Below are positions 1 through 64,000 of a DNA stretch of 64,000 nt, in pieces; the stretch's first letter is position 1, and every line of letters begins with the position of its first letter. The stretch spans positions 1,240,001 through 1,304,000 of the forward strand of contig JBAIAA010000315.1 of the NCBI GenBank assembly GCA_037893245.1. The letters run 5' to 3'. The translations under genes were made by a program, and so were the position numbers. Below the pieces are notes generated by a model. That model was not told where the DNA came from, ran no database searches, and worked only from the letters and a program-made list of their open reading frames with translations. Source of the stretch: Crossaster papposus. Taxonomy: Eukaryota; Echinodermata; Asteroidea; Velatida; Solasteridae.

Positions 1-159
1 AACCAGTTCGCGCTGGAATTACTTCGACCTTGACCGGGCCCGGGCGCAGGACTGTTTTTTCACAAACCTCGATCCGAGACAGGTTCAGACCGGCATCTGT
101 GGGTAGTACACCCTGGAGTTACGGAAACAAACTTGGCATGTATACAAGTCCTCCTACGT

Positions 160-350
160 GAAATGGTTAACCAGGTCGCGCCGGAGGATGTTATGCACGT
201 ACAGTTTTCCCCAGATTCAAAACGGATAACGCAAAAAGACACGCCACGAGCTAGGCCGGAAATGTATGTCAGCAGCAAGCAAGGCCGGAATGCGTGGTTG
301 TGCTTCCCGGTACCATAGGCCCGAACCCGCCTCTAATCGAGTTTCGGTGT
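160..350 (-). repeat. MITE-family copy shared by both gene copies (left)
   Basis: ggttaaccaggtcgcgccgg, ttttccccagattcaaaacg and caaggccgg match the 17335 family in reverse. The equivalent gene B sequence is at 54215-54410. Confidence 0.65.
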
Positions 351-769
351 GGTTAAACTATAATCCCGGTGCAAACTGGTTAACATTGTGAGTGGTGCAA
401 AATGGGCACCGCGATTTGGAACATTTTTAGCGATAATTCCCATGGTCTAGTGAGATTTGTTTTTGACCAATTTAATAATTCTGGCCTAACAGTAATAGCC
501 TGCATGATGCGTGCAGTCGCAACGTTTACAGTTCTATTTCACTATTGCACAATGTAAATTGTACAATAATTTTATATTCGTTTTTCTAAATTGAGGCAGA
601 TCCCGCGTGACTAAATTTCATCTTTGTCTGTGTATTCAGTCCACGAAACAGCAGTAAAATAAACTTGAAAAACTTCATCAGGGAGTGAACCTCTTCTGTT
701 ATAAAAAGGCCTCATCTGATGTGTGCAAACATTAAGAATATTTTTAAAACATTTAAAAATACAACTTAC

Positions 770-1063
770 GAAGTGTTTCAGAGAAGAGCGAGACAAATTC
801 ACTCGCGCCATTGGCGTTCTCCGCGTAAACCTCGATCTCATAGACAGTGGCGGGATGCAAATCAGTCAGCGTGTACTCGGTGACGCCATCGAGTCTGACG
901 CTTCGCATGCTGAGAACGGCCATGGACAGAACATCGCGGTGATTGACGTAGAACCACTGAGGGTTCATTCCTCCGTCGTTCCCAGGGATCCATGTGATTG
1001 TTAGGGAGTCATGTGACGTTCGGCTCTGATCGATCGACACTCGTTGAGGCGGAGATGGCTTAG
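770..1063 (-). CDS. Gene A exon 28: fibronectin type III domain 2
   Basis: 98 codons: KPSPPQRVSIDQSRTSHDS, LTITWIPGNDGG, YTLTDLHPATVYEIEVYAEN. Close sister of exon 26. Acceptor attaccatag at 1064, donor CTTC|GTAAGT at 769. In gene B the matching exon is followed by linker and transmembrane exons, so those of gene A should lie just left of the window. Confidence 0.9.
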
Positions 1064-4000
1064 CTATGGTAATAAAACAATAAATTATGCAACAATTGTG
1101 CATGTCACATCATTTCATGCTGTTAATTCTTTTAAGTTGTCCTTTTAAGTTATCAGATAGCATTTTCACTAGTGTATTATGTAATCAAAGTGTTATTGTC
1201 GATATAGGCTAACTGAGTGAATGGTCACTTGGAATTGTTTCTTAGATTGACTAAAGTAGTTAGGCCCATAGAGATTAGAGGAATAAGATAATCTTTCTTC
1301 TATGTTAGGCCTAACATCTGAGAATCAAGGTTATTTTGTTGACCATTGTGAAACAAAATAAACTGGTAGACTGTATCCTTCAAGGTCGGTATATGCAAGA
1401 AAAAACAAGCACCAAGGAAAACAAACGCTTTCCAATAAGTTATCAGTCAGTTGCCGTATCACGCGCAGAGGCCTGTTTGCCCCGTTTTTGAAAAGCTTCT
1501 TTGGCAAGCAAAATATAATAGGTATGCTTACATGGTGCAGCAGTAGTTGAACTAACTGGCGACATTGTAGTTGTAACTTCAGCAGGTGAAGCCGTAGCAG
1601 GAGTTATACTCGGTGAGGTAGTTGTTGAACCGATACGAACTGGTGGTGTAGTTGTTTTAACTAGTGGCGAAGTAGTTGTTACTACTGGTGGCGGGGTAGT
1701 TGCTACAATTGGCGGCGGGGTAGTTGATACAATTGGCGGCGGGGTAGTTGCTACAATTGGCGGCGGGGTAGTTGCTACAATTGGCGGCGGGGTAGTTGCT
1801 ACATTTGGCGGCGGGGTAGTTGCTACAATTGGCGGCGGGGTAGTTGCTACATTTGGCGGCGGGGTAGTTGCTACAATTGGCGGCGGGGTAGTTGCTACAA
1901 TTGGCGGCGGGGTAGTTGCTACAATTGGCGGCGGGGTAGTTGCTACATATGGCGGCGGGGTAGTTGGTACAATTGGCGGCGGGGTAGTTGTTACAATTGG
2001 CGGCGGGGTAGTTGCTACAATTGGCGGCGGGGTAGTTGCTACAATTGGCGGCGGGGTAGTTGCTACAATTGGCGGCGGGGTAGTTGTTACAATTGGCGGC
2101 GGGGTAGTTGTTACAATTGGCGGCTGAGTTGTTAAGTCCATCAGAGAATGGTATGTTGTGGTTTCTTCGACCTTGCTGGTTGGCAATGATGTTGTAGCGG
2201 TCTCTAGTTGGTATAATGGAAAAGAAATAATAAAATAATTCTGAAACAACACCTGCAACAGATGCTAAATGCACCGAGAGTCTCACATTCTGTGGAGATT
2301 CCTGCTTCAGACAATACGTTTTCAAACTTTAGGAATATCTTTAAAACGTTGCACTTTCAAAAGATTGAAAGAACTAGTCTTAATTAGAATACTACCCACC
2401 ACACTTACGAAGTGTTCTAGAGAGGAGTGGGACAGGTTCACTGGCACCAATGGCATTCTCTGCGTAAACCTCGATCTCATACACAGTGTAGGGATGCAAA
2501 TTGCGCAGTGTGTACTCGGTGACGCCATCGAGTCTGTCACTCCGGTTGAAGCCGGTCATGGCTAGAAAAACGCGATAATTGACGTAGAACCATTGGGGGG
2601 TCCCTCCGTCGTTCCCAGGGATCCATGTGATTGTAATGGAGTCGTGTGACATTCGGCTCTGATCGATCAACACTTGTTGAGGTCGCGATGGCTTAGCTGT
2701 GGTAAAATAAGAACGAGCAAAATAATGTGCAGGAGACATAATAATAATACCGGGGGTAAGCGGAGCATTTGAGGCATCCAAAAGTCCAAACAAAAAGGGA
2801 TGATTTTATTACGGGTCAGTCGTTGTTTGCCATCCCTGGCATAAAACCTGGATACGCTACTCCGGACGGCAATCACGAAAGAAAACCGAAGAACTACATA
2901 TGAACTACATGTACTTCCCGACGCTGGTTGAAAACAATTGCCGTTTTTCTTGCTTTTTCCAAAATCCATGATTGTCAAACTTCTAACACTAACAGGGCAG
3001 TTAAACGATATTTACTATAAAATACAACCCCCCAAATCTACCCATTCATAATAATTCAAGCGATTATCAATGGCGTATCTAATTACCTTTACACCCCCCT
3101 ATTAATGATAAATCAAGCAATTACCAATGGTGTATCTTACGGTACCTCTACATCCACCTATTAATGATAATTCATGCAATTACCAATGGTGTATCCTACC
3201 TTTACATCCACCCATTCCTGATAATTCAAGCAATTACCAATGGTGTATCTAATTACCTTTACACCCCCCTATTAAGGATAAATCAAGCAATTACCAATGG
3301 TGTATCTATTACCTTTAAAAGCAAACTGTATCTATACTTACATGGTGCTGCAGACGTTGAAGCCATAGGCGTAGAAGCCATTGTGCTTCGTAAGGTCGTT
3401 GTTGAGCTAGCGTCAACTGGTGGCGCAGTAGTCGAGTCCATCAGACCAGCACGAGTTGTTGTTGTAGCGACAACTGTAGTTAATATAAAAGAGAGAACAA
3501 AAACAACGCGATGCTATACACCTGCGACAGATGCTAACTCATGCACCGACAGTCTGCCATCTGTAGTTTCTTTGGTACTTTGTTTCTAAAAGGCTCATCT
3601 ATGGCTCATCTATGTAGCACCTATAGACTGAAGGGCAGCTAAACCTCCTGATAGGAAATGCTATTCGTCTGTGGATTAGGAACACCTTTGCTCAATTCTT
3701 CGAATCAGCGACAGAGATTCCAATAGCAAGAATGAGACGGAGGGAACCCCCTCCTTTGTGGCGATTGTGCTTGCAGAATGTTGTGGTTTCTCAGGAATCC
3801 TTTTTAGGTAACAATAGTCTAGAGAGTGTATAGGTATGGGGGACCAAGGGGGTAGTCCCTCTGTCTCGTATTGTGCTGGGTAGAGATTCTTCTCTAACAA
3901 AGTCTCCCTGCTAGAAGGCCCGGTTTCGTCCTTTACAGATACTGCGGGGAGACCTCAATTATTATATTCTCATTAGAGTCAACATGGCTGCCTCTTTATA

Positions 4001-7000
4001 ATTGACTGTATTATGATTTTCTTCAGATATTTACTTATAATGAATATATTTTTTAAACAGGTCCACCTTATTTGACGTATTTGTCAGACTTGTCAACGCA
4101 ATTAAATCAATATGGATAATTTAATTCACTAATACTACTTACATCAAACTTTAAATTCTATCAAATTACACATTACAAAAATAGATGTAGGCCTACTTTT
4201 GTTTACAAAAATTACACTTAATGTTGTTGTTTGCAAGAATTACAAAAAAATTAAAAATACTCTTGTTTAAGATAATTACACTTCATGTAAGTGGTCCGAT
4301 GTTTTTTTATGTGCACTATACACTAACTCACACTATAGTTTCTTCTTTTTCCCCCTGTTTTTTTTACAATACTTGGCGAATTGCAAACTTAAACTTTTTA
4401 TATTTCACAAAACCAAACAACATTTATTCAGTAAATTGCTTAACATTTCACGATTTAACACAAATAATTAACAAATTAATCGCTTCATCTTTGTACCAGA
4501 TGATGAATTTTGTTAGTGGCTATACATCGTACAATAGACTGTTACAATATTCTCACCTCCAGGAATCAATTGAATTCTCAACGTGTCTACCATGCCGATG
4601 CCATTCCCACTGTTACAAGAGTACTGGCCGTAGTCTTCCTCACCAGTCACTCGGGTTATGCGCAAGATGCTCCTCACTGTGTAACCGTACACACCATCCC
4701 CACCAACGAGTGTGTCGACCTGGGAGATTCGGTCAGGTTCCGTCTGATTGGTTAGTTGGACTTTCATTGGACCCGTCCATGTTATTATAGGTAAAGGGTT
4801 TCCTTTGGCTACACAAACCAGGAGGGCGTTTTCGCCAACGTTGGATTCGACGAGGCTGCCAGTTTCCTTGTTTATAATGGCTACTCCATCTTTGGAGATA
4901 ACAATAGAGAAAACTTGTAGTGCATGTCAGAAACTTAGTTAAATAAAATTTAAAGCTTTGCATGATGGAGACTAGACTTGGAAGGATTTGCGGTAACACC
5001 ATGTGAAAATGTCTCTTTTGAGAAGAGGTAGGGTGGTTCTGATAAGAACGGTGGTTTAAACATGTTTAAACACGATGGTTTAAACAGGTGCGGGTTCAAG
5101 CCCACCCACACCGACCGAAACGCCATTAAATCTGTTGTCAACCGCAGTTGTCTAACTCCAGGTTTCCTAAGTACCTGATTCTCTTCTTTTAATTTTGTAT
5201 TTGTAGTTTTGTACCCAAAGTGGCTTCTAGCGTTGTTCAAAAGAAAAATGCATATAAAAACAATGTATGCTTATTATTACTTAGGAGTTCACAATACCTT
5301 GGTAATATTCCATCGTACTGAATTGTACTGTTGCGATCAATATTTTACCTGCCTTGTCCCCTTAGTAAGCACTCTACCCAGTTTAACAAACTTGCAGCGT
5401 AGCTAGCTTCGTGAGGTTATCATCATGTGATAACTGCCTTCCTTAATTTCAAAAATTAATACCATTTTAACAAACTTACAGTGTACCGCAAGATTGATCT
5501 GTCCGGAGTACACTACTGGTGGTATCCCGTTGTTTCCCAAGCACCGATACGGCCCGGCCTGCTCTTTTGTAATGTTGCGTAGTGTCAGGGTGCTCGTTCC
5601 GTCGCTGTAGACAGAGGAGAGGGAGACGAGAGACCCGACCTTTTCCCAAGTGATGAAGTCAGAGGGTTTGGGGTTGGCATCTGCGCTGCAGGACAAGCTG
5701 ACGCTCGCACCCTCCTCAATAGGGTCAGACGGACTGGCAGTTGGGTCAGAAAATTCCGGAATGTCTACAAGCACAAACATATTATAACTGCCGATTAATA
5801 GGCCTACGTCAATTGTTTTGTTTTATCAGATACTTCAGTTTCCTTCAGTCGTCAATCACTTTTTTCGGCTATTAGTATTAATGGAAATCAGTAATTATAA
5901 CAAGACATTATTGTTTTAATTGTTTAATAGCTCACCCATTTTCCTAAATCATTACTATTGATAACAAGTTATTACTGGAATGGTTCTATGTCTTGCAGTT
6001 TTAATCTCGTACAAGAACCTTAGACTGATTGGGGATAAGGGTGGAATGTCGTCATAAATACACCTCTTACATTTAACATTTAGTGTGCAGCTGTCGCAGA
6101 GAGTATTACATCTTGCACTGGTTGTACAGCACATGTGCACAGCTCCATTGTCTTCCCTGGTCAGTACACCTGTCGCGAGATCTTGTCTCGTCAATTGGCC
6201 ATAGTAGTCGCCATCAGTTATCACTGCCGGAGGCTGGTTGGTCAGCTCCACGTCGTCTCTCAGCCAAGTCAGATTGGTAGCTGGGTTGCTGCTCTCGGTG
6301 GTGACACAGCTGAGGGAGACGGTAGCGCCAGCGACTAGTGTGCGCGGGCAGGCGGTTATGGTGACCATTCTGGTACAAACTGGATAAATTGCAACTTCCT
6401 TTTAGAAAGGCGTTTTTTGAGATAATATGCCTAAATGTACAAACGAGAATCTAGAGTGAAGTCGTTCTTCAGTATATCAGCAAGTAAGCTGCATTAGCCC
6501 AACTGTACAAATCACCTAAAATGGCTCCCCTCAAACGTTATCTCGCGATAAACTATATACATAGAGGAACTTACATTGGACATCTAGGGGACCAAGAGAG
6601 CTTTCTAGAGTGACGGGCCCCTCTTCCCTCTGCGCCACGCACCGGATAGTGTCTCTGTTGTAAGCTTTTGTCGGTGTAAACAGTAAGGTAGCGTTGAAAG
6701 TGTAGCGATAGTCTTGCAATACTGAAGAAGATGTGTCACTGGTCAAAGGGTCATTTCCGTTGAACCAATGCAACGACCAGTCAGATGGAAAGCCCATTGC
6801 CGCTCGGCATTGCAGGTAGATCCAGGTATTCTCAGTCATTGACGGGCTGCCGGTGATTACCGGTAAATCTGGTGGCCCTAAATACAAAAGGAAAACAAAA
6901 GTGTGGTTATCCAAATCATCCTTAACCATCGCCGTGTTTTTGGCCCAAATATGTCGAATGTAGACGGCCTGGGGGGCAAGGGCCGGTTTAAAGGTTGTTA

Positions 7001-10000
7001 GAGGCCCTGAGCACATGCAACACAAAAGCGTAAACGAATACATGTATCTGCAAAAATCATGTCAGTATGTTTACGTCATTTTCCCTTGAATGTGGAAGGT
7101 CTTATGGATGGCCAAGACTTCGTTGACGACAATGTAATTTAAATGACAGTGCAAGTAATGCTAGTGCTAGGGATGACTATAGATTTTAAGAATTTCTTTA
7201 CTTTTTAAATAACTGTTCTTTCTTTCTTAATTACCGTTAACACTAAGTGTAGTTGCTACAAACGACAAAGGTTGTTGCGACTCGTCCGTGCTAGCTACAC
7301 ACTTCACCTCCTGTCTGTGATTGGTTCTGTTAGCAGTGAACGTCCACGTGTCGGTGGTGTTGACCAATCCGTCACCTCCTCCAGTGGACGGGCTTTTGGT
7401 ACTTTGCAAGACACCATTGAGGATCCACTCAATCGTTGGTGCTGGTCTGGTACCCTGAATCTCACACCGAAAGGCCATCGGTGTGTCTTGGTCTACATCT
7501 ACAACACCGCCGAGTCTGGCACCGTCAGGGCCGTATAACATCATCAAAGAAGCCTTCGGTGGCACTGGAGACCAAAACAGGACACGATGACTTGGAAGGA
7601 TTCTAATTATATATCAAGGCTGTCAAAGTTTGGAATATTGACAATATTAATACATGAAATGGCCTCGTCCGATGGATGCGTACACTAATGTAACTACTAG
7701 TATGTTAAATTTCAAACTGGTATGTAAAAAGCAATATTTGTCCCAAATATGAGTTCCATAAGTTTGTACCTAGTATACCACAGCTCTGTAGAACTTTGTT
7801 ACTTCGTGGAGCTGTAGCCATCAAAACAGTATTCGTTTCCAGGCTCTAAACTCTCACCTTTCACGCATAGCGTGACGCTCGTACTAATTCCAGCACTGTC
7901 GTCCTCATTAACAACAGTACACAGCAACATGTGCCCGTGCTGACTCTCTACAGTCTGCACTGTAACACTGCTAGTGCGGTTGGTCCATCCGTCTACGCCC
8001 TCGGCGTCAGTGCTGTTAACAGCTGTGAGTTCCTCGCCGCCCAATAACCACGTGAAGGATGCACCTGTATCTATGTCATGTGCTTCGCATGTAAACCGAT
8101 GGTTCTCGCCTTCCACCAGGTATGCTACACCACCAGTTGAAGGGTAGCTGCCCGTTGAGTCCGATATGAAAAGGTTGGTGGGAGGCGCTACGATGAATAA
8201 TAAAATATCACAGTGGTCAAATTTAACTGATAAACACTTCCATCGACGCTCGTTGGCCACTCAAAGCTGCACTGGTTTCTGATCCCTCCATTCAAACGTA
8301 GGTAAACAACCAGCTTCAACATTTTTCTTTTGCCAAAAACAACAACAAATATAGTCGTTAAGCGACTTTCAAAAGTATAAGAACAATATTTATAAACAGA
8401 AGTGTCATAAGTTTCGACTTCATAAGGCGTCGGCCTGGTAATACATAGCGAAGATTAATTGGCTTTCAGAATTGTGTATTTGGTGATCATAACCTATGTC
8501 TCGTTACAGCACATACCAATGACGTCCAGCGTGACAGTGACTGACGGGAAAGGTAGCTGTGATTCAGGCGTGCTTGCAACGCACTTTAACAACTCGCCCT
8601 GGTCAGCTCGACTAGGGATGAACGTAAAGGTGGACGAGGTGTTGACCAAACCGTCGCCTTCTGTAACTGATGTGCTGATGGGATCTTGAAGATTATTGCC
8701 AACAAACCAGTAGATATCTACACCCGGTCTGGTACCTCGAACCACACAGGTGATATTTTGTTGGGTTCGTTCATCAACACTGACTGTAGATTGGAGCTGG
8801 TTCCCGCCAGAGTCGTACAGTGACATGCCAGACGGTACAGGAGGGACTTCAACATGAGAGGAAAAAACGAGGAAATTTAGGCCAAGATTTTGTTAAACAG
8901 ACAATTCAAACATGCGTCATCATTATGTATATAGGCCTACATACCAAAGAACAAATGTTACTGTAGGTTTTTGTATTAAATAAAACAGTTCTACAAACAG
9001 ATAGCAGGATTATGACATCTTCTTGACTAGAATTTGATATACAAATAGGGCAACGTTTTGGCCTGTTTCAGACGTCGCGCTTCTGTCGTGTCGAATGCAA
9101 ATCAACCGACATTTTTGTATTTGACACGGCGCAAGCACAACGTCTAAAACCACTTTAGCTCGGCAAATTGATGTTGGCGCGGCAGGAGAATTAAACTTGC
9201 TATAGGGTCTGCCGTGCTTAACAATTTGGCATGGGAGAAGCACGGCGCGGTTTCAAACGTCGTGCTTCTGCTGTGTACAAAATTAAAATTAATTCGACGT
9301 TGGTCCTGAACATCGGTTATAATTAGGAATGCGCATGCTCGCAGCATGTGTGCGAGTAAAGAAAACCAACAAACAAAATTGGTTTTCTTTGTCACGCTTT
9401 AAGTTGTGTTGGTCCGCCTGAGGGCTCCGTGCACAAGTCCCCCCTCGACAGCAAGAAAGGAAGGGTCAGAGGAGTCACTATTATATAAGTTCGACTGGAC
9501 TTTTGCAATTATTAAGTTTGACGTTTGAAACCACTGCCGTGCGTATGTTGTCCTAACGTCGGCGCTTAATTCATTTGCATTCGACAAGGCAGAATCACGT
9601 CGTCTGAAACAGCTATGCCTTAAAGTTGAAGCGAGAATGACAAAAACACGTTTTCGCACCCACTGGACCAACTACTGGACAAACTGGCAACAAAATTGTT
9701 GTTGGAAAGCAATGCATGTACATGTACCTTTGACGTAAAGGGTGACGCTAATGGTAATGCCAGGTACGCCATCCTCGTTGGAAGCACTGCACTGTAGTGT
9801 TTCACCGTGGTTACGTCCCAAAGCAGACACGGTAGCAATACTAGTACTGGTGGTCAGTCCATGCATGTCATCAACCGCGTGGAAGTTAAGAATATGATCA
9901 GATGTCAACTGCTGTCCGCCCAGCGTCCAGACAAATGAAGCACCTGGATTGGAGGTTGGTACCTCGCAAGTAAACTGGTGATCGACACCAGCCACTACAA

Positions 10001-13000
10001 ACGAGGTGTTGCCAGAAGACGTGTAGTTCGTTGTCGGGTCGGACAAGGTGATTATTTCTGGAAGAGCTACAACATTACAGTGAAAACCTAATAATTAGGA
10101 CTTCAATCTTGACATATATATAATGTGTGCTCCAATAGCTTTCTTTCCACGTGTTGTACTATTGCAATTATAAAGACACGTTTTAAAGCGCACGTATCCA
10201 CCAGTATTGGTGCTCAATGCACGTATTATACATGATTATTATCATCTTACCAAAGACGTCCAGCGTCACTGTTGCGAATGGCAACGGTTGTCGAGACTCC
10301 GCCGTGCTGGCCACACACTTGACCTCCTGTCTGTGATTGGCTCTGGTTGGAGTGAACGTCCAACTGCCGCTTGTGTTGACCAATCCATCACCTGCTCCAG
10401 AAGGCGCACTTACATTTTGCTGCGACTGACCGCCGCGAAACCACTCGATGGCTGCCGCTGGTCTGGAACCCCGTACCTCACATGTAAAGGTTTGGAGAGT
10501 ATCAGGTTTAACCCCGGCGAGGGTATGTAGTCTTGCTCCACTCGAGTCATACATAGTGATAGAAGAAGCCTTTGGTGGGACTTTAAGAGAAAAGACAAAG
10601 AACAATAACCGACTATAAAATATTATTTTGGCAATGATTTGAAGACGGAAGGTTATGTAATTATTTCCAAACTTAGTTTAATGCACTGTAACACTTGTCT
10701 GAAGACAACCCATGAACTCCCCCCCCCCCTCCCACAGTGGTGTGGATGGGGTCTACGACTGAATATTTACCTGTAGAGCCATCTACTTATGCATATTTCC
10801 CTTGACCAGCAGGTTCTACCGCACGACCCTGCAAAGACTCGAAGGCTGCCTCCCACGGGTCCGAAGGCGGGAGATCGCCACGAGCTGGGTAAGTCATTTT
10901 CGCCAGCCCCCGCGATAACGGGTGGCAGGCGACCGGAAACCTTGGACGGATTGGCGCCGGCGCCGTTGTTTGGCCGTTGTTTGTGCACCGGGCGTATTGT
11001 CGGTGCGGCCGCGAAAAAACCCAATAGGCATATGCAATCTTCAAATTTCCCTGCTAAAAGATCCGTTCCCAGCAAAGAGAGAGACTCGAATCTCTTGCGG
11101 GTGCCCTGCGACGAAAAAAAAAGTGCATCAAGCACATTACTCCGGGGAGACGATGTAGCCAAGGTCGACACTCGTGTAAACTGATCAAGGACCGAGCGAA
11201 GACCGTGGTCTATCTAGGCAGTGAAAAGCGGCGGTTAACATGTCCACCGGAACTGCCGCATCATCTTCACACAGCCACAAGATACTCGGTGAGTAGGAGT
11301 AAGAAGGAGGCCACACGCATACCCTGTCGGGAGGCCGATTCTAAATTTCTCAAAGTGTCTTTAAGCTTGCCGCGAGTCTTATCTGCGAAAGGGTGTTTGG
11401 ATGTTGTTGTCCCCTCATCCGCCGCCAGCTTCTCTTTTGCTGCGTCGGATAGTGAAGGTGTGGCAAACAAAATATCGAAATCCGCCAAAAGGAAAACGAT
11501 AATAATCAACTTTGCGTTTTGCAAATGGGTGCCATTTATCAGCAGACATAATCTTGCTGATGCGATTTACGCACACCTGATCCAGGGGGAGCATAGGAAA
11601 CACTTTGTCGCTATCGTAATCGAACCCATCCTGTGCTTGGAGGATTTATGTTCAGACCGAGGGGGTTCATTAGCGGAGAGTAGTTGTAATACCCGAATCA
11701 TTTCCCTTTGCACCAAACGGAGTTCCGTTTTGGCAATGGGCAACCGCTGTAATCTGGATAATTGTCTTGTCGTCATCGGATAAATCACCCGAATGTGAGA
11801 GACAAGTTGATCCCGGCGAGCGAGAACCGCTATCCGATGCGAAGACACCTCTAGAGGGGCAAGCTGCACAGAGCCACGGTCCAGTGGCTGAGCTCGTAGA
11901 AGAACGGCGTGACCGACCGCCAGCCTTATTCTTCTGGTGACGCCTGGGGCAAGGGGACCCTCGAACAACGGAAACAATCCGATGGCGAGGGCGGTCCCTC
12001 AGAGCGATATAGCATATAGAGCCAGCCGGTCCAGAGTTCCCCGGGCTGCTCGTGCAGCATCGCTCATGTCCTGCCCGGCCGATAGCACTCCAACCCCATA
12101 GGTTGAGCGGACACTACTCGGCCCAGTGCAAAAGTCCGTCCCGACACAATGTGGCGTTCGCCATGGTGCTGGACGGATACGGGTGATTCAAGTCCACTGA
12201 ACAGTCTGTACGTGAGACTGCCCCACGTTTAGGGACGGAGCGGAGGGTGTAGCGATCAAGCCCGTGTCTGAGCTACGTTTACCCTGAAGACCCTTCTTAG
12301 GTTTGGCTCCGGCACAGGAGTGTAATTTTTGGTCAGTAACCTTGCCGGAGCGAACCTTTCGTTTGGATGTTCCGCTTAAATTGACCAGAGATAAGACCTT
12401 GTGGGTTCCCCTTAATGACCGACGGAACTGCCAGCGACCGTAGCAGACAGTGGCTGCGGGTGCCGGACGGGGGACTGGTGAGGTGGAATTGTGGTACCAC
12501 CGTCACAGTCCCCAGATAAATCAGTCTGTCCCGGGGGAATTGTGGTACCCCCCGATGTGACAGGACAAGTCCTCTCCAAACGCTTCAAATCTCATGAAAT
12601 AAACAACACTCTACAACTCAAACTTTATTCAACTCTACAAATCGAGATCTTCTCTTAAGCGATAACGAGTAGTACGAAACACCGGAGCGTGTTTACAAAC
12701 ACGTCCTACCCGTCCTGCCGCTAAGAGAAAAGAAAAAGGCACGAGGTGTGCCGCGGGGCACTATGGATAGGAGGCCACATGGGGGCGCTAGTGTGTAAAC
12801 TCTTAGCGGTAGAACCTGCCGGTCTAGGGAAATATGCAGAAGTAGATGGCTCTACAGGTAAGTATAATGACGTAGACTCCCACGACAGATTATATAATGT
12901 CTTGTGCATAATTGGCCGAATAACTCAAGAAATAGAGGTCAAACTAATTTAAACATATACACATACACAAGTACCCTAATTTAAGAACGAATACGATTTC

Positions 13001-16000
13001 GCACGCACGTTGTCAGCCTCTATGCTTTGGAGCCAGGTCTGCATCATAATCTGTAAAACTGCACTTGGTGGCGTTTGGTTATTTAAAAAAGGCACAACTT
13101 AAGAACCTCTAACATTTAAAGCAATTAATCGCTGACACTCGGTTAATTCAGCTACCTTTGATATCCAGCACCAAACTGACACTGATGCTAGGCTGGATGT
13201 CTGCATTCCACGCTCGGCAACGCAGTGACTCGCCGAGGTCACGCCCAGTCACCGATACGGTAGCAACACTCGTGCTGTTTATCAACCCATTGACATTGGT
13301 CCCATTGGTGACGTAGTCTAGAGAGAGTTCCTGACTCCCCACTGTCCAGTTGAATGCAGCCTCTGGATCTATCCCCGGTACCATGCACGTGAACTCGCGA
13401 TCGACTCCCTCCACCAGATAAGCCACACCTCCACTGGATGGGTAGACACCGGTAGAATCGGAAAACGAGATGTTCGTAGGAAGAACTAAATTAGATGAAA
13501 CCATATTTACATTTACAAATCACCTTTAGAATTCATAGTGTTTGTTATTTAAACAATAAACAAACTGGAATGCCTAATTAGTCTGTGTTGTACTTTGACA
13601 ATTGAACCAGGAATTCCTTTTTTTAAATCATAGATTTTTGCAAAAATCTAAGTAAATAAAATTAACGATCTCTATAAATTTCCATGGCAACTATTGACAC
13701 ACCATAAAATTCGCTTTGATACTATACTGGCATTCAATAGAAGTTTGACAAAAACCAACTTTCATGACTGAGGGCTAAAGCATTTTGGAGATTTGAACAG
13801 TTTTTAAGTGTGCCCGCTAACGTTTCAGTCAGTTATCTGTTAACGTTTGCTTTATCTATACGCACCGTTGATGTGCAGTGTAGCACTGACAGAGGGGTAC
13901 GGCTGCTGAGACTCTGTTGTGCTCGCTGCACACTTTACCACTTGCCCCTCATTGACTCTAGTTGGTGTGAAGCCCCAGTTGCCTGTAATGTTAACGAACT
14001 CATCGCCTGTTGCCGGTGAATGCACGGTGGTGTTTTGCATCAAGCCGTCTAGGTACCAGTCAATCGTCACAGTCGTTTGTCTTATCAGCATCTTACAGAT
14101 GAACGTTGTCGGTAGGCCTTGGTAAACCTCAGCTGTCGCCCTTAAGATGGTTCCATTGGAAACGTGCAGTGACATGTGCGATACCTTTGGCGATACTTTA
14201 AACAAATATACAATTTTGTTTTTTCAATGAGTGTATGAAGGATTCAGCAACCGCGTATAATGTGAGGCGTTCTGGCAAAATGAAACTGAACTGGGCACAG
14301 GGCATTTTGAAGAAAACTGCCAAATAATGAATGGTTGATATTTGTAATCTTTGGTATACATGTAGTTAGTATTTAAATAGTAGGCATTTATGCCTACTGT
14401 TTAAATACTAACTATACTAACTAAGTATAATGACAGTTTTTAAGTTTTTAAGGAAAAACAATCGACACTTTTCCATATCACATGTAAACAAAAGGCCCTT
14501 TTCTCAACATGTTACTTTAGCGACATGTTGATAAATGCAAACTTTAAACAGCCATAACTTGTTGATGAAATGTCTGATTGAAGTGCACTAAACACTATTG
14601 TCAGGAGAATTTTATTCTCTTTTCTAGTATAATAACTGTAATAACGCTCATTACAGTTCCGTCTCATTTTGCCAGAACCCCTCACATATATACAGTTCTA
14701 GTTGGAAGGTAGTTTACGTACGTTGTGTATGACAAATTTAGACCAGTTGTGCTTGTTGCGATATTCCAAAAGGGCTGGAGAGAAACGTATAATTATTTAG
14801 TATAAAAAACACTACCAAAAGGTACTATCGAAACGACGTCAGACTGCCTGTCGCCACCAAGAGTCATAAAACAATTAAATGTACGACTTACCTTTGACAT
14901 CAAGCGTAACACGGATGGCAATACCCGGATGTCCATCTGCATTCGACGCCTTGCACTGCAACATCAGTCCGTTATAGGCTGCCGTAGGTACCACAGTAGC
15001 TACACTCCTGCTGGTGACTAGCCCCAAGGTACCAGTCACGTGATCATAGTTTGCTGTGATTGGTTGGTCACCGATCGTCCAGGTGAAAGAGGCTCCTGGA
15101 TCGATGTCCGGCACGACGCAGGTAAACTGGTGTGTAAACCCATCCACGAGATATGCCGTGCCGTTAGTGCGTGGAAAGCTTCCATTTGAATCAGACAGAG
15201 TGATACGTAGAGGATATGCTATACAATAAAATATCAAGTTCGCGTTTATTAAAACGTACATATTGTAGTGTCTGAGTTGAACTTTATGTCATCCAACAGC
15301 GCGTGCATCTCCAGTATCCAAATTATATTATTTGTTTGGGTGATTTACGTATTGGCCTTAACCACTATAAAATCATAACGTTGTTTTTTGTATTTAAACT
15401 CGAAACAGAAAGATATTATTTCTCAAAGTACAAAAAACACAAACAAACCAGATCATCACAACGACACCTCTACTAAAATGTATTTGAGATGTCTCTCAAT
15501 ACGCCTTTAGTATGACTTGTTCAAATCATAGGCCATTGTCTTTCCATTTAAACAGTAAATTACATCTACAAGTTATATGTTGAATGATTTTGTTTGAAAC
15601 GATGATGACACGACTGTTTTATTTAACATACCAAAGACAGACAGTGCAACCTCAACTGATGCATACGGGCGAACGGACTCTGCAGTTTTAGCAATACACT
15701 TCACAACCTCAACGTGATTGGCCCAATTAGGAGCAAACGTCCAAGTTGCCGTCGTATTGACCAATCTGTCATCAGCTACAGCAGTTGGGTAGGTGGTGTT
15801 CTGCAGCGTGTTGTTAAGGTACCACTCTATGATTGGAGCTGGTCTGGTGTCCAGTATCTCACACGTAAAGGTATGTGCAATACCGTGGGTGACATCTGCG
15901 GCAGGTCCAAGCATGGCCCCGGTAGAATCGTAGAGTGTCAAGGACAGCAGTGTCGGTGGAACTATAAATTAACAAACAGCGGCAGATTTTAAACGTAGGA

Positions 16001-19000
16001 TACACCATTTGCAGATTTTTTACTACCGAATTATTAAGAAATAGCTTACTTATTTGAAAGTAAATAATGGTTGTAGGCATCCAGCAAAATAATTTCGCTA
16101 GATATCCTGTAATTGTTCAAAAAAGAATTGCGATCGCTGCAAGAACATTATAAGAATCATTGCCCGACGCCGGTTGAAAAAGAACGACGCTTTCTTGCCT
16201 TCCTCGGCATCCATGATTGTAAAACGTCTGACAGTCCAGTTAAACGATATTTACTATAAAATACAACCCCCAAAATCAACTAATTCATAATAATTCAAGC
16301 AATTACCAATGGTGTATATTCTACCCTTAATGTCACATAAGTAAAAGCTGTAATCTTCAAAAAGGAATGTTTGATGTCCTTTGAAGAGAGAGTCTTTGTT
16401 TCTCAGTCAACCGCAGATAATTGTCTACAAATCAGATGTCAGATTAACTGGCACGGATTCACCTATGTTGTTAATAATATCATTAACATTTATTTGTATG
16501 CATTCAAGTAGAATTCGAGAACCATACCTTAAAGATAACAATATTAAAGAACAATCCCCATTAAATTAGTGCATAAGGGTTCTTTCTACACTTGCCTTTA
16601 ACGTCTAGGTATATGGTGACTTCGACGCCGGAATAGTCATTGTGGCTAGACGCGTGACAGTTGAGAGATTTCCTGTGCATGGACCAGACAACTGACAACG
16701 TTGCATAACTGGTACTGGTGGTTAAGAAGTTGTTCTTCTGATGAGTGGTCGTGTCTGGAGATATAACTTGACCTCCCAGCGTCCACACAAATGATGCCCC
16801 TGGGTCAATGTCTGGCACCACGCATTTGAACTGATGATAGGTTCCAGACACAATGTTAGCGGTTTCATCTGTCCGGTAGTGTTCGTTTGAGTCAGTCAGA
16901 TTCATGCTCGTCGGGAGAACTGCAAAACCAAAAGACGGACAGTTTTCAGTTCGATCAATTGGCCAATCCAGTAGACCAACACACGTACCACCCACAAAAG
17001 TTACCATTCACGGTGCGTGATTTTAAAGTCCGACAAAATTGTTGGGAATCAGTAAAAATAATGTGTGGCCTTTTCTTAAGCCAAAGGCATTACCTAGCTT
17101 GTATGTTGTAAATTATACTATAGCCATTTGAGATAGCTGCAGGGCGTGGCCTATTGAACCAGGGTATTATGGATTGGTCCATGTATAAATCCCTAACTCC
17201 CGAGGGTTTGTGCAAAATCATATTGATTTGAGAGGATTTTTGAGGGTTAGGGTGTTGTCATTTGTAGACAAAGAACAAACCTGAGTTCTAAGAAAAACAA
17301 GAACAACTGGTTATGCTTGCCCAATCTAGTTTGACCCCTTGACGCCGGTATTGATTCCTCACTCACCAGATTACACACATGAATGCACAGCAGCTGATGC
17401 CTATGTGTACTTAACCAGTGTGTACCTTAACTCAATCCGAGGCGGTTTAGGCCATTTGTACCAGAAAGCACACCCACGTATTTCCGGCCTTGCTTTCTTG
17501 CTTGCTACCGGCCTCGCTCGTGACGTGTTTATGCGTCATCTGGTTTGAATCTGGGGAAACTTTGCGTGTATATACGTCCTCCGGCGCGAACTGGTTAATG
17601 TACAATGAACTCGAGCATGTAGCTGTAGAACACGCTATGTTCACAGCTGACAAAACCATTCCGATTACGGATTAGTGGGCCGCAGCCACAGCCGCTCCCC
17701 GGCGTCAAGGGGTTAAGACTTTCCATCGAAGTGAAATTAATGGTATACAAATTGTATAGAGCATTTTTTGTTTAAGTTCAACCGCTTCTACAGGGGCTAG
17801 CACGTCACATTTACCTGTGTTTAAATGAGGAACTTGCGAATTATTAAATTCGTTGACCCAAAATTTTATTTTTCAAAATAGAGATATAAAAACGTCAGCA
17901 AAATGTACTTCTTACCCATACTTTGAGTGGTGATGTCATCAATCGCAATGTCTCCCTGAAAGTCGCTGCCCCGTACGGCCTCAATCGCTACTCGGAAGTT
18001 CCGTGTGATATTTGTTATATTTATCTCAGCCTGGAGCCACGTTGTTCCGTTAGTCTGTTCACCGATCAGTGTGAACAGGAGGTTTCTCTCATCCAGCAAT
18101 CCGTAACTTTCGTTTACAGGAATTTGGTACACGTTGAGAGTTCCTAATACATTAGGGAATTAAAAGACGACTGAAGGCAACTTGGATTACCTAAAGAACA
18201 GTAAAGGTCTCCAGTACGTACCTTTAATGAATTTAAAACAATATGAAAACGTACATACCAATTGCACTTCCATGCATGCTGTACCAGAAGTTAACAAACC
18301 ATGTTAGCCCAGGATAGTCTGGATCGTAATCGAATGTGCCGCTCAGAAGCACGGCATTATCTCCAACGCTCTGTGGACTACTTGCCTCGAAGTAGCAATA
18401 ATGACCAGTGCTACCTGTCAAGATCAAACCGATTAATACGTTTTCTTTAATGACCAGAATTTTGTCAGCGATCGTTAACGTTTCCTCAAGATCAATACAC
18501 ATGAATTGTATACTTGTAGGTGTTAGCTAGTATTGTGTTTAGTGTATGTCATTGTAAAGTGGTCAATCTGGATCATTTATGAACATGGTTTTCGAATGTG
18601 TACCTTTGTTGTTTATGTGGCTAATTTAAAAGCTATTGGGGAGGAGAATAGGGAGTAGAAGGGAGAGAAGGAAGGGGAAGGAACAGGAGGAGGAGGAGAA
18701 AAAGGAGGAGGAGAAGCCGAAGGAGGAGGTGCCGCAGCTAGAAGAAGCAGCATGAGAAGCAGCAGGAGGAGCAGCAGGAAGAGCAGCAGAAAAAGCAGCA
18801 AGAGGAGCAGCAGGATCAGCAGCAGGAGAACCAGCAGGAGGACCAGCAGCATCGGCATCAAACAAACAAACAAACAAAACCCAAAATACTGTCTCGTAGC
18901 TGTCTTCCGACCTCACAGAGAGCTGATTGATCAACTACATATACATGTACATTATGACGAATATGAGTGCAAACAAATGTCTCTGTTCTAATTTCTTGCT

Positions 19001-22000
19001 TTAGTACACCTTACCACCTATAGTCTTATCGTAATCTGGGCCAGTCCCATCGGATTCTGTTGGTCCTTGATGTTGACACATCCAGTCCGTGTTGTCATCA
19101 GTGGACTGGCTCCATCCGCAGGTATTGCTCTCAAAGTTGCAGTCGGCACATGTGACTACAATAAAAGAATTATGTAGGAATTATTCCGTTTTGGTAATTT
19201 TCATGAAATAACTAGTACTTTCGTTGCTTCTTATGAATTTCTCAATTATCAGATGCTGCCGTTTTATTTCCGTTTCTTTGTCGAGCACCATGTATATTTT
19301 ATGCGTGGGGAGGGGGAGGGAAGGGGGAGAGGGGTATACGTTAAAAAGGGAGAATTGCATGATAACACGTGCTGAAAGTAGAGAGATTTTCACAGCTCAC
19401 CTAGCCTTTAAAACAATCTCAAAGGTGGGGGACCAGGCCCAATTCCCTGTGAAGGCGAAGTACAGTTAAGGGGCGATTCTGTCTCCACTATTATGGCAAC
19501 CTCGATTCCATGGATTCGAGCAGTACTTCTACCTGCTCTATTGCCAAATTGTATTGGATCATTTGCAAGCTCAACAATCGTGCACACGTTCGCGAATTAG
19601 GTGTAAGGTAAGATACATGTAGACGGTATAAAGGTAGGTCGAGTAGGCCTATTGTCATTAGCATAATTAGGTACAGAATAATTTGGTGCTTGAAAGTGAT
19701 TTTTTGGTATCAGGTTTCTGGGGAAAAAAAATGAATTCGTCGAGATGGCACGGTTACTTTCAAAGTTAATTATTTAAATATAACTGTCTAGTTAATATAT
19801 CGCAATACATTTTTACGCCAAATTTTTCTCGAGGTGGAATAGACAATTCACATTGAACACTTTGCTATTGCACCGTATCCGTATCAAACCAGAATACGGT
19901 AAGCAATTGTTTCCTAGCTCGAGCTTACTATAGACCTGAGACCTCGGGAGGCATGGCTTTGTTTGAATATGCGCTTTTATATGGGAGCAAAGTCAGGACA
20001 CTAGACAAACTTGTCCATATGTCATTATGCCTTAGGGTTGTTGGAAACAAGATTGGAAATGAAGTAAGCTCGGAATGAAATTGTACTTGGCTGTCACATT
20101 ATGACGGAAAGCAGCGTACGTACGCACCTTGAGATTGAATGTCATCAATGGCAATATATCCGTAACTGTAATAACTATCATGAATCGCTTTAAATGCGAT
20201 ACGGAAGCCACTGGTTAAATCCGAAATCTGCAGCTCAGCTTCAAGCCACGTTCTGGAGTTAGTTTGCTGGCCACTTATCGTGAAGATAACCTCGCCTTCA
20301 CTCACTAATCCACTGAGTGGTGTCTTGTAGACATTAAGTGTACCTGTTCAAATCACAAACGTAGGAAACATTATCATATAAAACATGATCCAGTAAAAAC
20401 AACCATTCAACAATATTTTAATTCTATGATGTATAACCATGTATACTCGGCAGTATACTCTGCCAAAAGGTCGACCTGCAATTTGCTTGCGCGGCGACTG
20501 AACTGCTGCCAGCATCAAGCAGACAAATAATGCTCAGGTCGAACAAATGAGAAATAGCGTGATTATCACAGAACAAGGGGCGACAATCTCCAAATATTTA
20601 GAGTCATGCTCATGTCAGTCAACCTCGACGCAACTATCTTGTCTGAAAATGACACGATGCAATTTTGCATATGTCACTCCCAAAAAACAAAAATCTATAG
20701 ACATCTATAGCACGCTTCATAGAGCTCTAAGGAGCTCTTAGAAAAGTGTACTTTCTATAGAAACCTGCGGAATCGTCTATAAAATATATTTGTTCTATTT
20801 AATCCTGTAGAACTTCTATAGAACTTGAATTTGTATAGAAATTGCACTTTACAGAAACTGAAGAAAAGTATATTGGAAATGAAATATATAGACTTCTATA
20901 GAAATTAATACAATGTACATGTATATAGACTTGGATAGAAAGGAAATATATAGACTAATTCTATATAAATTAAATACATCGTATATAGACTTCTCTATAT
21001 AAATTTCTTTGCTTATTTCTATACAAATATTTCAGTCTTTCTAAAGTTGTAAACATTGTCAAAGGTGTACGTAGGTTATAATGTAACAAAACTGACGTGT
21101 TAAATTTGCAATATGTTGTTGGGTTTGTTAAACACTGTTCTCAGATGTGATTTTAAATTGATGGTGAATACAAAATGGCTTACTTGTACAACAATGAATA
21201 TGCATTCTGTCAAATGTAGAAAGGCTCCGTATAGCGCTTTAATACTTTAAAATTGTATAGGAATTCGAGAGATTTCAAATACAATTTTTTATATAAAATC
21301 TATAGAAACATGCATTCAATTTCTTAAGAAACACTATAGATTTCTCTATAGATCATATAGAAATCGTATTTCGTAAATTCCACAACAATTATATAGAAAA
21401 GTACAATTATATTCTAAAGAATGTCTATAGGACGTTTATATGGAAATTCTAAAGAAAATGGGCCAAAATTCTTCAGAATTTATATACACTTTCTATAGGA
21501 TTCTTTAGAACCAAATCTATAGAAACACACTAAGAAGTTTCTATAGAAATTATATAAATTGTTTTTGTTTATATAATTCTATAGAAATATATAAACCCTA
21601 TTTGTGTAAGGGTTGGATACGTCACTGATTCAAAGCGGACACGGGCAGTGGCAGAAAAGAAATGTCATCTAAATTGCTCCAAATTCATATCCTGAGTTAA
21701 GTTGTTAAAATCCAAATTCTGATCCAATGGGTTGTTGACACCTTTCTCTTGGTTTTTACATACTTACCCACATAGCTCCCGTACATGTTGTACCAGAAAC
21801 TGAAGCACCACATGACCTGTGTGCTGTCGTACGTAATTGGAGGGCTCAAAAACACGGCATTATCCTGACTATAGCGATAGCCAGCGGAGTAATAGTAAAA
21901 TCCGCTTGAATCTGAAAACAAGACGAAATTTGACCAGTATACAAATAATATCTTAATTCGAGGTGACGATCCAAAAAATTCGCGTGATTTGTACCTTACA

Positions 22001-25000
22001 ATAATTTATTTTAATATAATTTTAGTTTGTTTTTTAAGTTAAAATTTTATAATAAACAAACATTTCTGTTAATCAATTATAACGTTTTCAAACGTGTATT
22101 TGTGCATTTTAACTTAAAAAACTGCCAACAAACATATAACTAACGTATACTGCCAATTTTCTCTGTAACTTTAAAGTAAACGGGCTGGCAACAGACGTGT
22201 TTTTTTGTTCAAACAAACTGGTCTGTCATCAATACATTTTACAAATTATAACAGTTCAATGAAATAACAAAAAATACTGGTTTTCTGTAAAATTACACTG
22301 CAATGTTTTGTACAGCAGTAGTAAAAAATAATATCTCATGTCCCGAATCCGGCAGCTGAGTGTGGATTCTACGTAGTACGTCTATACATTTATTCAGCAT
22401 TTCGCATTTAGCTTAGTCTTGGTCAAAACCAAGCTAGCCCGTTCATTTGTTCCGCGGCGCGCCGTCCGTATTATCTGGGCTTATTGAGGGCGCCCTTAAT
22501 TATCGCCAGATTCCTGGATTTCTTCCACTAACTTGGTCTTGGCGCAATTAAGCGTCACGTGAACCCGGAAAATTCCGAGGACATTCCAAGCATAGCTCAA
22601 ATAGCTACTCGCCCCCGCATGCGCGCTAAGTCGTTTTTGTTTAATGTAGTGTTCGATTATTATAGTCTGGTTCCCAGACCAAATATTTCTGACTATTTGT
22701 GATTTTTCATTTATTATTCAGCCGTTAATGTCACGTGACCAAAAACTGGAGGAATTGCTTAACGTTCGCGATGTTCGAGTGTTTCCAGGTTTTTATAAAA
22801 AAAAATAATCACATTAGCAAAGGTCAACACCAGACGAAATGCCTAATAATATCACAGTCATTGTAGTCATTGTGCTATTTTTTGGTAAGAGCCGTTAGAA
22901 TTTGAATTGTTGCGTCGTCATAGCTACGCTGCTTGTATCGCGTCATTATCTATTTTTTGTCGCCGGCGGCTACCTGACCTACACTATAATTTAGACGTAT
23001 AGCCAAATGTGGTTTCTAATGGCCCTGTCACACCAGAACGTTTTAGGCCAACGCGTGAGTAGCGCGTTAAAAATAGTTGATACGCTGGCAAACGCTGAAC
23101 TTCCACAGAAAAAGTCAAGTGGAACCGTGATTTCAGCGTGTCCATAACGCGTTGATAACGGGTTCATAGCGTTCGCCAGCGCGTGAATAACGCGTTAGTA
23201 ACGCGCTCGACGACTGATGAACGACTGCCCAGCGCGTAAGTAGCGCGGTCCAACGCGCGCCAGCGTACGGCAACGACCACATGATTAGTTGTACAAAAAG
23301 ACGACGCGCTACTACAGTAATTGCCCTGTCACACCAGAACGTTTTAGGCCAACGTGTTGGAATTTCGGCAACACGCGGGTAAACGTTGACCAACGCTAGG
23401 CCAGCGTTCGCAACGCGCTGAGCGCGTTACCCACACGCTGGAACACGCTGTCACACGCTGAGGCAGAAATACATTTTTCAACATACCTAAAACATTTCAG
23501 CGTTTGCCAGCGTGTGACTGCACACGATGGCGGCGCGCAGGGAGGCCGTTACTGACGCGTCGAACGCGCTAGACGATCGTTACCAACCCACTACTCTCAC
23601 GCTGGCGACCCGCTGTCGTATTTTTACTATAAATCAGTGATGCGTTCCTTACACGCTGAGCGCGTTCCTCACACGCTACTCACGCGCTGGCATACGCTAT
23701 GAACCCGTTATTAACCTGTATGGACACGCTGAAATCACGGTTCCACTTGACTTTTTTTCTGTGAAAGTTCAGCAATTGCCAGCGTATCAACTATTTTTAA
23801 CGCGCTACTCATGCATTGGCCTAAAACGTTCTTGTGTGGCAGGGCCATAACCAGCGTGTCGCAAGCGTACGCCAGCGTACGCCAGCGTGCGCCAGCGTAT
23901 GAGTAGCGGTTTGATAACGATCGTCTAGCGTGTTCGACGCGTGAGTAACAAACCTCTAACGCTCTGCCAGCGTGTACAGTGACACGCTGGCAAACGCTGG
24001 AAATTGTATGTATGTTGAAAAAAAAAAATTTCCTCAGCGTGTGACAGCATGTCTCAGCGCGTGAGTAACGCTCTCAGCGTGTTGCTAACGCTGGCCTAGC
24101 GTTGGTCAGCGTTTGCCAGTGTGTTGCCAAAATTACAACACGTTACTCACGCGTTGGCCTAAAATGGTCTGGTGTGACAGGGCCATTACACGTCCGGTCA
24201 GGTAGCCGCCGGCGACAAAAAATGGAAAAGTAATTTTATTCATTTTTCGCTACTATTTTGTAATCGTACAACAGCAGCCAGTACATTTTTGCGTCTGTTA
24301 ACTGTCAGAAAATTTGTTCACGTCACGCATGCGACACCGCGAAACTAGACTTTTCTGTGTCTAACAATTTAACTAATACATGGAAATCTACCTTGCCACA
24401 TACTAATATTTGGTATTTTCTTTAAAACGGTAAGAAATTTTAATATTGTTGGCTGTCAGAATTATTAATCGATTAAAATAAATCACCTCATGTTAAATAA
24501 ACCATTTGTTTTGGAATGTTTTGGCATAAATAGGTCAAATTAAAACAGGGGCGCGGACAATGATGTGCACGAAGTGAACCATTTGAAGTTAAACTTAGGT
24601 GTCCATGCACATGAGCTTGAGCCCAATTTGGGAATATATCCCAATTCTTGGATTCGTGTGTTTGTTTTCTAAGAAATTAACGTTCTTTGCATAACTTTAT
24701 AATTGTAAAAAATGTATACGCCAAAAGCCTTTAATGAAAAAAAGGGGCCGGGTTAAACTCTTTTACTGAAATTTCTAGTGAATATAATTGTCCACTTGTT
24801 TTTAATATCGAGGATCAAACTTGAATTTTCTACATCCTTTTTGCAAAACAATAAACGTATGTCAACTATTCTATGGACTTACGCACTGTTGCGTGAAAGT
24901 CATCCACTCTGTCAGAAAACTACAATTCTCTATACAATTATAGAGTTGTAAACTAGTTTAACAAATGTTATTACTCTTATATATTACTGTATAGTTTAAG

Positions 25001-28000
25001 AACAACGAACAAAGAAAAAGTGTTTTCAAACATTGAAAAGCTTTTTATTATTTAGTGCCGTTTTCCAAGCCCTAAATAAGTTGCCTTTTTCGTTCAGTAT
25101 GACAATAAGGATGGAGCCTTACACGGACCGAAGACAGAGTTAAAAAAATACACAAGTTTTCGACGCACGGTCGTCTGCTGCACTCGCATTTGGTATTGAA
25201 TCCTAAACATTAGCTTACACAGATATGTCTATCGAAGCAAGTCACCAGGCAAATTGTTCGAGGACAAAAATTTATAAATGTTAATCTTCAAAAAGTTTTT
25301 GGAAGTAACCTTCCACTCAATATAAAACATTATATTGTTCACATGTTGTTCTTTGACGCTTGATTGATATTTTTATTGCAATTAGTTATAGGTCTTAACG
25401 ACTATTTTGGGAGTGTCACGCAAACAGGTAGCCACGCGCGCCTTGACTAAAGGCTACCTATTCCAATAGCGATTTTTGTAATAAAACAATAACCATACCG
25501 CCAATAGTTCTGTCAAATGCAGGCCCAGCACTTGAATGTGGTGAAGGTCCTTGATGTCGAATCCAGTCTCTGTAATCGTATGTTACCTGCGACCAGCCAC
25601 AAGGACCCTCTTCAAATGTGCAGCTAAAGACACTGAAGTCCTCTGAAGAAAAACAGGAAATTTACAAGGTAACATATTTCTGTTTTCTACAGTTTTCACG
25701 GTGTTTTGAATTTGGGGTGATGGATCAACAATAAATAACTCAAAACATCAGTTAGAATTCGTCTCGTCGTCCATTTAATCAAGTTACAGAGACCAGCCCC
25801 CTTCGAGCGCTTAAGCGTGTTATATACGATGGGTTTTATAATTATTCAGGCTCGTTTTAATCACGCTTTAAAATAGAGTTCTTATTTTATATTTGTTTGT
25901 AAACGTAAAATTTCTTCAAGTCTATTAAAACAAATGTGTTTCCCAAAAGACAATTTAGTCTCCTAATTTAAGTTTAAGTTTTTACCCAATGACCGCCACA
26001 ACATTATTGCATAAGTTTTCATCTTTGTACGAGTGCTCCGATTTCAAGAGTCAACATGGACTTTAGGTTTTCGAAAGCGATAGGTCAATTTTTGGCATGC
26101 GAACCGGTCGCTGAGCCTGCCAGATATTTCCGGCCTTGCCCGTGATGTGTTTACCCGTCATCCGTTTTAAATTCCAGAAACAAAACTTTATATTACCGTC
26201 CTCTGAAGCGAACTGGTTAAAAGCAATCCCTACAATTTGAAATGAGTAAAAGTGTAAACATTTTCCGAAACTCGAGAAAAAAGAGGAATCAACAAACCTG
26301 ATATTGATATATCGTCAATCGCGATGTACACTGTATATCCCCAATACGAGTTCACCCGACGAATTGCCTCCAGGGCAATTCTGAAACCTTGAGGAGATAC
26401 ATTGGGAGCATACATCTCGAGTTCGCGCCATTCATAACGACCAGTTGTCTGTTGGGTCGTGTAGATAGCCTGCCCATCACTCGGCTGTCCATTCATAGGG
26501 AACTGGATAACCCGCAGTGTGGCTACGTTAGTGATCAATGAAAATAAAACGGTTTTTCTTGAGTGTTTCACGGAAATACGCGCCATCTTGTTCACGGGGC
26601 AAATTTACACGCGTTGCTAGTGTACGGATCGTTGATCGAAAACGTTTGCACTTCCAAGTCATTATGCATTCATTCTAAAACGTGTGCACGTTCATCCTGA
26701 GCTACGCAGAGTTTAACGAGCTCTTGAATTGTCGCCATCAAACCCTGCGGACATTCGCAGCAATCATTAAACAAGTTGTCCAATACGTGATATGAACGTC
26801 CACCTCTGGTAAAATGACAATTTCTACCACTTTGTTTAATTTTATTGGCGTTTACGTAGCTTTTTAGTCTTGTATGTTTCTTATTCTATGTAATATATAA
26901 TAGCAAGGCTTTATTTCACGTTCTGTACGTCAATTTCTACAATTTTTCCGATTAATTCAATTTTTACGTGGGAGGGTGAACTTTTACGTGGGAGGGTGAA
27001 CATTTGTGAGAACACCTCAGATTTCCAAGCGAATGGACCAATAGAAATGCGCGTTGGTTCGCATGCCTTTGGCTGTTTTTCGAACCCCAGCTTTGTCTTC
27101 GTCTCAGGCTTCATTCATACAGTTTAGCAATAGGCTGTAGCCGGAGATGGACCCAAAGCCAGGGTTTGGGAAATGGCCTTGGACTGTTTGTAACAGAGGC
27201 TCTGATTGGGCGCGTACAAGCGCTGCGTGGCTCAGAATGGCGCACTTCTAGCAATTAGCGCTTGTTTTGTTTGGCCCTTGAACAAGATGGTGCATATTAC
27301 CGTAAAACACCTTATTGGTTGGTTTATGGCTATCCTCATTCATAATTTCGTATTTCTCATTCTTCCTTCCTATTTGTCTGTGTGTGTCATAAGTAGTAAT
27401 GTGGGAGCATTTGACACCTCCTTTTTCGTGTATTTGTTTTGTTAATTTCAGTTCTTGAGTAAAAAGTTTTTCCCCTAAAAGTAGTAAACATCGTTGCGCA
27501 ATGGCAAGGAACGTCAATAAAAGCCCAACGGTGTATAGGCAGTCGATAACTCGATCATCTTTTGGTAATGTAAACAAATGGGATAATTTGCCTATTTTTT
27601 TTGCGGTGCGTATAGGTTTCTCTCATTGTATTTCCGTGTTTTCCTCAAAATTATCATCGGGATATTCAAGTGCAGTTCCCGCTAGTATTATGAGCACCGT
27701 GCACAAGCTTTTATTTCCCAACGGCATTTGACAACGATGTTTACTACTTTTTTTTTGGGGGGGGGGGGGGGGGGGGGGGGGTGGAGGGGGATATCAACAT
27801 TTAGTGTTTGTGCCATTACTCATATATTTATCACCTATTGGGGAAATATTTTACTCAACAATTGGTTATTGTGCCGTTATTGCCACTTGGCAGTCTTGCA
27901 AATTTTATATATTTATTTGTTTAATTTACAGGTACATTTATTTATCCAGAATCGTTTAGAATCTACATAAAATTAAACTATTTCCACATTCAAAATACAC

Positions 28001-31000
28001 TGTAAAAAAATCTGTGATTTTACAGAGAATGTTTAAGAGAATTGTATACTATATTGTAAGTGTTTTTTACAGCATTTTTGAGGTTAAATTTATATGTCTC
28101 TGTTTTAACGGAATTTGGTATATTTACGGTGTATTTTTGTAAAAATAGTAAGACATAGTAAAATGTTTTGTTAACATACGTGAATTGACTTACCGTCACC
28201 GTGATAATTATAGTTGTTCATATTGTACCAGAAGTTAAGCCGCCACGTGACTTTATTTCTGAATGGAACAACAGGACTGATCAATATGGAGTTGTCGCCC
28301 CTTTCCGGCCCTCCATAGGAGTAGCAGTAGTAAATGGTTGAAGCTGCGGGGGAAAATGTGTTGCCCAATATATCAATGTGGGTTAGAGATGTTTGGTGTC
28401 TCAATAAACAAATAATAAGACTACTATTGTGTAATAATGAGATCAACACCTGAAGTTTCCACTTTTCAGTACGTCTATCAAACGACCGGTTATAGCATAG
28501 CCACTGACCTCTACACATGAACGGATCATTGCCCATTCACGCTTGAAGTCGGCGCGAACGAGAAGTGCAACAAGGCGGACCCACGACGTCACTCAGTAAG
28601 CCAATGAAATGTCCAGGTGTAGAGGTCAGCGGGTATAGTACGTATGACGTAATGTTTATAAATACAAAAATGTACAGAGTAAGTCCACTGACCGCTACAT
28701 CTGGACATTTCATTGGCGCACAGAAGTGACGTCTTGGGTCCGCCATGTTGCACTTCTCGTTCGCGCCGACTTCAAGCGTTAGCACGGCAGAATATGGGCA
28801 ATGATCCGTCCAGGTGTAGAAGTCATCTCGATAGTCTGAATATAGTCAAAATTTTCGTCAAGGCGCTGTCACACTGTTGTGTATGGCACCAGCGTATGAG
28901 TTGCATATTAAAATATCACTCATACGCAGGCCTACGCTGACATACGGTAGGGGTCCGTTAGGGATAGGTTGTATACGTTACAAGAACGGTGGCATACGCT
29001 GATATACGCTGGAATACGCCGAGGCCGAACTATTTTTTTAAGCATGCTTAAAAAATGTGTGCGTATGCCTGCGTATGGTTCATACGCTAATCGTACGCTA
29101 GGCATACGCTATGCATACGTTGAATACGCCAGAGGTACGCCAGAGGTAGGTTACGCATAGGTCGAGTACGCCATAGGTTGGCATGAAGGTTTACCATACA
29201 GAAAGCGTATTGATAGCGCATTGATAGCGTATGAGTAACGTAATTCTAACGTATGTCTGACGTATCTGACGTATCTGACGTATATAGACATATTGGCGTA
29301 TGCCTGACGATTGAGTAAAGTATTTAGCGTACAACTAGCGTATCATTGGCGTATGGCCAGCGTATATCCCAGCGTATTGCCAGCGTTTTGAGAAAGTATA
29401 TATATATAGGCTCTTTTTTTCTAGCTCTTCTTCAGTTCTTCTTTGACCCTAGAACAGAGAGGATGGAGCTAGCTCTTATCCAGCACTAGCATGATCTGAT
29501 CGACTTTGCAGTTCACCAGATCCAACAGAACATAATCTGAAGAAGAAGGAGGAGAAGAAGAAGAAGACGTGAAGTTTGGGTGAGACCATGGATCGGCAGG
29601 CGACGGCAGTTTGACCTCTACGACAAGCTTTTGGTGGAGCTCCGAAACGAGGACCAAATACCATTTAAGAACTTCATGCGGATGCAACCCCCCCCCCCCC
29701 CCCCCCCCCCCCCGAGATGTTCGATGAGCTGCTAGCCAGAGTGGGTCCAGGATCACACAAAAACACACCCTGTACAGGGATCCCCTGGCGGCTGGCCTGA
29801 AGCTTGCTCTGACTTTGCGCCACCTTGCCTCTGGGAGCAAGTACTCAAGCATGCAGTACAGATGGAGGGTCCCCCACAACACCCAGTCAATCGTCGTCAG
29901 AGAGGTTTGCCAAGCCATAATCGATGAGTACATGCCCGAGGTGATGTACTGCCCCACCAGTCCTAATGGATGGTGTGCCATACATATCTGACAAGTTCCT
30001 CGAGAAATGGAACTTCCCCTAAACATGTGGTGCACTAGATGGAAAGCACATTGCTTGCAAGTGTTCTCCACCGAGTAGTTCTCAACATTTCAACTACAAG
30101 GGATTATGTTATGTTGTACTCATGGCCCTTGTAGACGCGGAGTCCAAGTTCGTCTGGGCAGACGTCGGTGGTACAGGATCAGCATCACAATAACTGTGAA
30201 ACCGAGGAATATGTTGAAGACGGTACAATAGGATTCACTGCCCCCGATCCTCTACCCAATGACTACCAGGATGTTCCCTACTTCGATCTTCACCGGCGAC
30301 GACGCCATTGCCCTCCGAGACACCATGATGAAGCCATACAGGCTCCGGGGGTTAGACGATGAAGAGAGGATAACTACAGGCTTTTCCGCACCAGAAGGGT
30401 GGTAGAAAATGCCTTTGGCATCCTAGCGAACCGCTTCCAAGTTCTGCTGACTACCATGCAGCACCATCCCCTCTATACTATCAAGGTCCTCGTGAAAGCC
30501 TGCATTATCCTTCACAATCTGGTGAGGATACGGTACCATGGACTCCATAACCAGCAGCTCGACCGTGCAGTGAACCATGACTTCATCCCTGGAGCATTGA
30601 GAAAGGAGAGCAACTTGTACGACACACATTGCTGGCAGTAACACCTCCGCCAAGAAAGGAAATATCCAGAGGAACCTCCTGAAACACTGGGCCAACTCCC
30701 CAGCAGATGCAGTTCGTTCCATGGCGAGACAAGACGATTTAGAGGATTTGGCTGTGGTGACTGTTGTTGTGGTGACTCTTGTTGTAGTGACTGACAACAC
30801 TGTTGTTGTAGTGACTGTTAATGTAGTCACTGTTGTGTCATCCTAGAGACTGCTTAGTAGGGTCAATATAAAGTTTGACCCCAAACAAATTGTAACAAAA
30901 GGTTTTCCAACGGTTTCAGGTACTATTGGACATCAAAAATAACATATTGAAAATCTAAGAAAATCAGAGTACCGGAAAGCTGTTTTTTTCAAAATGGCGT

Positions 31001-34000
31001 CCAAGATGGCCGCCAATATCCTTAAATGACTATAAGTCAATCAATATTCACCCTACAGTCGTAATATTGGTGCCTATCCCCAGGTTTTAGGGCTCAGAAA
31101 ATTCACCGAGACCAACAAAAGGGTCATTGAGTAATCAGGTAATCTAAAAATCCAAGATGGCGTCCAAAATGGCCACCAATACACTAAAATGGCTATAAGT
31201 CATTTCATATTCACACTTAAAGTTAAATTTTGGTGTCTACATCTATCTTGTATGAATCAGGAAACCCACTAAGACCAATAACAATTCAGTGAGTAATCAA
31301 GTAACCTAAAAATCCAACATGGCGTCCAAAATGGCGTCCAAAATGGCCACCAATACACTAAAATGGCTATAAGTCATTTCATATTCACCCTTGGAGTTTA
31401 ATTGTTGGTGTCTACATCTATCTTGTATGAATCAGGAAACCCACTAAGACCAATAACAATTAAGTGAGTAATCAGGTAACCTAAAAATCCAAGATGGCGT
31501 CCAAAATGGCGTCCAAAATGGCCACCAATACACTAAAATGGCTATAAGTCATTTCATATTCACCCTTGGAGTTTAATTGTTGGTGTCTATACATCTATCT
31601 TGTATGGATCAGGAAACCCACTAAGACCAATACAAATTCAGTGAGTAATCAGGTAACCTAAAAAATAAAAGATGGCGCCCAAAATGTCGTCCAAAATGGC
31701 TGTCAGAGTTTGTCTTCTAACCAAAGTTTTGTTTCTTTCTTACACTTGTGGCTACATATAAGGGGGCAGGTAGTCAGACGAACGTTGTACACGACCTATG
31801 GAGCGGACCACCACTCGGACGGTCCCCCTTCGCCCGCCCGTCGCGGGATCGGTGTGGGATGCATCTGGAGTCGTTTTTGATAGTCTGGAAGGCCAGCCCC
31901 CCCCCCCCCCACCCCCCCCCCCCCCCCCCCCACCCACACCCCCCCCCCCCCCCCTCTCTCCCTCCTGGGTGGTCAGAGCGGACCGGGCTCGTGGATGCGG
32001 TGCCCGGGCCTCGGAGAGTGAGGCGGAATGGGGGATGATTCCCCGACTCGACTCCACGTCCCCGCCGACCTGTCGTGCCCTCCGAGGCACCCGGACAGGC
32101 CCGACACAGTGCAATAGGAGCCGCCGGGGCCGGCCCGCCCGCACCGCCTTACGCTGCGGCACAGGGTGGGTCCGGCCCGACATCCCGCCAGGCTCCCGGA
32201 ACCTACGGCAATCAGAGCGGCCGCGCGGGCCGTTGAGACGCGGGAAACCGAGGCCCCTCCGCTCTCGACGGCCGAGCGGCACCTGTTCCAAACGCCAGCC
32301 GCAGTTTCGCGGCGGGCGGCAGCAAGTTCCCCAGGCGGGGCGCCGAGCCGCGGCCCAGGCGGCGGAACGAGCGGCGAGTAGTAGCTCGCCCCAGAGCGGA
32401 CCGAGGCGGCCCACACTCTAACGAGGGCCGGCCCGCTCGGACCACCGGATTGAGACGAATGGCGGCGGCGGAGAAAGCTCCCAGTTCCCTTAGCCCAGTC
32501 ATGATGCCTCTGAGAGAAAGATAGAGAGAGTGAGTTTCGAGGAAGGACACCGGCGCCGGCAGCCATGGCGCGTCCGGCCGGATAGCGGCGGGCCCCTGCC
32601 CCAGCGCGCAGGGCCCGCCCGCCCAGGCCCCGAGGGGGCTACCTGGTTGATCTTGCCAGTAGTCATATGCTTGTCTCAAAGATTAAGCCATGCATGTCTA
32701 AGTAAAAGCTTTCACAAGTGTAACTGCGGATGGCTCATTAAATCAGTTATGTTTTTTGGGACCACACACCCCTACATGGATAACTGTGCTAGTTATAGAG
32801 CTAATACATGCCAGCAAGCGCCGACCTTACGAGAGGCGTGCTTTTATTAGGAACTAGAACAACCCGGGCTGGTCCCGTCTCCGTTGGTGAACTCTAGATA
32901 ACCTGGCCGATCGCATGGTCCCCGCACCGGTGATGAATGTCTGCCCTATCAACTGTCGATGGTACGTTATGGACCTACCATGGTAGTAACGGGTAATGGA
33001 GAATCAGGGTTCAATTCAGGAGAGGGAGAAAGCTTGAGAAACGGCTACCACATTAATGGAAGGCAGCAGGCGCGCAAATTACCCACTCCCGACACGGGGA
33101 GGTGGTGACGAAAAATAGCAATACAGGACTCTTTCGAGGCCCTGTAATTGGAATGAGTACACTTTAAACGAGAATCTATTGGAGGGCAAGTCTGGTGCCA
33201 GCTGCCAATAGCGTATATCAAAATTGCTGCAGTTAAAAAGCTTGTAGTTGGATCTTGGGAGCATGCTGGCGGTCCGCCGCAAGGCGCGCCACTGCCCACC
33301 CGGCCTTCATCTCGGTCTCCGCCCGGTTCTGTTGACTGATTGCCGAGCGCAGCCGAAACGTTTACTTTGAAAACATCGGAGTGTTCAAAGCAGGCCGACC
33401 GTCTGGACAGCAGAGCATGGAATAACGGAATAGGACCTCAGTTCTATTGCGTGGGTTTTCAGAACTCGGGGTAATGATTAAGAGGGACGACGCGGGCATT
33501 CGTACTGCGGTGTGAGAGATGAAATTCTTGGATCGCCGCAAGACGACCGCCGCGCCGGCCGCCGCGCCGGCCGCTGACTTCTTAGAGGTCAGCCACGCGA
33601 GATTGAGCAATAACAGGTCTGTGATGCCCTTATATGTCCGGACCGCACACGCCCTACACTAAAGGGGTCAGCGGGTCCCGTCTCTTGACCGGAAGGTCTG
33701 GGCAATCCGTTGAACCCCCTTTGTGCTTGGGATAGGGAGTTGCAATAAGCCATTTGCGCGTGACCCGAGTTAAATTTGAATAACATCTGGTACACTGACT
33801 TGCTCACACAGCTTGGCACAGTTTAACTTTAAATTCTCCAGACCAAAGACGCTGTTGCTATATCACGTGATTCGGGGCAAGCCTTACGCGTCATACGCTA
33901 GCAACCCCCAGCTCTGGAATGGTCTGGTGTCTTTTTGCCATTCTCACCCATTGTAAACAATGTATTGGTGCTGAGCGTCTCTTACGTAACTATGCAAAAG

Positions 34001-34908
34001 CTTGCCCCGAATCACGTGATATAGCAACAGTGTCTTTGGTCTGGAGAATTTAAAATTAAACTGTGCCAAGCTGTGTGAACAAGTCAGTGTACCAGATATT
34101 ATTAAAATTTAACTCGGGGTCACGCGCAAATGGCTTATTGTCTCCCTTGAACGAGGAATTCCCAGTAAGCGCGAGTCATCAGCTCGCGTTGAATTTTTAG
34201 GTTACCTGAATACTCAATGACATTTTTACTGGTCTTAGTGGTCTTATTGACCCCCAAAACATGGGTGTAAACACCAAAATGATGACTCTAGGGTAAATAA
34301 TAAATGACTTATTGCCATTTTATTGTAATGGCGGCCATCTTGGACGCCATCTTGAAAATGACAACTTTTCTATGCTCCGAATTTCTTAGATTTTCAATAT
34401 GTTATTCTTGATAATCGGTACTACCATAATCCGTTAAAAAACCTTTTGTTACAATTTTTGGGGGGTTGAGGTGTATTTTTTTCATAAATTGACTAGTTTT
34501 TTGTTAAATGTTTTTACTATGTACCATTATTATCATGTGTCGTTATTATTGAACATTTTTTGGGTGAACAAACATTGGGTGTTTATCATACTTTTTTAAT
34601 TGAAATTTAATTTGAATACACTGTAAACTACACTACACTACTTTGACTTAAAGTATAACCCGCTACTTTATTACAACAGTCACGACTTCTTTCCTTTTGG
34701 TGTTGGGAGTTCCCCATCCTGAGAACCGAGATCAAGAGGAGAATCCAGGTAGCCACTAAGTCCTTATGATGTTAGACAGACCGGAAATGTTCGGGAAGCT
34801 GGTCTGTAAGGCTGTGCCTGAACTGGGCTGGGTTGGACTGGGCTGGTTCCTCAGTACCTAGGCAGCAGAACCCAAGGCGGCAGACACTGTGATGGTGGTG
34901 GGGTGCGC

Positions 34909-34940
<32 letters not shown>

Positions 34941-37900
34941 AGTTTGCTTAGAAGGTTGCTGAGGAGAAGACATCATGTGATGTAGAGAAGGATGTTGGGG
35001 CATCAGCTCATCCAGGCCAATTTCCAGGTCAGCGCAGGCATTCTCGGCAGCATCAAGGTATCTTGCAATGTAAAAATACCGGCACGCTGGGCATGCGCTG
35101 TGAATACGCTACTCATACGCTACTAATACGCTATCCATACGCATAGTACGCTGGCCATACGCAGCCCATACGCTGGTTATACGCTGACATACGCTGGTCA
35201 TACGCTGGTCATACGCTGGTAGACGCTGACATTTACTGACATTCGCTGGTCATACGCAGGCTATACGCAGGCTATACGCTGGCCGTACGATACTCATACG
35301 CAACAAATATGTTCAATACGGTAAGTATACGCACAATTCTGTATTTTCAAGGGCTTGTTGTGCGTATGCAAAATATTTTTTGAATTTTAATACGCAAATC
35401 ATACGCTGGTGCCATACGCAACAGTGTGACAGCGCCTTCAGTCCAAAGTTTGTTTGTCCGAAGAGTCGATAGTCCGAAGTGTTTATGACTTTATAAGTAT
35501 AAAAACAGTTTAATTTTCAATAGTCCGAGATGGCTAGTCCGTATATACGATGGGGTTTGGTAGTCCGACTCGACTACAGGTTCAATTGTCTCAATTGGAA
35601 ACATATTGAGCTAATTGAACACATTAAGCCAATTCGGGCTGTAGTACTAGTGGACCTTGCGTGAGTGTTTCGGATTACAGAACTTTTAATTCCGACAATT
35701 GAAGCTTGTGTTCATTTCGAACTATTGACAATTTGAACTAAATTAATTATTTCAGTGGCGTCATACTATCGAGACTAATTGTAGATTTTTGTCTTGAATT
35801 TATACAGAAAAATGTAGATTAGGAATATACAGTTGTTAATAGCTTCTGCAAGCAATTCCATGTGAACTCAAACTAACTAACATTTTAAAAGCAAAACACT
35901 TCAAAATTTAAAGAAATAGTAATTTGAAATGAACCTTTGTTAAAAGGTACGAATTTTGTGGGTTTTTTAAAATAATAATTGGACATGTATAAACGTTATT
36001 TTAGCCTACGTTTTTAGTATTTAGTTAATTCATTTTTGTTCTGATATGAAATAATTTATTTTGCATAAACGAATTTGTCACGGTTATTCGTTTTTCAAAG
36101 GACTCTAGGCCCTAAAATCCTTAAAGTTTACTTATACTATTTTAATGGTCGTGCTGAATGAACACTTGTGATGCGATCAAGCAAAATCAGTCTGAAGTAG
36201 GCCCATGTCATTTTTGAGATTTTTACATATTCTTTTGAAGCGTACTTCAGGCTCCATTTCAGTGAAAACCCCGTGTGAATACGACCTTTAGTTAAAAAAT
36301 TACAATCATTTGAACACCAACACGTTAAAAATAAAGAAACTGAGAAAAAAAGTTTTTGTATTGCACTTCCCCTCTGAATTTGGTTAAAAGATTATTTTCA
36401 TGTAAAAGAAAAATATTTTACCCATCTGTTTTTGTAAAAAAGTCAATTTGGATTTGTCCACCCCTACGAACATATTTTGGCCTAATCTCAAAACAAGAAT
36501 TGCCGAGTTCCGACTAATATTGCTTGATCGCATCACATTTATTTAAAGTGTATTTGTGTTACTCTTCCCGATAAAACAAAAACCAGTTGACCGACACGAC
36601 GGAGGTTTTGCGGCATACACATATACGTATTTCCAGTCGTCCTTAAAGGGATCGTATACGTTTGGTAATTACTCCAAAAATTAATGGCAATAACAACTTA
36701 CTTGGTAAGAAGTACAGCATCTTTGGATAGTAGGCCTATAATGCATTTTTTTTTAACTGTTCACTTCGGTTATGGAAAAAGATATATCTTTTTATCCCCC
36801 CAAAATTGAATCTGATAAGCGTCACTTTAGTGACGTTTCCCAGATCGTGTATTCCAATGCAGATTATTCTTCCTGCGCGGACATAACCGCTCCAGATTTT
36901 CGGCAATATCTCAAAATCGCTACCACCTTTTGAAATGAAATTTGTACAGGTTATTTGTATGGTATATATATATATATAACTCATATAGGATTGAAACAAA
37001 CAGTGGGTTCCAATTACCAAACGTATACGATCCCTTTAATAATACAAACGATTGAATGCATGGTATATACACACACGTACAGGTACATACACAAAGATCT
37101 ATAGTATACATCCGCGTAGTTTCTCGCTCGTTCACAGAATGCGGTGCACTGGTGGAACATTATCAACTGGAATCACAAGTATATAGCACCCAAACAGCTC
37201 GATTTTTTGGCCACAATTGTTACACCCGAAATTTGTTCTTGCGTAATACCGCAGCCACAAAACGGTCAATTGTTGAAGGGTGGCTGTGTGGACGTTTATA
37301 TCCTACTTTTAAATGTCCTTCCCAGTTAACACCGTTATTTATTTATTTATTTATTTATTCCATTTCTTTACCCAGGGTGTGCCCAAACAGTTTAAAACTG
37401 GTTTTCATTGGGGCCCTGCATACATCATCAAATAAAATAACAGTACATATTATAAATACAAGGATATTACAGGAATTCTAAACATTAATACTAATTCTGA
37501 TTTACGAGATAGGCGAAAACCCGCATATTATTCTCCTTTCAATAACCTTCCCAAAGAGGTATAATTTTCTATATTTTCATTTAAAGTATAAACATATAAA
37601 CAAATAAAACCATACGGTACTTATTAAACTTAAACATTGACTATTCCAGCTTTCAAGGCCCAATACCACAATACAACCTGTGCGACATAAGGCTCATTTT
37701 GTGGCGAGACGACCCAACATAATGTAGTCCGGTCGACTTCTGTACCTTTTATTAAATACATGTGTTTAATCTACAAGTACTAACAAAGTCAAAAATGTGT
37801 CCTTGTACATGTAGCAATGTTTTGTCATACTCACCTCCCGGGGTATGATCGGACGAGGGACCGCTGTAGAGATGCGGGCTCTGTCCCGGATTTCGTATCC

Positions 37901-40900
37901 AGTCCTGGTCATCGTCTGTGGATTGTGTCCAATCACACATGTCGGTTTCAAACGTGCAGTCAAATCCCAAGCTCACTAAAAAATGACAAAGCATTTCTTA
38001 AATCACATATCAACGCTGGAATAAATGTGAATGAGCTGAAACAGACTAAAATGGTGATAATCTTGGATCGAGCACATTACTTTTAAATATCATCACAATA
38101 TTATGTTTAATCGTTTGAGGTCATTACAAACCCGTGCTCTGTTAAGATATGATACATCTTGGTAATTGCTTGAATTATCATGATTCGGTGGATTTGGGGG
38201 GTTGTATTTTATAGTAATTATCGTAAACTGACCTTTCAGAAGTTTTACAATCATGGATGCTGAGACAAGCAAGACAAACAGCGTTCGTTTTAGTAACCGG
38301 CATCAGACAGTGGTTCTTATGTTGTTCTTTCTTTTTTTTCGCGATCGCCGTTGGGATTTTTATTTATACATTACAATTTTCCGGAACAATTACAGGATAT
38401 CTAGCGCAATAATGTTGCCGAATGCCTACAATCATTATTTACTTTCAAATAAATAAGACATTTTCTAATAATTCGGTATTAAAAAATGTCAATATCTGCA
38501 AATTGTGTATCCTACCTGTAATAAAGGCCTTGCGTTGACTCTAACAAGCATCAATTGTAAATATTAAAGTGATTTGGAGCGTGACTTGTAGAAAAGCAAG
38601 GGTAAAGTGTGCGGCTTTTACACTACTGTCTGACACGGTCAACAAGACAACACTCAATGTGTCTATATTTACAATCGTAAACCCCAGCCACTGGATCTAC
38701 ACATGTATACTGACAATGAAACCAATGGGTTCACAGCGTTGTAAACGACCTGTACTTTACAACTCTGTATTCCAAAAGAAAAACTGCGTCGATCATGCAC
38801 TTTGCATAAACGTCGACCATGACAAACACAATGCGACTGCATATTATATTCAAGCAAGGTCACACGATGGTAAATTGGTGTTGACATCACAACCAAAGCT
38901 GTTCAGTAATGACCGATTTGATTCTTAATTTAAAACAAGACATGTTTGACTAATTATCATATACCGCGAGTCCAAAATAGATTGCATTTATATAAAAAAA
39001 AATCCCAGGCCTTCACTAGCCCGATTTTCCTCAACCACTGATGACACGACATTGTACAGCGGCAACTGCATTTCAGTAAACATCCTCCACGGGTGGTGAG
39101 GTTCCATATTTGATTGATTGCTTGCTCGGTTGATTAACAAAGCCCAAATACACTGGTAAAAAGTACAAACTTAACAAATGGGAATTATCTTATTAGAGAA
39201 AATGTGTTAAAATATCGCAGCAAACTCCAAACGACCGTGATAAAATTGTGGTTAAATGTGTTTGGAAAAAACATATGATAAAATTCTCTCATACTTGGAT
39301 AACTAAAGCTATAACATATTAAAATATTATGGTTACATAATGGCGTTTGAGGATGAAATTAATCTATGTGTGGAGATAGGGGTAGTTTTCCTAAGCGCTG
39401 CTGTGTCGTGCATTCAGGATCGTACAGCTAGAAAGGAGGGCATTCCGACTAGTATTAGGTCCTTCTTTAGGTTTTGAATCTGCCTTTTACTGGCCTGGAA
39501 AAAACCCTGTAAACGCCTTTTATTGTCAGGTGAAATCAATCAATTTCAATATTGGTTAAAATACAGGTCGCGAGTTCCGTCGTAGCCCAACGGTGGGTTT
39601 AACGTTTTTGTTTTGGTTCTTTACCTTTTTCTTCTTTTTGTTTATAAAGTCATTTTAAACATTGTTCTCTTCCTAATTTGTACTTTTAAAATGTGGTCCG
39701 CTTCCAGAGCGAACATTCGAGCGAATAATGTGGTATGAAAAAACTTATATACACGAAGCTCACTTGGGGCAACTTTACTGATCCTGAAGGGAAGGAATTC
39801 CAACAGGAATCCCAGTCTGGCGTTGACACTTTCTAAACTTAACTAAAAGTACAACCTTATAGGCCTATCTCTGATTTTTCCAGACCCTAGTGCAGAGAAT
39901 AGACTTGTTTCTATACACTCTTAAAAGTACGTGGTTAAAGTAACCACGTCGTGGTCATTTTTTAACCACGTTCCCGTCTTCAGATATGCACCGACGACGT
40001 ACGTGGTCAAAATTACCCCGTGTGACGTGGTCAACAAAAACAACCACGTATTGTTGTCAGATTTTGACAACAATCGTGGTTGAAATATAACCCCAATCCC
40101 GTGGTCAAATTACTCGAAATCCTTCCCGTTGTCACTTCGGAATAACCCCATTTGAATGGTCACCAATTTTGACCACGTTATATTAATATGCTTAGAAATC
40201 TATGGATAATTTACTGGAAGGCTGTGGTATTAAACTAAATTTGAAAAGGTATTATAGGTAGGATGCGATATAAACACTTGTGAAGACAGTCTCTGTATAC
40301 GAATAGCAAGTCTATCATTTGGTACCGTAAACACACGCGGCCTCCTAAATGTAGTACCGCAACCAGCGCCCCAGTCTGGCTACTCCGGCATATTTTAACT
40401 GGATTATACACCGACAGGCCGACCGAATAGTGAAATACAAGTCATGTACCACAATGGAATCGTCAGTGCACGCTACGTTTGCATACCCAGACAGCGTCGC
40501 TAACGTAAAAATTAGTGACAAAAATGCAGCGTAACTTCGGTAAGCACGAACTTCCCAAACATAACCTAGATACACAGACTGTCTTTACTGCTGTTATAAC
40601 ATCCGACCTTCAAAATGTTCAATATAGTAAAAAAACAAAATTATTCAAGCAATCCTTCGTTTTAACGCCGCGATGTCAACAATTTGCAATGGCGGCCGCG
40701 TCGTGTCACATGTCACGCTATGTACATACATATCCATCCGCAAACAATATGTAGGTCTACCATTAGTTTGCTTGTAATTGAGGACCCTACCCCGGTTTTT
40801 GCAATTTTTCTCAAAATGCACTCCATGTGACTTAACCCCCTTTTAGATCTAGGGTCCTCAATTGTGAAGTACATTTTAACTGAACCTACTTTTAAAGCCG

Positions 40901-41473
40901 TGTATTAGTACGCAATGACGTGATGGCATGACAAACCTCAACCAATCAGAATGCGTAATTAATTTCACTACTTTTTTTCGTGGTCAAAATGACCCCGATA
41001 AACGTAGTTATTAAATCAGAAGTTGAACAGTTCGGGATTATTTTTACCACGAAAGTTGTCACAAAAAAATGAACACGGAATTTGTAAACCCGGAGTTTTA
41101 AGAGTGTACCAGCGCTTTATAATCATAACTCAGTGCCCATCAATGAACTAGGGAGACATGCTTTAGCTCCTATGTAGCGGCAGCCCGTCGCAGATAGGCT
41201 AGATCGATTAACATAAATATCCGGTTTGATAAGGTACAATTTTGGTCAATAAGTTAGAAAAAATGTGTACTCACAAAGTCTTCCGACGATACAATTATCA
41301 GTATAACTTGAGTTGTTTATGTGATAAGAAATCAACATTATGATGTCGTCAATAATTTAATACTCAATGTTTATAATGTGAATAAATTTGATGAATTTTA
41401 ACTTGTTCTAACCTGGTACCAAGTGCAACAGAGCCAGAGCGAGACAGCACGTCACTAAACCGATAGGCGCCAT
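770..41473 (-). CDS. Gene A: MAM/Ig/FN3 mucin-like cell-surface protein (28 exons, 3' end off window)
   Basis: Modular secretory-pathway protein, presumably a single-pass membrane receptor or adhesion molecule. I joined 28 exons by GT-AG sites (one GC-AG) and a continuous reading frame, about 7.5 kb of coding sequence. Order: signal peptide, MAM x3, Ig x14, Ser/Thr stalk, FN3, mucin repeats, FN3. The transmembrane and tail exons are not in the window; gene B supplies them at 53788-52227. Every junction is phase 1. MAM plus Ig plus FN3 occurs in type IIb receptor tyrosine phosphatases and in MDGA proteins, but 14 Ig domains and a mucin exon fit neither, and no catalytic domain is visible. Function is unknown; adhesion or recognition is an inference from the domains. 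No stop or frameshift was found in any exon. Confidence 0.85.
1532..2203 (-). CDS. Gene A exon 27: mucin-like tandem-repeat exon
   Basis: 224 codons. A 24-bp unit is repeated about 19 times (1675-2127) and encodes an octapeptide of the form IVATTPPP. Flanking sequence is also Thr/Ser/Pro-rich (TTTMSPVSSTTAAP). Expected to form an extended O-glycosylated rod. Acceptor accaactag at 2204, donor CCAT|GTAAGC at 1531. Gene B has about 7 units. Confidence 0.85.
1674..2128 (-). repeat. 24-bp coding minisatellite (about 19 units)
   Basis: The plus strand repeats ggcggcggggtagttgctac plus aatt, with small substitutions that change one residue (I/N/Y/V at position 1; A/T/P/S at position 3). A unit length divisible by three keeps any copy-number change in frame. 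Confidence 0.95.
2409..2696 (-). CDS. Gene A exon 26: fibronectin type III domain 1
   Basis: 96 codons: KPSRPQQVLIDQSRMSHDS, ITITWIPGNDGG, YTLRNLHPYTVYEIEVYAEN. The Trp and the L-x-P-x-T-x-Y-x-I/V-x-V pattern are diagnostic of FN3. Acceptor ttaccacag at 2697, donor CTTC|GTAAGT at 2408. No counterpart in gene B. Confidence 0.9.
3050..3315 (+). repeat. Tandem array of about 55-60-bp units from a MITE end
   Basis: Five units of ataattcaagcaattaccaa plus tggtgtatcta and an acccacctatt spacer. The unit is the right end of the GATACACC MITE family amplified in tandem. It lies in the gene A intron between stalk and FN3. The ORF at 3164-3589 overlaps it and is not real. Confidence 0.8.
3342..3473 (-). 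CDS. Gene A exon 25: Ser/Thr-rich stalk
   Basis: 44 codons, mostly Thr, Ser, Ala and Pro, with runs such as VVATTTTR and DASSTTTLRSTM, probably O-glycosylated. Acceptor attaactacag at 3474, donor CCAT|GTAAGT at 3341. The 3' half (AAPC at the junction) resembles the end of the mucin exon, so the two may share an origin. Absent from gene B. Confidence 0.7.
4557..4889 (-). CDS. Gene A exon 24: Ig domain 14
   Basis: 111 codons: VGENALLVCVAKGNPLP, ITWTGP, ILRITRVTGEEDYGQYSC. EDYGQYSC is the F-strand motif. Acceptor tatctccaaag at 4890, donor GGAG|GTGAGA at 4556. Last Ig domain before the stalk. Confidence 0.88.
5480..5764 (-). CDS. Gene A exon 23: Ig domain 13
   Basis: 95 codons, I-set style: DPIEEGASVSLSCSADANP, ITWEKVG, LTLRNITKEQAGPYRCLGNN. 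The EQAGPYRC motif is a classic Ig F strand. Acceptor gcttgtag at 5765, donor CACT|GTAAGT at 5479. Confidence 0.9.
6071..6379 (-). CDS. Gene A exon 22: cysteine-rich Ig domain 12
   Basis: 103 codons: ITACPRTLVAGATVSLSC, LTWLRDD, then VHMCCTTSARCNTLCDSC. Beyond the Ig Cys pair there are five extra cysteines after the second core Cys and two near the start. Acceptor atttatccag at 6380, donor AAAT|GTAAGA at 6070. Confidence 0.8.
6575..6877 (-). CDS. Gene A exon 21: Ig domain 11
   Basis: 101 codons, not of type A or B: GPPDLPVITGSPS, LQCRAAMGFPSDW, LHWFNGN, IRCVAQREEG. Acceptor gtatttag at 6878, donor CAAT|GTAAGT at 6574. It differs from gene B (59032-59334) at about 20 of 101 residues. Confidence 0.85.
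7235..7564 (-). CDS. Gene A exon 20: Ig domain, type B, pair 5
   Basis: 110 codons: MMLYGPDGARL, FRCEIQGTRPAP, IEWILNG, VKCVASTDESQQP. Acceptor gtctccag at 7565, donor AACG|GTAATT at 7234. Last of the five A-B pairs. Confidence 0.85.
7858..8187 (-). CDS. Gene A exon 19: Ig domain, type A, pair 5
   Basis: 110 codons: SDSTGSYPSTGG, AYLVEGENHRFTCEAH, FTWLLGGEEL, LLCTVVNEDD. Acceptor catcgtag at 8188, donor AAAG|GTGAGA at 7857. Only about 7 residues differ from gene B. Confidence 0.85.
8517..8846 (-). CDS. Gene A exon 18: Ig domain, type B, pair 4
   Basis: 110 codons: MSLYDSGGNQL, ITCVVRGTRPG, IYWFVGN, LLKCVASTPES. Acceptor catgttgaag at 8847, donor ATTG|GTATGT at 8516. Confidence 0.85.
9060..9630. 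mobile_element. Gene A-specific foldback insertion
   Basis: Outer inverted motif CTGTTTCAGACGNCG (9065 and complement near 9610), followed by ttgtcgaatgcaaat-like text on both arms; related units occur again inside (9180-9310, 9490-9560). The matching gene B intron (61620-61933) lacks it. No ORF of note. Confidence 0.65.
9728..10066 (-). CDS. Gene A exon 17: Ig domain, type A, pair 4
   Basis: 113 codons, three more than its gene B counterpart (61934-62263); the extra residues lie in the loop after LTSDH. Core: VAGVDHQFTCEVP, NPGASFVWTLGG, LQCSASNEDG. Donor AAG|GTACAT at 9727. Confidence 0.85.
10251..10580 (-). CDS. Gene A exon 16: Ig domain, type B, pair 3
   Basis: 110 codons: VPPKASSITMYDSSGARL, FTCEVRGSRPAA, IEWFRGG, VKCVASTAES. 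Acceptor tcttaaag at 10581, donor TTTG|GTAAGA at 10250. The DIRS-like element lies in the intron upstream of it. Confidence 0.85.
10769..12863 (-). mobile_element. DIRS-like retroelement remnant with inverted ends
   Basis: Ends are inverted copies of CCTGTAGAGCCATCTACTT followed by tgcatatttccct, about 50 bp in all. The minus strand has broken frames with APGVTRRIRLAVGHAVLL, SADKWHPFAKRKVDYY and LRNLESASRQGMRVASFLLL, which resemble the gag-like ORF1 of DIRS elements. No reverse transcriptase or tyrosine recombinase is present in 2.1 kb. Absent from gene B, so inserted after the duplication or lost from B. A plain TIR transposon is the alternative. Confidence 0.5.
13156..13485 (-). CDS. Gene A exon 15: Ig domain, type A, pair 3
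   Basis: 110 codons: SDSTGVYPSSGG, AYLVEGVDREFTCMVP, AFNWTVGS, LRCRAWNAD. NGTN and NSTS are N-glycosylation sequons. Acceptor ctaaatttag-like tract ending at 13486, donor AAAG|GTAGCT at 13155. Paralogue in gene B: 63521-63850. Confidence 0.85.
13866..14195 (-). CDS. Gene A exon 14: Ig domain, type B, pair 2
   Basis: 110 codons: VSPKVSHMSLHVSNG, TFICKM, IDWYLDG, VVKCAASTTESQQP. Acceptor tgtttaaag at 14196, donor AACG|GTGCGT at 13865. The most diverged type B copy: the usual GTRP(A/G) after the first Cys is replaced by LIRQTT. Confidence 0.85.
14261..14686. mobile_element. MITE with central hairpin
   Basis: Inverted ends TGTGAGG.GTTCTGGCAAAA over about 30 bp. In the middle, gttagtatttaaatagtagg and its complement (14366-14415) form an almost perfect hairpin. 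Located in the intron between exons 13 and 14. Confidence 0.75.
14892..15218 (-). CDS. Gene A exon 13: Ig domain, type A, pair 2
   Basis: 109 codons: LSDSNGSFP, AYLVDGFTHQFTCVVP, DPGASFTWTIG, LQCKASNADG. Acceptor attgtatag at 15219, donor AAAG|GTAAGT at 14891. Confidence 0.85.
15632..15961 (-). CDS. Gene A exon 12: Ig domain, type B, pair 1
   Basis: 110 codons. The type B signature is VPP near the start, LYDSTGA, FTCEILDTRPAP, IEWYLN, then VVKCIAKTAES. Canonical Cys-Trp-Cys present. Acceptor aatttatag at 15962, donor TTTG|GTATGT at 15631. Confidence 0.85.
15997..16318. mobile_element. MITE with GATACACCATTTGC ends, copy 1
   Basis: Left ggatacaccatttgcag, right ccaatggtgtat. The internal text tgattgtaaaacgtctgaca, then tttactataaaatacaaccc, recurs at 2965-3060, 38145-38517 (inverted) and 49532-49885. 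Confidence 0.7.
16596..16919 (-). CDS. Gene A exon 11: Ig domain, type A, pair 1
   Basis: 108 codons, one Ig fold: Cys in FKCVVP, Trp in FVWTLGG, Cys in LNCHAS. The framework PTSMNLTDSNxxY marks type A. Acceptor ttttgcag at 16920. The donor reads AAAG|GCAAGT, a GC donor with otherwise perfect consensus, at the position where sister exons use GT. Confidence 0.8.
17335..17714. mobile_element. MITE with CCCCTTGACGCCGG ends
   Basis: Inverted ends CCCCTTGACGCCGG (17335) and CCGGCGTCAAGGGG (to 17714). The internal block ttccggccttgctttcttgc ... gacgtgtttatgcgtcatc recurs at 26115-26220 and, inverted, at 160-300 and 54215-54350, so it is a dispersed family. Located between exons 10 and 11. Confidence 0.75.
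17916..18143 (-). CDS. Gene A exon 10: MAM domain 3, last part
   Basis: 76 codons: GTLNVYQIPV, FRVAIEAVRG, DIAIDDIT. Acceptor atgtattag at 18144, donor ATGG|GTAAGA at 17915. NESY, NGTT and NITN are possible N-glycosylation sites. Confidence 0.85.
18259..18414 (-). CDS. Gene A exon 9: MAM domain 3, middle part
   Basis: 52 codons: HYCYFEAS, DNAVLLSG, FVNFWYSMHG. Acceptor cttgacag at 18415, donor ATTG|GTATGT at 18258. Confidence 0.85.
18640..18845 (+). repeat. AGG/CAG purine-rich microsatellite
   Basis: A run of aggaggagg and agcagcagg units. It produces artefact ORFs on both strands (poly-Leu, poly-Ala and poly-Ser), which are excluded. It lies in the intron between exons 8 and 9. Confidence 0.9.
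19015..19155 (-). CDS. Gene A exon 8: MAM domain 3, first part
   Basis: 47 codons with CNFESNTCGW, STDDNTDWMCQHQGP and DYDKTIGG. Acceptor tattgtag at 19156, donor GGTG|GTAAGG at 19014. Too short to stand out as an open frame; identified by similarity to exons 2 and 5. Confidence 0.8.
20128..20343 (-). CDS. Gene A exon 7: MAM domain 2, last part
   Basis: 72 codons: GTLNVYKTPL, FRIAFKAIHD, YIAIDDIQ. Acceptor tttgaacag at 20344, donor CAAG|GTGCGT at 20127. Completes the second MAM domain. Confidence 0.85.
20690..21600. repeat. AT-rich block with many CTATAG palindromes
   Basis: At least 13 copies of CTATAG, mostly as TTCTATAGAA, plus near matches (gtatag, ctatat), in about 900 bp. The ends are also palindrome-rich. 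It may be a non-autonomous transposon. It lies in the intron between exons 6 and 7. No ORF. Confidence 0.7.
21768..21911 (-). CDS. Gene A exon 6: MAM domain 2, middle part
   Basis: 48 codons: SSGFYYYSAGYRYSQDNAVF and CFSFWYNMYGSYVG. Acceptor tgttttcag at 21912, donor GTGG|GTAAGT at 21767. The Cys seen in the other two middle MAM exons (YYCY, HYCY) is replaced by Tyr here. Confidence 0.85.
23020..24185. mobile_element. Composite non-autonomous element, copy 1 (TGGCCCTGTCACAC ends)
   Basis: Begins TGGCCCTGTCACACCAGAAC and ends with the inverse; flanks TAA/TTA suggest a TWA target site, which fits PIF/Harbinger. Inside, a second pair of the same ends (about 23323 and 23849) marks a nested copy. 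The body is built from short CAGCGTGT/ACGCGTT units. The ORF at 23133-23393 is an artefact of these. Lies in the intron between MAM exons 5 and 6. Confidence 0.8.
24190..25498. other. Intron between MAM exons 5 and 6, right part
   Basis: AT-rich, with no ORF, RNA or repeat structure that I recognise. Confidence 0.5.
25499..25642 (-). CDS. Gene A exon 5: MAM domain 2, first part
   Basis: 48 codons with FSCTFEEGPCGW, DYRDWIRHQGPSPH and AFDRTIGG. Acceptor ttcttcag at 25643, donor GGCG|GTATGG at 25498. Parallels exon 2 in length and motif order. Confidence 0.85.
26115..26222 (+). repeat. Partial copy of the 17335 MITE family
   Basis: Contains atttccggccttgcccgtga tgtgtttacccgtcatccgt and gcgaactggttaa, matching the right half of 17335-17714. 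No intact ends. Confidence 0.6.
26298..26522 (-). CDS. Gene A exon 4: MAM domain 1, last part
   Basis: 75 codons. Contains FRIALEAIRR and the MAM-closing motif YIAIDDIS. Acceptor taacgtag at 26523, donor ATCAG|GTTTGT at 26297. Completes the first MAM domain. Confidence 0.85.
27757..27781 (+). repeat. Poly-G run (25 bases)
   Basis: Uninterrupted G after a T run, followed by tggaggggg. It could form a G-quadruplex; length in the assembly may be unreliable. Confidence 0.9.
28194..28343 (-). CDS. Gene A exon 3: MAM domain 1, middle part
   Basis: 50 codons containing YYCYSYGG and RLNFWYNM, the MAM core strand pattern (F/W-x-F-W-Y-x-M). Acceptor cccccgcag at 28344, donor GACG|GTAAGT at 28193. It lies 9.5 kb from exon 2; the intron between them holds the Harbinger element. 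Confidence 0.85.
28505..28826. mobile_element. Foldback element (long inverted repeats) next to Harbinger
   Basis: The left arm contains cgcttgaagtcggcgcgaac and gagaagtgcaacaaggcgga; the right arm is the inverse (tccgccatgttgcacttctc). Arms of about 140 bp around a short AT-rich centre. It ends about 35 bp before the Harbinger element. Confidence 0.8.
28861..29400. repeat. Left sub-terminal array of CATACGCTGG-type motifs
   Basis: Dozens of 9-11-bp units built on tACGCTgg/ccaGCGTa in both orientations. Similar motifs fill 35066-35437 at the other end. They are probably binding sites for the element's own proteins. Confidence 0.75.
29460..30650 (+). pseudogene. Harbinger transposase (DDE_Tnp_4 type), broken
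   Basis: Recognisable blocks in order across frames: WVRPWIGRRRQFDLYDKL, FKNFMRMQP, EMFDELLARVGP, LALTLRHLASGSKYSSMQYR, STOP-TCGALDGKHIACK (first catalytic Asp), ALVDAESKFVWADVGG (second Asp), PLPNDYQDVPYF, RRVVENAFGILANRF (catalytic Glu) and CIILHNLVR. A stop precedes CGALDGK and there are frame changes near 29690 (a 24-base C run), 29745, 29965 and 30180. Minus-strand ORFs here are shadows. Confidence 0.85.
31130..31700 (+). repeat. Tandem copies of an about 170-bp unit (ATGGCGTCC block)
   Basis: Four diverged copies of a unit containing cCAAgATGGCGTCCAAAATGG, then aatacactaaaatggctat, then atctatcttgtatgaatcag. No ORF persists. Confidence 0.75.
31750..32639 (+). other. 5' external transcribed spacer of rDNA (fragment)
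   Basis: GC-rich sequence directly upstream of an 18S start, with C-rich and purine-rich stretches and no conserved reading frame. The long ORFs on both strands here are composition artefacts. A TATA-like acatataaggggg at about 31754 might mark the old polymerase I start, but that is a guess. Confidence 0.65.
31898..31955 (+). repeat. Poly-C tract in the rDNA spacer
   Basis: C runs interrupted by single A bases, then tctctccctcc. Typical of low-complexity spacer sequence. Confidence 0.9.
32640..33743 (+). pseudogene. 18S rRNA pseudogene, 5' part
   Basis: Starts tacctggttgatcttgccag and tracks small-subunit rRNA through cggctaccaca, ctgtaattggaatgagtaca, gatgaaattcttggatcgcc, gagattgagcaataacaggt and ttgtgcttgggatag. 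Broken: the universally conserved stretch between ggtgccagc and ccaatagcgtat (530 loop) is deleted, and several hundred bases after cgccgcaagacga are replaced by a short GC-rich duplication near 33550. Point changes also hit conserved helices. Confidence 0.95.
33744..34139. mobile_element. 396-bp MITE inside the 18S pseudogene
   Basis: Inverted ends AATAAGCCATTTGCGCGTGA and its complement, with inverted repeats of well over 100 bp (about 150 per side). It interrupts 18S cleanly between ttgc and tgtctccc. A 397-bp relative is at 48590-48986. Non-autonomous; superfamily not determined. Confidence 0.9.
34140..34192 (+). pseudogene. 18S rRNA pseudogene, continuation after MITE
   Basis: The sequence resumes with cttgaacgaggaattcccag and gcgagtcatcagctcgcgtt, which directly follow the pre-insertion part in a normal 18S. 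It stops at 34192, where the transposon arm begins; the last part of 18S, ITS and 28S are absent. Confidence 0.93.
34855..35066 (-). pseudogene. Harbinger second ORF (Myb/SANT-like partner), C-terminal remnant
   Basis: The minus strand reads RYLDAAENACADLEIGLDEL, MPQHPSLHHMMSSPQQ, a polyglutamine run, then PPPSQCLPPWVLLPRY and TGA. It faces the transposase, the arrangement of Harbinger elements that encode a DNA-binding partner. The N-terminal Myb part is not present. Assignment is by position and composition, so it is tentative. Confidence 0.5.
35066..35437. repeat. Right sub-terminal array of CATACGCTGG-type motifs
   Basis: Consecutive units such as catacgctgg, catacgctac and tatacgcagg run up to the terminal inverted repeat. 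Mirror image of the left array. Confidence 0.75.
35441..37834. other. Intron 2 of gene A, remaining part
   Basis: AT-rich, many stops in all frames. Apart from the (ATTT)n run and a TA run near 36967 I see no feature. Confidence 0.6.
37329..37362 (+). repeat. (ATTT)n microsatellite
   Basis: About seven units of attt in intron 2 of gene A. Confidence 0.85.
37835..37975 (-). CDS. Gene A exon 2: MAM domain 1, first part
   Basis: 47 codons. Carries the MAM opening motif FDCTFETDMCDW, then DDDQDWIR and the GPSSDHTPGG segment. Acceptor ttttttag at 37976 and donor GGAG|GTGAGT at 37834. In frame with the signal exon: the split codon G|TG gives Val. MAM domains mediate homophilic adhesion or oligomerisation in known proteins. 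Confidence 0.85.
38145..38517. mobile_element. MITE with GATACACCATTTGC ends, copy 2 (inverted)
   Basis: gatacatcttggtaattgct at the left, gcaaattgtgtatcc at the right, with the body in reverse orientation to copy 1. It lies upstream of MAM exon 2 in intron 1. Confidence 0.7.
39915..41108. mobile_element. TIR element in gene A intron 1 (ACACTCTTAAAA ends)
   Basis: Ends ACACTCTTAAAA at 39915 and TTTTAAGAGTGT to 41108. Sub-terminal parts are rich in GTGGTCA/TGACCAC and GTGGTTA motifs. Contains an inner 14-bp inverted repeat, aattgaggaccct (40776) with its complement at 40851. No target duplication was identified. Confidence 0.6.
41413..41473 (-). CDS. Gene A exon 1: signal peptide
   Basis: ATG at 41473 opens MAPIGLVTCCLALALL, a short polar start and a hydrophobic core typical of a signal peptide, followed by HLVP. 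The donor is CCAG|GTTAGA at 41412. The exon is 61 nt, leaving one base of the next codon (phase 1). An in-frame upstream ATG at 41641 would place 57 polar residues before the hydrophobic core, so 41473 is the better start. No promoter motif was recognised upstream. Confidence 0.75.
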
Positions 41474-44400
41474 GTTGTGTTTCTTGTTCGTCTTCCAGTT
41501 TTTGGTGACGTTCCGTAAGATTGCCGCTCTCCAAGATGACTTAGTTCCAAATTCAGGTACATGGGAACAAATCACATTGATTTCAGGCAATCGACTTCCA
41601 TATACCGTACCAGATCCAGTAAACAGTCTATATGCACGCAAACTGTGTGTCTACTGTTATCGTCGCAGCCTAGACCAAATTTGCCACAATGCTTCGCTTG
41701 TACTGAATCTATTATTAACACACACATTTGTTGTGTGTATACTATACAATTTTGGGAACCCTGAAAAACTCTGACCCAGCCAAGTTTAAAAGCCACCTTT
41801 TTGTTGCCTCTATTATTATCAAAATATAAGTTCTTTTGTTAAAGAAACACCAACCCTGGGAAATCGGTGCTGAGAATCATGGGTACCTGGCGTGACTTGC
41901 AGCAAACAAGCTACGGGGCCTGTCTATATAACCTTATCAATCCCACGCGTTATGCCAATGAAGTATCGCGTCTTTCCAGTTAATATTATCTTGGAAGAAA
42001 TGTGGCCAGCAAAAAGCGCAACTGTAGTTGCAGTTACCAGTTTGAGTACCCCCCCCCCCCCCCCGGCCCACCCCCTTCCTCTACAAGGTTGGAGCGATAT
42101 CTGATATGTTAAAACCCAAACCAAAGACCGCAAACTACCTATAATATGCCTGAATCACATTTGGCCTACAATGGGTCTACGGAGCCCGTATCCTGCCCGT
42201 ATCCCCCCTTCCGTGCGGCCTTCGTGTGGAGGCAGGAGGCGGCCGTGTGACTTTTGTACGGACTCACGGGGGCCGCGGCCTCTACGATTTTGTTTAGCGA
42301 GAAGTTATACAAATTTGAACAAATCGTGAGCCCGTAGCCCGTAGATAATGTCGTAGGTGGCATTGCACAATTCCCGCAGGGGCACCACCCAGAAGCCGCG
42401 CGCTAATCGTGCAGAATATTGAGCAAAAGATAAAGTAGATAGTCATGTTGGCCTGTGTTATCTCCTTGCCTTCCACCTATTTGGCCCGGGTTCGGATCCC
42501 ACAGTGTGGATAAGGTTTTGCCAAGCTTAGGTGATTTTACCTCTCTATCCCAGAACCAAACATTGGGTTATTTCGACTCTTTTAGCACCGAACCTTCCAG
42601 CTTTACCGCTCGTGTTCCACTCGTGCTCCACTAGTCATCCCATTCATACGGTGTTGAAAGAATGCTATTGGTTAGTTCTGGAGGCGTTTCCCCGAAATTT
42701 CAGCCAATCACTTTGGGGGTGTGCACGCACCGACGCACAGCTGACTCGTGTCTGTGTGCAGCGAATTATGTACTCAGTGTACATTGTACTTCTTGGTATA
42801 ATTTGTGGAACGAAGTTTTGTTATCTTTTGAATTTTCCAAATGACCGTTTAGATTATTCAAACAAAGTGTAAAAATGTTCAAGGGAAAATATAAAAATAA
42901 TAATAGAAATGGGAAAGAATTCTTGGCATGGACAAAAAGTTTAAAATTCCTGTTTGATCTGTTTCGTAATTTTTAGATCATGAGTTTAGACGTCTGTTGA
43001 TTTAATTATCCTTTTAACTATTTGCTTTCTTTAATAGCGCATAAACAATCATCGTCGATGGTGTGGCTACGGGTTCCTCTAACCGTTAAAAACAATTCTT
43101 TCTTTTTGCCCTTGCTTTAAGCCACTGTTTATTCTGCTGTTTATTCTGCTTTTGGGCTGGGAGTTTCGTTACACGGGGAAGCCCATTCCTTGGGGTAGCC
43201 TATTTGAAATCACACGAATAGGCCAATGGCAGACAGAGCGCAGACCTCCCCTACATCTCCGAATTGAACCGCTGTGTAACCCCCTACATGTTTTTTATTT
43301 TATTTTTGTATTCGTTACCCTGTAGAGACCTGAACATAATAGGGACAATGAGAGTCAAAATATTTCCACTGGATATATTTCTATAGATGAATAGGTCTCC
43401 ACACATTTTACGAAATAGATTTATGGATTTTACCCCCAAACTAGTGTTAGTATTTGGGTTAGAGTTAGGTTTTGGGTTAGGGTATAATAAGGGTATATTT
43501 GGTCCAAATTATATTTTAGGTATGTATCACCATGGAGGTATCGCCAGTCTTCTCAACTTCAGACAAAAGTTTGGAAGAACCGTGTATTTGCGTGGCATTT
43601 ACCGTGTTATTGTAAGCAATTTGTCACAGGGCAATACTGAGCAAAATAATGCGCGCAAGTTTTTCATAATATGTGTTGAGATTCGTGTACAAAACATTAA
43701 AGATAAGATACAAACAATTAAGAGGGATGTGTTCACGATTGAAGATATTTTTTAAAGATGTGAATGTGGACGTATATTGTGAATTACAGATGTACGTACT
43801 GCCGGTGGTTCCTTATTTACATGTGCGCTACCGCTAGGCCGACCTGTGCACGTATCAAAAATGGTCGCGGCGCGGACTCACCGTGTGTATCTGTCAATGA
43901 CCTTGAAGTATTTACTCAACAGATTTGGAAAAGAAACACCAATTTCTGGGGAATATTTCAACAAATTTTTGATAATTTTATGTATTGAAAACGTTATGCA
44001 TATTTGAATATCAGCCCGGATTTATACAGGTCAAGTCGTCTAGACCTGTCGGGTCGCGGAACGTTAAACGGCAGGCACAGTTAATTGCTTTTGATGCACG
44101 TACAAAGACGACAGTGTCTAACGATTCGATTTCAAGTCTATTGGAAAAGAGACTTTGACGATTTTAGAGAAAGCATTTTTAATAGAAAAGTCAACATCGT
44201 TGAACATTGCGTGTAGTACTACTCAGTATACAAAATTAAGCTGTATTTTTACGAGGAAATCCTGGCAGTCGGGATGCCAGGACTGTCCTGTAAAAAAACA
44301 GTGGCCATATTTTTACGGGCCGGGCTGTTTTGTTTTTCACGTTTGAATGCTGTCGGTTTACGTTACTGTTCCCTTAAAATAACCGCGCTAATCATGTAAA

Positions 44401-45257
44401 AAAACGAGGTCTAACAACTAAGTACGTTACTAGAAGTTTGCTAGGTTGCCACAGAGCAACCTAAAATTAATTTTACAGAAATGAATGAAGTGGGAACCGT
44501 ACTTAACGGAATTAACTTATTACACATTAGGAGTACAAATGCTACGATAACCTACAAACATGACATTGTCGTAAATTGGATTATATATTTAAATTCTCAG
44601 GCCATGGTAAAGTCACGCTTTCCCACAAATGATTTCAATATTTTGAATACGAAAGGAGATCTAATGCGATTCTGGATCTATGTTTGCCAAAAATCTAAAT
44701 GTTATCATGGAATTGTTGAATAAAAGCACATTAAGGTCAGGTAAGTGCAATTTTGGTCAAAAAACTGTAATTTAACATACTCTTATGAACTACAAATTTC
44801 CGCAGTTCCGATTGGTCAGTTGTTGCGTAATGAGATTACTGCAGGATAACAGTAGATTATAACATAAACAACATTTTGTTGGTGTTGATGTATATTTACA
44901 CAAAATGTTGTATTTTGACAACGTTTTCGTTTAAATTGTTATCATCTTTGTATACATTCACGTTAAAACATGAAAACTACAGACGTGTGATATTTTCAAG
45001 GTCACATTACTGTAATTTTATATCAAAAATCCGTGAAATACGGTGATCACTAAAACGCGGCGATGTTTTGTTGTTGTTTACAGTTGAAAAAAGAAGAAGT
45101 AATTTTACGCATTTCTTTTACAGTGTACTGTATTCACCACCAAATAAAAAAGGTCACCAAATTGTGTGCGGAGTGGCCGCGATGTTTCAAAGATATGCTA
45201 AAGTTTAGAGTGTTGCTCCCTCCGAGTTTTAGCGAGAGTAACTTGTTATCTTACTTA
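41474..45257. other. Region upstream of gene A
   Basis: Should contain the gene A promoter, but no TATA box or other element stands out near 41473. ORFs at 43387-43755, 43764-43988 and 44481-44723 show no recognisable domain or splice structure. Confidence 0.4.
42045..42064 (+). repeat. Poly-C run upstream of gene A
   Basis: A C run in gtacccc...ccccggcccacccc, about 570 bp upstream of the gene A ATG. Confidence 0.85.
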
Positions 45258-46391
45258 TGGCCTTGTCACACCAGAACATTTTAGGCCAACGCGTGAGTAG
45301 CGTGTTGTAATTTTGGCAACACGCTGGCAAACGCTGACCAACGCTAGGCCAGCGTTAGCAACACGCTGAGCGCGTTACTCACACGCTGGGACACGCTGTC
45401 ACACGCCGAGAAAAAAAATTGTTTCAACATACCTACAATTTCCAGCGTTTGCCAGCGTGTGACTGCACACGCTGGCGGCGCGTTGGAGGTTCGTTACTCA
45501 CGCGTCGAGCACGCTAGACGATCGTTATCAACCCGCTACTCACACGCTGGCGTACGCTTGCGACACGCTGGTTATGGCCCTGCCACACCAGAACGTTTTA
45601 GGCCAATGCATGAGTAGCGCGTTAAAAATAGTTGATACGCTGGCAATTGCTGAACTTTCACAGAAAAAAGTCAAGTGGAACCGTGATTTCAGCGTGTCCA
45701 TACAGGTTGATAACGGGTTCATAGCGTATGCCAGCGCGTGAGTAGCGTGTGAGGAACGCGCTCAGCGTGTAAGGAACGCATCCCTGATTTATAGTAAAAA
45801 TACGACAGCGGGTCGCCAGCGTGAGAGTAGTGGGTTGGTAACGATCGTCTATCGCGTTCGACGCGTGAGTAACGGCCTTCCTGCGCGCCGCCAGCGTGTG
45901 CAGTCACACGCTGGCAAACGCTGATTTTTTTTAGGTATGTTGAAAAATGTATTTTTGCCTCAGCGTGTTCCAGCGTGTGGGTAACGCGCTCAGCGCGTTG
46001 CGAACGCTGGCCTAGCGTTGGTCAACGTTTACCCGCGTGTTGCTGAAATTCCAACACGTTGGCCTAAAACGTTCTGGTGTGACAGGGCCATTACTGTAGT
46101 AGCGCGTCGTCTTTTTGTACAACTAATCGTGTGGTCGTTGCCGTACGCTGGCGCGCGCTGGACCGCGCTACTCACGCGCTGGGCAGTCGTTCATCAGTCG
46201 TCGAGCGCGTTACTAACGCGTTATTCACGCGCTGGCGAACGCTATGAACCCGTTATCAACGCGTTATGGACACGCTGAAATCACGGTTCCACTTGACTTT
46301 TTCTGTGGAAGTTCAGCGTTTTCCAGCGTATCAACTATTTTTAACGCGCTACTCACGCGTTGGCCTAAAACGTTCTAGTGTGACAGGGCCA
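45258..46391. mobile_element. Composite non-autonomous element, copy 2 (inverted relative to copy 1)
   Basis: Same ends, flanked by TTA on both sides (45255-45257 and 46392-46394). Near-identical to copy 1 in reverse orientation, including the nested inner ends (about 45575 and 46092), so the nested structure moved or was duplicated as a unit. Intergenic. Confidence 0.82.
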
Positions 46392-46394
46392 TTA

Positions 46395-47419
46395 GAGGAG
46401 CCATAATATGAAGGACAACTTTGTTTAGGGGCAGCGTCTGATATTCCATCTCGGAACGGAACGCTGGTCCCGCGCGGCAACAACATCGAATTCACCGCGT
46501 TTCCTCAACACTTGCCCCGAAGGACGCCACGTCCGAAAATTCGGCCCCCGCCAATAATACAGGTGAGCACTTTATTTCTCTAAAATCTTCACGTTATATT
46601 GCTTTATTTCTACGCAGTTTTTCAGGTTGTCCTTCATAATGGCTCCTCGAAAGATTGAACATTTACTCTTGTTGTGGTTGCTTTCACTCTGAAAAAAAAA
46701 ATCGTTTCACTCTTTTTTGGAGTGGTTTTTAGAAGACCTAATTTTTTTTAGTGAGCCGCTCTTTTACATTTAGGGAGTAAAAGAGGAAAACACTCGAGAG
46801 AAAAACACTCGAAAGGAAAATAGTTGTCCCTCGTGGAACTTTAATGGAGTGGCATCTTCACATAGTCTGAGACTGAAATTGTATCGTGGCTTAATTTTCA
46901 CTAAAATCACTGATACAAACCTTAACTCGGCCGCTAGTTTTTGTTTCGAGTGGTGTACCGATCCACTCGTTTAAATTCAGAGAGTGGCGCCCTAACGACA
47001 CCGTTTTCCGAGTACAAGTGCCGATAAAGATTTTTAATTAAATTTTTGAGCTGCAGCAATATGTCATATTCGAAGAAAAAAAATGCCGTTACCTCCTTAT
47101 AAGGTCAATGTAATACATATTTACAATCTTACAGTTAATGGTGATTTCATGTAAAAGAAACAAGTTGGACATAATCATAATTCATAATCAAAACCAAAGA
47201 AACGTATCATTTTACTACACAATTTACCTGCATACCCATTACATTTATTTGAAATACCACTCGGGAATAATCGCAATACTGCGAATAATAATAACAATTA
47301 CAATAAATTATTATGCAAAGCTATTATGCAAGTTGAAGTCGGAGTAAAGCGTTGAAGCAAGTCTATCGTGTCAAGGTCCGAAAAGAGGTGAAATAAATGT
47401 AGAATATGCAATAAAATAA
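46395..47419. other. Intergenic, no gene seen
   Basis: Contains CACTC-rich text (46690-47000) with inverted cactcgag-like motifs that may be a decayed transposon. No supported coding sequence. Confidence 0.4.
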
Positions 47420-48080
47420 AACGTTTTCCTCTTGCGGTGTTTACCTTTCTCCAAAATAATAATAATACTAATAATAATTATAATAAACACCATTTATATA
47501 GCGCAATATGAATCAAAGATTCCTCAAAACGCTTTACAAAAATATTGTAAACTGTTAAATACCGCAATACCGCACATAGTTAAAATACCATTCAAATACT
47601 GTAAAAACTACACTTGTATATAATAACAAAACAATCACTGTTATTCCTAGTATTAATGCATGGACAAAAAAACAAATGCATGTAACGCTTCAAATGAAAA
47701 CTAAAACATGAAAAAAATACAGACTTATGTTAAATTACAGTTACAAATATGAGTCTTAAGTAATTTCTTAAAATCATCTACCGACTTGGCACAATAGACA
47801 ATGGAAGCTCATTCCAAAGTTTGGGAGCAGCTGCAGAGAATGCTCTATCACCATATGATGTTGATGTTATGGCAAGTTATAGAAGATGTTTGCTACTTGA
47901 TCTAAGTGAGCGGATCGGCACTGTGCTCCGCCGGGTCGACCTAAAATATTGTCATTTTGACCCGGTGAAGTGCCTGTCGGGTCAAACTATATGCTCCAGA
48001 TTCCGGCTCAAATCTGCCCCTACATGGTCAGGACTTTATAGACTATGCGTATGTATACATAGGCCCATACATATGGCAAA
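47420..48080 (+). repeat. Interspersed repeat of a common marine-invertebrate type
   Basis: An (AAT)n start, then accatttatatagcgcaata and aaaacgctttacaaa, then ggaagctcattccaaagttt gggagcagctgcagag. From memory these blocks recur in many invertebrate genomes; the class is uncertain. The 121-aa ORF at 47821-48186 lies in it and is not recognised. Confidence 0.45.
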
Positions 48081-48214
48081 TCTACCAACAAATCTACAAC
48101 AAAATATTTATGAATATGCCCTTTTAATAGACTTGGCCATTATAAGTGTTTTAAAATCAGCATTTTACAAGCTAGCTTATATCTAAATACATATGGACAC
48201 ATCGCAATCATCTC

Positions 48215-48385
48215 TACATCACACGACTTGACTCGAGTCCCGATGGGTGAATGACACGACTTGAATCGAGTCCCTCATCAGAATGACTCGAGTCGCTCGT
48301 CAGAATGACTCAAGTCCCTCATCAGAGTGACTCGAGTCCTCATCAGATGATGACTCGACTTAAGTCACACAAATGTGACTCGTTA
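48215..48385 (+). repeat. GACTCGAGTC-type palindrome array
   Basis: Repeated tgactcgagtccctcatcag units. GACTCGAGTC is self-complementary, so the array can fold on itself. Intergenic. Confidence 0.85.
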
Positions 48386-48589
48386 CAAATCTGCCCACTA
48401 TGAACAAAGCTTCTTGAGAACAAGCGAATATGATAAACAAGCACCAGATAGGGAAAATTCGGCACTTAATTCTGCGAACAAAGACCGTGTGGTTTTCCGG
48501 GCACTAAAGTATTAGTTTTTCACTTGTGTTTCCTCAAATCCAGGTATTCAATGCAGTAGATATACGTCACCATGCACGGACTTGGGCTG

Positions 48590-48986
48590 AATAAGCCATT
48601 TGCGCGTGACCCCGAGTTAAATTTGAATAACATCTGGTACACTGACTTGCTCACACAGCTTGGCACAGTTTAACTTTAAATTCTCCAGACCAAAGACGCT
48701 GTTGCTATATCACGTGATTCGGGGCAAGCCTTACGCGTCATACGCAAGCAACCCCCAGCTCTGGAATGGTCTGGTGTCTTTTTGCCATTCTCACCCATTG
48801 TAAACAATGTATTGGTGCTGAGCGTCTCTTATGTAACTAGTCAAAAGCTTGCCCCGACTCACGTGATATAGCAACAGTGTCTTTGGTCTGGAGAATTTAA
48901 AGTTACACTGTGCCAAGCTGTGTGAACAAGTCAGTGTACCAGATATTATTTAAATTTAACTCGGGGTCACGCGCAAATGGCTTATT
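48590..48986. mobile_element. Second copy of the AATAAGCC MITE
   Basis: Same inverted ends and nearly the same sequence as 33744-34139, including caagcaacccccagctctgg and cccattgtaaacaatgtatt in the centre. Close similarity implies recent activity. Confidence 0.9.
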
Positions 48987-49531
48987 GCAACACTAGACAT
49001 GTCCTGGTTTCAGCACATTGTTCCCTGCGGAAGACAAAGGCGTCACCTCCCTCACGCGGGAACTAAAACGGGAGGTCGCCGTTCGAGATGTAGGTGCTAT
49101 ACGCAAGAGCTTTTAAGAAACTAAAAATCCAAAGTTTACTATATAATACATTATTATGTATTTGTTTTAAATTTAAGTAGTTCATGTCTGGTTATATATA
49201 ATGATATTTAAAAAGTAAACAAAAAAACACAAACATGCATTACAAAATGTAACATTCACCACATTAATACATTCCTATAATGATTTGAAAATAACTATAA
49301 CGATGCCAATATTAATAAAAGCACTTAATAGTAAAAAAAACCCGAATGATTCCTAATAATCTTCCAACGGTATTCACTCTGAATAATACTACACCGTACC
49401 AATATTTACAAAATCATCTCATTTTCAGAATAGAAAACAAAGACAAAAACACCCCCACAAGTCAAACAAAAAGAAACAGGTTCTTTCATTACACCATTAA
49501 CATTAAAGGTACGATACGCCATTAACATTAA

Positions 49532-49885
49532 AGGTATTATACACCATTTGCAGATATATTTTACTAAACAATTATTACAATATCTTACTTATTTGAAAGA
49601 AAATAACGATTGTAGGCATTCAGCAAAATAATTGCGCTAGATATTCTGTAATTGTTCAGAAAAATTTGAATTTGATTAAAAAGAAAATCACGATCGCCGT
49701 CCGACAAAAACAACTTAAGAACAACTGCCCCACGCCGGTTGAAAACGAATGCCACTTTTCTAGTTTTTCTCAGCATTCATGATTGTACTTCGGACAGGTC
49801 AGTTAAACGGTGTTTACTATAAAATACAACTTCCCAAATCCACCCATTCATGATAATTCAAGCAATTTCCAATGGTGTATCTTAC
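49532..49885. mobile_element. MITE with GATACACCATTTGC ends, copy 3
   Basis: ggtattatacaccatttgca to caatttccaatggtgtatct. The 63-aa ORF at 49585-49776 is internal to it and not a gene. A partial fourth copy begins at 50812. Confidence 0.7.
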
Positions 49886-50214
49886 ATGACCTTTAACCAA
49901 ACCATTATTTATTACATTCTTTATATAGTGAAGCCACTTTTTTTGCATTCACACGCCTCCGGTTGAGTCAAACCCATTGCAGACCGGAACAATATTTACT
50001 CTAAGATGCAACAATTTCTCCAACACCAGCTTCTCAAGCAAAGGAAGTGACGTTTTCTTCTTTTTCTGAAAGAAAAACAAAATCAAATTCACCTGTGGCT
50101 TTAGTAAAACGAATGATTGAATGGGGAGATCATTTTGTTTACTCAAACTGCATTGGTCAAATACAAAGAAGAAAACAAGAAATCACTCAAAGTCACATTG
50201 GGCCGAATTATAGT

Positions 50215-50605
50215 CCTTTCACAAGTCTTTTCACAAGTCCTTTCACAAGTCTTTTCACAAGTCTTTTCACAAGTCCTTTCACAAGTCCAGTCTCAAGTCC
50301 AGTCTCAAGTCCAGTCACAAGTCCAGTCACAAGTCCAGTCTTAAGTCCAGTCTCAAGTCCAGTCTCAAGTCCTTTCACAAGTCCAGTCACAAGTCCAGTC
50401 TTAAGTCCAGTCTCAAGTCCAGTCACAAGTCCAGTCACAAGCCCAGTCACAAGTCCAGTCACAAGTCCAGTCACAAGTCCAGTCACAAGTCCAGTCACAA
50501 GTCCTGGTCACAAGTCCCGGTTACAAGTACAGTCACAAGTACAGTCACAAGTCCAGTCGCAAGTCCAGTCGCAAGTCCAGTCGCAAGTCCAGTCACAAGC
50601 CCAGA
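50215..50605 (+). repeat. 12-bp tandem array (TCACAAGTCCAG)
   Basis: About 30 units of tcacaagtccag with variants tctcaagtccag and tcgcaagtccag. Open in several frames (TSPV, SQVQ, and TGLV on the minus strand) because the unit lacks stops. No start context or splice sites support a gene. Confidence 0.92.
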
Positions 50606-50811
50606 GGAATGCTTTTGTTAACAGTTCATCTGAATAGCTAGTGACTTGACTTAAGCCTGAAAGCTTGTGATTGACTTGCAGGGACTTGAATACAACTCGC
50701 AAAGTAGTGCTCTCCCAGTTATTTTGTCCCTAAAATAATCGCACTAAGCAATAAAAGAGAAGCAAACGTACAGCAGATAACATACAATGCCTGTAAGCGT
50801 TAGATCTTAAA

Positions 50812-50940
50812 AGGTAGTATACACCATTTGCCGATATCGACAATTTTTACTACCAAATTATTAGGAAATAATTAATATATTAATTATTTGAAAGTAACTA
50901 ATGATTGTAGGCCTCCAGCAAAATTAGCCACGTTATTATT
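50812..50940 (+). repeat. Partial MITE (left half), same family
   Basis: aaggtagtatacaccatttg followed by tatttgaaagtaactaatga and tgtaggcctccagcaaaatt, then the similarity ends. Confidence 0.6.
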
Positions 50941-51349
50941 TTCCAGGTATCTCACCAAAGTCGTTAAATTCCACTGTCTCTGTGACAACGCTGTTGTTTT
51001 CATCATCCGATTTTGCTCTACCCCTTCTGTGGAGTTTCAAACAAGATTTGTAATTATTAATTCATTCATTTATTAATTATGATAATAGAGACTGTTAAAC
51101 AATACAGTACTAACGTATGCTTATGTCCGGTCCTTGTTTGCCCAGTTGTCCAAACTTAACAAAGCAAACGAATTCAACCCCATGTAATATTCAAAGAACA
51201 TTGATTTATTCAGATTGAGCATCAATCAGCAACACGATTTTGACGCTGGCACTCGCTGATAGGCCTACATGGTCTTGTATTTTGTCTAACTCCCCTCAGT
51301 GAGTCCAGACATTTTATACAGTTTATAACGAACCCGTATTGGGGTCATA

Positions 51350-51990
51350 CAGTGTTGTAGTCGAGACCGAGACCAAGGCTTTTGGTGCCGACACTGAGAC
51401 CAAGGCTTTCCACATCAAGGCCGAGACCAAGGCTTTCCAGCCCGAGACCGAGACCAAGGCTTTCAAGACCGAGACCGAGACTAAGGCTTTCAAGACCGAG
51501 ACCGAGACTAAGGCTTTCAAGACAGAGACCGAGACCAAGGCTTTCAAGACCGACACCGAGACCAAGGCTTTCCAGATCAAGGCCGAGACCAAGGCTGTCC
51601 AGCCCGAGACCGAGACCAAGGCTTTCAAGACCGAGACCGAGACTAAGGCCTTCAAGACCGAGACTAAGGCTTTCAAGACCGAGACTGAGACTAAGGCTTT
51701 CAAGACCGACACCGAGACCAAGGCTTTCAAGACCGACACCGAGACCAAGGCTTTCCAGACCGAGACCGAGGCTTTCCAGATTCATTGAGACCAAGCCTTT
51801 CCAGACCGAGACCGAGGCTTTCCAGATTCATTGAGACTAAGGCTTTCCAGACCGAGACCAAGGCTTTCCAGACCGAGACCAAGGCTTTCGAGATTGAGAC
51901 CAAGGCTTTTCAGATTGAGACCAACACTTTTCTGATCGAGACCAACGCCTCTGAGACCGAGACTTTTGCAGTCCGAGACTGAGACCACAA
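51350..51990 (+). repeat. 27-bp tandem array open in several frames on both strands
   Basis: Units of gagaccaaggctttcaagac plus cgagacc. Translated on plus as ETKAFKTET; plus frame 2 and two minus frames are also open for 140-150 codons. An 18-bp variant appears from about 51840. It sits just downstream of the gene B tail. Coding is unproven. Confidence 0.88.
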
Positions 51991-52226
51991 CTTCCGAGAC
52001 CGATACCAAAAATGAATGCAAATGTATGGTGTTTAAGTCATTACCAAATCTAAATACCAGAACCAGTCTATGGCCGACATATAGTGTAACAGGTCGACTT
52101 CATAAAGACAAACATTGATGGAGATAGAACAGTTTTGAGTTTAAAAAAAAAGGTCTCGAGACCGAGACCAGGACTCGAGACCTCCATCACTGGCGTCATG
52201 TGGTGTACTAGCCACGTGGAATATAC

Positions 52227-52255
52227 TTACTTTTTCTTGCCTTTGTTTGGGATAT
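52227..52255 (-). CDS. Gene B: probable last exon, short basic tail with stop
   Basis: Acceptor tccctgcag at 52256, then DIPNKGKKK and TAA at 52229-52227. The stop overlaps a perfect donor (AAAA|GTAAGT, exon end 52231), so splicing to an undetected exon is possible; that would shift to phase 2, unlike all other junctions. No polyadenylation signal was seen close downstream, and no further exon was recognised between 46400 and 52226. Confidence 0.55.
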
Positions 52256-55200
52256 CTGCAGGGAGAAAAAAACAATCAATATAAGGAAGGATTACTACAA
52301 CTTATATACAAGACTGCAACTCAAATTCGTAAGTTATCGTGCGTGGATGTAATTATAATCAAGCATAAATGATTTATATTAACTAGGCGCAGCAGAATAG
52401 TCAGGTATTTTACGAGTACCAGCCTAATTACCAGATATTAGGATGGTTTGGTAGAAATAAAGCTGCATAATACAGACACTGGACAGTAAATACTTAGGTA
52501 AAAAAAATACAAACTTTGGACCATCAGAATCTTGAATAAATTAGGCTTTTAAGAGAAAAACATTCGGTAAGTATTCGGCCAAGTACTTTCTGAGTACTTT
52601 CCAAGTACTTCTGTCACAAAACATTGATTATAAAAAAAGTATCTTTATGCATCCAAAGTCCATGTAATTTTTGTCTCTAACACTGACTTCATTGTCTGCT
52701 GTCGATATTTGCAGTTTTCTCGCAACAAACAGCTGAATATTTGGTAGTAAACAAAGAACTTGGAAAGTACTCGGAGTGACTACAACACTGGCTCGCAGTG
52801 CCGAATGACAGAACCCCCAAAAAAGTTACATTATGTAATAGAACATTACACATGCAGACATCTATATATACAGGTATTATAAGGATTTTGACACGATAGC
52901 TAATAATTTGCAACAGTTTCTAACTTGCTAAACAAAGACCGAGTAAGTCTCGTTCACAAAGGTCACGATTGAACTTCCGGCTACAGGACTCTTACGTGTG
53001 GTTGATTTTGTTTTCTATAATACTCTGTTTTTACGAAAATCTGAACTATGAAACGGTCATAAATATGGATGATAAACTCAAACTGAATTTTACAATAATA
53101 TACAAACATGCACGACTGTCTAAATTGTTGAAGAAAAGAAGAAATAAAGTGTGACCTAAGCGTACAAGTTGTAACGTGATTGGCTTATTACGGAAAGAGA
53201 AAGCCTGTCCCCTAAAATCCTTGTACTGCATGTCGGTGCGCTGACGTGTGCGAACGTCGAAATGCATTTTTTAATAGGCTACATCACTTATATCCGCGAC
53301 TCGACGATGCTTCTGCATGTAGTCTACGTTTTTGTACAAAACTAGCACGTGAACGAGAACAATGGATTGACGTACGTATGACGTTCTATCATTTGTTGTT
53401 CTCCTTTTCCTTAATTTGATATATTGTTTAAATTTTGTGAATTGAAATATAAAAAAATAAAAATATTTAAACATTTGTATTTACTTTTCAGTAAAAAGAA
53501 CAGCGTCAAAATTGAGTTTTTTAAGAAAACTACTCGCTTTACACGTTGAAGCTCCTATTTGATGTGCCCGGAAGGAAGTTCAGTTTCTCGTTAAGTCTCG
53601 TACGTTCTCGGGGTCAAATTGCACGCTCTATTATATTTTCTTACCCAATTCACGTGCTGCCCGACGTTTTCGGTAGAGTACAACAGCCACAACAACACTG
53701 ATCAGCGCAATTATAGCAAATATCACTATCAGGGCAATGAATGCCGAGTTGCCTTGCGGTTCACCTAGCCCCTCATTTACACCTTGTCCTGAAAAGAAAC
53801 AGAATTTGAAAAAAACCAAACTATTTAGGCGTTGTTTATTATAGTATGTAAAAAAGGCTGGAAACCACGTGATTTTATTGGTGGATTCCAGGCCGGAAGA
53901 CAATGTGTTTTGATCGCACTGATGAACCAAATTGTCATTATTTTTAAATGTTTTTTAATATTGTTACCTTTGACAAGCAAAATTGTTTGTTCACTTGGCA
54001 TTGTTAATGGGTACTTATTGCTAATGGGTACTAGTTCTTTTTCTTACCTGTAGGGCCTGGCTCAATGGGGGGAGTTGGTGCAACTAGAGGAGAAACAGAA
54101 AACAAAGCAGTTACGCTTAAGTGCTGATCTTTTGACCGATCAATTTGGGCAGGGGAAAACCCTCATGGTACGGGAAAAGCCATAAAATATAGTTAATACA
54201 CGACCTCAGACGCGAAATGGTTAACCAGTTCGAGCCGGAGGATGTTATGCAGGTAAAGTTTTCCCCAGATTCAAAACGGATGACGCATAAACACGCCACG
54301 AGCAAGGCCGGAAATGTCCGTCAGCAGCAAGCAAGGCCGGAAATGCGTGCGGTGCCTCCCGGTATCGGCCTGAACTTGCCTCTAATCGAGATTCGGTTTG
54401 GTTAAACTAATCCCGGCGGGATCTGCTTAACATTGTGAGTGGTGCAAATGGGCACCGCGATTTGGATTTTTTTTACGATAATTCCCATGGTCTAGTGAGA
54501 TTTGTTTTTGACCAATTTAATAGTTCTGGCTTAACAGTAATAGCCTGCATATGCATGGAGTCGCAACGTTTACAGTTCTATTTCACCATTGCACAAAGTA
54601 AATTGTACAATAATATTATATTCGTTTTTTTTCTAAATTGAGGCAGATCCCACGTGACTCAATTTCATCTTTGTCTGTGTATTCAGTCCACGAAACAGCC
54701 GTAAAATAAACTTGAAAAGCTTTATCCGTTAGTGAACCTCTGCTGTTATAAAAAGGCCTCATCTGATGTGTGCAAACATTAAGAATATTTTTAAAACATT
54801 TAAAAAATACAACTTACGAAGTGTTTCAGAGAAGAGCGAGACAGATTCACTCGCGCCATTGGCATTCTCCGCGTAAACCTCGATCTCATAGACAGTGGCG
54901 GGATGCAAATCGGTCAGCGTGTACTCGGTGACGCCATCGAGTCTGATACTTCGCACGCTGAGAACGGCCATGGACAGAACATCGCGGTGATTGACGTAGA
55001 ACCACTGAGGGCTCGTCCCTTCGTCGTTCCCAGGGATCCATGCGATTGTTAGGGAGTCATGTGACGTTCGGCTCGGATCGATCGACACTTGTTGAGGCGG
55101 AGATGGCTTAGCTGTGGTAATATAACAATAAATTATGCAACAATTGCATGTGCATGTCACATCATTTCATGCTGTTAATTCTTTTAAGTTGTCCTTTTAA

Positions 55201-58200
55201 GTTATCAGATAGCATTTTCACTAGTGTATTATGTAATCAAAGTGTTATTGTCGATATAGGCTAACTGAGTGAATGGTCACTTGGAATTGTTTCTTAGATT
55301 GACTAAAGTAGTTAGGCCCATAGAGATTAGAGGAATAAGATAACCTTTATTCTATGTTAGGCCTAACATCTGAGAATCAAGGGGATTTTGTTGACCATTG
55401 TGAAACAAAATAAAGTGGTAAATTGTATCTTTCAAGGTCGGTAATGCAAGAACAAAAAAGTACCACGAAAAACAAACGCTTTCCAATAAGTCACCAGTCA
55501 GTTGCCGTGTCACGCGCAGAGGCCTGATAATAGGTATGCTTACATGGTGAAGCAGTAGTTGAACTAACTGGCAACATTGTAGTTGTAACTTCAGCAGGCG
55601 AAGCCGTAGCAGGAGTTGTACTCGGTGAGGTAGTTGTTGAACCGATTCGAACTGGTGGTGTAGTTGTTTTAACTAGTGGCGGAGTTGTTGCTACAACTGG
55701 TGGCGAAGTTGTTGCTACAACTGGTGGCGGGGTAGTTGCTACAATTGGCGGCGGGGTAGTTGCTACAATTGGCGGCGGGGTAGTTGCTACAATTGGCGGG
55801 GTAGTTGTTACAATTGGCGGCGGGGTAGTTGTTACAATTGGCGGCACGGTAGTTGCTACAATTGGCGGTGGGGTAGTTGATATAAAAGAGAGAACAAAAA
55901 CAACACGATACTATACACCTGCGACAGATGCTAACTTATGCACCGACAGTCCGTCATCTGTAGTTTCTTTGGTACTTTGTTTCTAAAAGGCTCATCTATG
56001 GCTCATCTATGTAGCACCTATAGACTGAAGGGCAGCTAAACCTCCTGATAGGAAATGCCATTCGTCTGTGGATTAGGATTGCCTTTGCTCAATTCTTCGA
56101 ATCAGCGACAGAGATTCCAATAATAAGCAAGAATGAGACGGAGGGAACCCCCTCCTTTGTGGCGATTGTGCTTGCAGAATATTGTGGTTTCTCAGAAATC
56201 CTTTTTAGGTAACAATAGTCTAGAGAGTGTAACGGGTATGGGGGACCAAGGGGGGAGTCCCTCGGTCTCGTATTGTGCTGGTATAGATTCCTCTCTAAAA
56301 CGTCTCCTAGCTAGACGACCCGGTTGCGTCCTTTACAGATACTGCGGGATGTACTGATGTCGATGTCAATTTCTCTTTTCCTTTTCATTCGAGTACCTCA
56401 ATTATTATCTACATGGCTGCCTCTTAATTGACTGTATTATGATTTTCTTCAGATATTTACTCATAATGAATATATTTTTAAACAGGTCTACCTGATGTGT
56501 GATATTTGTCAGACTTGTCAACGCAATTAAATCAATATGGAGAATTTATTTCACTAATACTACTTACATCAAACTTTAAATTCTATCAAATTACACATTA
56601 CAACAATAGACGTAGGCCTACTTTTGTTTACACAAATTACACTTAATGTTGTTGTTTGCAAGAATTACACATTATTACAAAAAATTGAAAAATACTCCTG
56701 TTTAAGATAATTACCCTTCATGTAAGTGGTCCGATGGTTTTTTATGTGCACTATACACTAACTCACACTATAGTTTTTTCTTTTTTCCTCTGTTTTTTTT
56801 ACAATACTTGGCGAATTGCAAACTTAAACTTTTTTATATTTCACAAAACCAAACAACATTTATTCAGTAAATTGCTTAACATTTCACGATTTAACACAAA
56901 TAATCGACAAATTAATCGCTCCATCTTTGTACCAGAAGATGAATTTTTCTTTAGTGGCTATACATCGTACAATAGACTGTTACAATATGCTCACCTCCAC
57001 GAGTCAGTTGAATTATCAACGTGTCTACCATGCCGATGCCATTCCCACTGTTACAAGAGTACTGTCCGTAGTCTCCCTCACCAGTTACTTGGGTTATGCG
57101 CAAGATGCTCCTCATTGTGTAACCGTACACACCATCCCCATCATCGAGTGTGTCGACCTGGGAGATTCGGTCAGGTTCTGTCTGATTGGTTAGTTGGAAG
57201 TTCGTTGGACCCGTCCATGCTATTATAGGGAAAGGGTTTCCTTTAGCTACACAAACCAGGAGGGCGTTTTCGCCAACGTTGGATTCGACGAGGCTGCCAG
57301 TTTCCTTGTTTATGATGGTTACTCCATCTTTAGAGATAAAATTAGAGAAAACTTGTAGTGCATGTCAGAAACTTAGTTAAATGAGATTTAAAGCTTTGCA
57401 TGGTGGAGACTAGACTTAGAAAGATTTGCGGTAACACCATGTGAAAATGTCTCTTTTGAGAAGAGGTAGGGTGGTTCTGATAAGAACGGTGGTTTAAACA
57501 TGTTTAAACACGATGGTTTAAACCGGTGCGGGTTCAAGCCCACCCACACCGACCGAAACGCCATTAAATCTGTTGTCAACCGCAGTTGTCTAACTCCAGG
57601 TTTCCTAAGTACCTGATTCTCTTCTTTTTATTTTGTATTTGTAGTTTTGTACCCAAAGTGGCTTCTAGCGTTGTTCAAAAGAAAAATGCATATAAAAACA
57701 CTGTATGCTTATTATTACTTAGGAGTTCTCACTACCTTGGTAATATTCCCTCGTACTGAATTATACTGTTGCGATCAATATGTTACCTGCCTTGTCCCCT
57801 TAGTAAGCACTTTACCCAGTTTAACAAACTTGCAGCGTAGCTAGCTTCGTAAGGTTATCATCATGTGATAACTGCCTTCCTTAATTTCAAAAATTAACGT
57901 CATGAATACCATTTTAACAAACTTACAGTGTACCGCAATATTGATCTGTCCGGAGTACACTACTGGTGGTATCCCGTTGTTTCCCAAGCACCGATACGGC
58001 CCGGCCTGCTCTTTTGTAATGTTGCGTAGTGTCAGGGTGCTCATTCCGTCGCTGTAGACAGAGGAGAGGGGGACGAGAGACCCGACCTTTTCCCATGTGA
58101 TGAAGTCAGGGGGTTTGGGGTTGGCGTCTGCGCTGCAGGACAAGCTGACGCTCTCACCCTCCTCAATAGGGTCAGACGGACTGGCAGTTGGCTCAGAAAA

Positions 58201-61200
58201 TTCCGGAATGTCTACGAACCCAAACATTGTATAACTGCCAATTAATAGGCCTATGTCAATTTATGTTTTGTTTTATCAGACACATCTGAGTTTCCTTCAG
58301 TGGTCAATCATACTTTTGTTTCGGCTATTACTATTGGAGATCAGTAATTATAACAAGACATTGTTTTAATTGTTTAATAGCTTATTTTTCCTAAGTCAGT
58401 ACTTTTGATAACAAGTTATTATTGGCATTGTTCTATGTCTTGCAGTTTTAATATCGTACAAGAACCATAGACTGAATGGGGATAAGGGTGGAATGTCGTC
58501 ATAAATACACCTCTTACATTTAACATTTAGTGTGCAGCTGTCGCAGTGAGTATCACATCTTTCACTGGTTGTACAGCACATGTGCACAGCTCCGTTGTCT
58601 GCCCTGGTCAGTACACCTGTCGCGAGATCTTGTCTCGTCAATTGGCCATGGTAGTCGCCTTCAGTTATCACTGCCGGAGGCTGATTGGTCAGCTCCACGT
58701 CGTCTCTCAGCCAAGTCAGATTGGTGGCTGGGTTGCTGCTCTCGGTGGTGACACAGCTGAGGGAGACGGTAGCGCCAGCGAATAGTGTGCGCGGGCAGGC
58801 TGTTATGATGACCGTTCTGGTACAAACTGGATAAAGTGCAACTTCCTTTTAGGAAGGCGTTTTTTTCGATAATATGCCTAAATATATTCCAATGTACAAA
58901 CGAGAATCTAGAGTGAAGTCGTTCTTCAGGATATCAGCAAGTAAGCTGCATTAGCTCAACTGTAGAAATCACCTAAAATGGCTTCCCTCAAACGTTATCT
59001 CGCGATAAACTATATACATAGAGGAACTTACATTGCACATCTAGGGGACCAAAAGAGCTTTCTAGACTGACGGACCCCTCGTCCCTCTGCGCCACGCACC
59101 GGATAGTGTCTCTGTTGTAAGCTTTTGTCATTAAGAACAGTACGATAGCGGTGAAAGTGTAGCGATTGTCTTGCGATACTGAAGAAGATGTGTAACTGGA
59201 CAAAGGGTCATTTCCGTTGAACCAATGCAACGACCAGTCAGATGGGAAGCCCAATGCCGCTCGGCATTGCAGGTGGTTCCAGATATTCTCATTCATTGAC
59301 GGGCTGCCAGTGATTACCGGTGTATCTGGTGGCCCTAAATACAAAAGGAAAACAAAAGTGTGGTTATCCTAATCATCCTTAACCATCGCCGTGTTTTTGG
59401 CCAAAATATGTCGAATGTAGGCGGCCTGGGGGGCAAGGGCCGGTTTAAAGGTAGTTATAGGCCCTGAGACTGCAAAATGTGAGATAGCACATGCAACACA
59501 AAAGCCTTGATGTGTAAACGAATATCTGCAAAAATCATGTCAGTCAGATGTTTACGTCATTTTGTGGGAGTCCCTTGAATGTGAAAGGTCGTTGGTATGC
59601 TTATCCATGACTAAGTCTTCGTTGACGACAATGTTATTTAAATGACAGTGCTAGCTAGTTCTAGGGATGACCATGGATTTAAAGAACTTCTTCACATCTG
59701 AAATAACTGTTCTTTCTTTCTTAATTACCGTTAACACTAAGTGTAATTGCTACAAACGGCAAAGGTGGTTGCGACTCGTCCGTACTGGCCACACACTTCA
59801 CATCCTGTCTGTGATTGCTCCTGTTTGGAGTGAACGTCCACGTGTCGGTGGTGTTGACCAATCCGCCACCTCCCCCAGTGGACGGGCTTTTGGTACTTTG
59901 CAAGACACCACTGAGGATCCACTCAATCGTTGGTGCTGGTCTGGTACCCTGAATCTCACACCGAAAGGCCGTCGGTGTGTCTTGGTCTACATCTACAACA
60001 CCGCCGAGTCTGGCACCGTCAGGGCCGTATAACATCATCAAAGAAGCCTTCGGTGGCACTGGAGACCAAAACAGGACACGATGACTTGGAAGGATTCAAA
60101 TTGTATATCAAGGCTGTGAAAGTTTGGAATATTGACGATATTAATAACAAATGGCCTCGTCTGATGGATGCGTACACTAATGTAACTACTAGTATGTTAA
60201 ATTTCAAACTGGTATGTAAAAAGCACAAGTAAGATGAACAATATTTGTCCAAAATATGAGTTCCATAAGTTTGTACCTAGTATACCACAGCTCTGTAGAA
60301 CTTTGTTACTTCGTGGAGCTGTAGCCATCAAAACAGTATTCGTTTCCAGGCTTTAAACTCTCACCTTTCACGTATAGTGTGACGCCCGTACTAATTCCAG
60401 CACTGTCGTCCTCATTAACAACACCACACAGCAACATGTGCCCGTGCTGACTCTCTACAATCTGCACTGTAACACTGCTAGTTCGGTTGGTCCATCCGTC
60501 TACGCTCTCGGCGTCAGTGCTGTTAACAGCTGTGAGTTCCTCGCCGCCCAATAACCACGTGAAGGATGCACCTGTATCTATGTCATGTGCTTCGCAAGTA
60601 AACCGATGGTTCTCGCCTTCCACCAGGTATGCTATACCACCAGTTGAAGGGTAGCTGCCAGTTGAGTCCGATATAAAAAGGTTGGTGAGAGGCGCTACGA
60701 AGAATAATAAAGTATAACATTTGTCAAAATTAATTAATAGCCACTTCCTTGATTATAAAAATGGTGTGAGGACTTAAGGTAGTGTTTTACAGATTGTAAT
60801 ATTTTGAAGGCTTTTATTAAGGTTTTCTTGGCTAGCCTCTCAAAGCTCCTTGGCCACTCGAGCTGTAAACAGAAAAAGTCGGCACTGGTTCCCGATTCCT
60901 CCATTCAAACATGGGAAGGGAACCAGCCTAAACAAATATTTTGCTTAAAGCCGTTTAAAGACTTTTTTAAACCAAAATGTTATCTGAAATATATTTTGTA
61001 GCCATTTTAATTTTGTTTGAAACAAGATTTAGGCCTACTAACTTCATCACTATTATAGTATTTTTCTCTACAAATGTATCCCTCTGATAAACATGGTAAT
61101 AATTATATCCTATTCGTAATTTTACAGTGGAACAAGAAGTTAACGGTTATTGCTCGTTTAGCCAATGAGCGTTAGTAAGCAGTGAAAAAGTCACTTTGAA

Positions 61201-63850
61201 CCGAATAGCGGAGGGCGACTTTGATTGTGACAGCCAATGAACTTTCAGGATTTGTATATGGGGGTCATAACCTACGTCTTGGTACATACCATTGACGTCC
61301 AGCGTGACAGCTGCAGATGGGAAAGGTGGCTGCGATCCATGTATGCTTGCCACGCACTTCAACAACTCGCCCTGGTCAGCTCGACTAGGGATGAACGTCA
61401 AGGTGGACGAGGTGTTGACCAAACCATCGCCTTCTGTAACTGATGTGCTGATGGGATCTTGAAGGTCATCGCCAACATACCAGTAGATATCCGCGCCCGG
61501 TCTAGTTCCTCGCACCACACATGTGATATTTTGTTGGGTTCCTTCATCAACACTGACTGTAGACTGAATCTGGTTCTCGCCGGAGTCGTACAGTGACATG
61601 CCAGACGGTACAGGAGGAACTACGACATTAGACAAAAAAGGAAGAACAAGGCGAGTACTTTGTTACACACAAATCAAGATTCTAAAAAAGACAACTTAAA
61701 ACGTGCGTTTATATGTAGGGCCTACATAACAAAGAACAAGTGTTGAACTGTAGGTTTTTCTTTTAATACGAAAATGAATAAAAAATTTGCTTTGAAAACA
61801 AATTAAGGAGAATGGAATTTAAAATACAAATATGGCAACTATTAAAGTTGCAGCGCAAACGAAAACACGTTGTTGGTGTTTTCGCACCAACTTGGCCAAC
61901 TGGCAACAACATTGTTGTTGGAAAGTAATTTACCTTTGACGTCAAGTGTGACGCTTATGGTAATACCAGGTACGCCATCCTCGTTGGAAGCACGACACTG
62001 CAGTGTTTCACCGTGGTTGCCTCCTAGTGCAGACACGGTAGCAATACTGGTACTGGTAGTCAGTCCATGGTCACCAACCACGTGGATATTATGGTCGGGT
62101 GTTAACTGTTGTCCGCCCAGCGTCCACACAAATGAAGCACCTGGATTAGAGGTTGGCACCTCGCAAGTAAACTGGTGATCGACACCAGCCACTACAAAAG
62201 AGGTGTTGCCAGTAGACGTGTAGTTCTTTGTCGGGTCAGACAGGATAATGGTTTCCGGAGGAGCTACAAGATTACAACGAAAACCACTACAGCATGAAAC
62301 CGCGTTCAATGCATATCTAATGTGTGCTCTACTGTATTGCAAATGATTTGGTAGCTTTTGTCGGATCTCCTCAAAACTCAACGGATAAACGAACCTGATT
62401 GTTCATATTTATGTATACGTGTGCATACGTGCGCCGATTGATTTTATTCCACGTGTTACTGTTGTAAATGTAAAGAAATGTATAAAGAGCACGGATCCAG
62501 TATTGTTGCTCAAGGGGCTACATAATTATTATCCCTGCTCATTCGGCCAAGGAAACACTCCAAAGACAATATCAGCTCCCTTGGGAGTATAACGCTCGAT
62601 GCTGCCATTTCGCCGCAAAGCAGCTAGAATCAACCACAACAACCGTCCCTGACCTCACAGTTACCAATTTACTCTTGGGTTGAAGACGCAATGGGAGACC
62701 GAATGAGTGACCAAGTGCCTTGCCCAAGAGCACGTCGCACAACATAACTCCAGGCTGGACTCGAAACCACAACCTGCAGAATTACCTGCAGACCGCAAAT
62801 TCAACACTCTAACCCACGAAGCCACGGCTCTCAAGGGCTACCATCGGACTTACCAAAGACGTCCAGTATCACTGCTTTAAATGGCAACGGCTGCTGGGAC
62901 TCTGCCGTGCTCGCCACACATCTAACCTCCTGTCGGTGATTGGCTCTGCTTACATTGAACGTCCAACTGTCACTTGTGTTGACCAATCGATAATCTTCTC
63001 CTGAGGGTGCACTGGTATTACGCCGCGACTGAACGTCGATAAACCACTCGATGGCTGTCGCTGGTCTGGTACTCCGAACGTCGCATGTAAAAGTTTGGGA
63101 AGTATCAGGTTTTACCGCGGCGATGGTCTGTAATCTTGCTCCACTTGAGTCATATATGGTAATAGAAGAAGCCTTTGGTGGAACTTAAAAAAACAACAAA
63201 AAAAACCTGAATAAATATTTTGTATTAATGCTCTGTAGGTTAATTTCCGTCTTAGGTTGATGATGACAAGTGTATTTTGTGTACGCAAATCGCCCGGCAT
63301 AACAATGCCAAAGGTCTGCAGTGCGTCATCGTCTATTTCTGTCGGTGGCGGTTACCTGACCTACAGAGTTTAGACGTAAGGGAATGTTCAGGTCAGGAAA
63401 CCAACATGCTTTGGTTACATGTACTTGTAAACGCTTGGTGGTGTATGGTTAAATAAAAAAGGCACAACTCAAGCAACCTCTAATAAAGCAATATCTAACA
63501 ATTGCTAAAAAATCAGCTACCTTTGACATCCAGAACCACACTGACACTGATGCTAGGCTGGATGTCTACATTCCACGCTCGGCAACACAGTGACTCGCCG
63601 TGGTCACGCCCAGTCACCGATACGATAGCAACACTCGTGCTGTTTATCAGCCCATTGGCATTGGTCACATTGGTGACGTAATCCGGAGAGAGTTTTCGAC
63701 TTCCCACTGTCCAGTTGAATGCAGCCTCTGGATCTATCCCCGGTACCATGCACATGAACTCGCGATCGACTCCCTCCACCAGATAAGCTATACCTTCACT
63801 GGATGGGTATACACCGGTAGAATCGGTGAACGAGATGTTTGTAGGGAAAA
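52227..63850 (-). CDS. Gene B: paralogue of gene A (5' end off window, 3' end present)
   Basis: At least 15 exons in the window: Ig types A and B for pairs 3-5, Ig 11-14, mucin exon, FN3, proline linker, transmembrane exon and tail. All junctions are phase 1 and no stop was found. It lacks the Ser/Thr stalk and first FN3 domain of gene A. The predicted C terminus is YRKRRAARELG then DIPNKGKKK and a stop: a short basic tail with no enzyme domain, suggesting an adhesion or recognition molecule rather than a catalytic receptor. MAM exons are presumably beyond 64000. Confidence 0.85.
53645..53788 (-). CDS. Gene B: transmembrane exon
   Basis: 48 codons: GQGVNEGLGEPQGN, then about 25 hydrophobic residues (FIALIVIFAIIALISVVVAV), then the stop-transfer YRKRRAARELG. 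This orients the Ig/FN3 part outside the cell. Acceptor gtttcttttcag at 53789, donor TTGG|GTAAGA at 53644. Confidence 0.85.
54048..54083 (-). CDS. Gene B: 12-codon proline linker exon
   Basis: Encodes APTPPIEPGPT between the FN3 and transmembrane exons. Acceptor tttcctctag at 54084, donor ACAG|GTAAGA at 54047. Length (36 nt) and phase fit both neighbours. Confidence 0.7.
54215..54410 (-). repeat. MITE-family copy shared by both gene copies (right)
   Basis: gttaaccagttcgagccgga, gttttccccagattcaaaac and agcaaggccggaaatg; same element and position as 160-350, so it predates the duplication. Confidence 0.65.
54818..55111 (-). CDS. Gene B: fibronectin type III domain
   Basis: 98 codons, counterpart of gene A exon 28: LTIAWIPGNDEG, YTLTDLHPATVYEIEVYAEN. 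Acceptor attaccacag at 55112, donor CTTC|GTAAGT at 54817. Confidence 0.9.
55544..55855 (-). CDS. Gene B: shortened mucin-like exon with repeat-derived acceptor
   Basis: 104 codons with about 7 octapeptide units of the IVATTPPP type, then TTSPSTTPATASP and TTTMLPVSSTTASP. The original acceptor is missing. The first usable one is ccaattgtag|CA at 55856, inside a repeat unit, and it preserves phase 1 (312 nt). Donor CCAT|GTAAGC at 55543. Confidence 0.65.
56995..57327 (-). CDS. Gene B: Ig domain 14
   Basis: 111 codons: VGENALLVCVAKGNPFP, IAWTGP, ILRITQVTGEGDYGQYSC. Acceptor tatctctaaag at 57328, donor GGAG|GTGAGC at 56994. Confidence 0.85.
57927..58211 (-). CDS. Gene B: Ig domain 13
   Basis: 95 codons: DPIEEGESVSLSC, ITWEKVG, EQAGPYRCLGNN. 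Six residues differ from gene A. Acceptor ggttcgtag at 58212, donor CACT|GTAAGT at 57926. Confidence 0.9.
58518..58826 (-). CDS. Gene B: cysteine-rich Ig domain 12
   Basis: 103 codons, same extra-cysteine arrangement as gene A (VHMCCTTSERCDTHCDSC). Acceptor ttatccag at 58827, donor AAAT|GTAAGA at 58517. Confidence 0.8.
59032..59334 (-). CDS. Gene B: Ig domain 11 (fast-diverging)
   Basis: 101 codons: GPPDTPVITGSPS, LQCRAALGFPSDW, LHWFNGN, IRCVAQRDEG. By my count about 26 of 303 bases differ from gene A exon 21, changing about 20 residues. Acceptor gtatttag at 59335, donor CAAT|GTAAGT at 59031. Confidence 0.85.
59729..60058 (-). CDS. Gene B: Ig domain, type B, pair 5
   Basis: 110 codons: MMLYGPDGARL, FRCEIQGTRPAP, IEWILSG, VKCVASTDESQPP. 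About nine residues differ from gene A exon 20. Acceptor gtctccag at 60059, donor AACG|GTAATT at 59728. Confidence 0.85.
60365..60694 (-). CDS. Gene B: Ig domain, type A, pair 5
   Basis: 110 codons: SDSTGSYPSTGGIAY, HRFTCEAHD, FTWLLGGEEL, LLCGVVNEDD. Acceptor cttcgtag at 60695, donor AAAG|GTGAGA at 60364. Confidence 0.85.
61290..61619 (-). CDS. Gene B: Ig domain, type B, pair 4
   Basis: 110 codons: MSLYDSGENQIQ, ITCVVRGTRPGA, IYWYVGDD, LLKCVASIHGSQP. About 15 residues differ from gene A exon 18. Acceptor atgtcgtag at 61620, donor AATG|GTATGT at 61289. Confidence 0.85.
61934..62263 (-). CDS. Gene B: Ig domain, type A, pair 4
   Basis: 110 codons: VAGVDHQFTCEVP, NPGASFVWTLGG, LQCRASNEDG. Three codons shorter than gene A in the loop after LTPDH. 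Acceptor cttgtag at 62264, donor AAAG|GTAAAT at 61933. Confidence 0.85.
62533..62849 (-). mobile_element. tRNA-derived SINE (gene B only)
   Basis: The minus strand starts near 62829 with gccgtggcttcgtgggttag (A-box-like), then tggtttcgagtcc (B-box-like) and ctcttgggcaaggcacttgg, a stretch common in animal SINEs. The corresponding gene A intron (10067-10250) lacks it. It sits within about 25 bp of the donor of exon 62854-63183. Confidence 0.7.
62854..63183 (-). CDS. Gene B: Ig domain, type B, pair 3
   Basis: 110 codons without a stop: ITIYDSSGARLQT, FTCDVRSTRPAT, IEWFIDV, VRCVASTAESQQP. Acceptor tttttaag at 63184, donor TTTG|GTAAGT at 62853. The exon has no Met, so ATG-based ORF calling misses it. 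A SINE ends only a few bases from the donor. Confidence 0.85.
63521..63850 (-). CDS. Gene B: Ig domain, type A, pair 3
   Basis: 110 codons, counterpart of 13156-13485: VEGVDREFMCMVP, AFNWTVGS, LCCRAWNVD. Arg before the second core Cys has become Cys (LCCRA), adding an unpaired cysteine. Acceptor caaatttag at 63851, donor AAAG|GTAGCT at 63520. Confidence 0.85.
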
Positions 63851-64000
63851 CTAAATTTGATGAAAAAATAAACAGAGCTGCAAATTACCTTTATAGTTTC
63901 TATTGTTTGTTAGATAAACAAGAAACAGCCTGGAATACCTTGATCATTCCAATGTGATTTAGGAAATCTTTGGTTGAAATCACATCATGCTAATTACTGT

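Follow-up and report, generated by a model that had tools for sequence, protein, structure and literature searches.

Giant MAM–Ig–FN3 receptor genes clustered in the sea star Crossaster papposus and probably diversified by block exchange

Results

Contig C315 (JBAIAA010000315.1) of Crossaster papposus carries a cluster of three giant genes, A, B and C, which share one string of modules. The window, that is, the whole stretch of 64,000 nucleotides that was analysed, corresponds to positions 1,240,001 to 1,304,000 of this contig. Gene structures and splice junctions were read from the genomic sequence alone. Gene A occupies window positions 770-41473 on the minus strand with 28 exons inside the window, and its modules run from a signal peptide through 3 MAM, 14 Ig, mucin, FN3, mucin and FN3 to a transmembrane segment and a 52-residue tail. 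An earlier note had proposed a 28-exon chain for this gene; by splicing and Pfam the chain is exact, from 41473 down to 770.

Exons of gene A
41413..41473, minus, exon 1, signal peptide MAPIGLVTCCLALALLHLVP (75% identical in B, 95% in C)
37835..37975, minus, MAM1 exon a
28194..28343, minus, MAM1 exon b
26298..26522, minus, MAM1 exon c
25499..25642, minus, MAM2 exon a
21768..21911, minus, MAM2 exon b
20128..20343, minus, MAM2 exon c
19015..19155, minus, MAM3 exon a
18259..18414, minus, MAM3 exon b
17916..18143, minus, MAM3 exon c
16596..16919, minus, Ig01 (alpha class), GC donor AAG/GCAAGT
15632..15961, minus, Ig02 (beta class)
14892..15218, minus, Ig03 (alpha)
13866..14195, minus, Ig04 (beta)
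13156..13485, minus, Ig05 (alpha)
10251..10580, minus, Ig06 (beta), structure modelled
9728..10066, minus, Ig07 (alpha), structure modelled
8517..8846, minus, Ig08 (beta)
7858..8187, minus, Ig09 (alpha), absent from C
7235..7564, minus, Ig10 (beta), absent from C
6575..6877, minus, Ig11, absent from C
6071..6379, minus, Ig12 (cysteine-rich), absent from C
5480..5764, minus, Ig13
4557..4889, minus, Ig14
3342..3473, minus, first mucin-like exon
2409..2696, minus, FN3a (Pfam fn3)
1532..2203, minus, second mucin-like exon, 24-base repeat reading TTPPPIVA
770..1063, minus, FN3b (Pfam fn3)
-573..-716, just left of the window, transmembrane exon; with the three tail exons it spans -573 to -3240

The first mucin-like exon is probably what had previously been called the stalk. 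An open stretch at 3954-3676 was discarded as a candidate stalk exon on inspection by eye, its translation being frame-shifted against that of gene B. Gene B, also on the minus strand, has its window part at 50034-63850. The rest lies beyond the right end of the window and has exons of the same kinds, with the signal peptide, MAMs and Ig01-Ig04 at 64098-81821.

Exons of gene B in the window
63521..63850, minus, Ig05
62854..63183, minus, Ig06
61934..62263, minus, Ig07
61290..61619, minus, Ig08
60365..60694, minus, Ig09
59729..60058, minus, Ig10
59032..59334, minus, Ig11
58518..58826, minus, Ig12
57927..58211, minus, Ig13
56995..57327, minus, Ig14
55544..55855, minus, single mucin-like exon
54818..55111, minus, single FN3
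53645..53788, minus, transmembrane exon, up to the internal donor
52231..52255, minus, tail exon 1 (IPNKGKK)
50956..51026, minus, tail exon 2 (RGRAKSDDENNSVVTETVEFNDF)
50034..50065, minus, tail exon 3 (EKEENVTSFA-stop)

The third copy, gene C, lies to the right of gene B on the opposite strand and is without four Ig domains (Ig09, Ig10, Ig11 and Ig12). The locus had been described as a tandem pair. Copy B is indeed present, but with gene C and three counterparts on a second contig (see below) it is not a pair.

The spliced frames are open over 2597 (A), 2342 (B) and 1850 (C) amino acids. AG acceptors and GT donors are used all through, except for a GC donor at Ig01 which is common to the three genes. 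The signal-peptide, MAM and Ig exons keep their order and phase across A, B and C and splice into one frame. From MAM1a to the transmembrane exon all exons are divisible by three in length (28/28 in A, 26/26 in B and 22/22 in C), so that swap or loss of whole exons leaves the frame intact.

It had been assumed that the transmembrane segment is supplied by gene B. Gene A, however, has its own transmembrane exon, whose protein equals that of gene B in all 51 residues compared. What had been reported as a "short basic tail" (ELGKKI-stop) turns out to be an unspliced reading of this exon. In A, B and C the exon carries an internal phase-1 donor (GG/GTAAGA) and is followed by three more exons from which the real tail is spliced. 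Counted from YRKRR, the cytoplasmic tail has 52 residues in A and B and 53 in C, is stop-terminated in all three genes and contains a single tyrosine, which lies at the membrane. The downstream exons, being short and stop-terminated, rule out a tail of the phosphatase or kinase kind.

A Pfam scan of gene A returned MAM in three stretches (2.5e-83), C2-set_2 (4.9e-68) together with Ig_3 and ig, and two fn3 stretches, but no family of the phosphatase, vWA or EGF kind. The nearest solved sequence for Ig06-Ig08 is SYG-2 (1.6e-9). For the MAM part it is an SR-C-like protein (2.8e-21), then MDGA1 (7.9e-20), with weak MAM matches to the type IIb receptor phosphatases kappa and mu. Folds were compared using single-domain models of Ig07 and Ig06 built from 8-row alignments (pLDDT 85.6 and 88.9). 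The alpha Ig is nearest in fold to Roughest D1-D2 (1.1e-6) and the beta Ig to SYG-2 D4 (1.8e-4); among the fold matches of the beta Ig, the second and eighth are archaeal CARDB domains. Judged by sequence and modelled fold, the Ig part is closest to nephrin/SYG-2/Roughest; the MAM part, judged by sequence, is closest to the SR-C-like protein and MDGA1.

A second contig of the same assembly, C441, carries three more such genes, X, Y and Z. In each of the six copies the MAM exons are accompanied by Ig exons. The copies differ by gain or loss of whole Ig and FN3 exons: FN3 is present twice in A and Z and once in B, C and Y, none was found in X, and the counterpart of C on C441 has the four Ig domains that C is without. 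The middle gene of C441 is inverted relative to C315. The flanks of the two clusters are mostly 92-99% identical. On the left, C315 from 1232 to 1173 kb is collinear in reverse with C441 from 1236 to 1303 kb; at the three sampled sites identity is mostly 92-99% with pieces down to 87%, and the longest blocks reach 94-99%. The other flank, adjoining C and X, pairs C315 1350-1356 kb with C441 1094-1107 kb at mostly 91-96%. Large arrays, for example on contigs C487 and C1101, share the Ig and FN3 exons and gave no MAM match; the genome searches scored the best candidates only, and all locus counts are therefore lower bounds. A more distant locus on C97 has MAM, Ig and FN3 search matches.

The copies are mosaics, in which blocks of exons are shared together with their introns and the boundaries lie in introns. 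A and C are about 90% identical across the first 4 kb and 75-88% over the MAM part and Ig01-02. B and C share one block of 4.3 kb (92.1%) covering Ig03-Ig08, and A and B are near-contiguously similar (89.6-93.7%) from the intron before Ig09 until 3.7 kb beyond the last exon. The intron before Ig09 of gene B contains the boundary between a block shared with C and a block shared with A. Trees of the blocks are in conflict. MAM3c-Ig02 groups A, C and Z against B, X and Y (support 100/100; B+C rejected, p-AU 4e-47), whereas Ig04-Ig08 groups B, C and Y against A and X (support 100/100; A+C rejected, p-AU 3e-42); the groupings were picked after the dS table was known, and these p values are descriptive only. 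The short partition Ig06-Ig08 gave little tree resolution.

Among A, B and C, dN/dS is 0.40-0.42 over 1779-2197 codons, the mucin exons with their unalignable repeats being left out. Between position-matched copies of the two contigs dN/dS is 0.33-0.57 and dS 0.07-0.18, in a comparison without mucin and tail exons in which X, Y and Z are represented by part of their exons. Most exons have dN/dS below 1, and selection is purifying overall. Given the low dN/dS among A, B and C and the conservation of order, phase and splice sites, chance cannot reasonably account for the predicted gene structures. Ig11 has a pN/pS of 1.18 over six pairs and a dN/dS of 1.70 between A and B. Positive selection on this exon, the only one tested so, is unsupported, as none of the six pairs is significant (Fisher p 0.47-1.0).

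Discussion

We suggest that the locus probably codes for a small receptor family, of very large single-pass proteins for adhesion or recognition, which has been diversified by block exchange. In these receptors the 10 to 14 Ig domains would form a rod that keeps the head of three MAMs away from the cell; a mucin and FN3 stalk, a transmembrane part and a short cytoplasmic tail lacking any enzyme domain would complete the molecule. By analogy to nephrin/SYG-2/Roughest such receptors would act at contacts, where their Ig and MAM faces would engage protein partners carried by other cells, perhaps one another. The blocks would have been exchanged by gene conversion or unequal crossing-over. We infer that the proteins are made, that their binding is adhesive and that the variation is kept because it alters recognition. 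The adhesive role proposed in the earlier note may fairly be drawn from the nearest solved relatives; its proposal of self/non-self recognition gains some support from the mosaic and divergent copies.

The IRM receptors (nephrin/SYG-2/Roughest) are the best solved match by sequence and fold. C2-set_2-like Ig domains and a single membrane pass are common to both. Nephrin and SYG-2 have one juxtamembrane FN3; here five of the six copies have FN3 beside the membrane, and the number varies between them. IRM receptors, however, have no MAM or other extra ectodomain type, fewer Ig domains and a tail with tyrosine signalling motifs, whereas the present proteins have 3 MAM, 10-14 Ig, 0-2 FN3 and mucin, and the tails of A, B and C contain one tyrosine each. 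MDGA1/2 also combine MAM, Ig and FN3 within one protein, and MDGA1 is the second-best solved MAM match; yet MDGA consists of six Ig, FN3 and one C-terminal MAM on a GPI anchor, while here the MAMs are N-terminal and a membrane segment is present. The type IIb receptor phosphatases (mu, kappa) are likewise single-pass with an N-terminal MAM followed by Ig and FN3, but they have one Ig, four FN3 and cytoplasmic phosphatase domains, and here the tail of 52-53 residues carries none. Hemicentin, which is secreted and has a vWA head, more than 40 Ig and EGF domains, differs by the vWA and EGF domains absent from the gene A scan and by the transmembrane exon. The earlier statement that the protein matches none of the last three families is thus upheld, the families being taken as generally defined. 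In the open-access literature searched we found no described family with this domain order.

The Hydractinia Alr complex is also a cluster of single-pass IgSF genes, of which there are three per contig here; we know of no MAM in Hydractinia Alr genes. Alleles of the Alr complex are extremely polymorphic among individuals and govern fusion or rejection, whereas the present genes are known from one individual alone. Divergent Alr alleles on separate scaffolds are reported (PMC11067881), comparable to the two divergent sets in our individual.

An explanation with somewhat less than an even chance is that these are ordinary structural adhesion proteins under concerted evolution, in which block exchange is passive and unrelated to recognition and the haplotype differences are neutral. 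The overall purifying selection (among A, B and C as well as between position-matched copies) fits this explanation, as does the observation that the shared blocks include introns and the 3′ flank and not exons alone. Differences in whole domains and in orientation, however, are unexpected from homogenisation, and the dS of position-matched copies contrasts with the identity of the longest flank blocks, although this contrast is blurred by the flank pieces at 87% and 91-96%.

It is rather unlikely that the genes encode pathogen-binding immune receptors or decoys, whose exchange and domain loss would alter the surface shown to microbes, in the manner of the mammalian CEACAMs. The mucin-like stalk and the SR-C-like scavenger receptor as nearest solved MAM match speak for such a role. 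CEACAM genes are much smaller. Primate CEACAMs are adhesion molecules too, and their extracellular domains have repeatedly been exchanged by gene conversion (PMC8860441); the domains named in that paper are N-domains, whereas here multi-exon blocks with introns are shared which span many domains and not one binding domain. The lack of significant positive selection on Ig11 also counts against an immune function.

With respect to C441, its gene set is most simply read from the alignments as the other haplotype. A recent large segmental duplication, giving six loci in the animal, is in our view unlikely. The inverted middle gene would fit a duplication. So would the seemingly haploid state of the rest of the assembly, in which RNA polymerase large-subunit-2 exons occur on just three animal contigs, the number expected if each of the three enzymes is single-copy. 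Moreover, 600-base probes 240 and 740 kb away (C315:1000001 and 500001), both in repeats, had no C441 match among the matches listed. On the other hand, the flanks on both sides are reverse-collinear between the contigs, and two flank probes each match two full-length copies among the 40 candidates scored. There is also a precedent, since highly divergent alleles kept as separate contigs are reported for Hydractinia Alr1 (PMC11067881).

That each copy comprises two genes, one for a MAM protein and another for an Ig-FN3 receptor, is extremely improbable despite the arrays on C487 and C1101, because in A, B and C the one signal-peptide exon found per copy precedes the MAMs and the MAM3c-Ig01 junction is in phase with good splice sites, and in none of the six copies are MAM and Ig exons separated; the earlier reading as one gene agrees with the conserved order and phase and the single predicted open frame.

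A bolder extension of the receptor family favoured here, which we regard as unlikely, is that the cluster is an individual-identity (allorecognition) locus of this echinoderm. Haplotypes would then differ in number, order and mix of modules through block exchange within introns, and nearly every chromosome would carry a different set of contact receptors. Gene conversion homogenises ordinary tandem genes too, and this, like the dN/dS below 1 of most exons, also counts against the more general reading favoured above, in which variation is kept for recognition. We know of no gene for the allograft and allogeneic reactions of echinoderms. For a sea star the rejection of allografts has been reported, and for sea urchins allogeneic reactions of cells (PMC9763293).

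In summary, a clustered modular IgSF family which apparently differs between haplotypes provides named genes to test for echinoderm allorecognition. If our suggestion is true, the family would be a clear animal case of receptor diversity generated by swapping whole multi-exon modules among giant paralogs.

Gene structure

The region examined runs from position 1170001 of contig JBAIAA010000315.1 (C315; window position 1 is C315:1240001) to the contig end at 1419725 and contains the whole locus; the assembly comprises 1.02 Gb. Three giant MAM-Ig receptor genes were modelled there.

Receptor genes on C315
C315:1281473 to 1236760, minus strand: gene A, 32 exons, 2597 aa
C315:1321821 to 1290034, minus strand: gene B, 30 exons, 2342 aa
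C315:1325372 to 1350779, plus strand: gene C, 26 exons, 1850 aa, frame open

The earlier note had placed a tandem receptor pair at 770..63850 of the window. Judged by open stretches and splice sites these are true outer exon ends on the minus strand, namely the end of FN3b of gene A (770) and the start of Ig05 of gene B (63850).

All three genes share one exon order: signal peptide, MAM1-3 with three exons apiece, Ig exons, mucin-like exon(s), FN3, transmembrane (TM) exon and three tail exons. Intron phase is 1 everywhere except after tail exon 1, and Ig01 has a GC donor in A, B and C alike. Gene C is without Ig09-Ig12. Mucin and FN3 exons each occur twice in gene A and once in B and in C. A Pfam scan of gene A returned MAM in three stretches, fn3 in two, and C2-set_2 together with other Ig models, and found no catalytic domain.

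Along Ig exons 1-10 two classes, alpha and beta, take turns. With the first alpha member, Ig07, as reference the other alphas are 41-49% and the betas 20-28% identical, and gene B's own Ig07 is 89% identical. With the first beta member, Ig06, as reference the corresponding values are 38-55% for the other betas and 74% for gene B's own Ig06.

The cytoplasmic tail was found by aligning the DNA downstream of the three genes, which revealed small conserved blocks 3' of the TM exon. Three of the four translated blocks can be read as exons with proper splice sites, and the TM exon joins the three tail exons through an internal phase-1 donor. The joined tail of gene A is YRKRRAARELDIPNKPKKKRGRAKSDDDNNSVVTETVEFNDFEAEENVTSFA (52 residues) and has a single tyrosine, adjoining the membrane. 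Tail exon 2 is kept in Z (96%) and X (71-74%), two of the three counterparts X, Y and Z on contig C441, which is most simply read as the other haplotype. ELGKKI, the unspliced reading of the TM exon, may be an alternative form.

Mosaic copies

Which copies are nearest to each other depends on the part of the gene. By per-exon dS, A is nearest C in most exons of the 5' part (MAM1a being an exception), B is nearest C in Ig03-Ig08, and A is nearest B from Ig09 onward. In DNA with introns included, A and C are about 90% identical across the first 4 kb and 75-88% over the remaining MAM part and Ig01-02. B and C share a single 4.3-kb block of 92.1% which ends in the intron before Ig09, and within this intron a 4.9-kb A-B block of 91.8% starts. 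Further A-B blocks (89.6-93.7%) reach 3.7 kb past the last exon, with a gap at gene A's extra mucin-FN3 pair.

Trees of separate partitions conflict strongly. Little is resolved by Ig06-Ig08, a short partition, in which A+C has a p of 0.045 and B+C+Y (p 0.12) is not rejected; X groups there with B and C. Support in the Ig10-Ig12 partition (A, B, X, Z) is only 72. Both the mosaic and the tree conflict would be explained by exchange of blocks among the copies, either by conversion or by unequal crossing-over.

Repeats and other elements

Several other elements lie in or beside the cluster. A degenerate small-subunit rRNA copy at window 32640-34215 (573.6 bits over the full model), which by its reading we take to be deuterostome, shows, in the part of the alignment displayed, a deletion within a segment considered to be conserved universally. 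Inverted arms, 77% complementary, stand on both sides of it, and its piece 33764-34063 recurs 15 kb off at 48611-48910 with 98% identity. Inverted copies of a degenerate short-repeat block, 91-99% alike in five pieces, lie about 21-22 kb apart at window 23015-24186 and 45257-46396. Open stretches at window 29469-30641, in the intron between MAM1 exons a and b, resemble a Harbinger-type transposase remnant.

The introns of the gene B tail hold two arrays: the 12-base minisatellite TCACAAGTCCAG between tail exons 2 and 3 (window 50219-50604) and a 27-base array between tail exons 1 and 2 (window 51362-51963), whose plus strand can be read as ETETKAFKT repeats. A far larger array with a reading similar to the minisatellite lies left of gene A (C315:1176356-1186758). 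Two partial exon copies left of the cluster (C315:1198528-1199382 and 1222477-1222899), both matched on C441, we assume to be cystathionine beta-synthase-like. To the right, 5 kb beyond gene C, begins a tract of about 64 kb that is open in all six frames up to the contig end (C315:1355803-1419725); its start is a 5-base satellite, CTGGA.

Elsewhere in the assembly, mitochondrial COX1 (C1841), judged by conserved COX1 residues, is read most consistently when AAA codes for Asn, AGA for Ser, ATA for Ile and TGA for Trp. These assignments are those of NCBI table 9, used by echinoderms and flatworms; together with the deuterostome reading of the rRNA copy they suggest an echinoderm. Contig C8, of more than 5.2 Mb, has uninterrupted matches to COX1 and RNA polymerase beta, and therefore a bacterial genome is probably present in the assembly.

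Wider family and possible function

Ig11-Ig12 as query matched at least 90 places in the assembly, 10 within A, B, X, Y and Z and 80 elsewhere. Contigs C487 and C1101, which may be a haplotype pair, hold 40 of those elsewhere and also carry FN3 relatives. Large Ig-FN3 exon arrays akin to this family are seen on C487, C1101 and C1142. Among the matches listed, the best MAM matches beyond the six genes are MAM3c-like (56-58%, on C585, C264, C79 and C59), and on C97 search matches to MAM (44-54%), Ig, Ig11-like and FN3 (55%) exons fall inside about 42 kb. These Ig11-Ig12, FN3 and MAM matches suggest that Ig-FN3 genes have undergone a large expansion, of which the MAM-headed genes would be one branch.

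SYG-2 is the nearest solved sequence to the Ig part, Roughest and SYG-2 are the nearest folds to the Ig domains, and the nearest MAM matches are an SR-C-like protein and MDGA1. For comparison we draw on published accounts of CEACAM gene conversion (PMC8860441), Hydractinia Alr (PMC11067881) and echinoderm allogeneic reactions (PMC9763293). The genes could encode a long contact receptor whose binding would be altered by exchangeable modules. From this structure we infer recognition, and by a second step of the same kind the recognition may be that of self and non-self.
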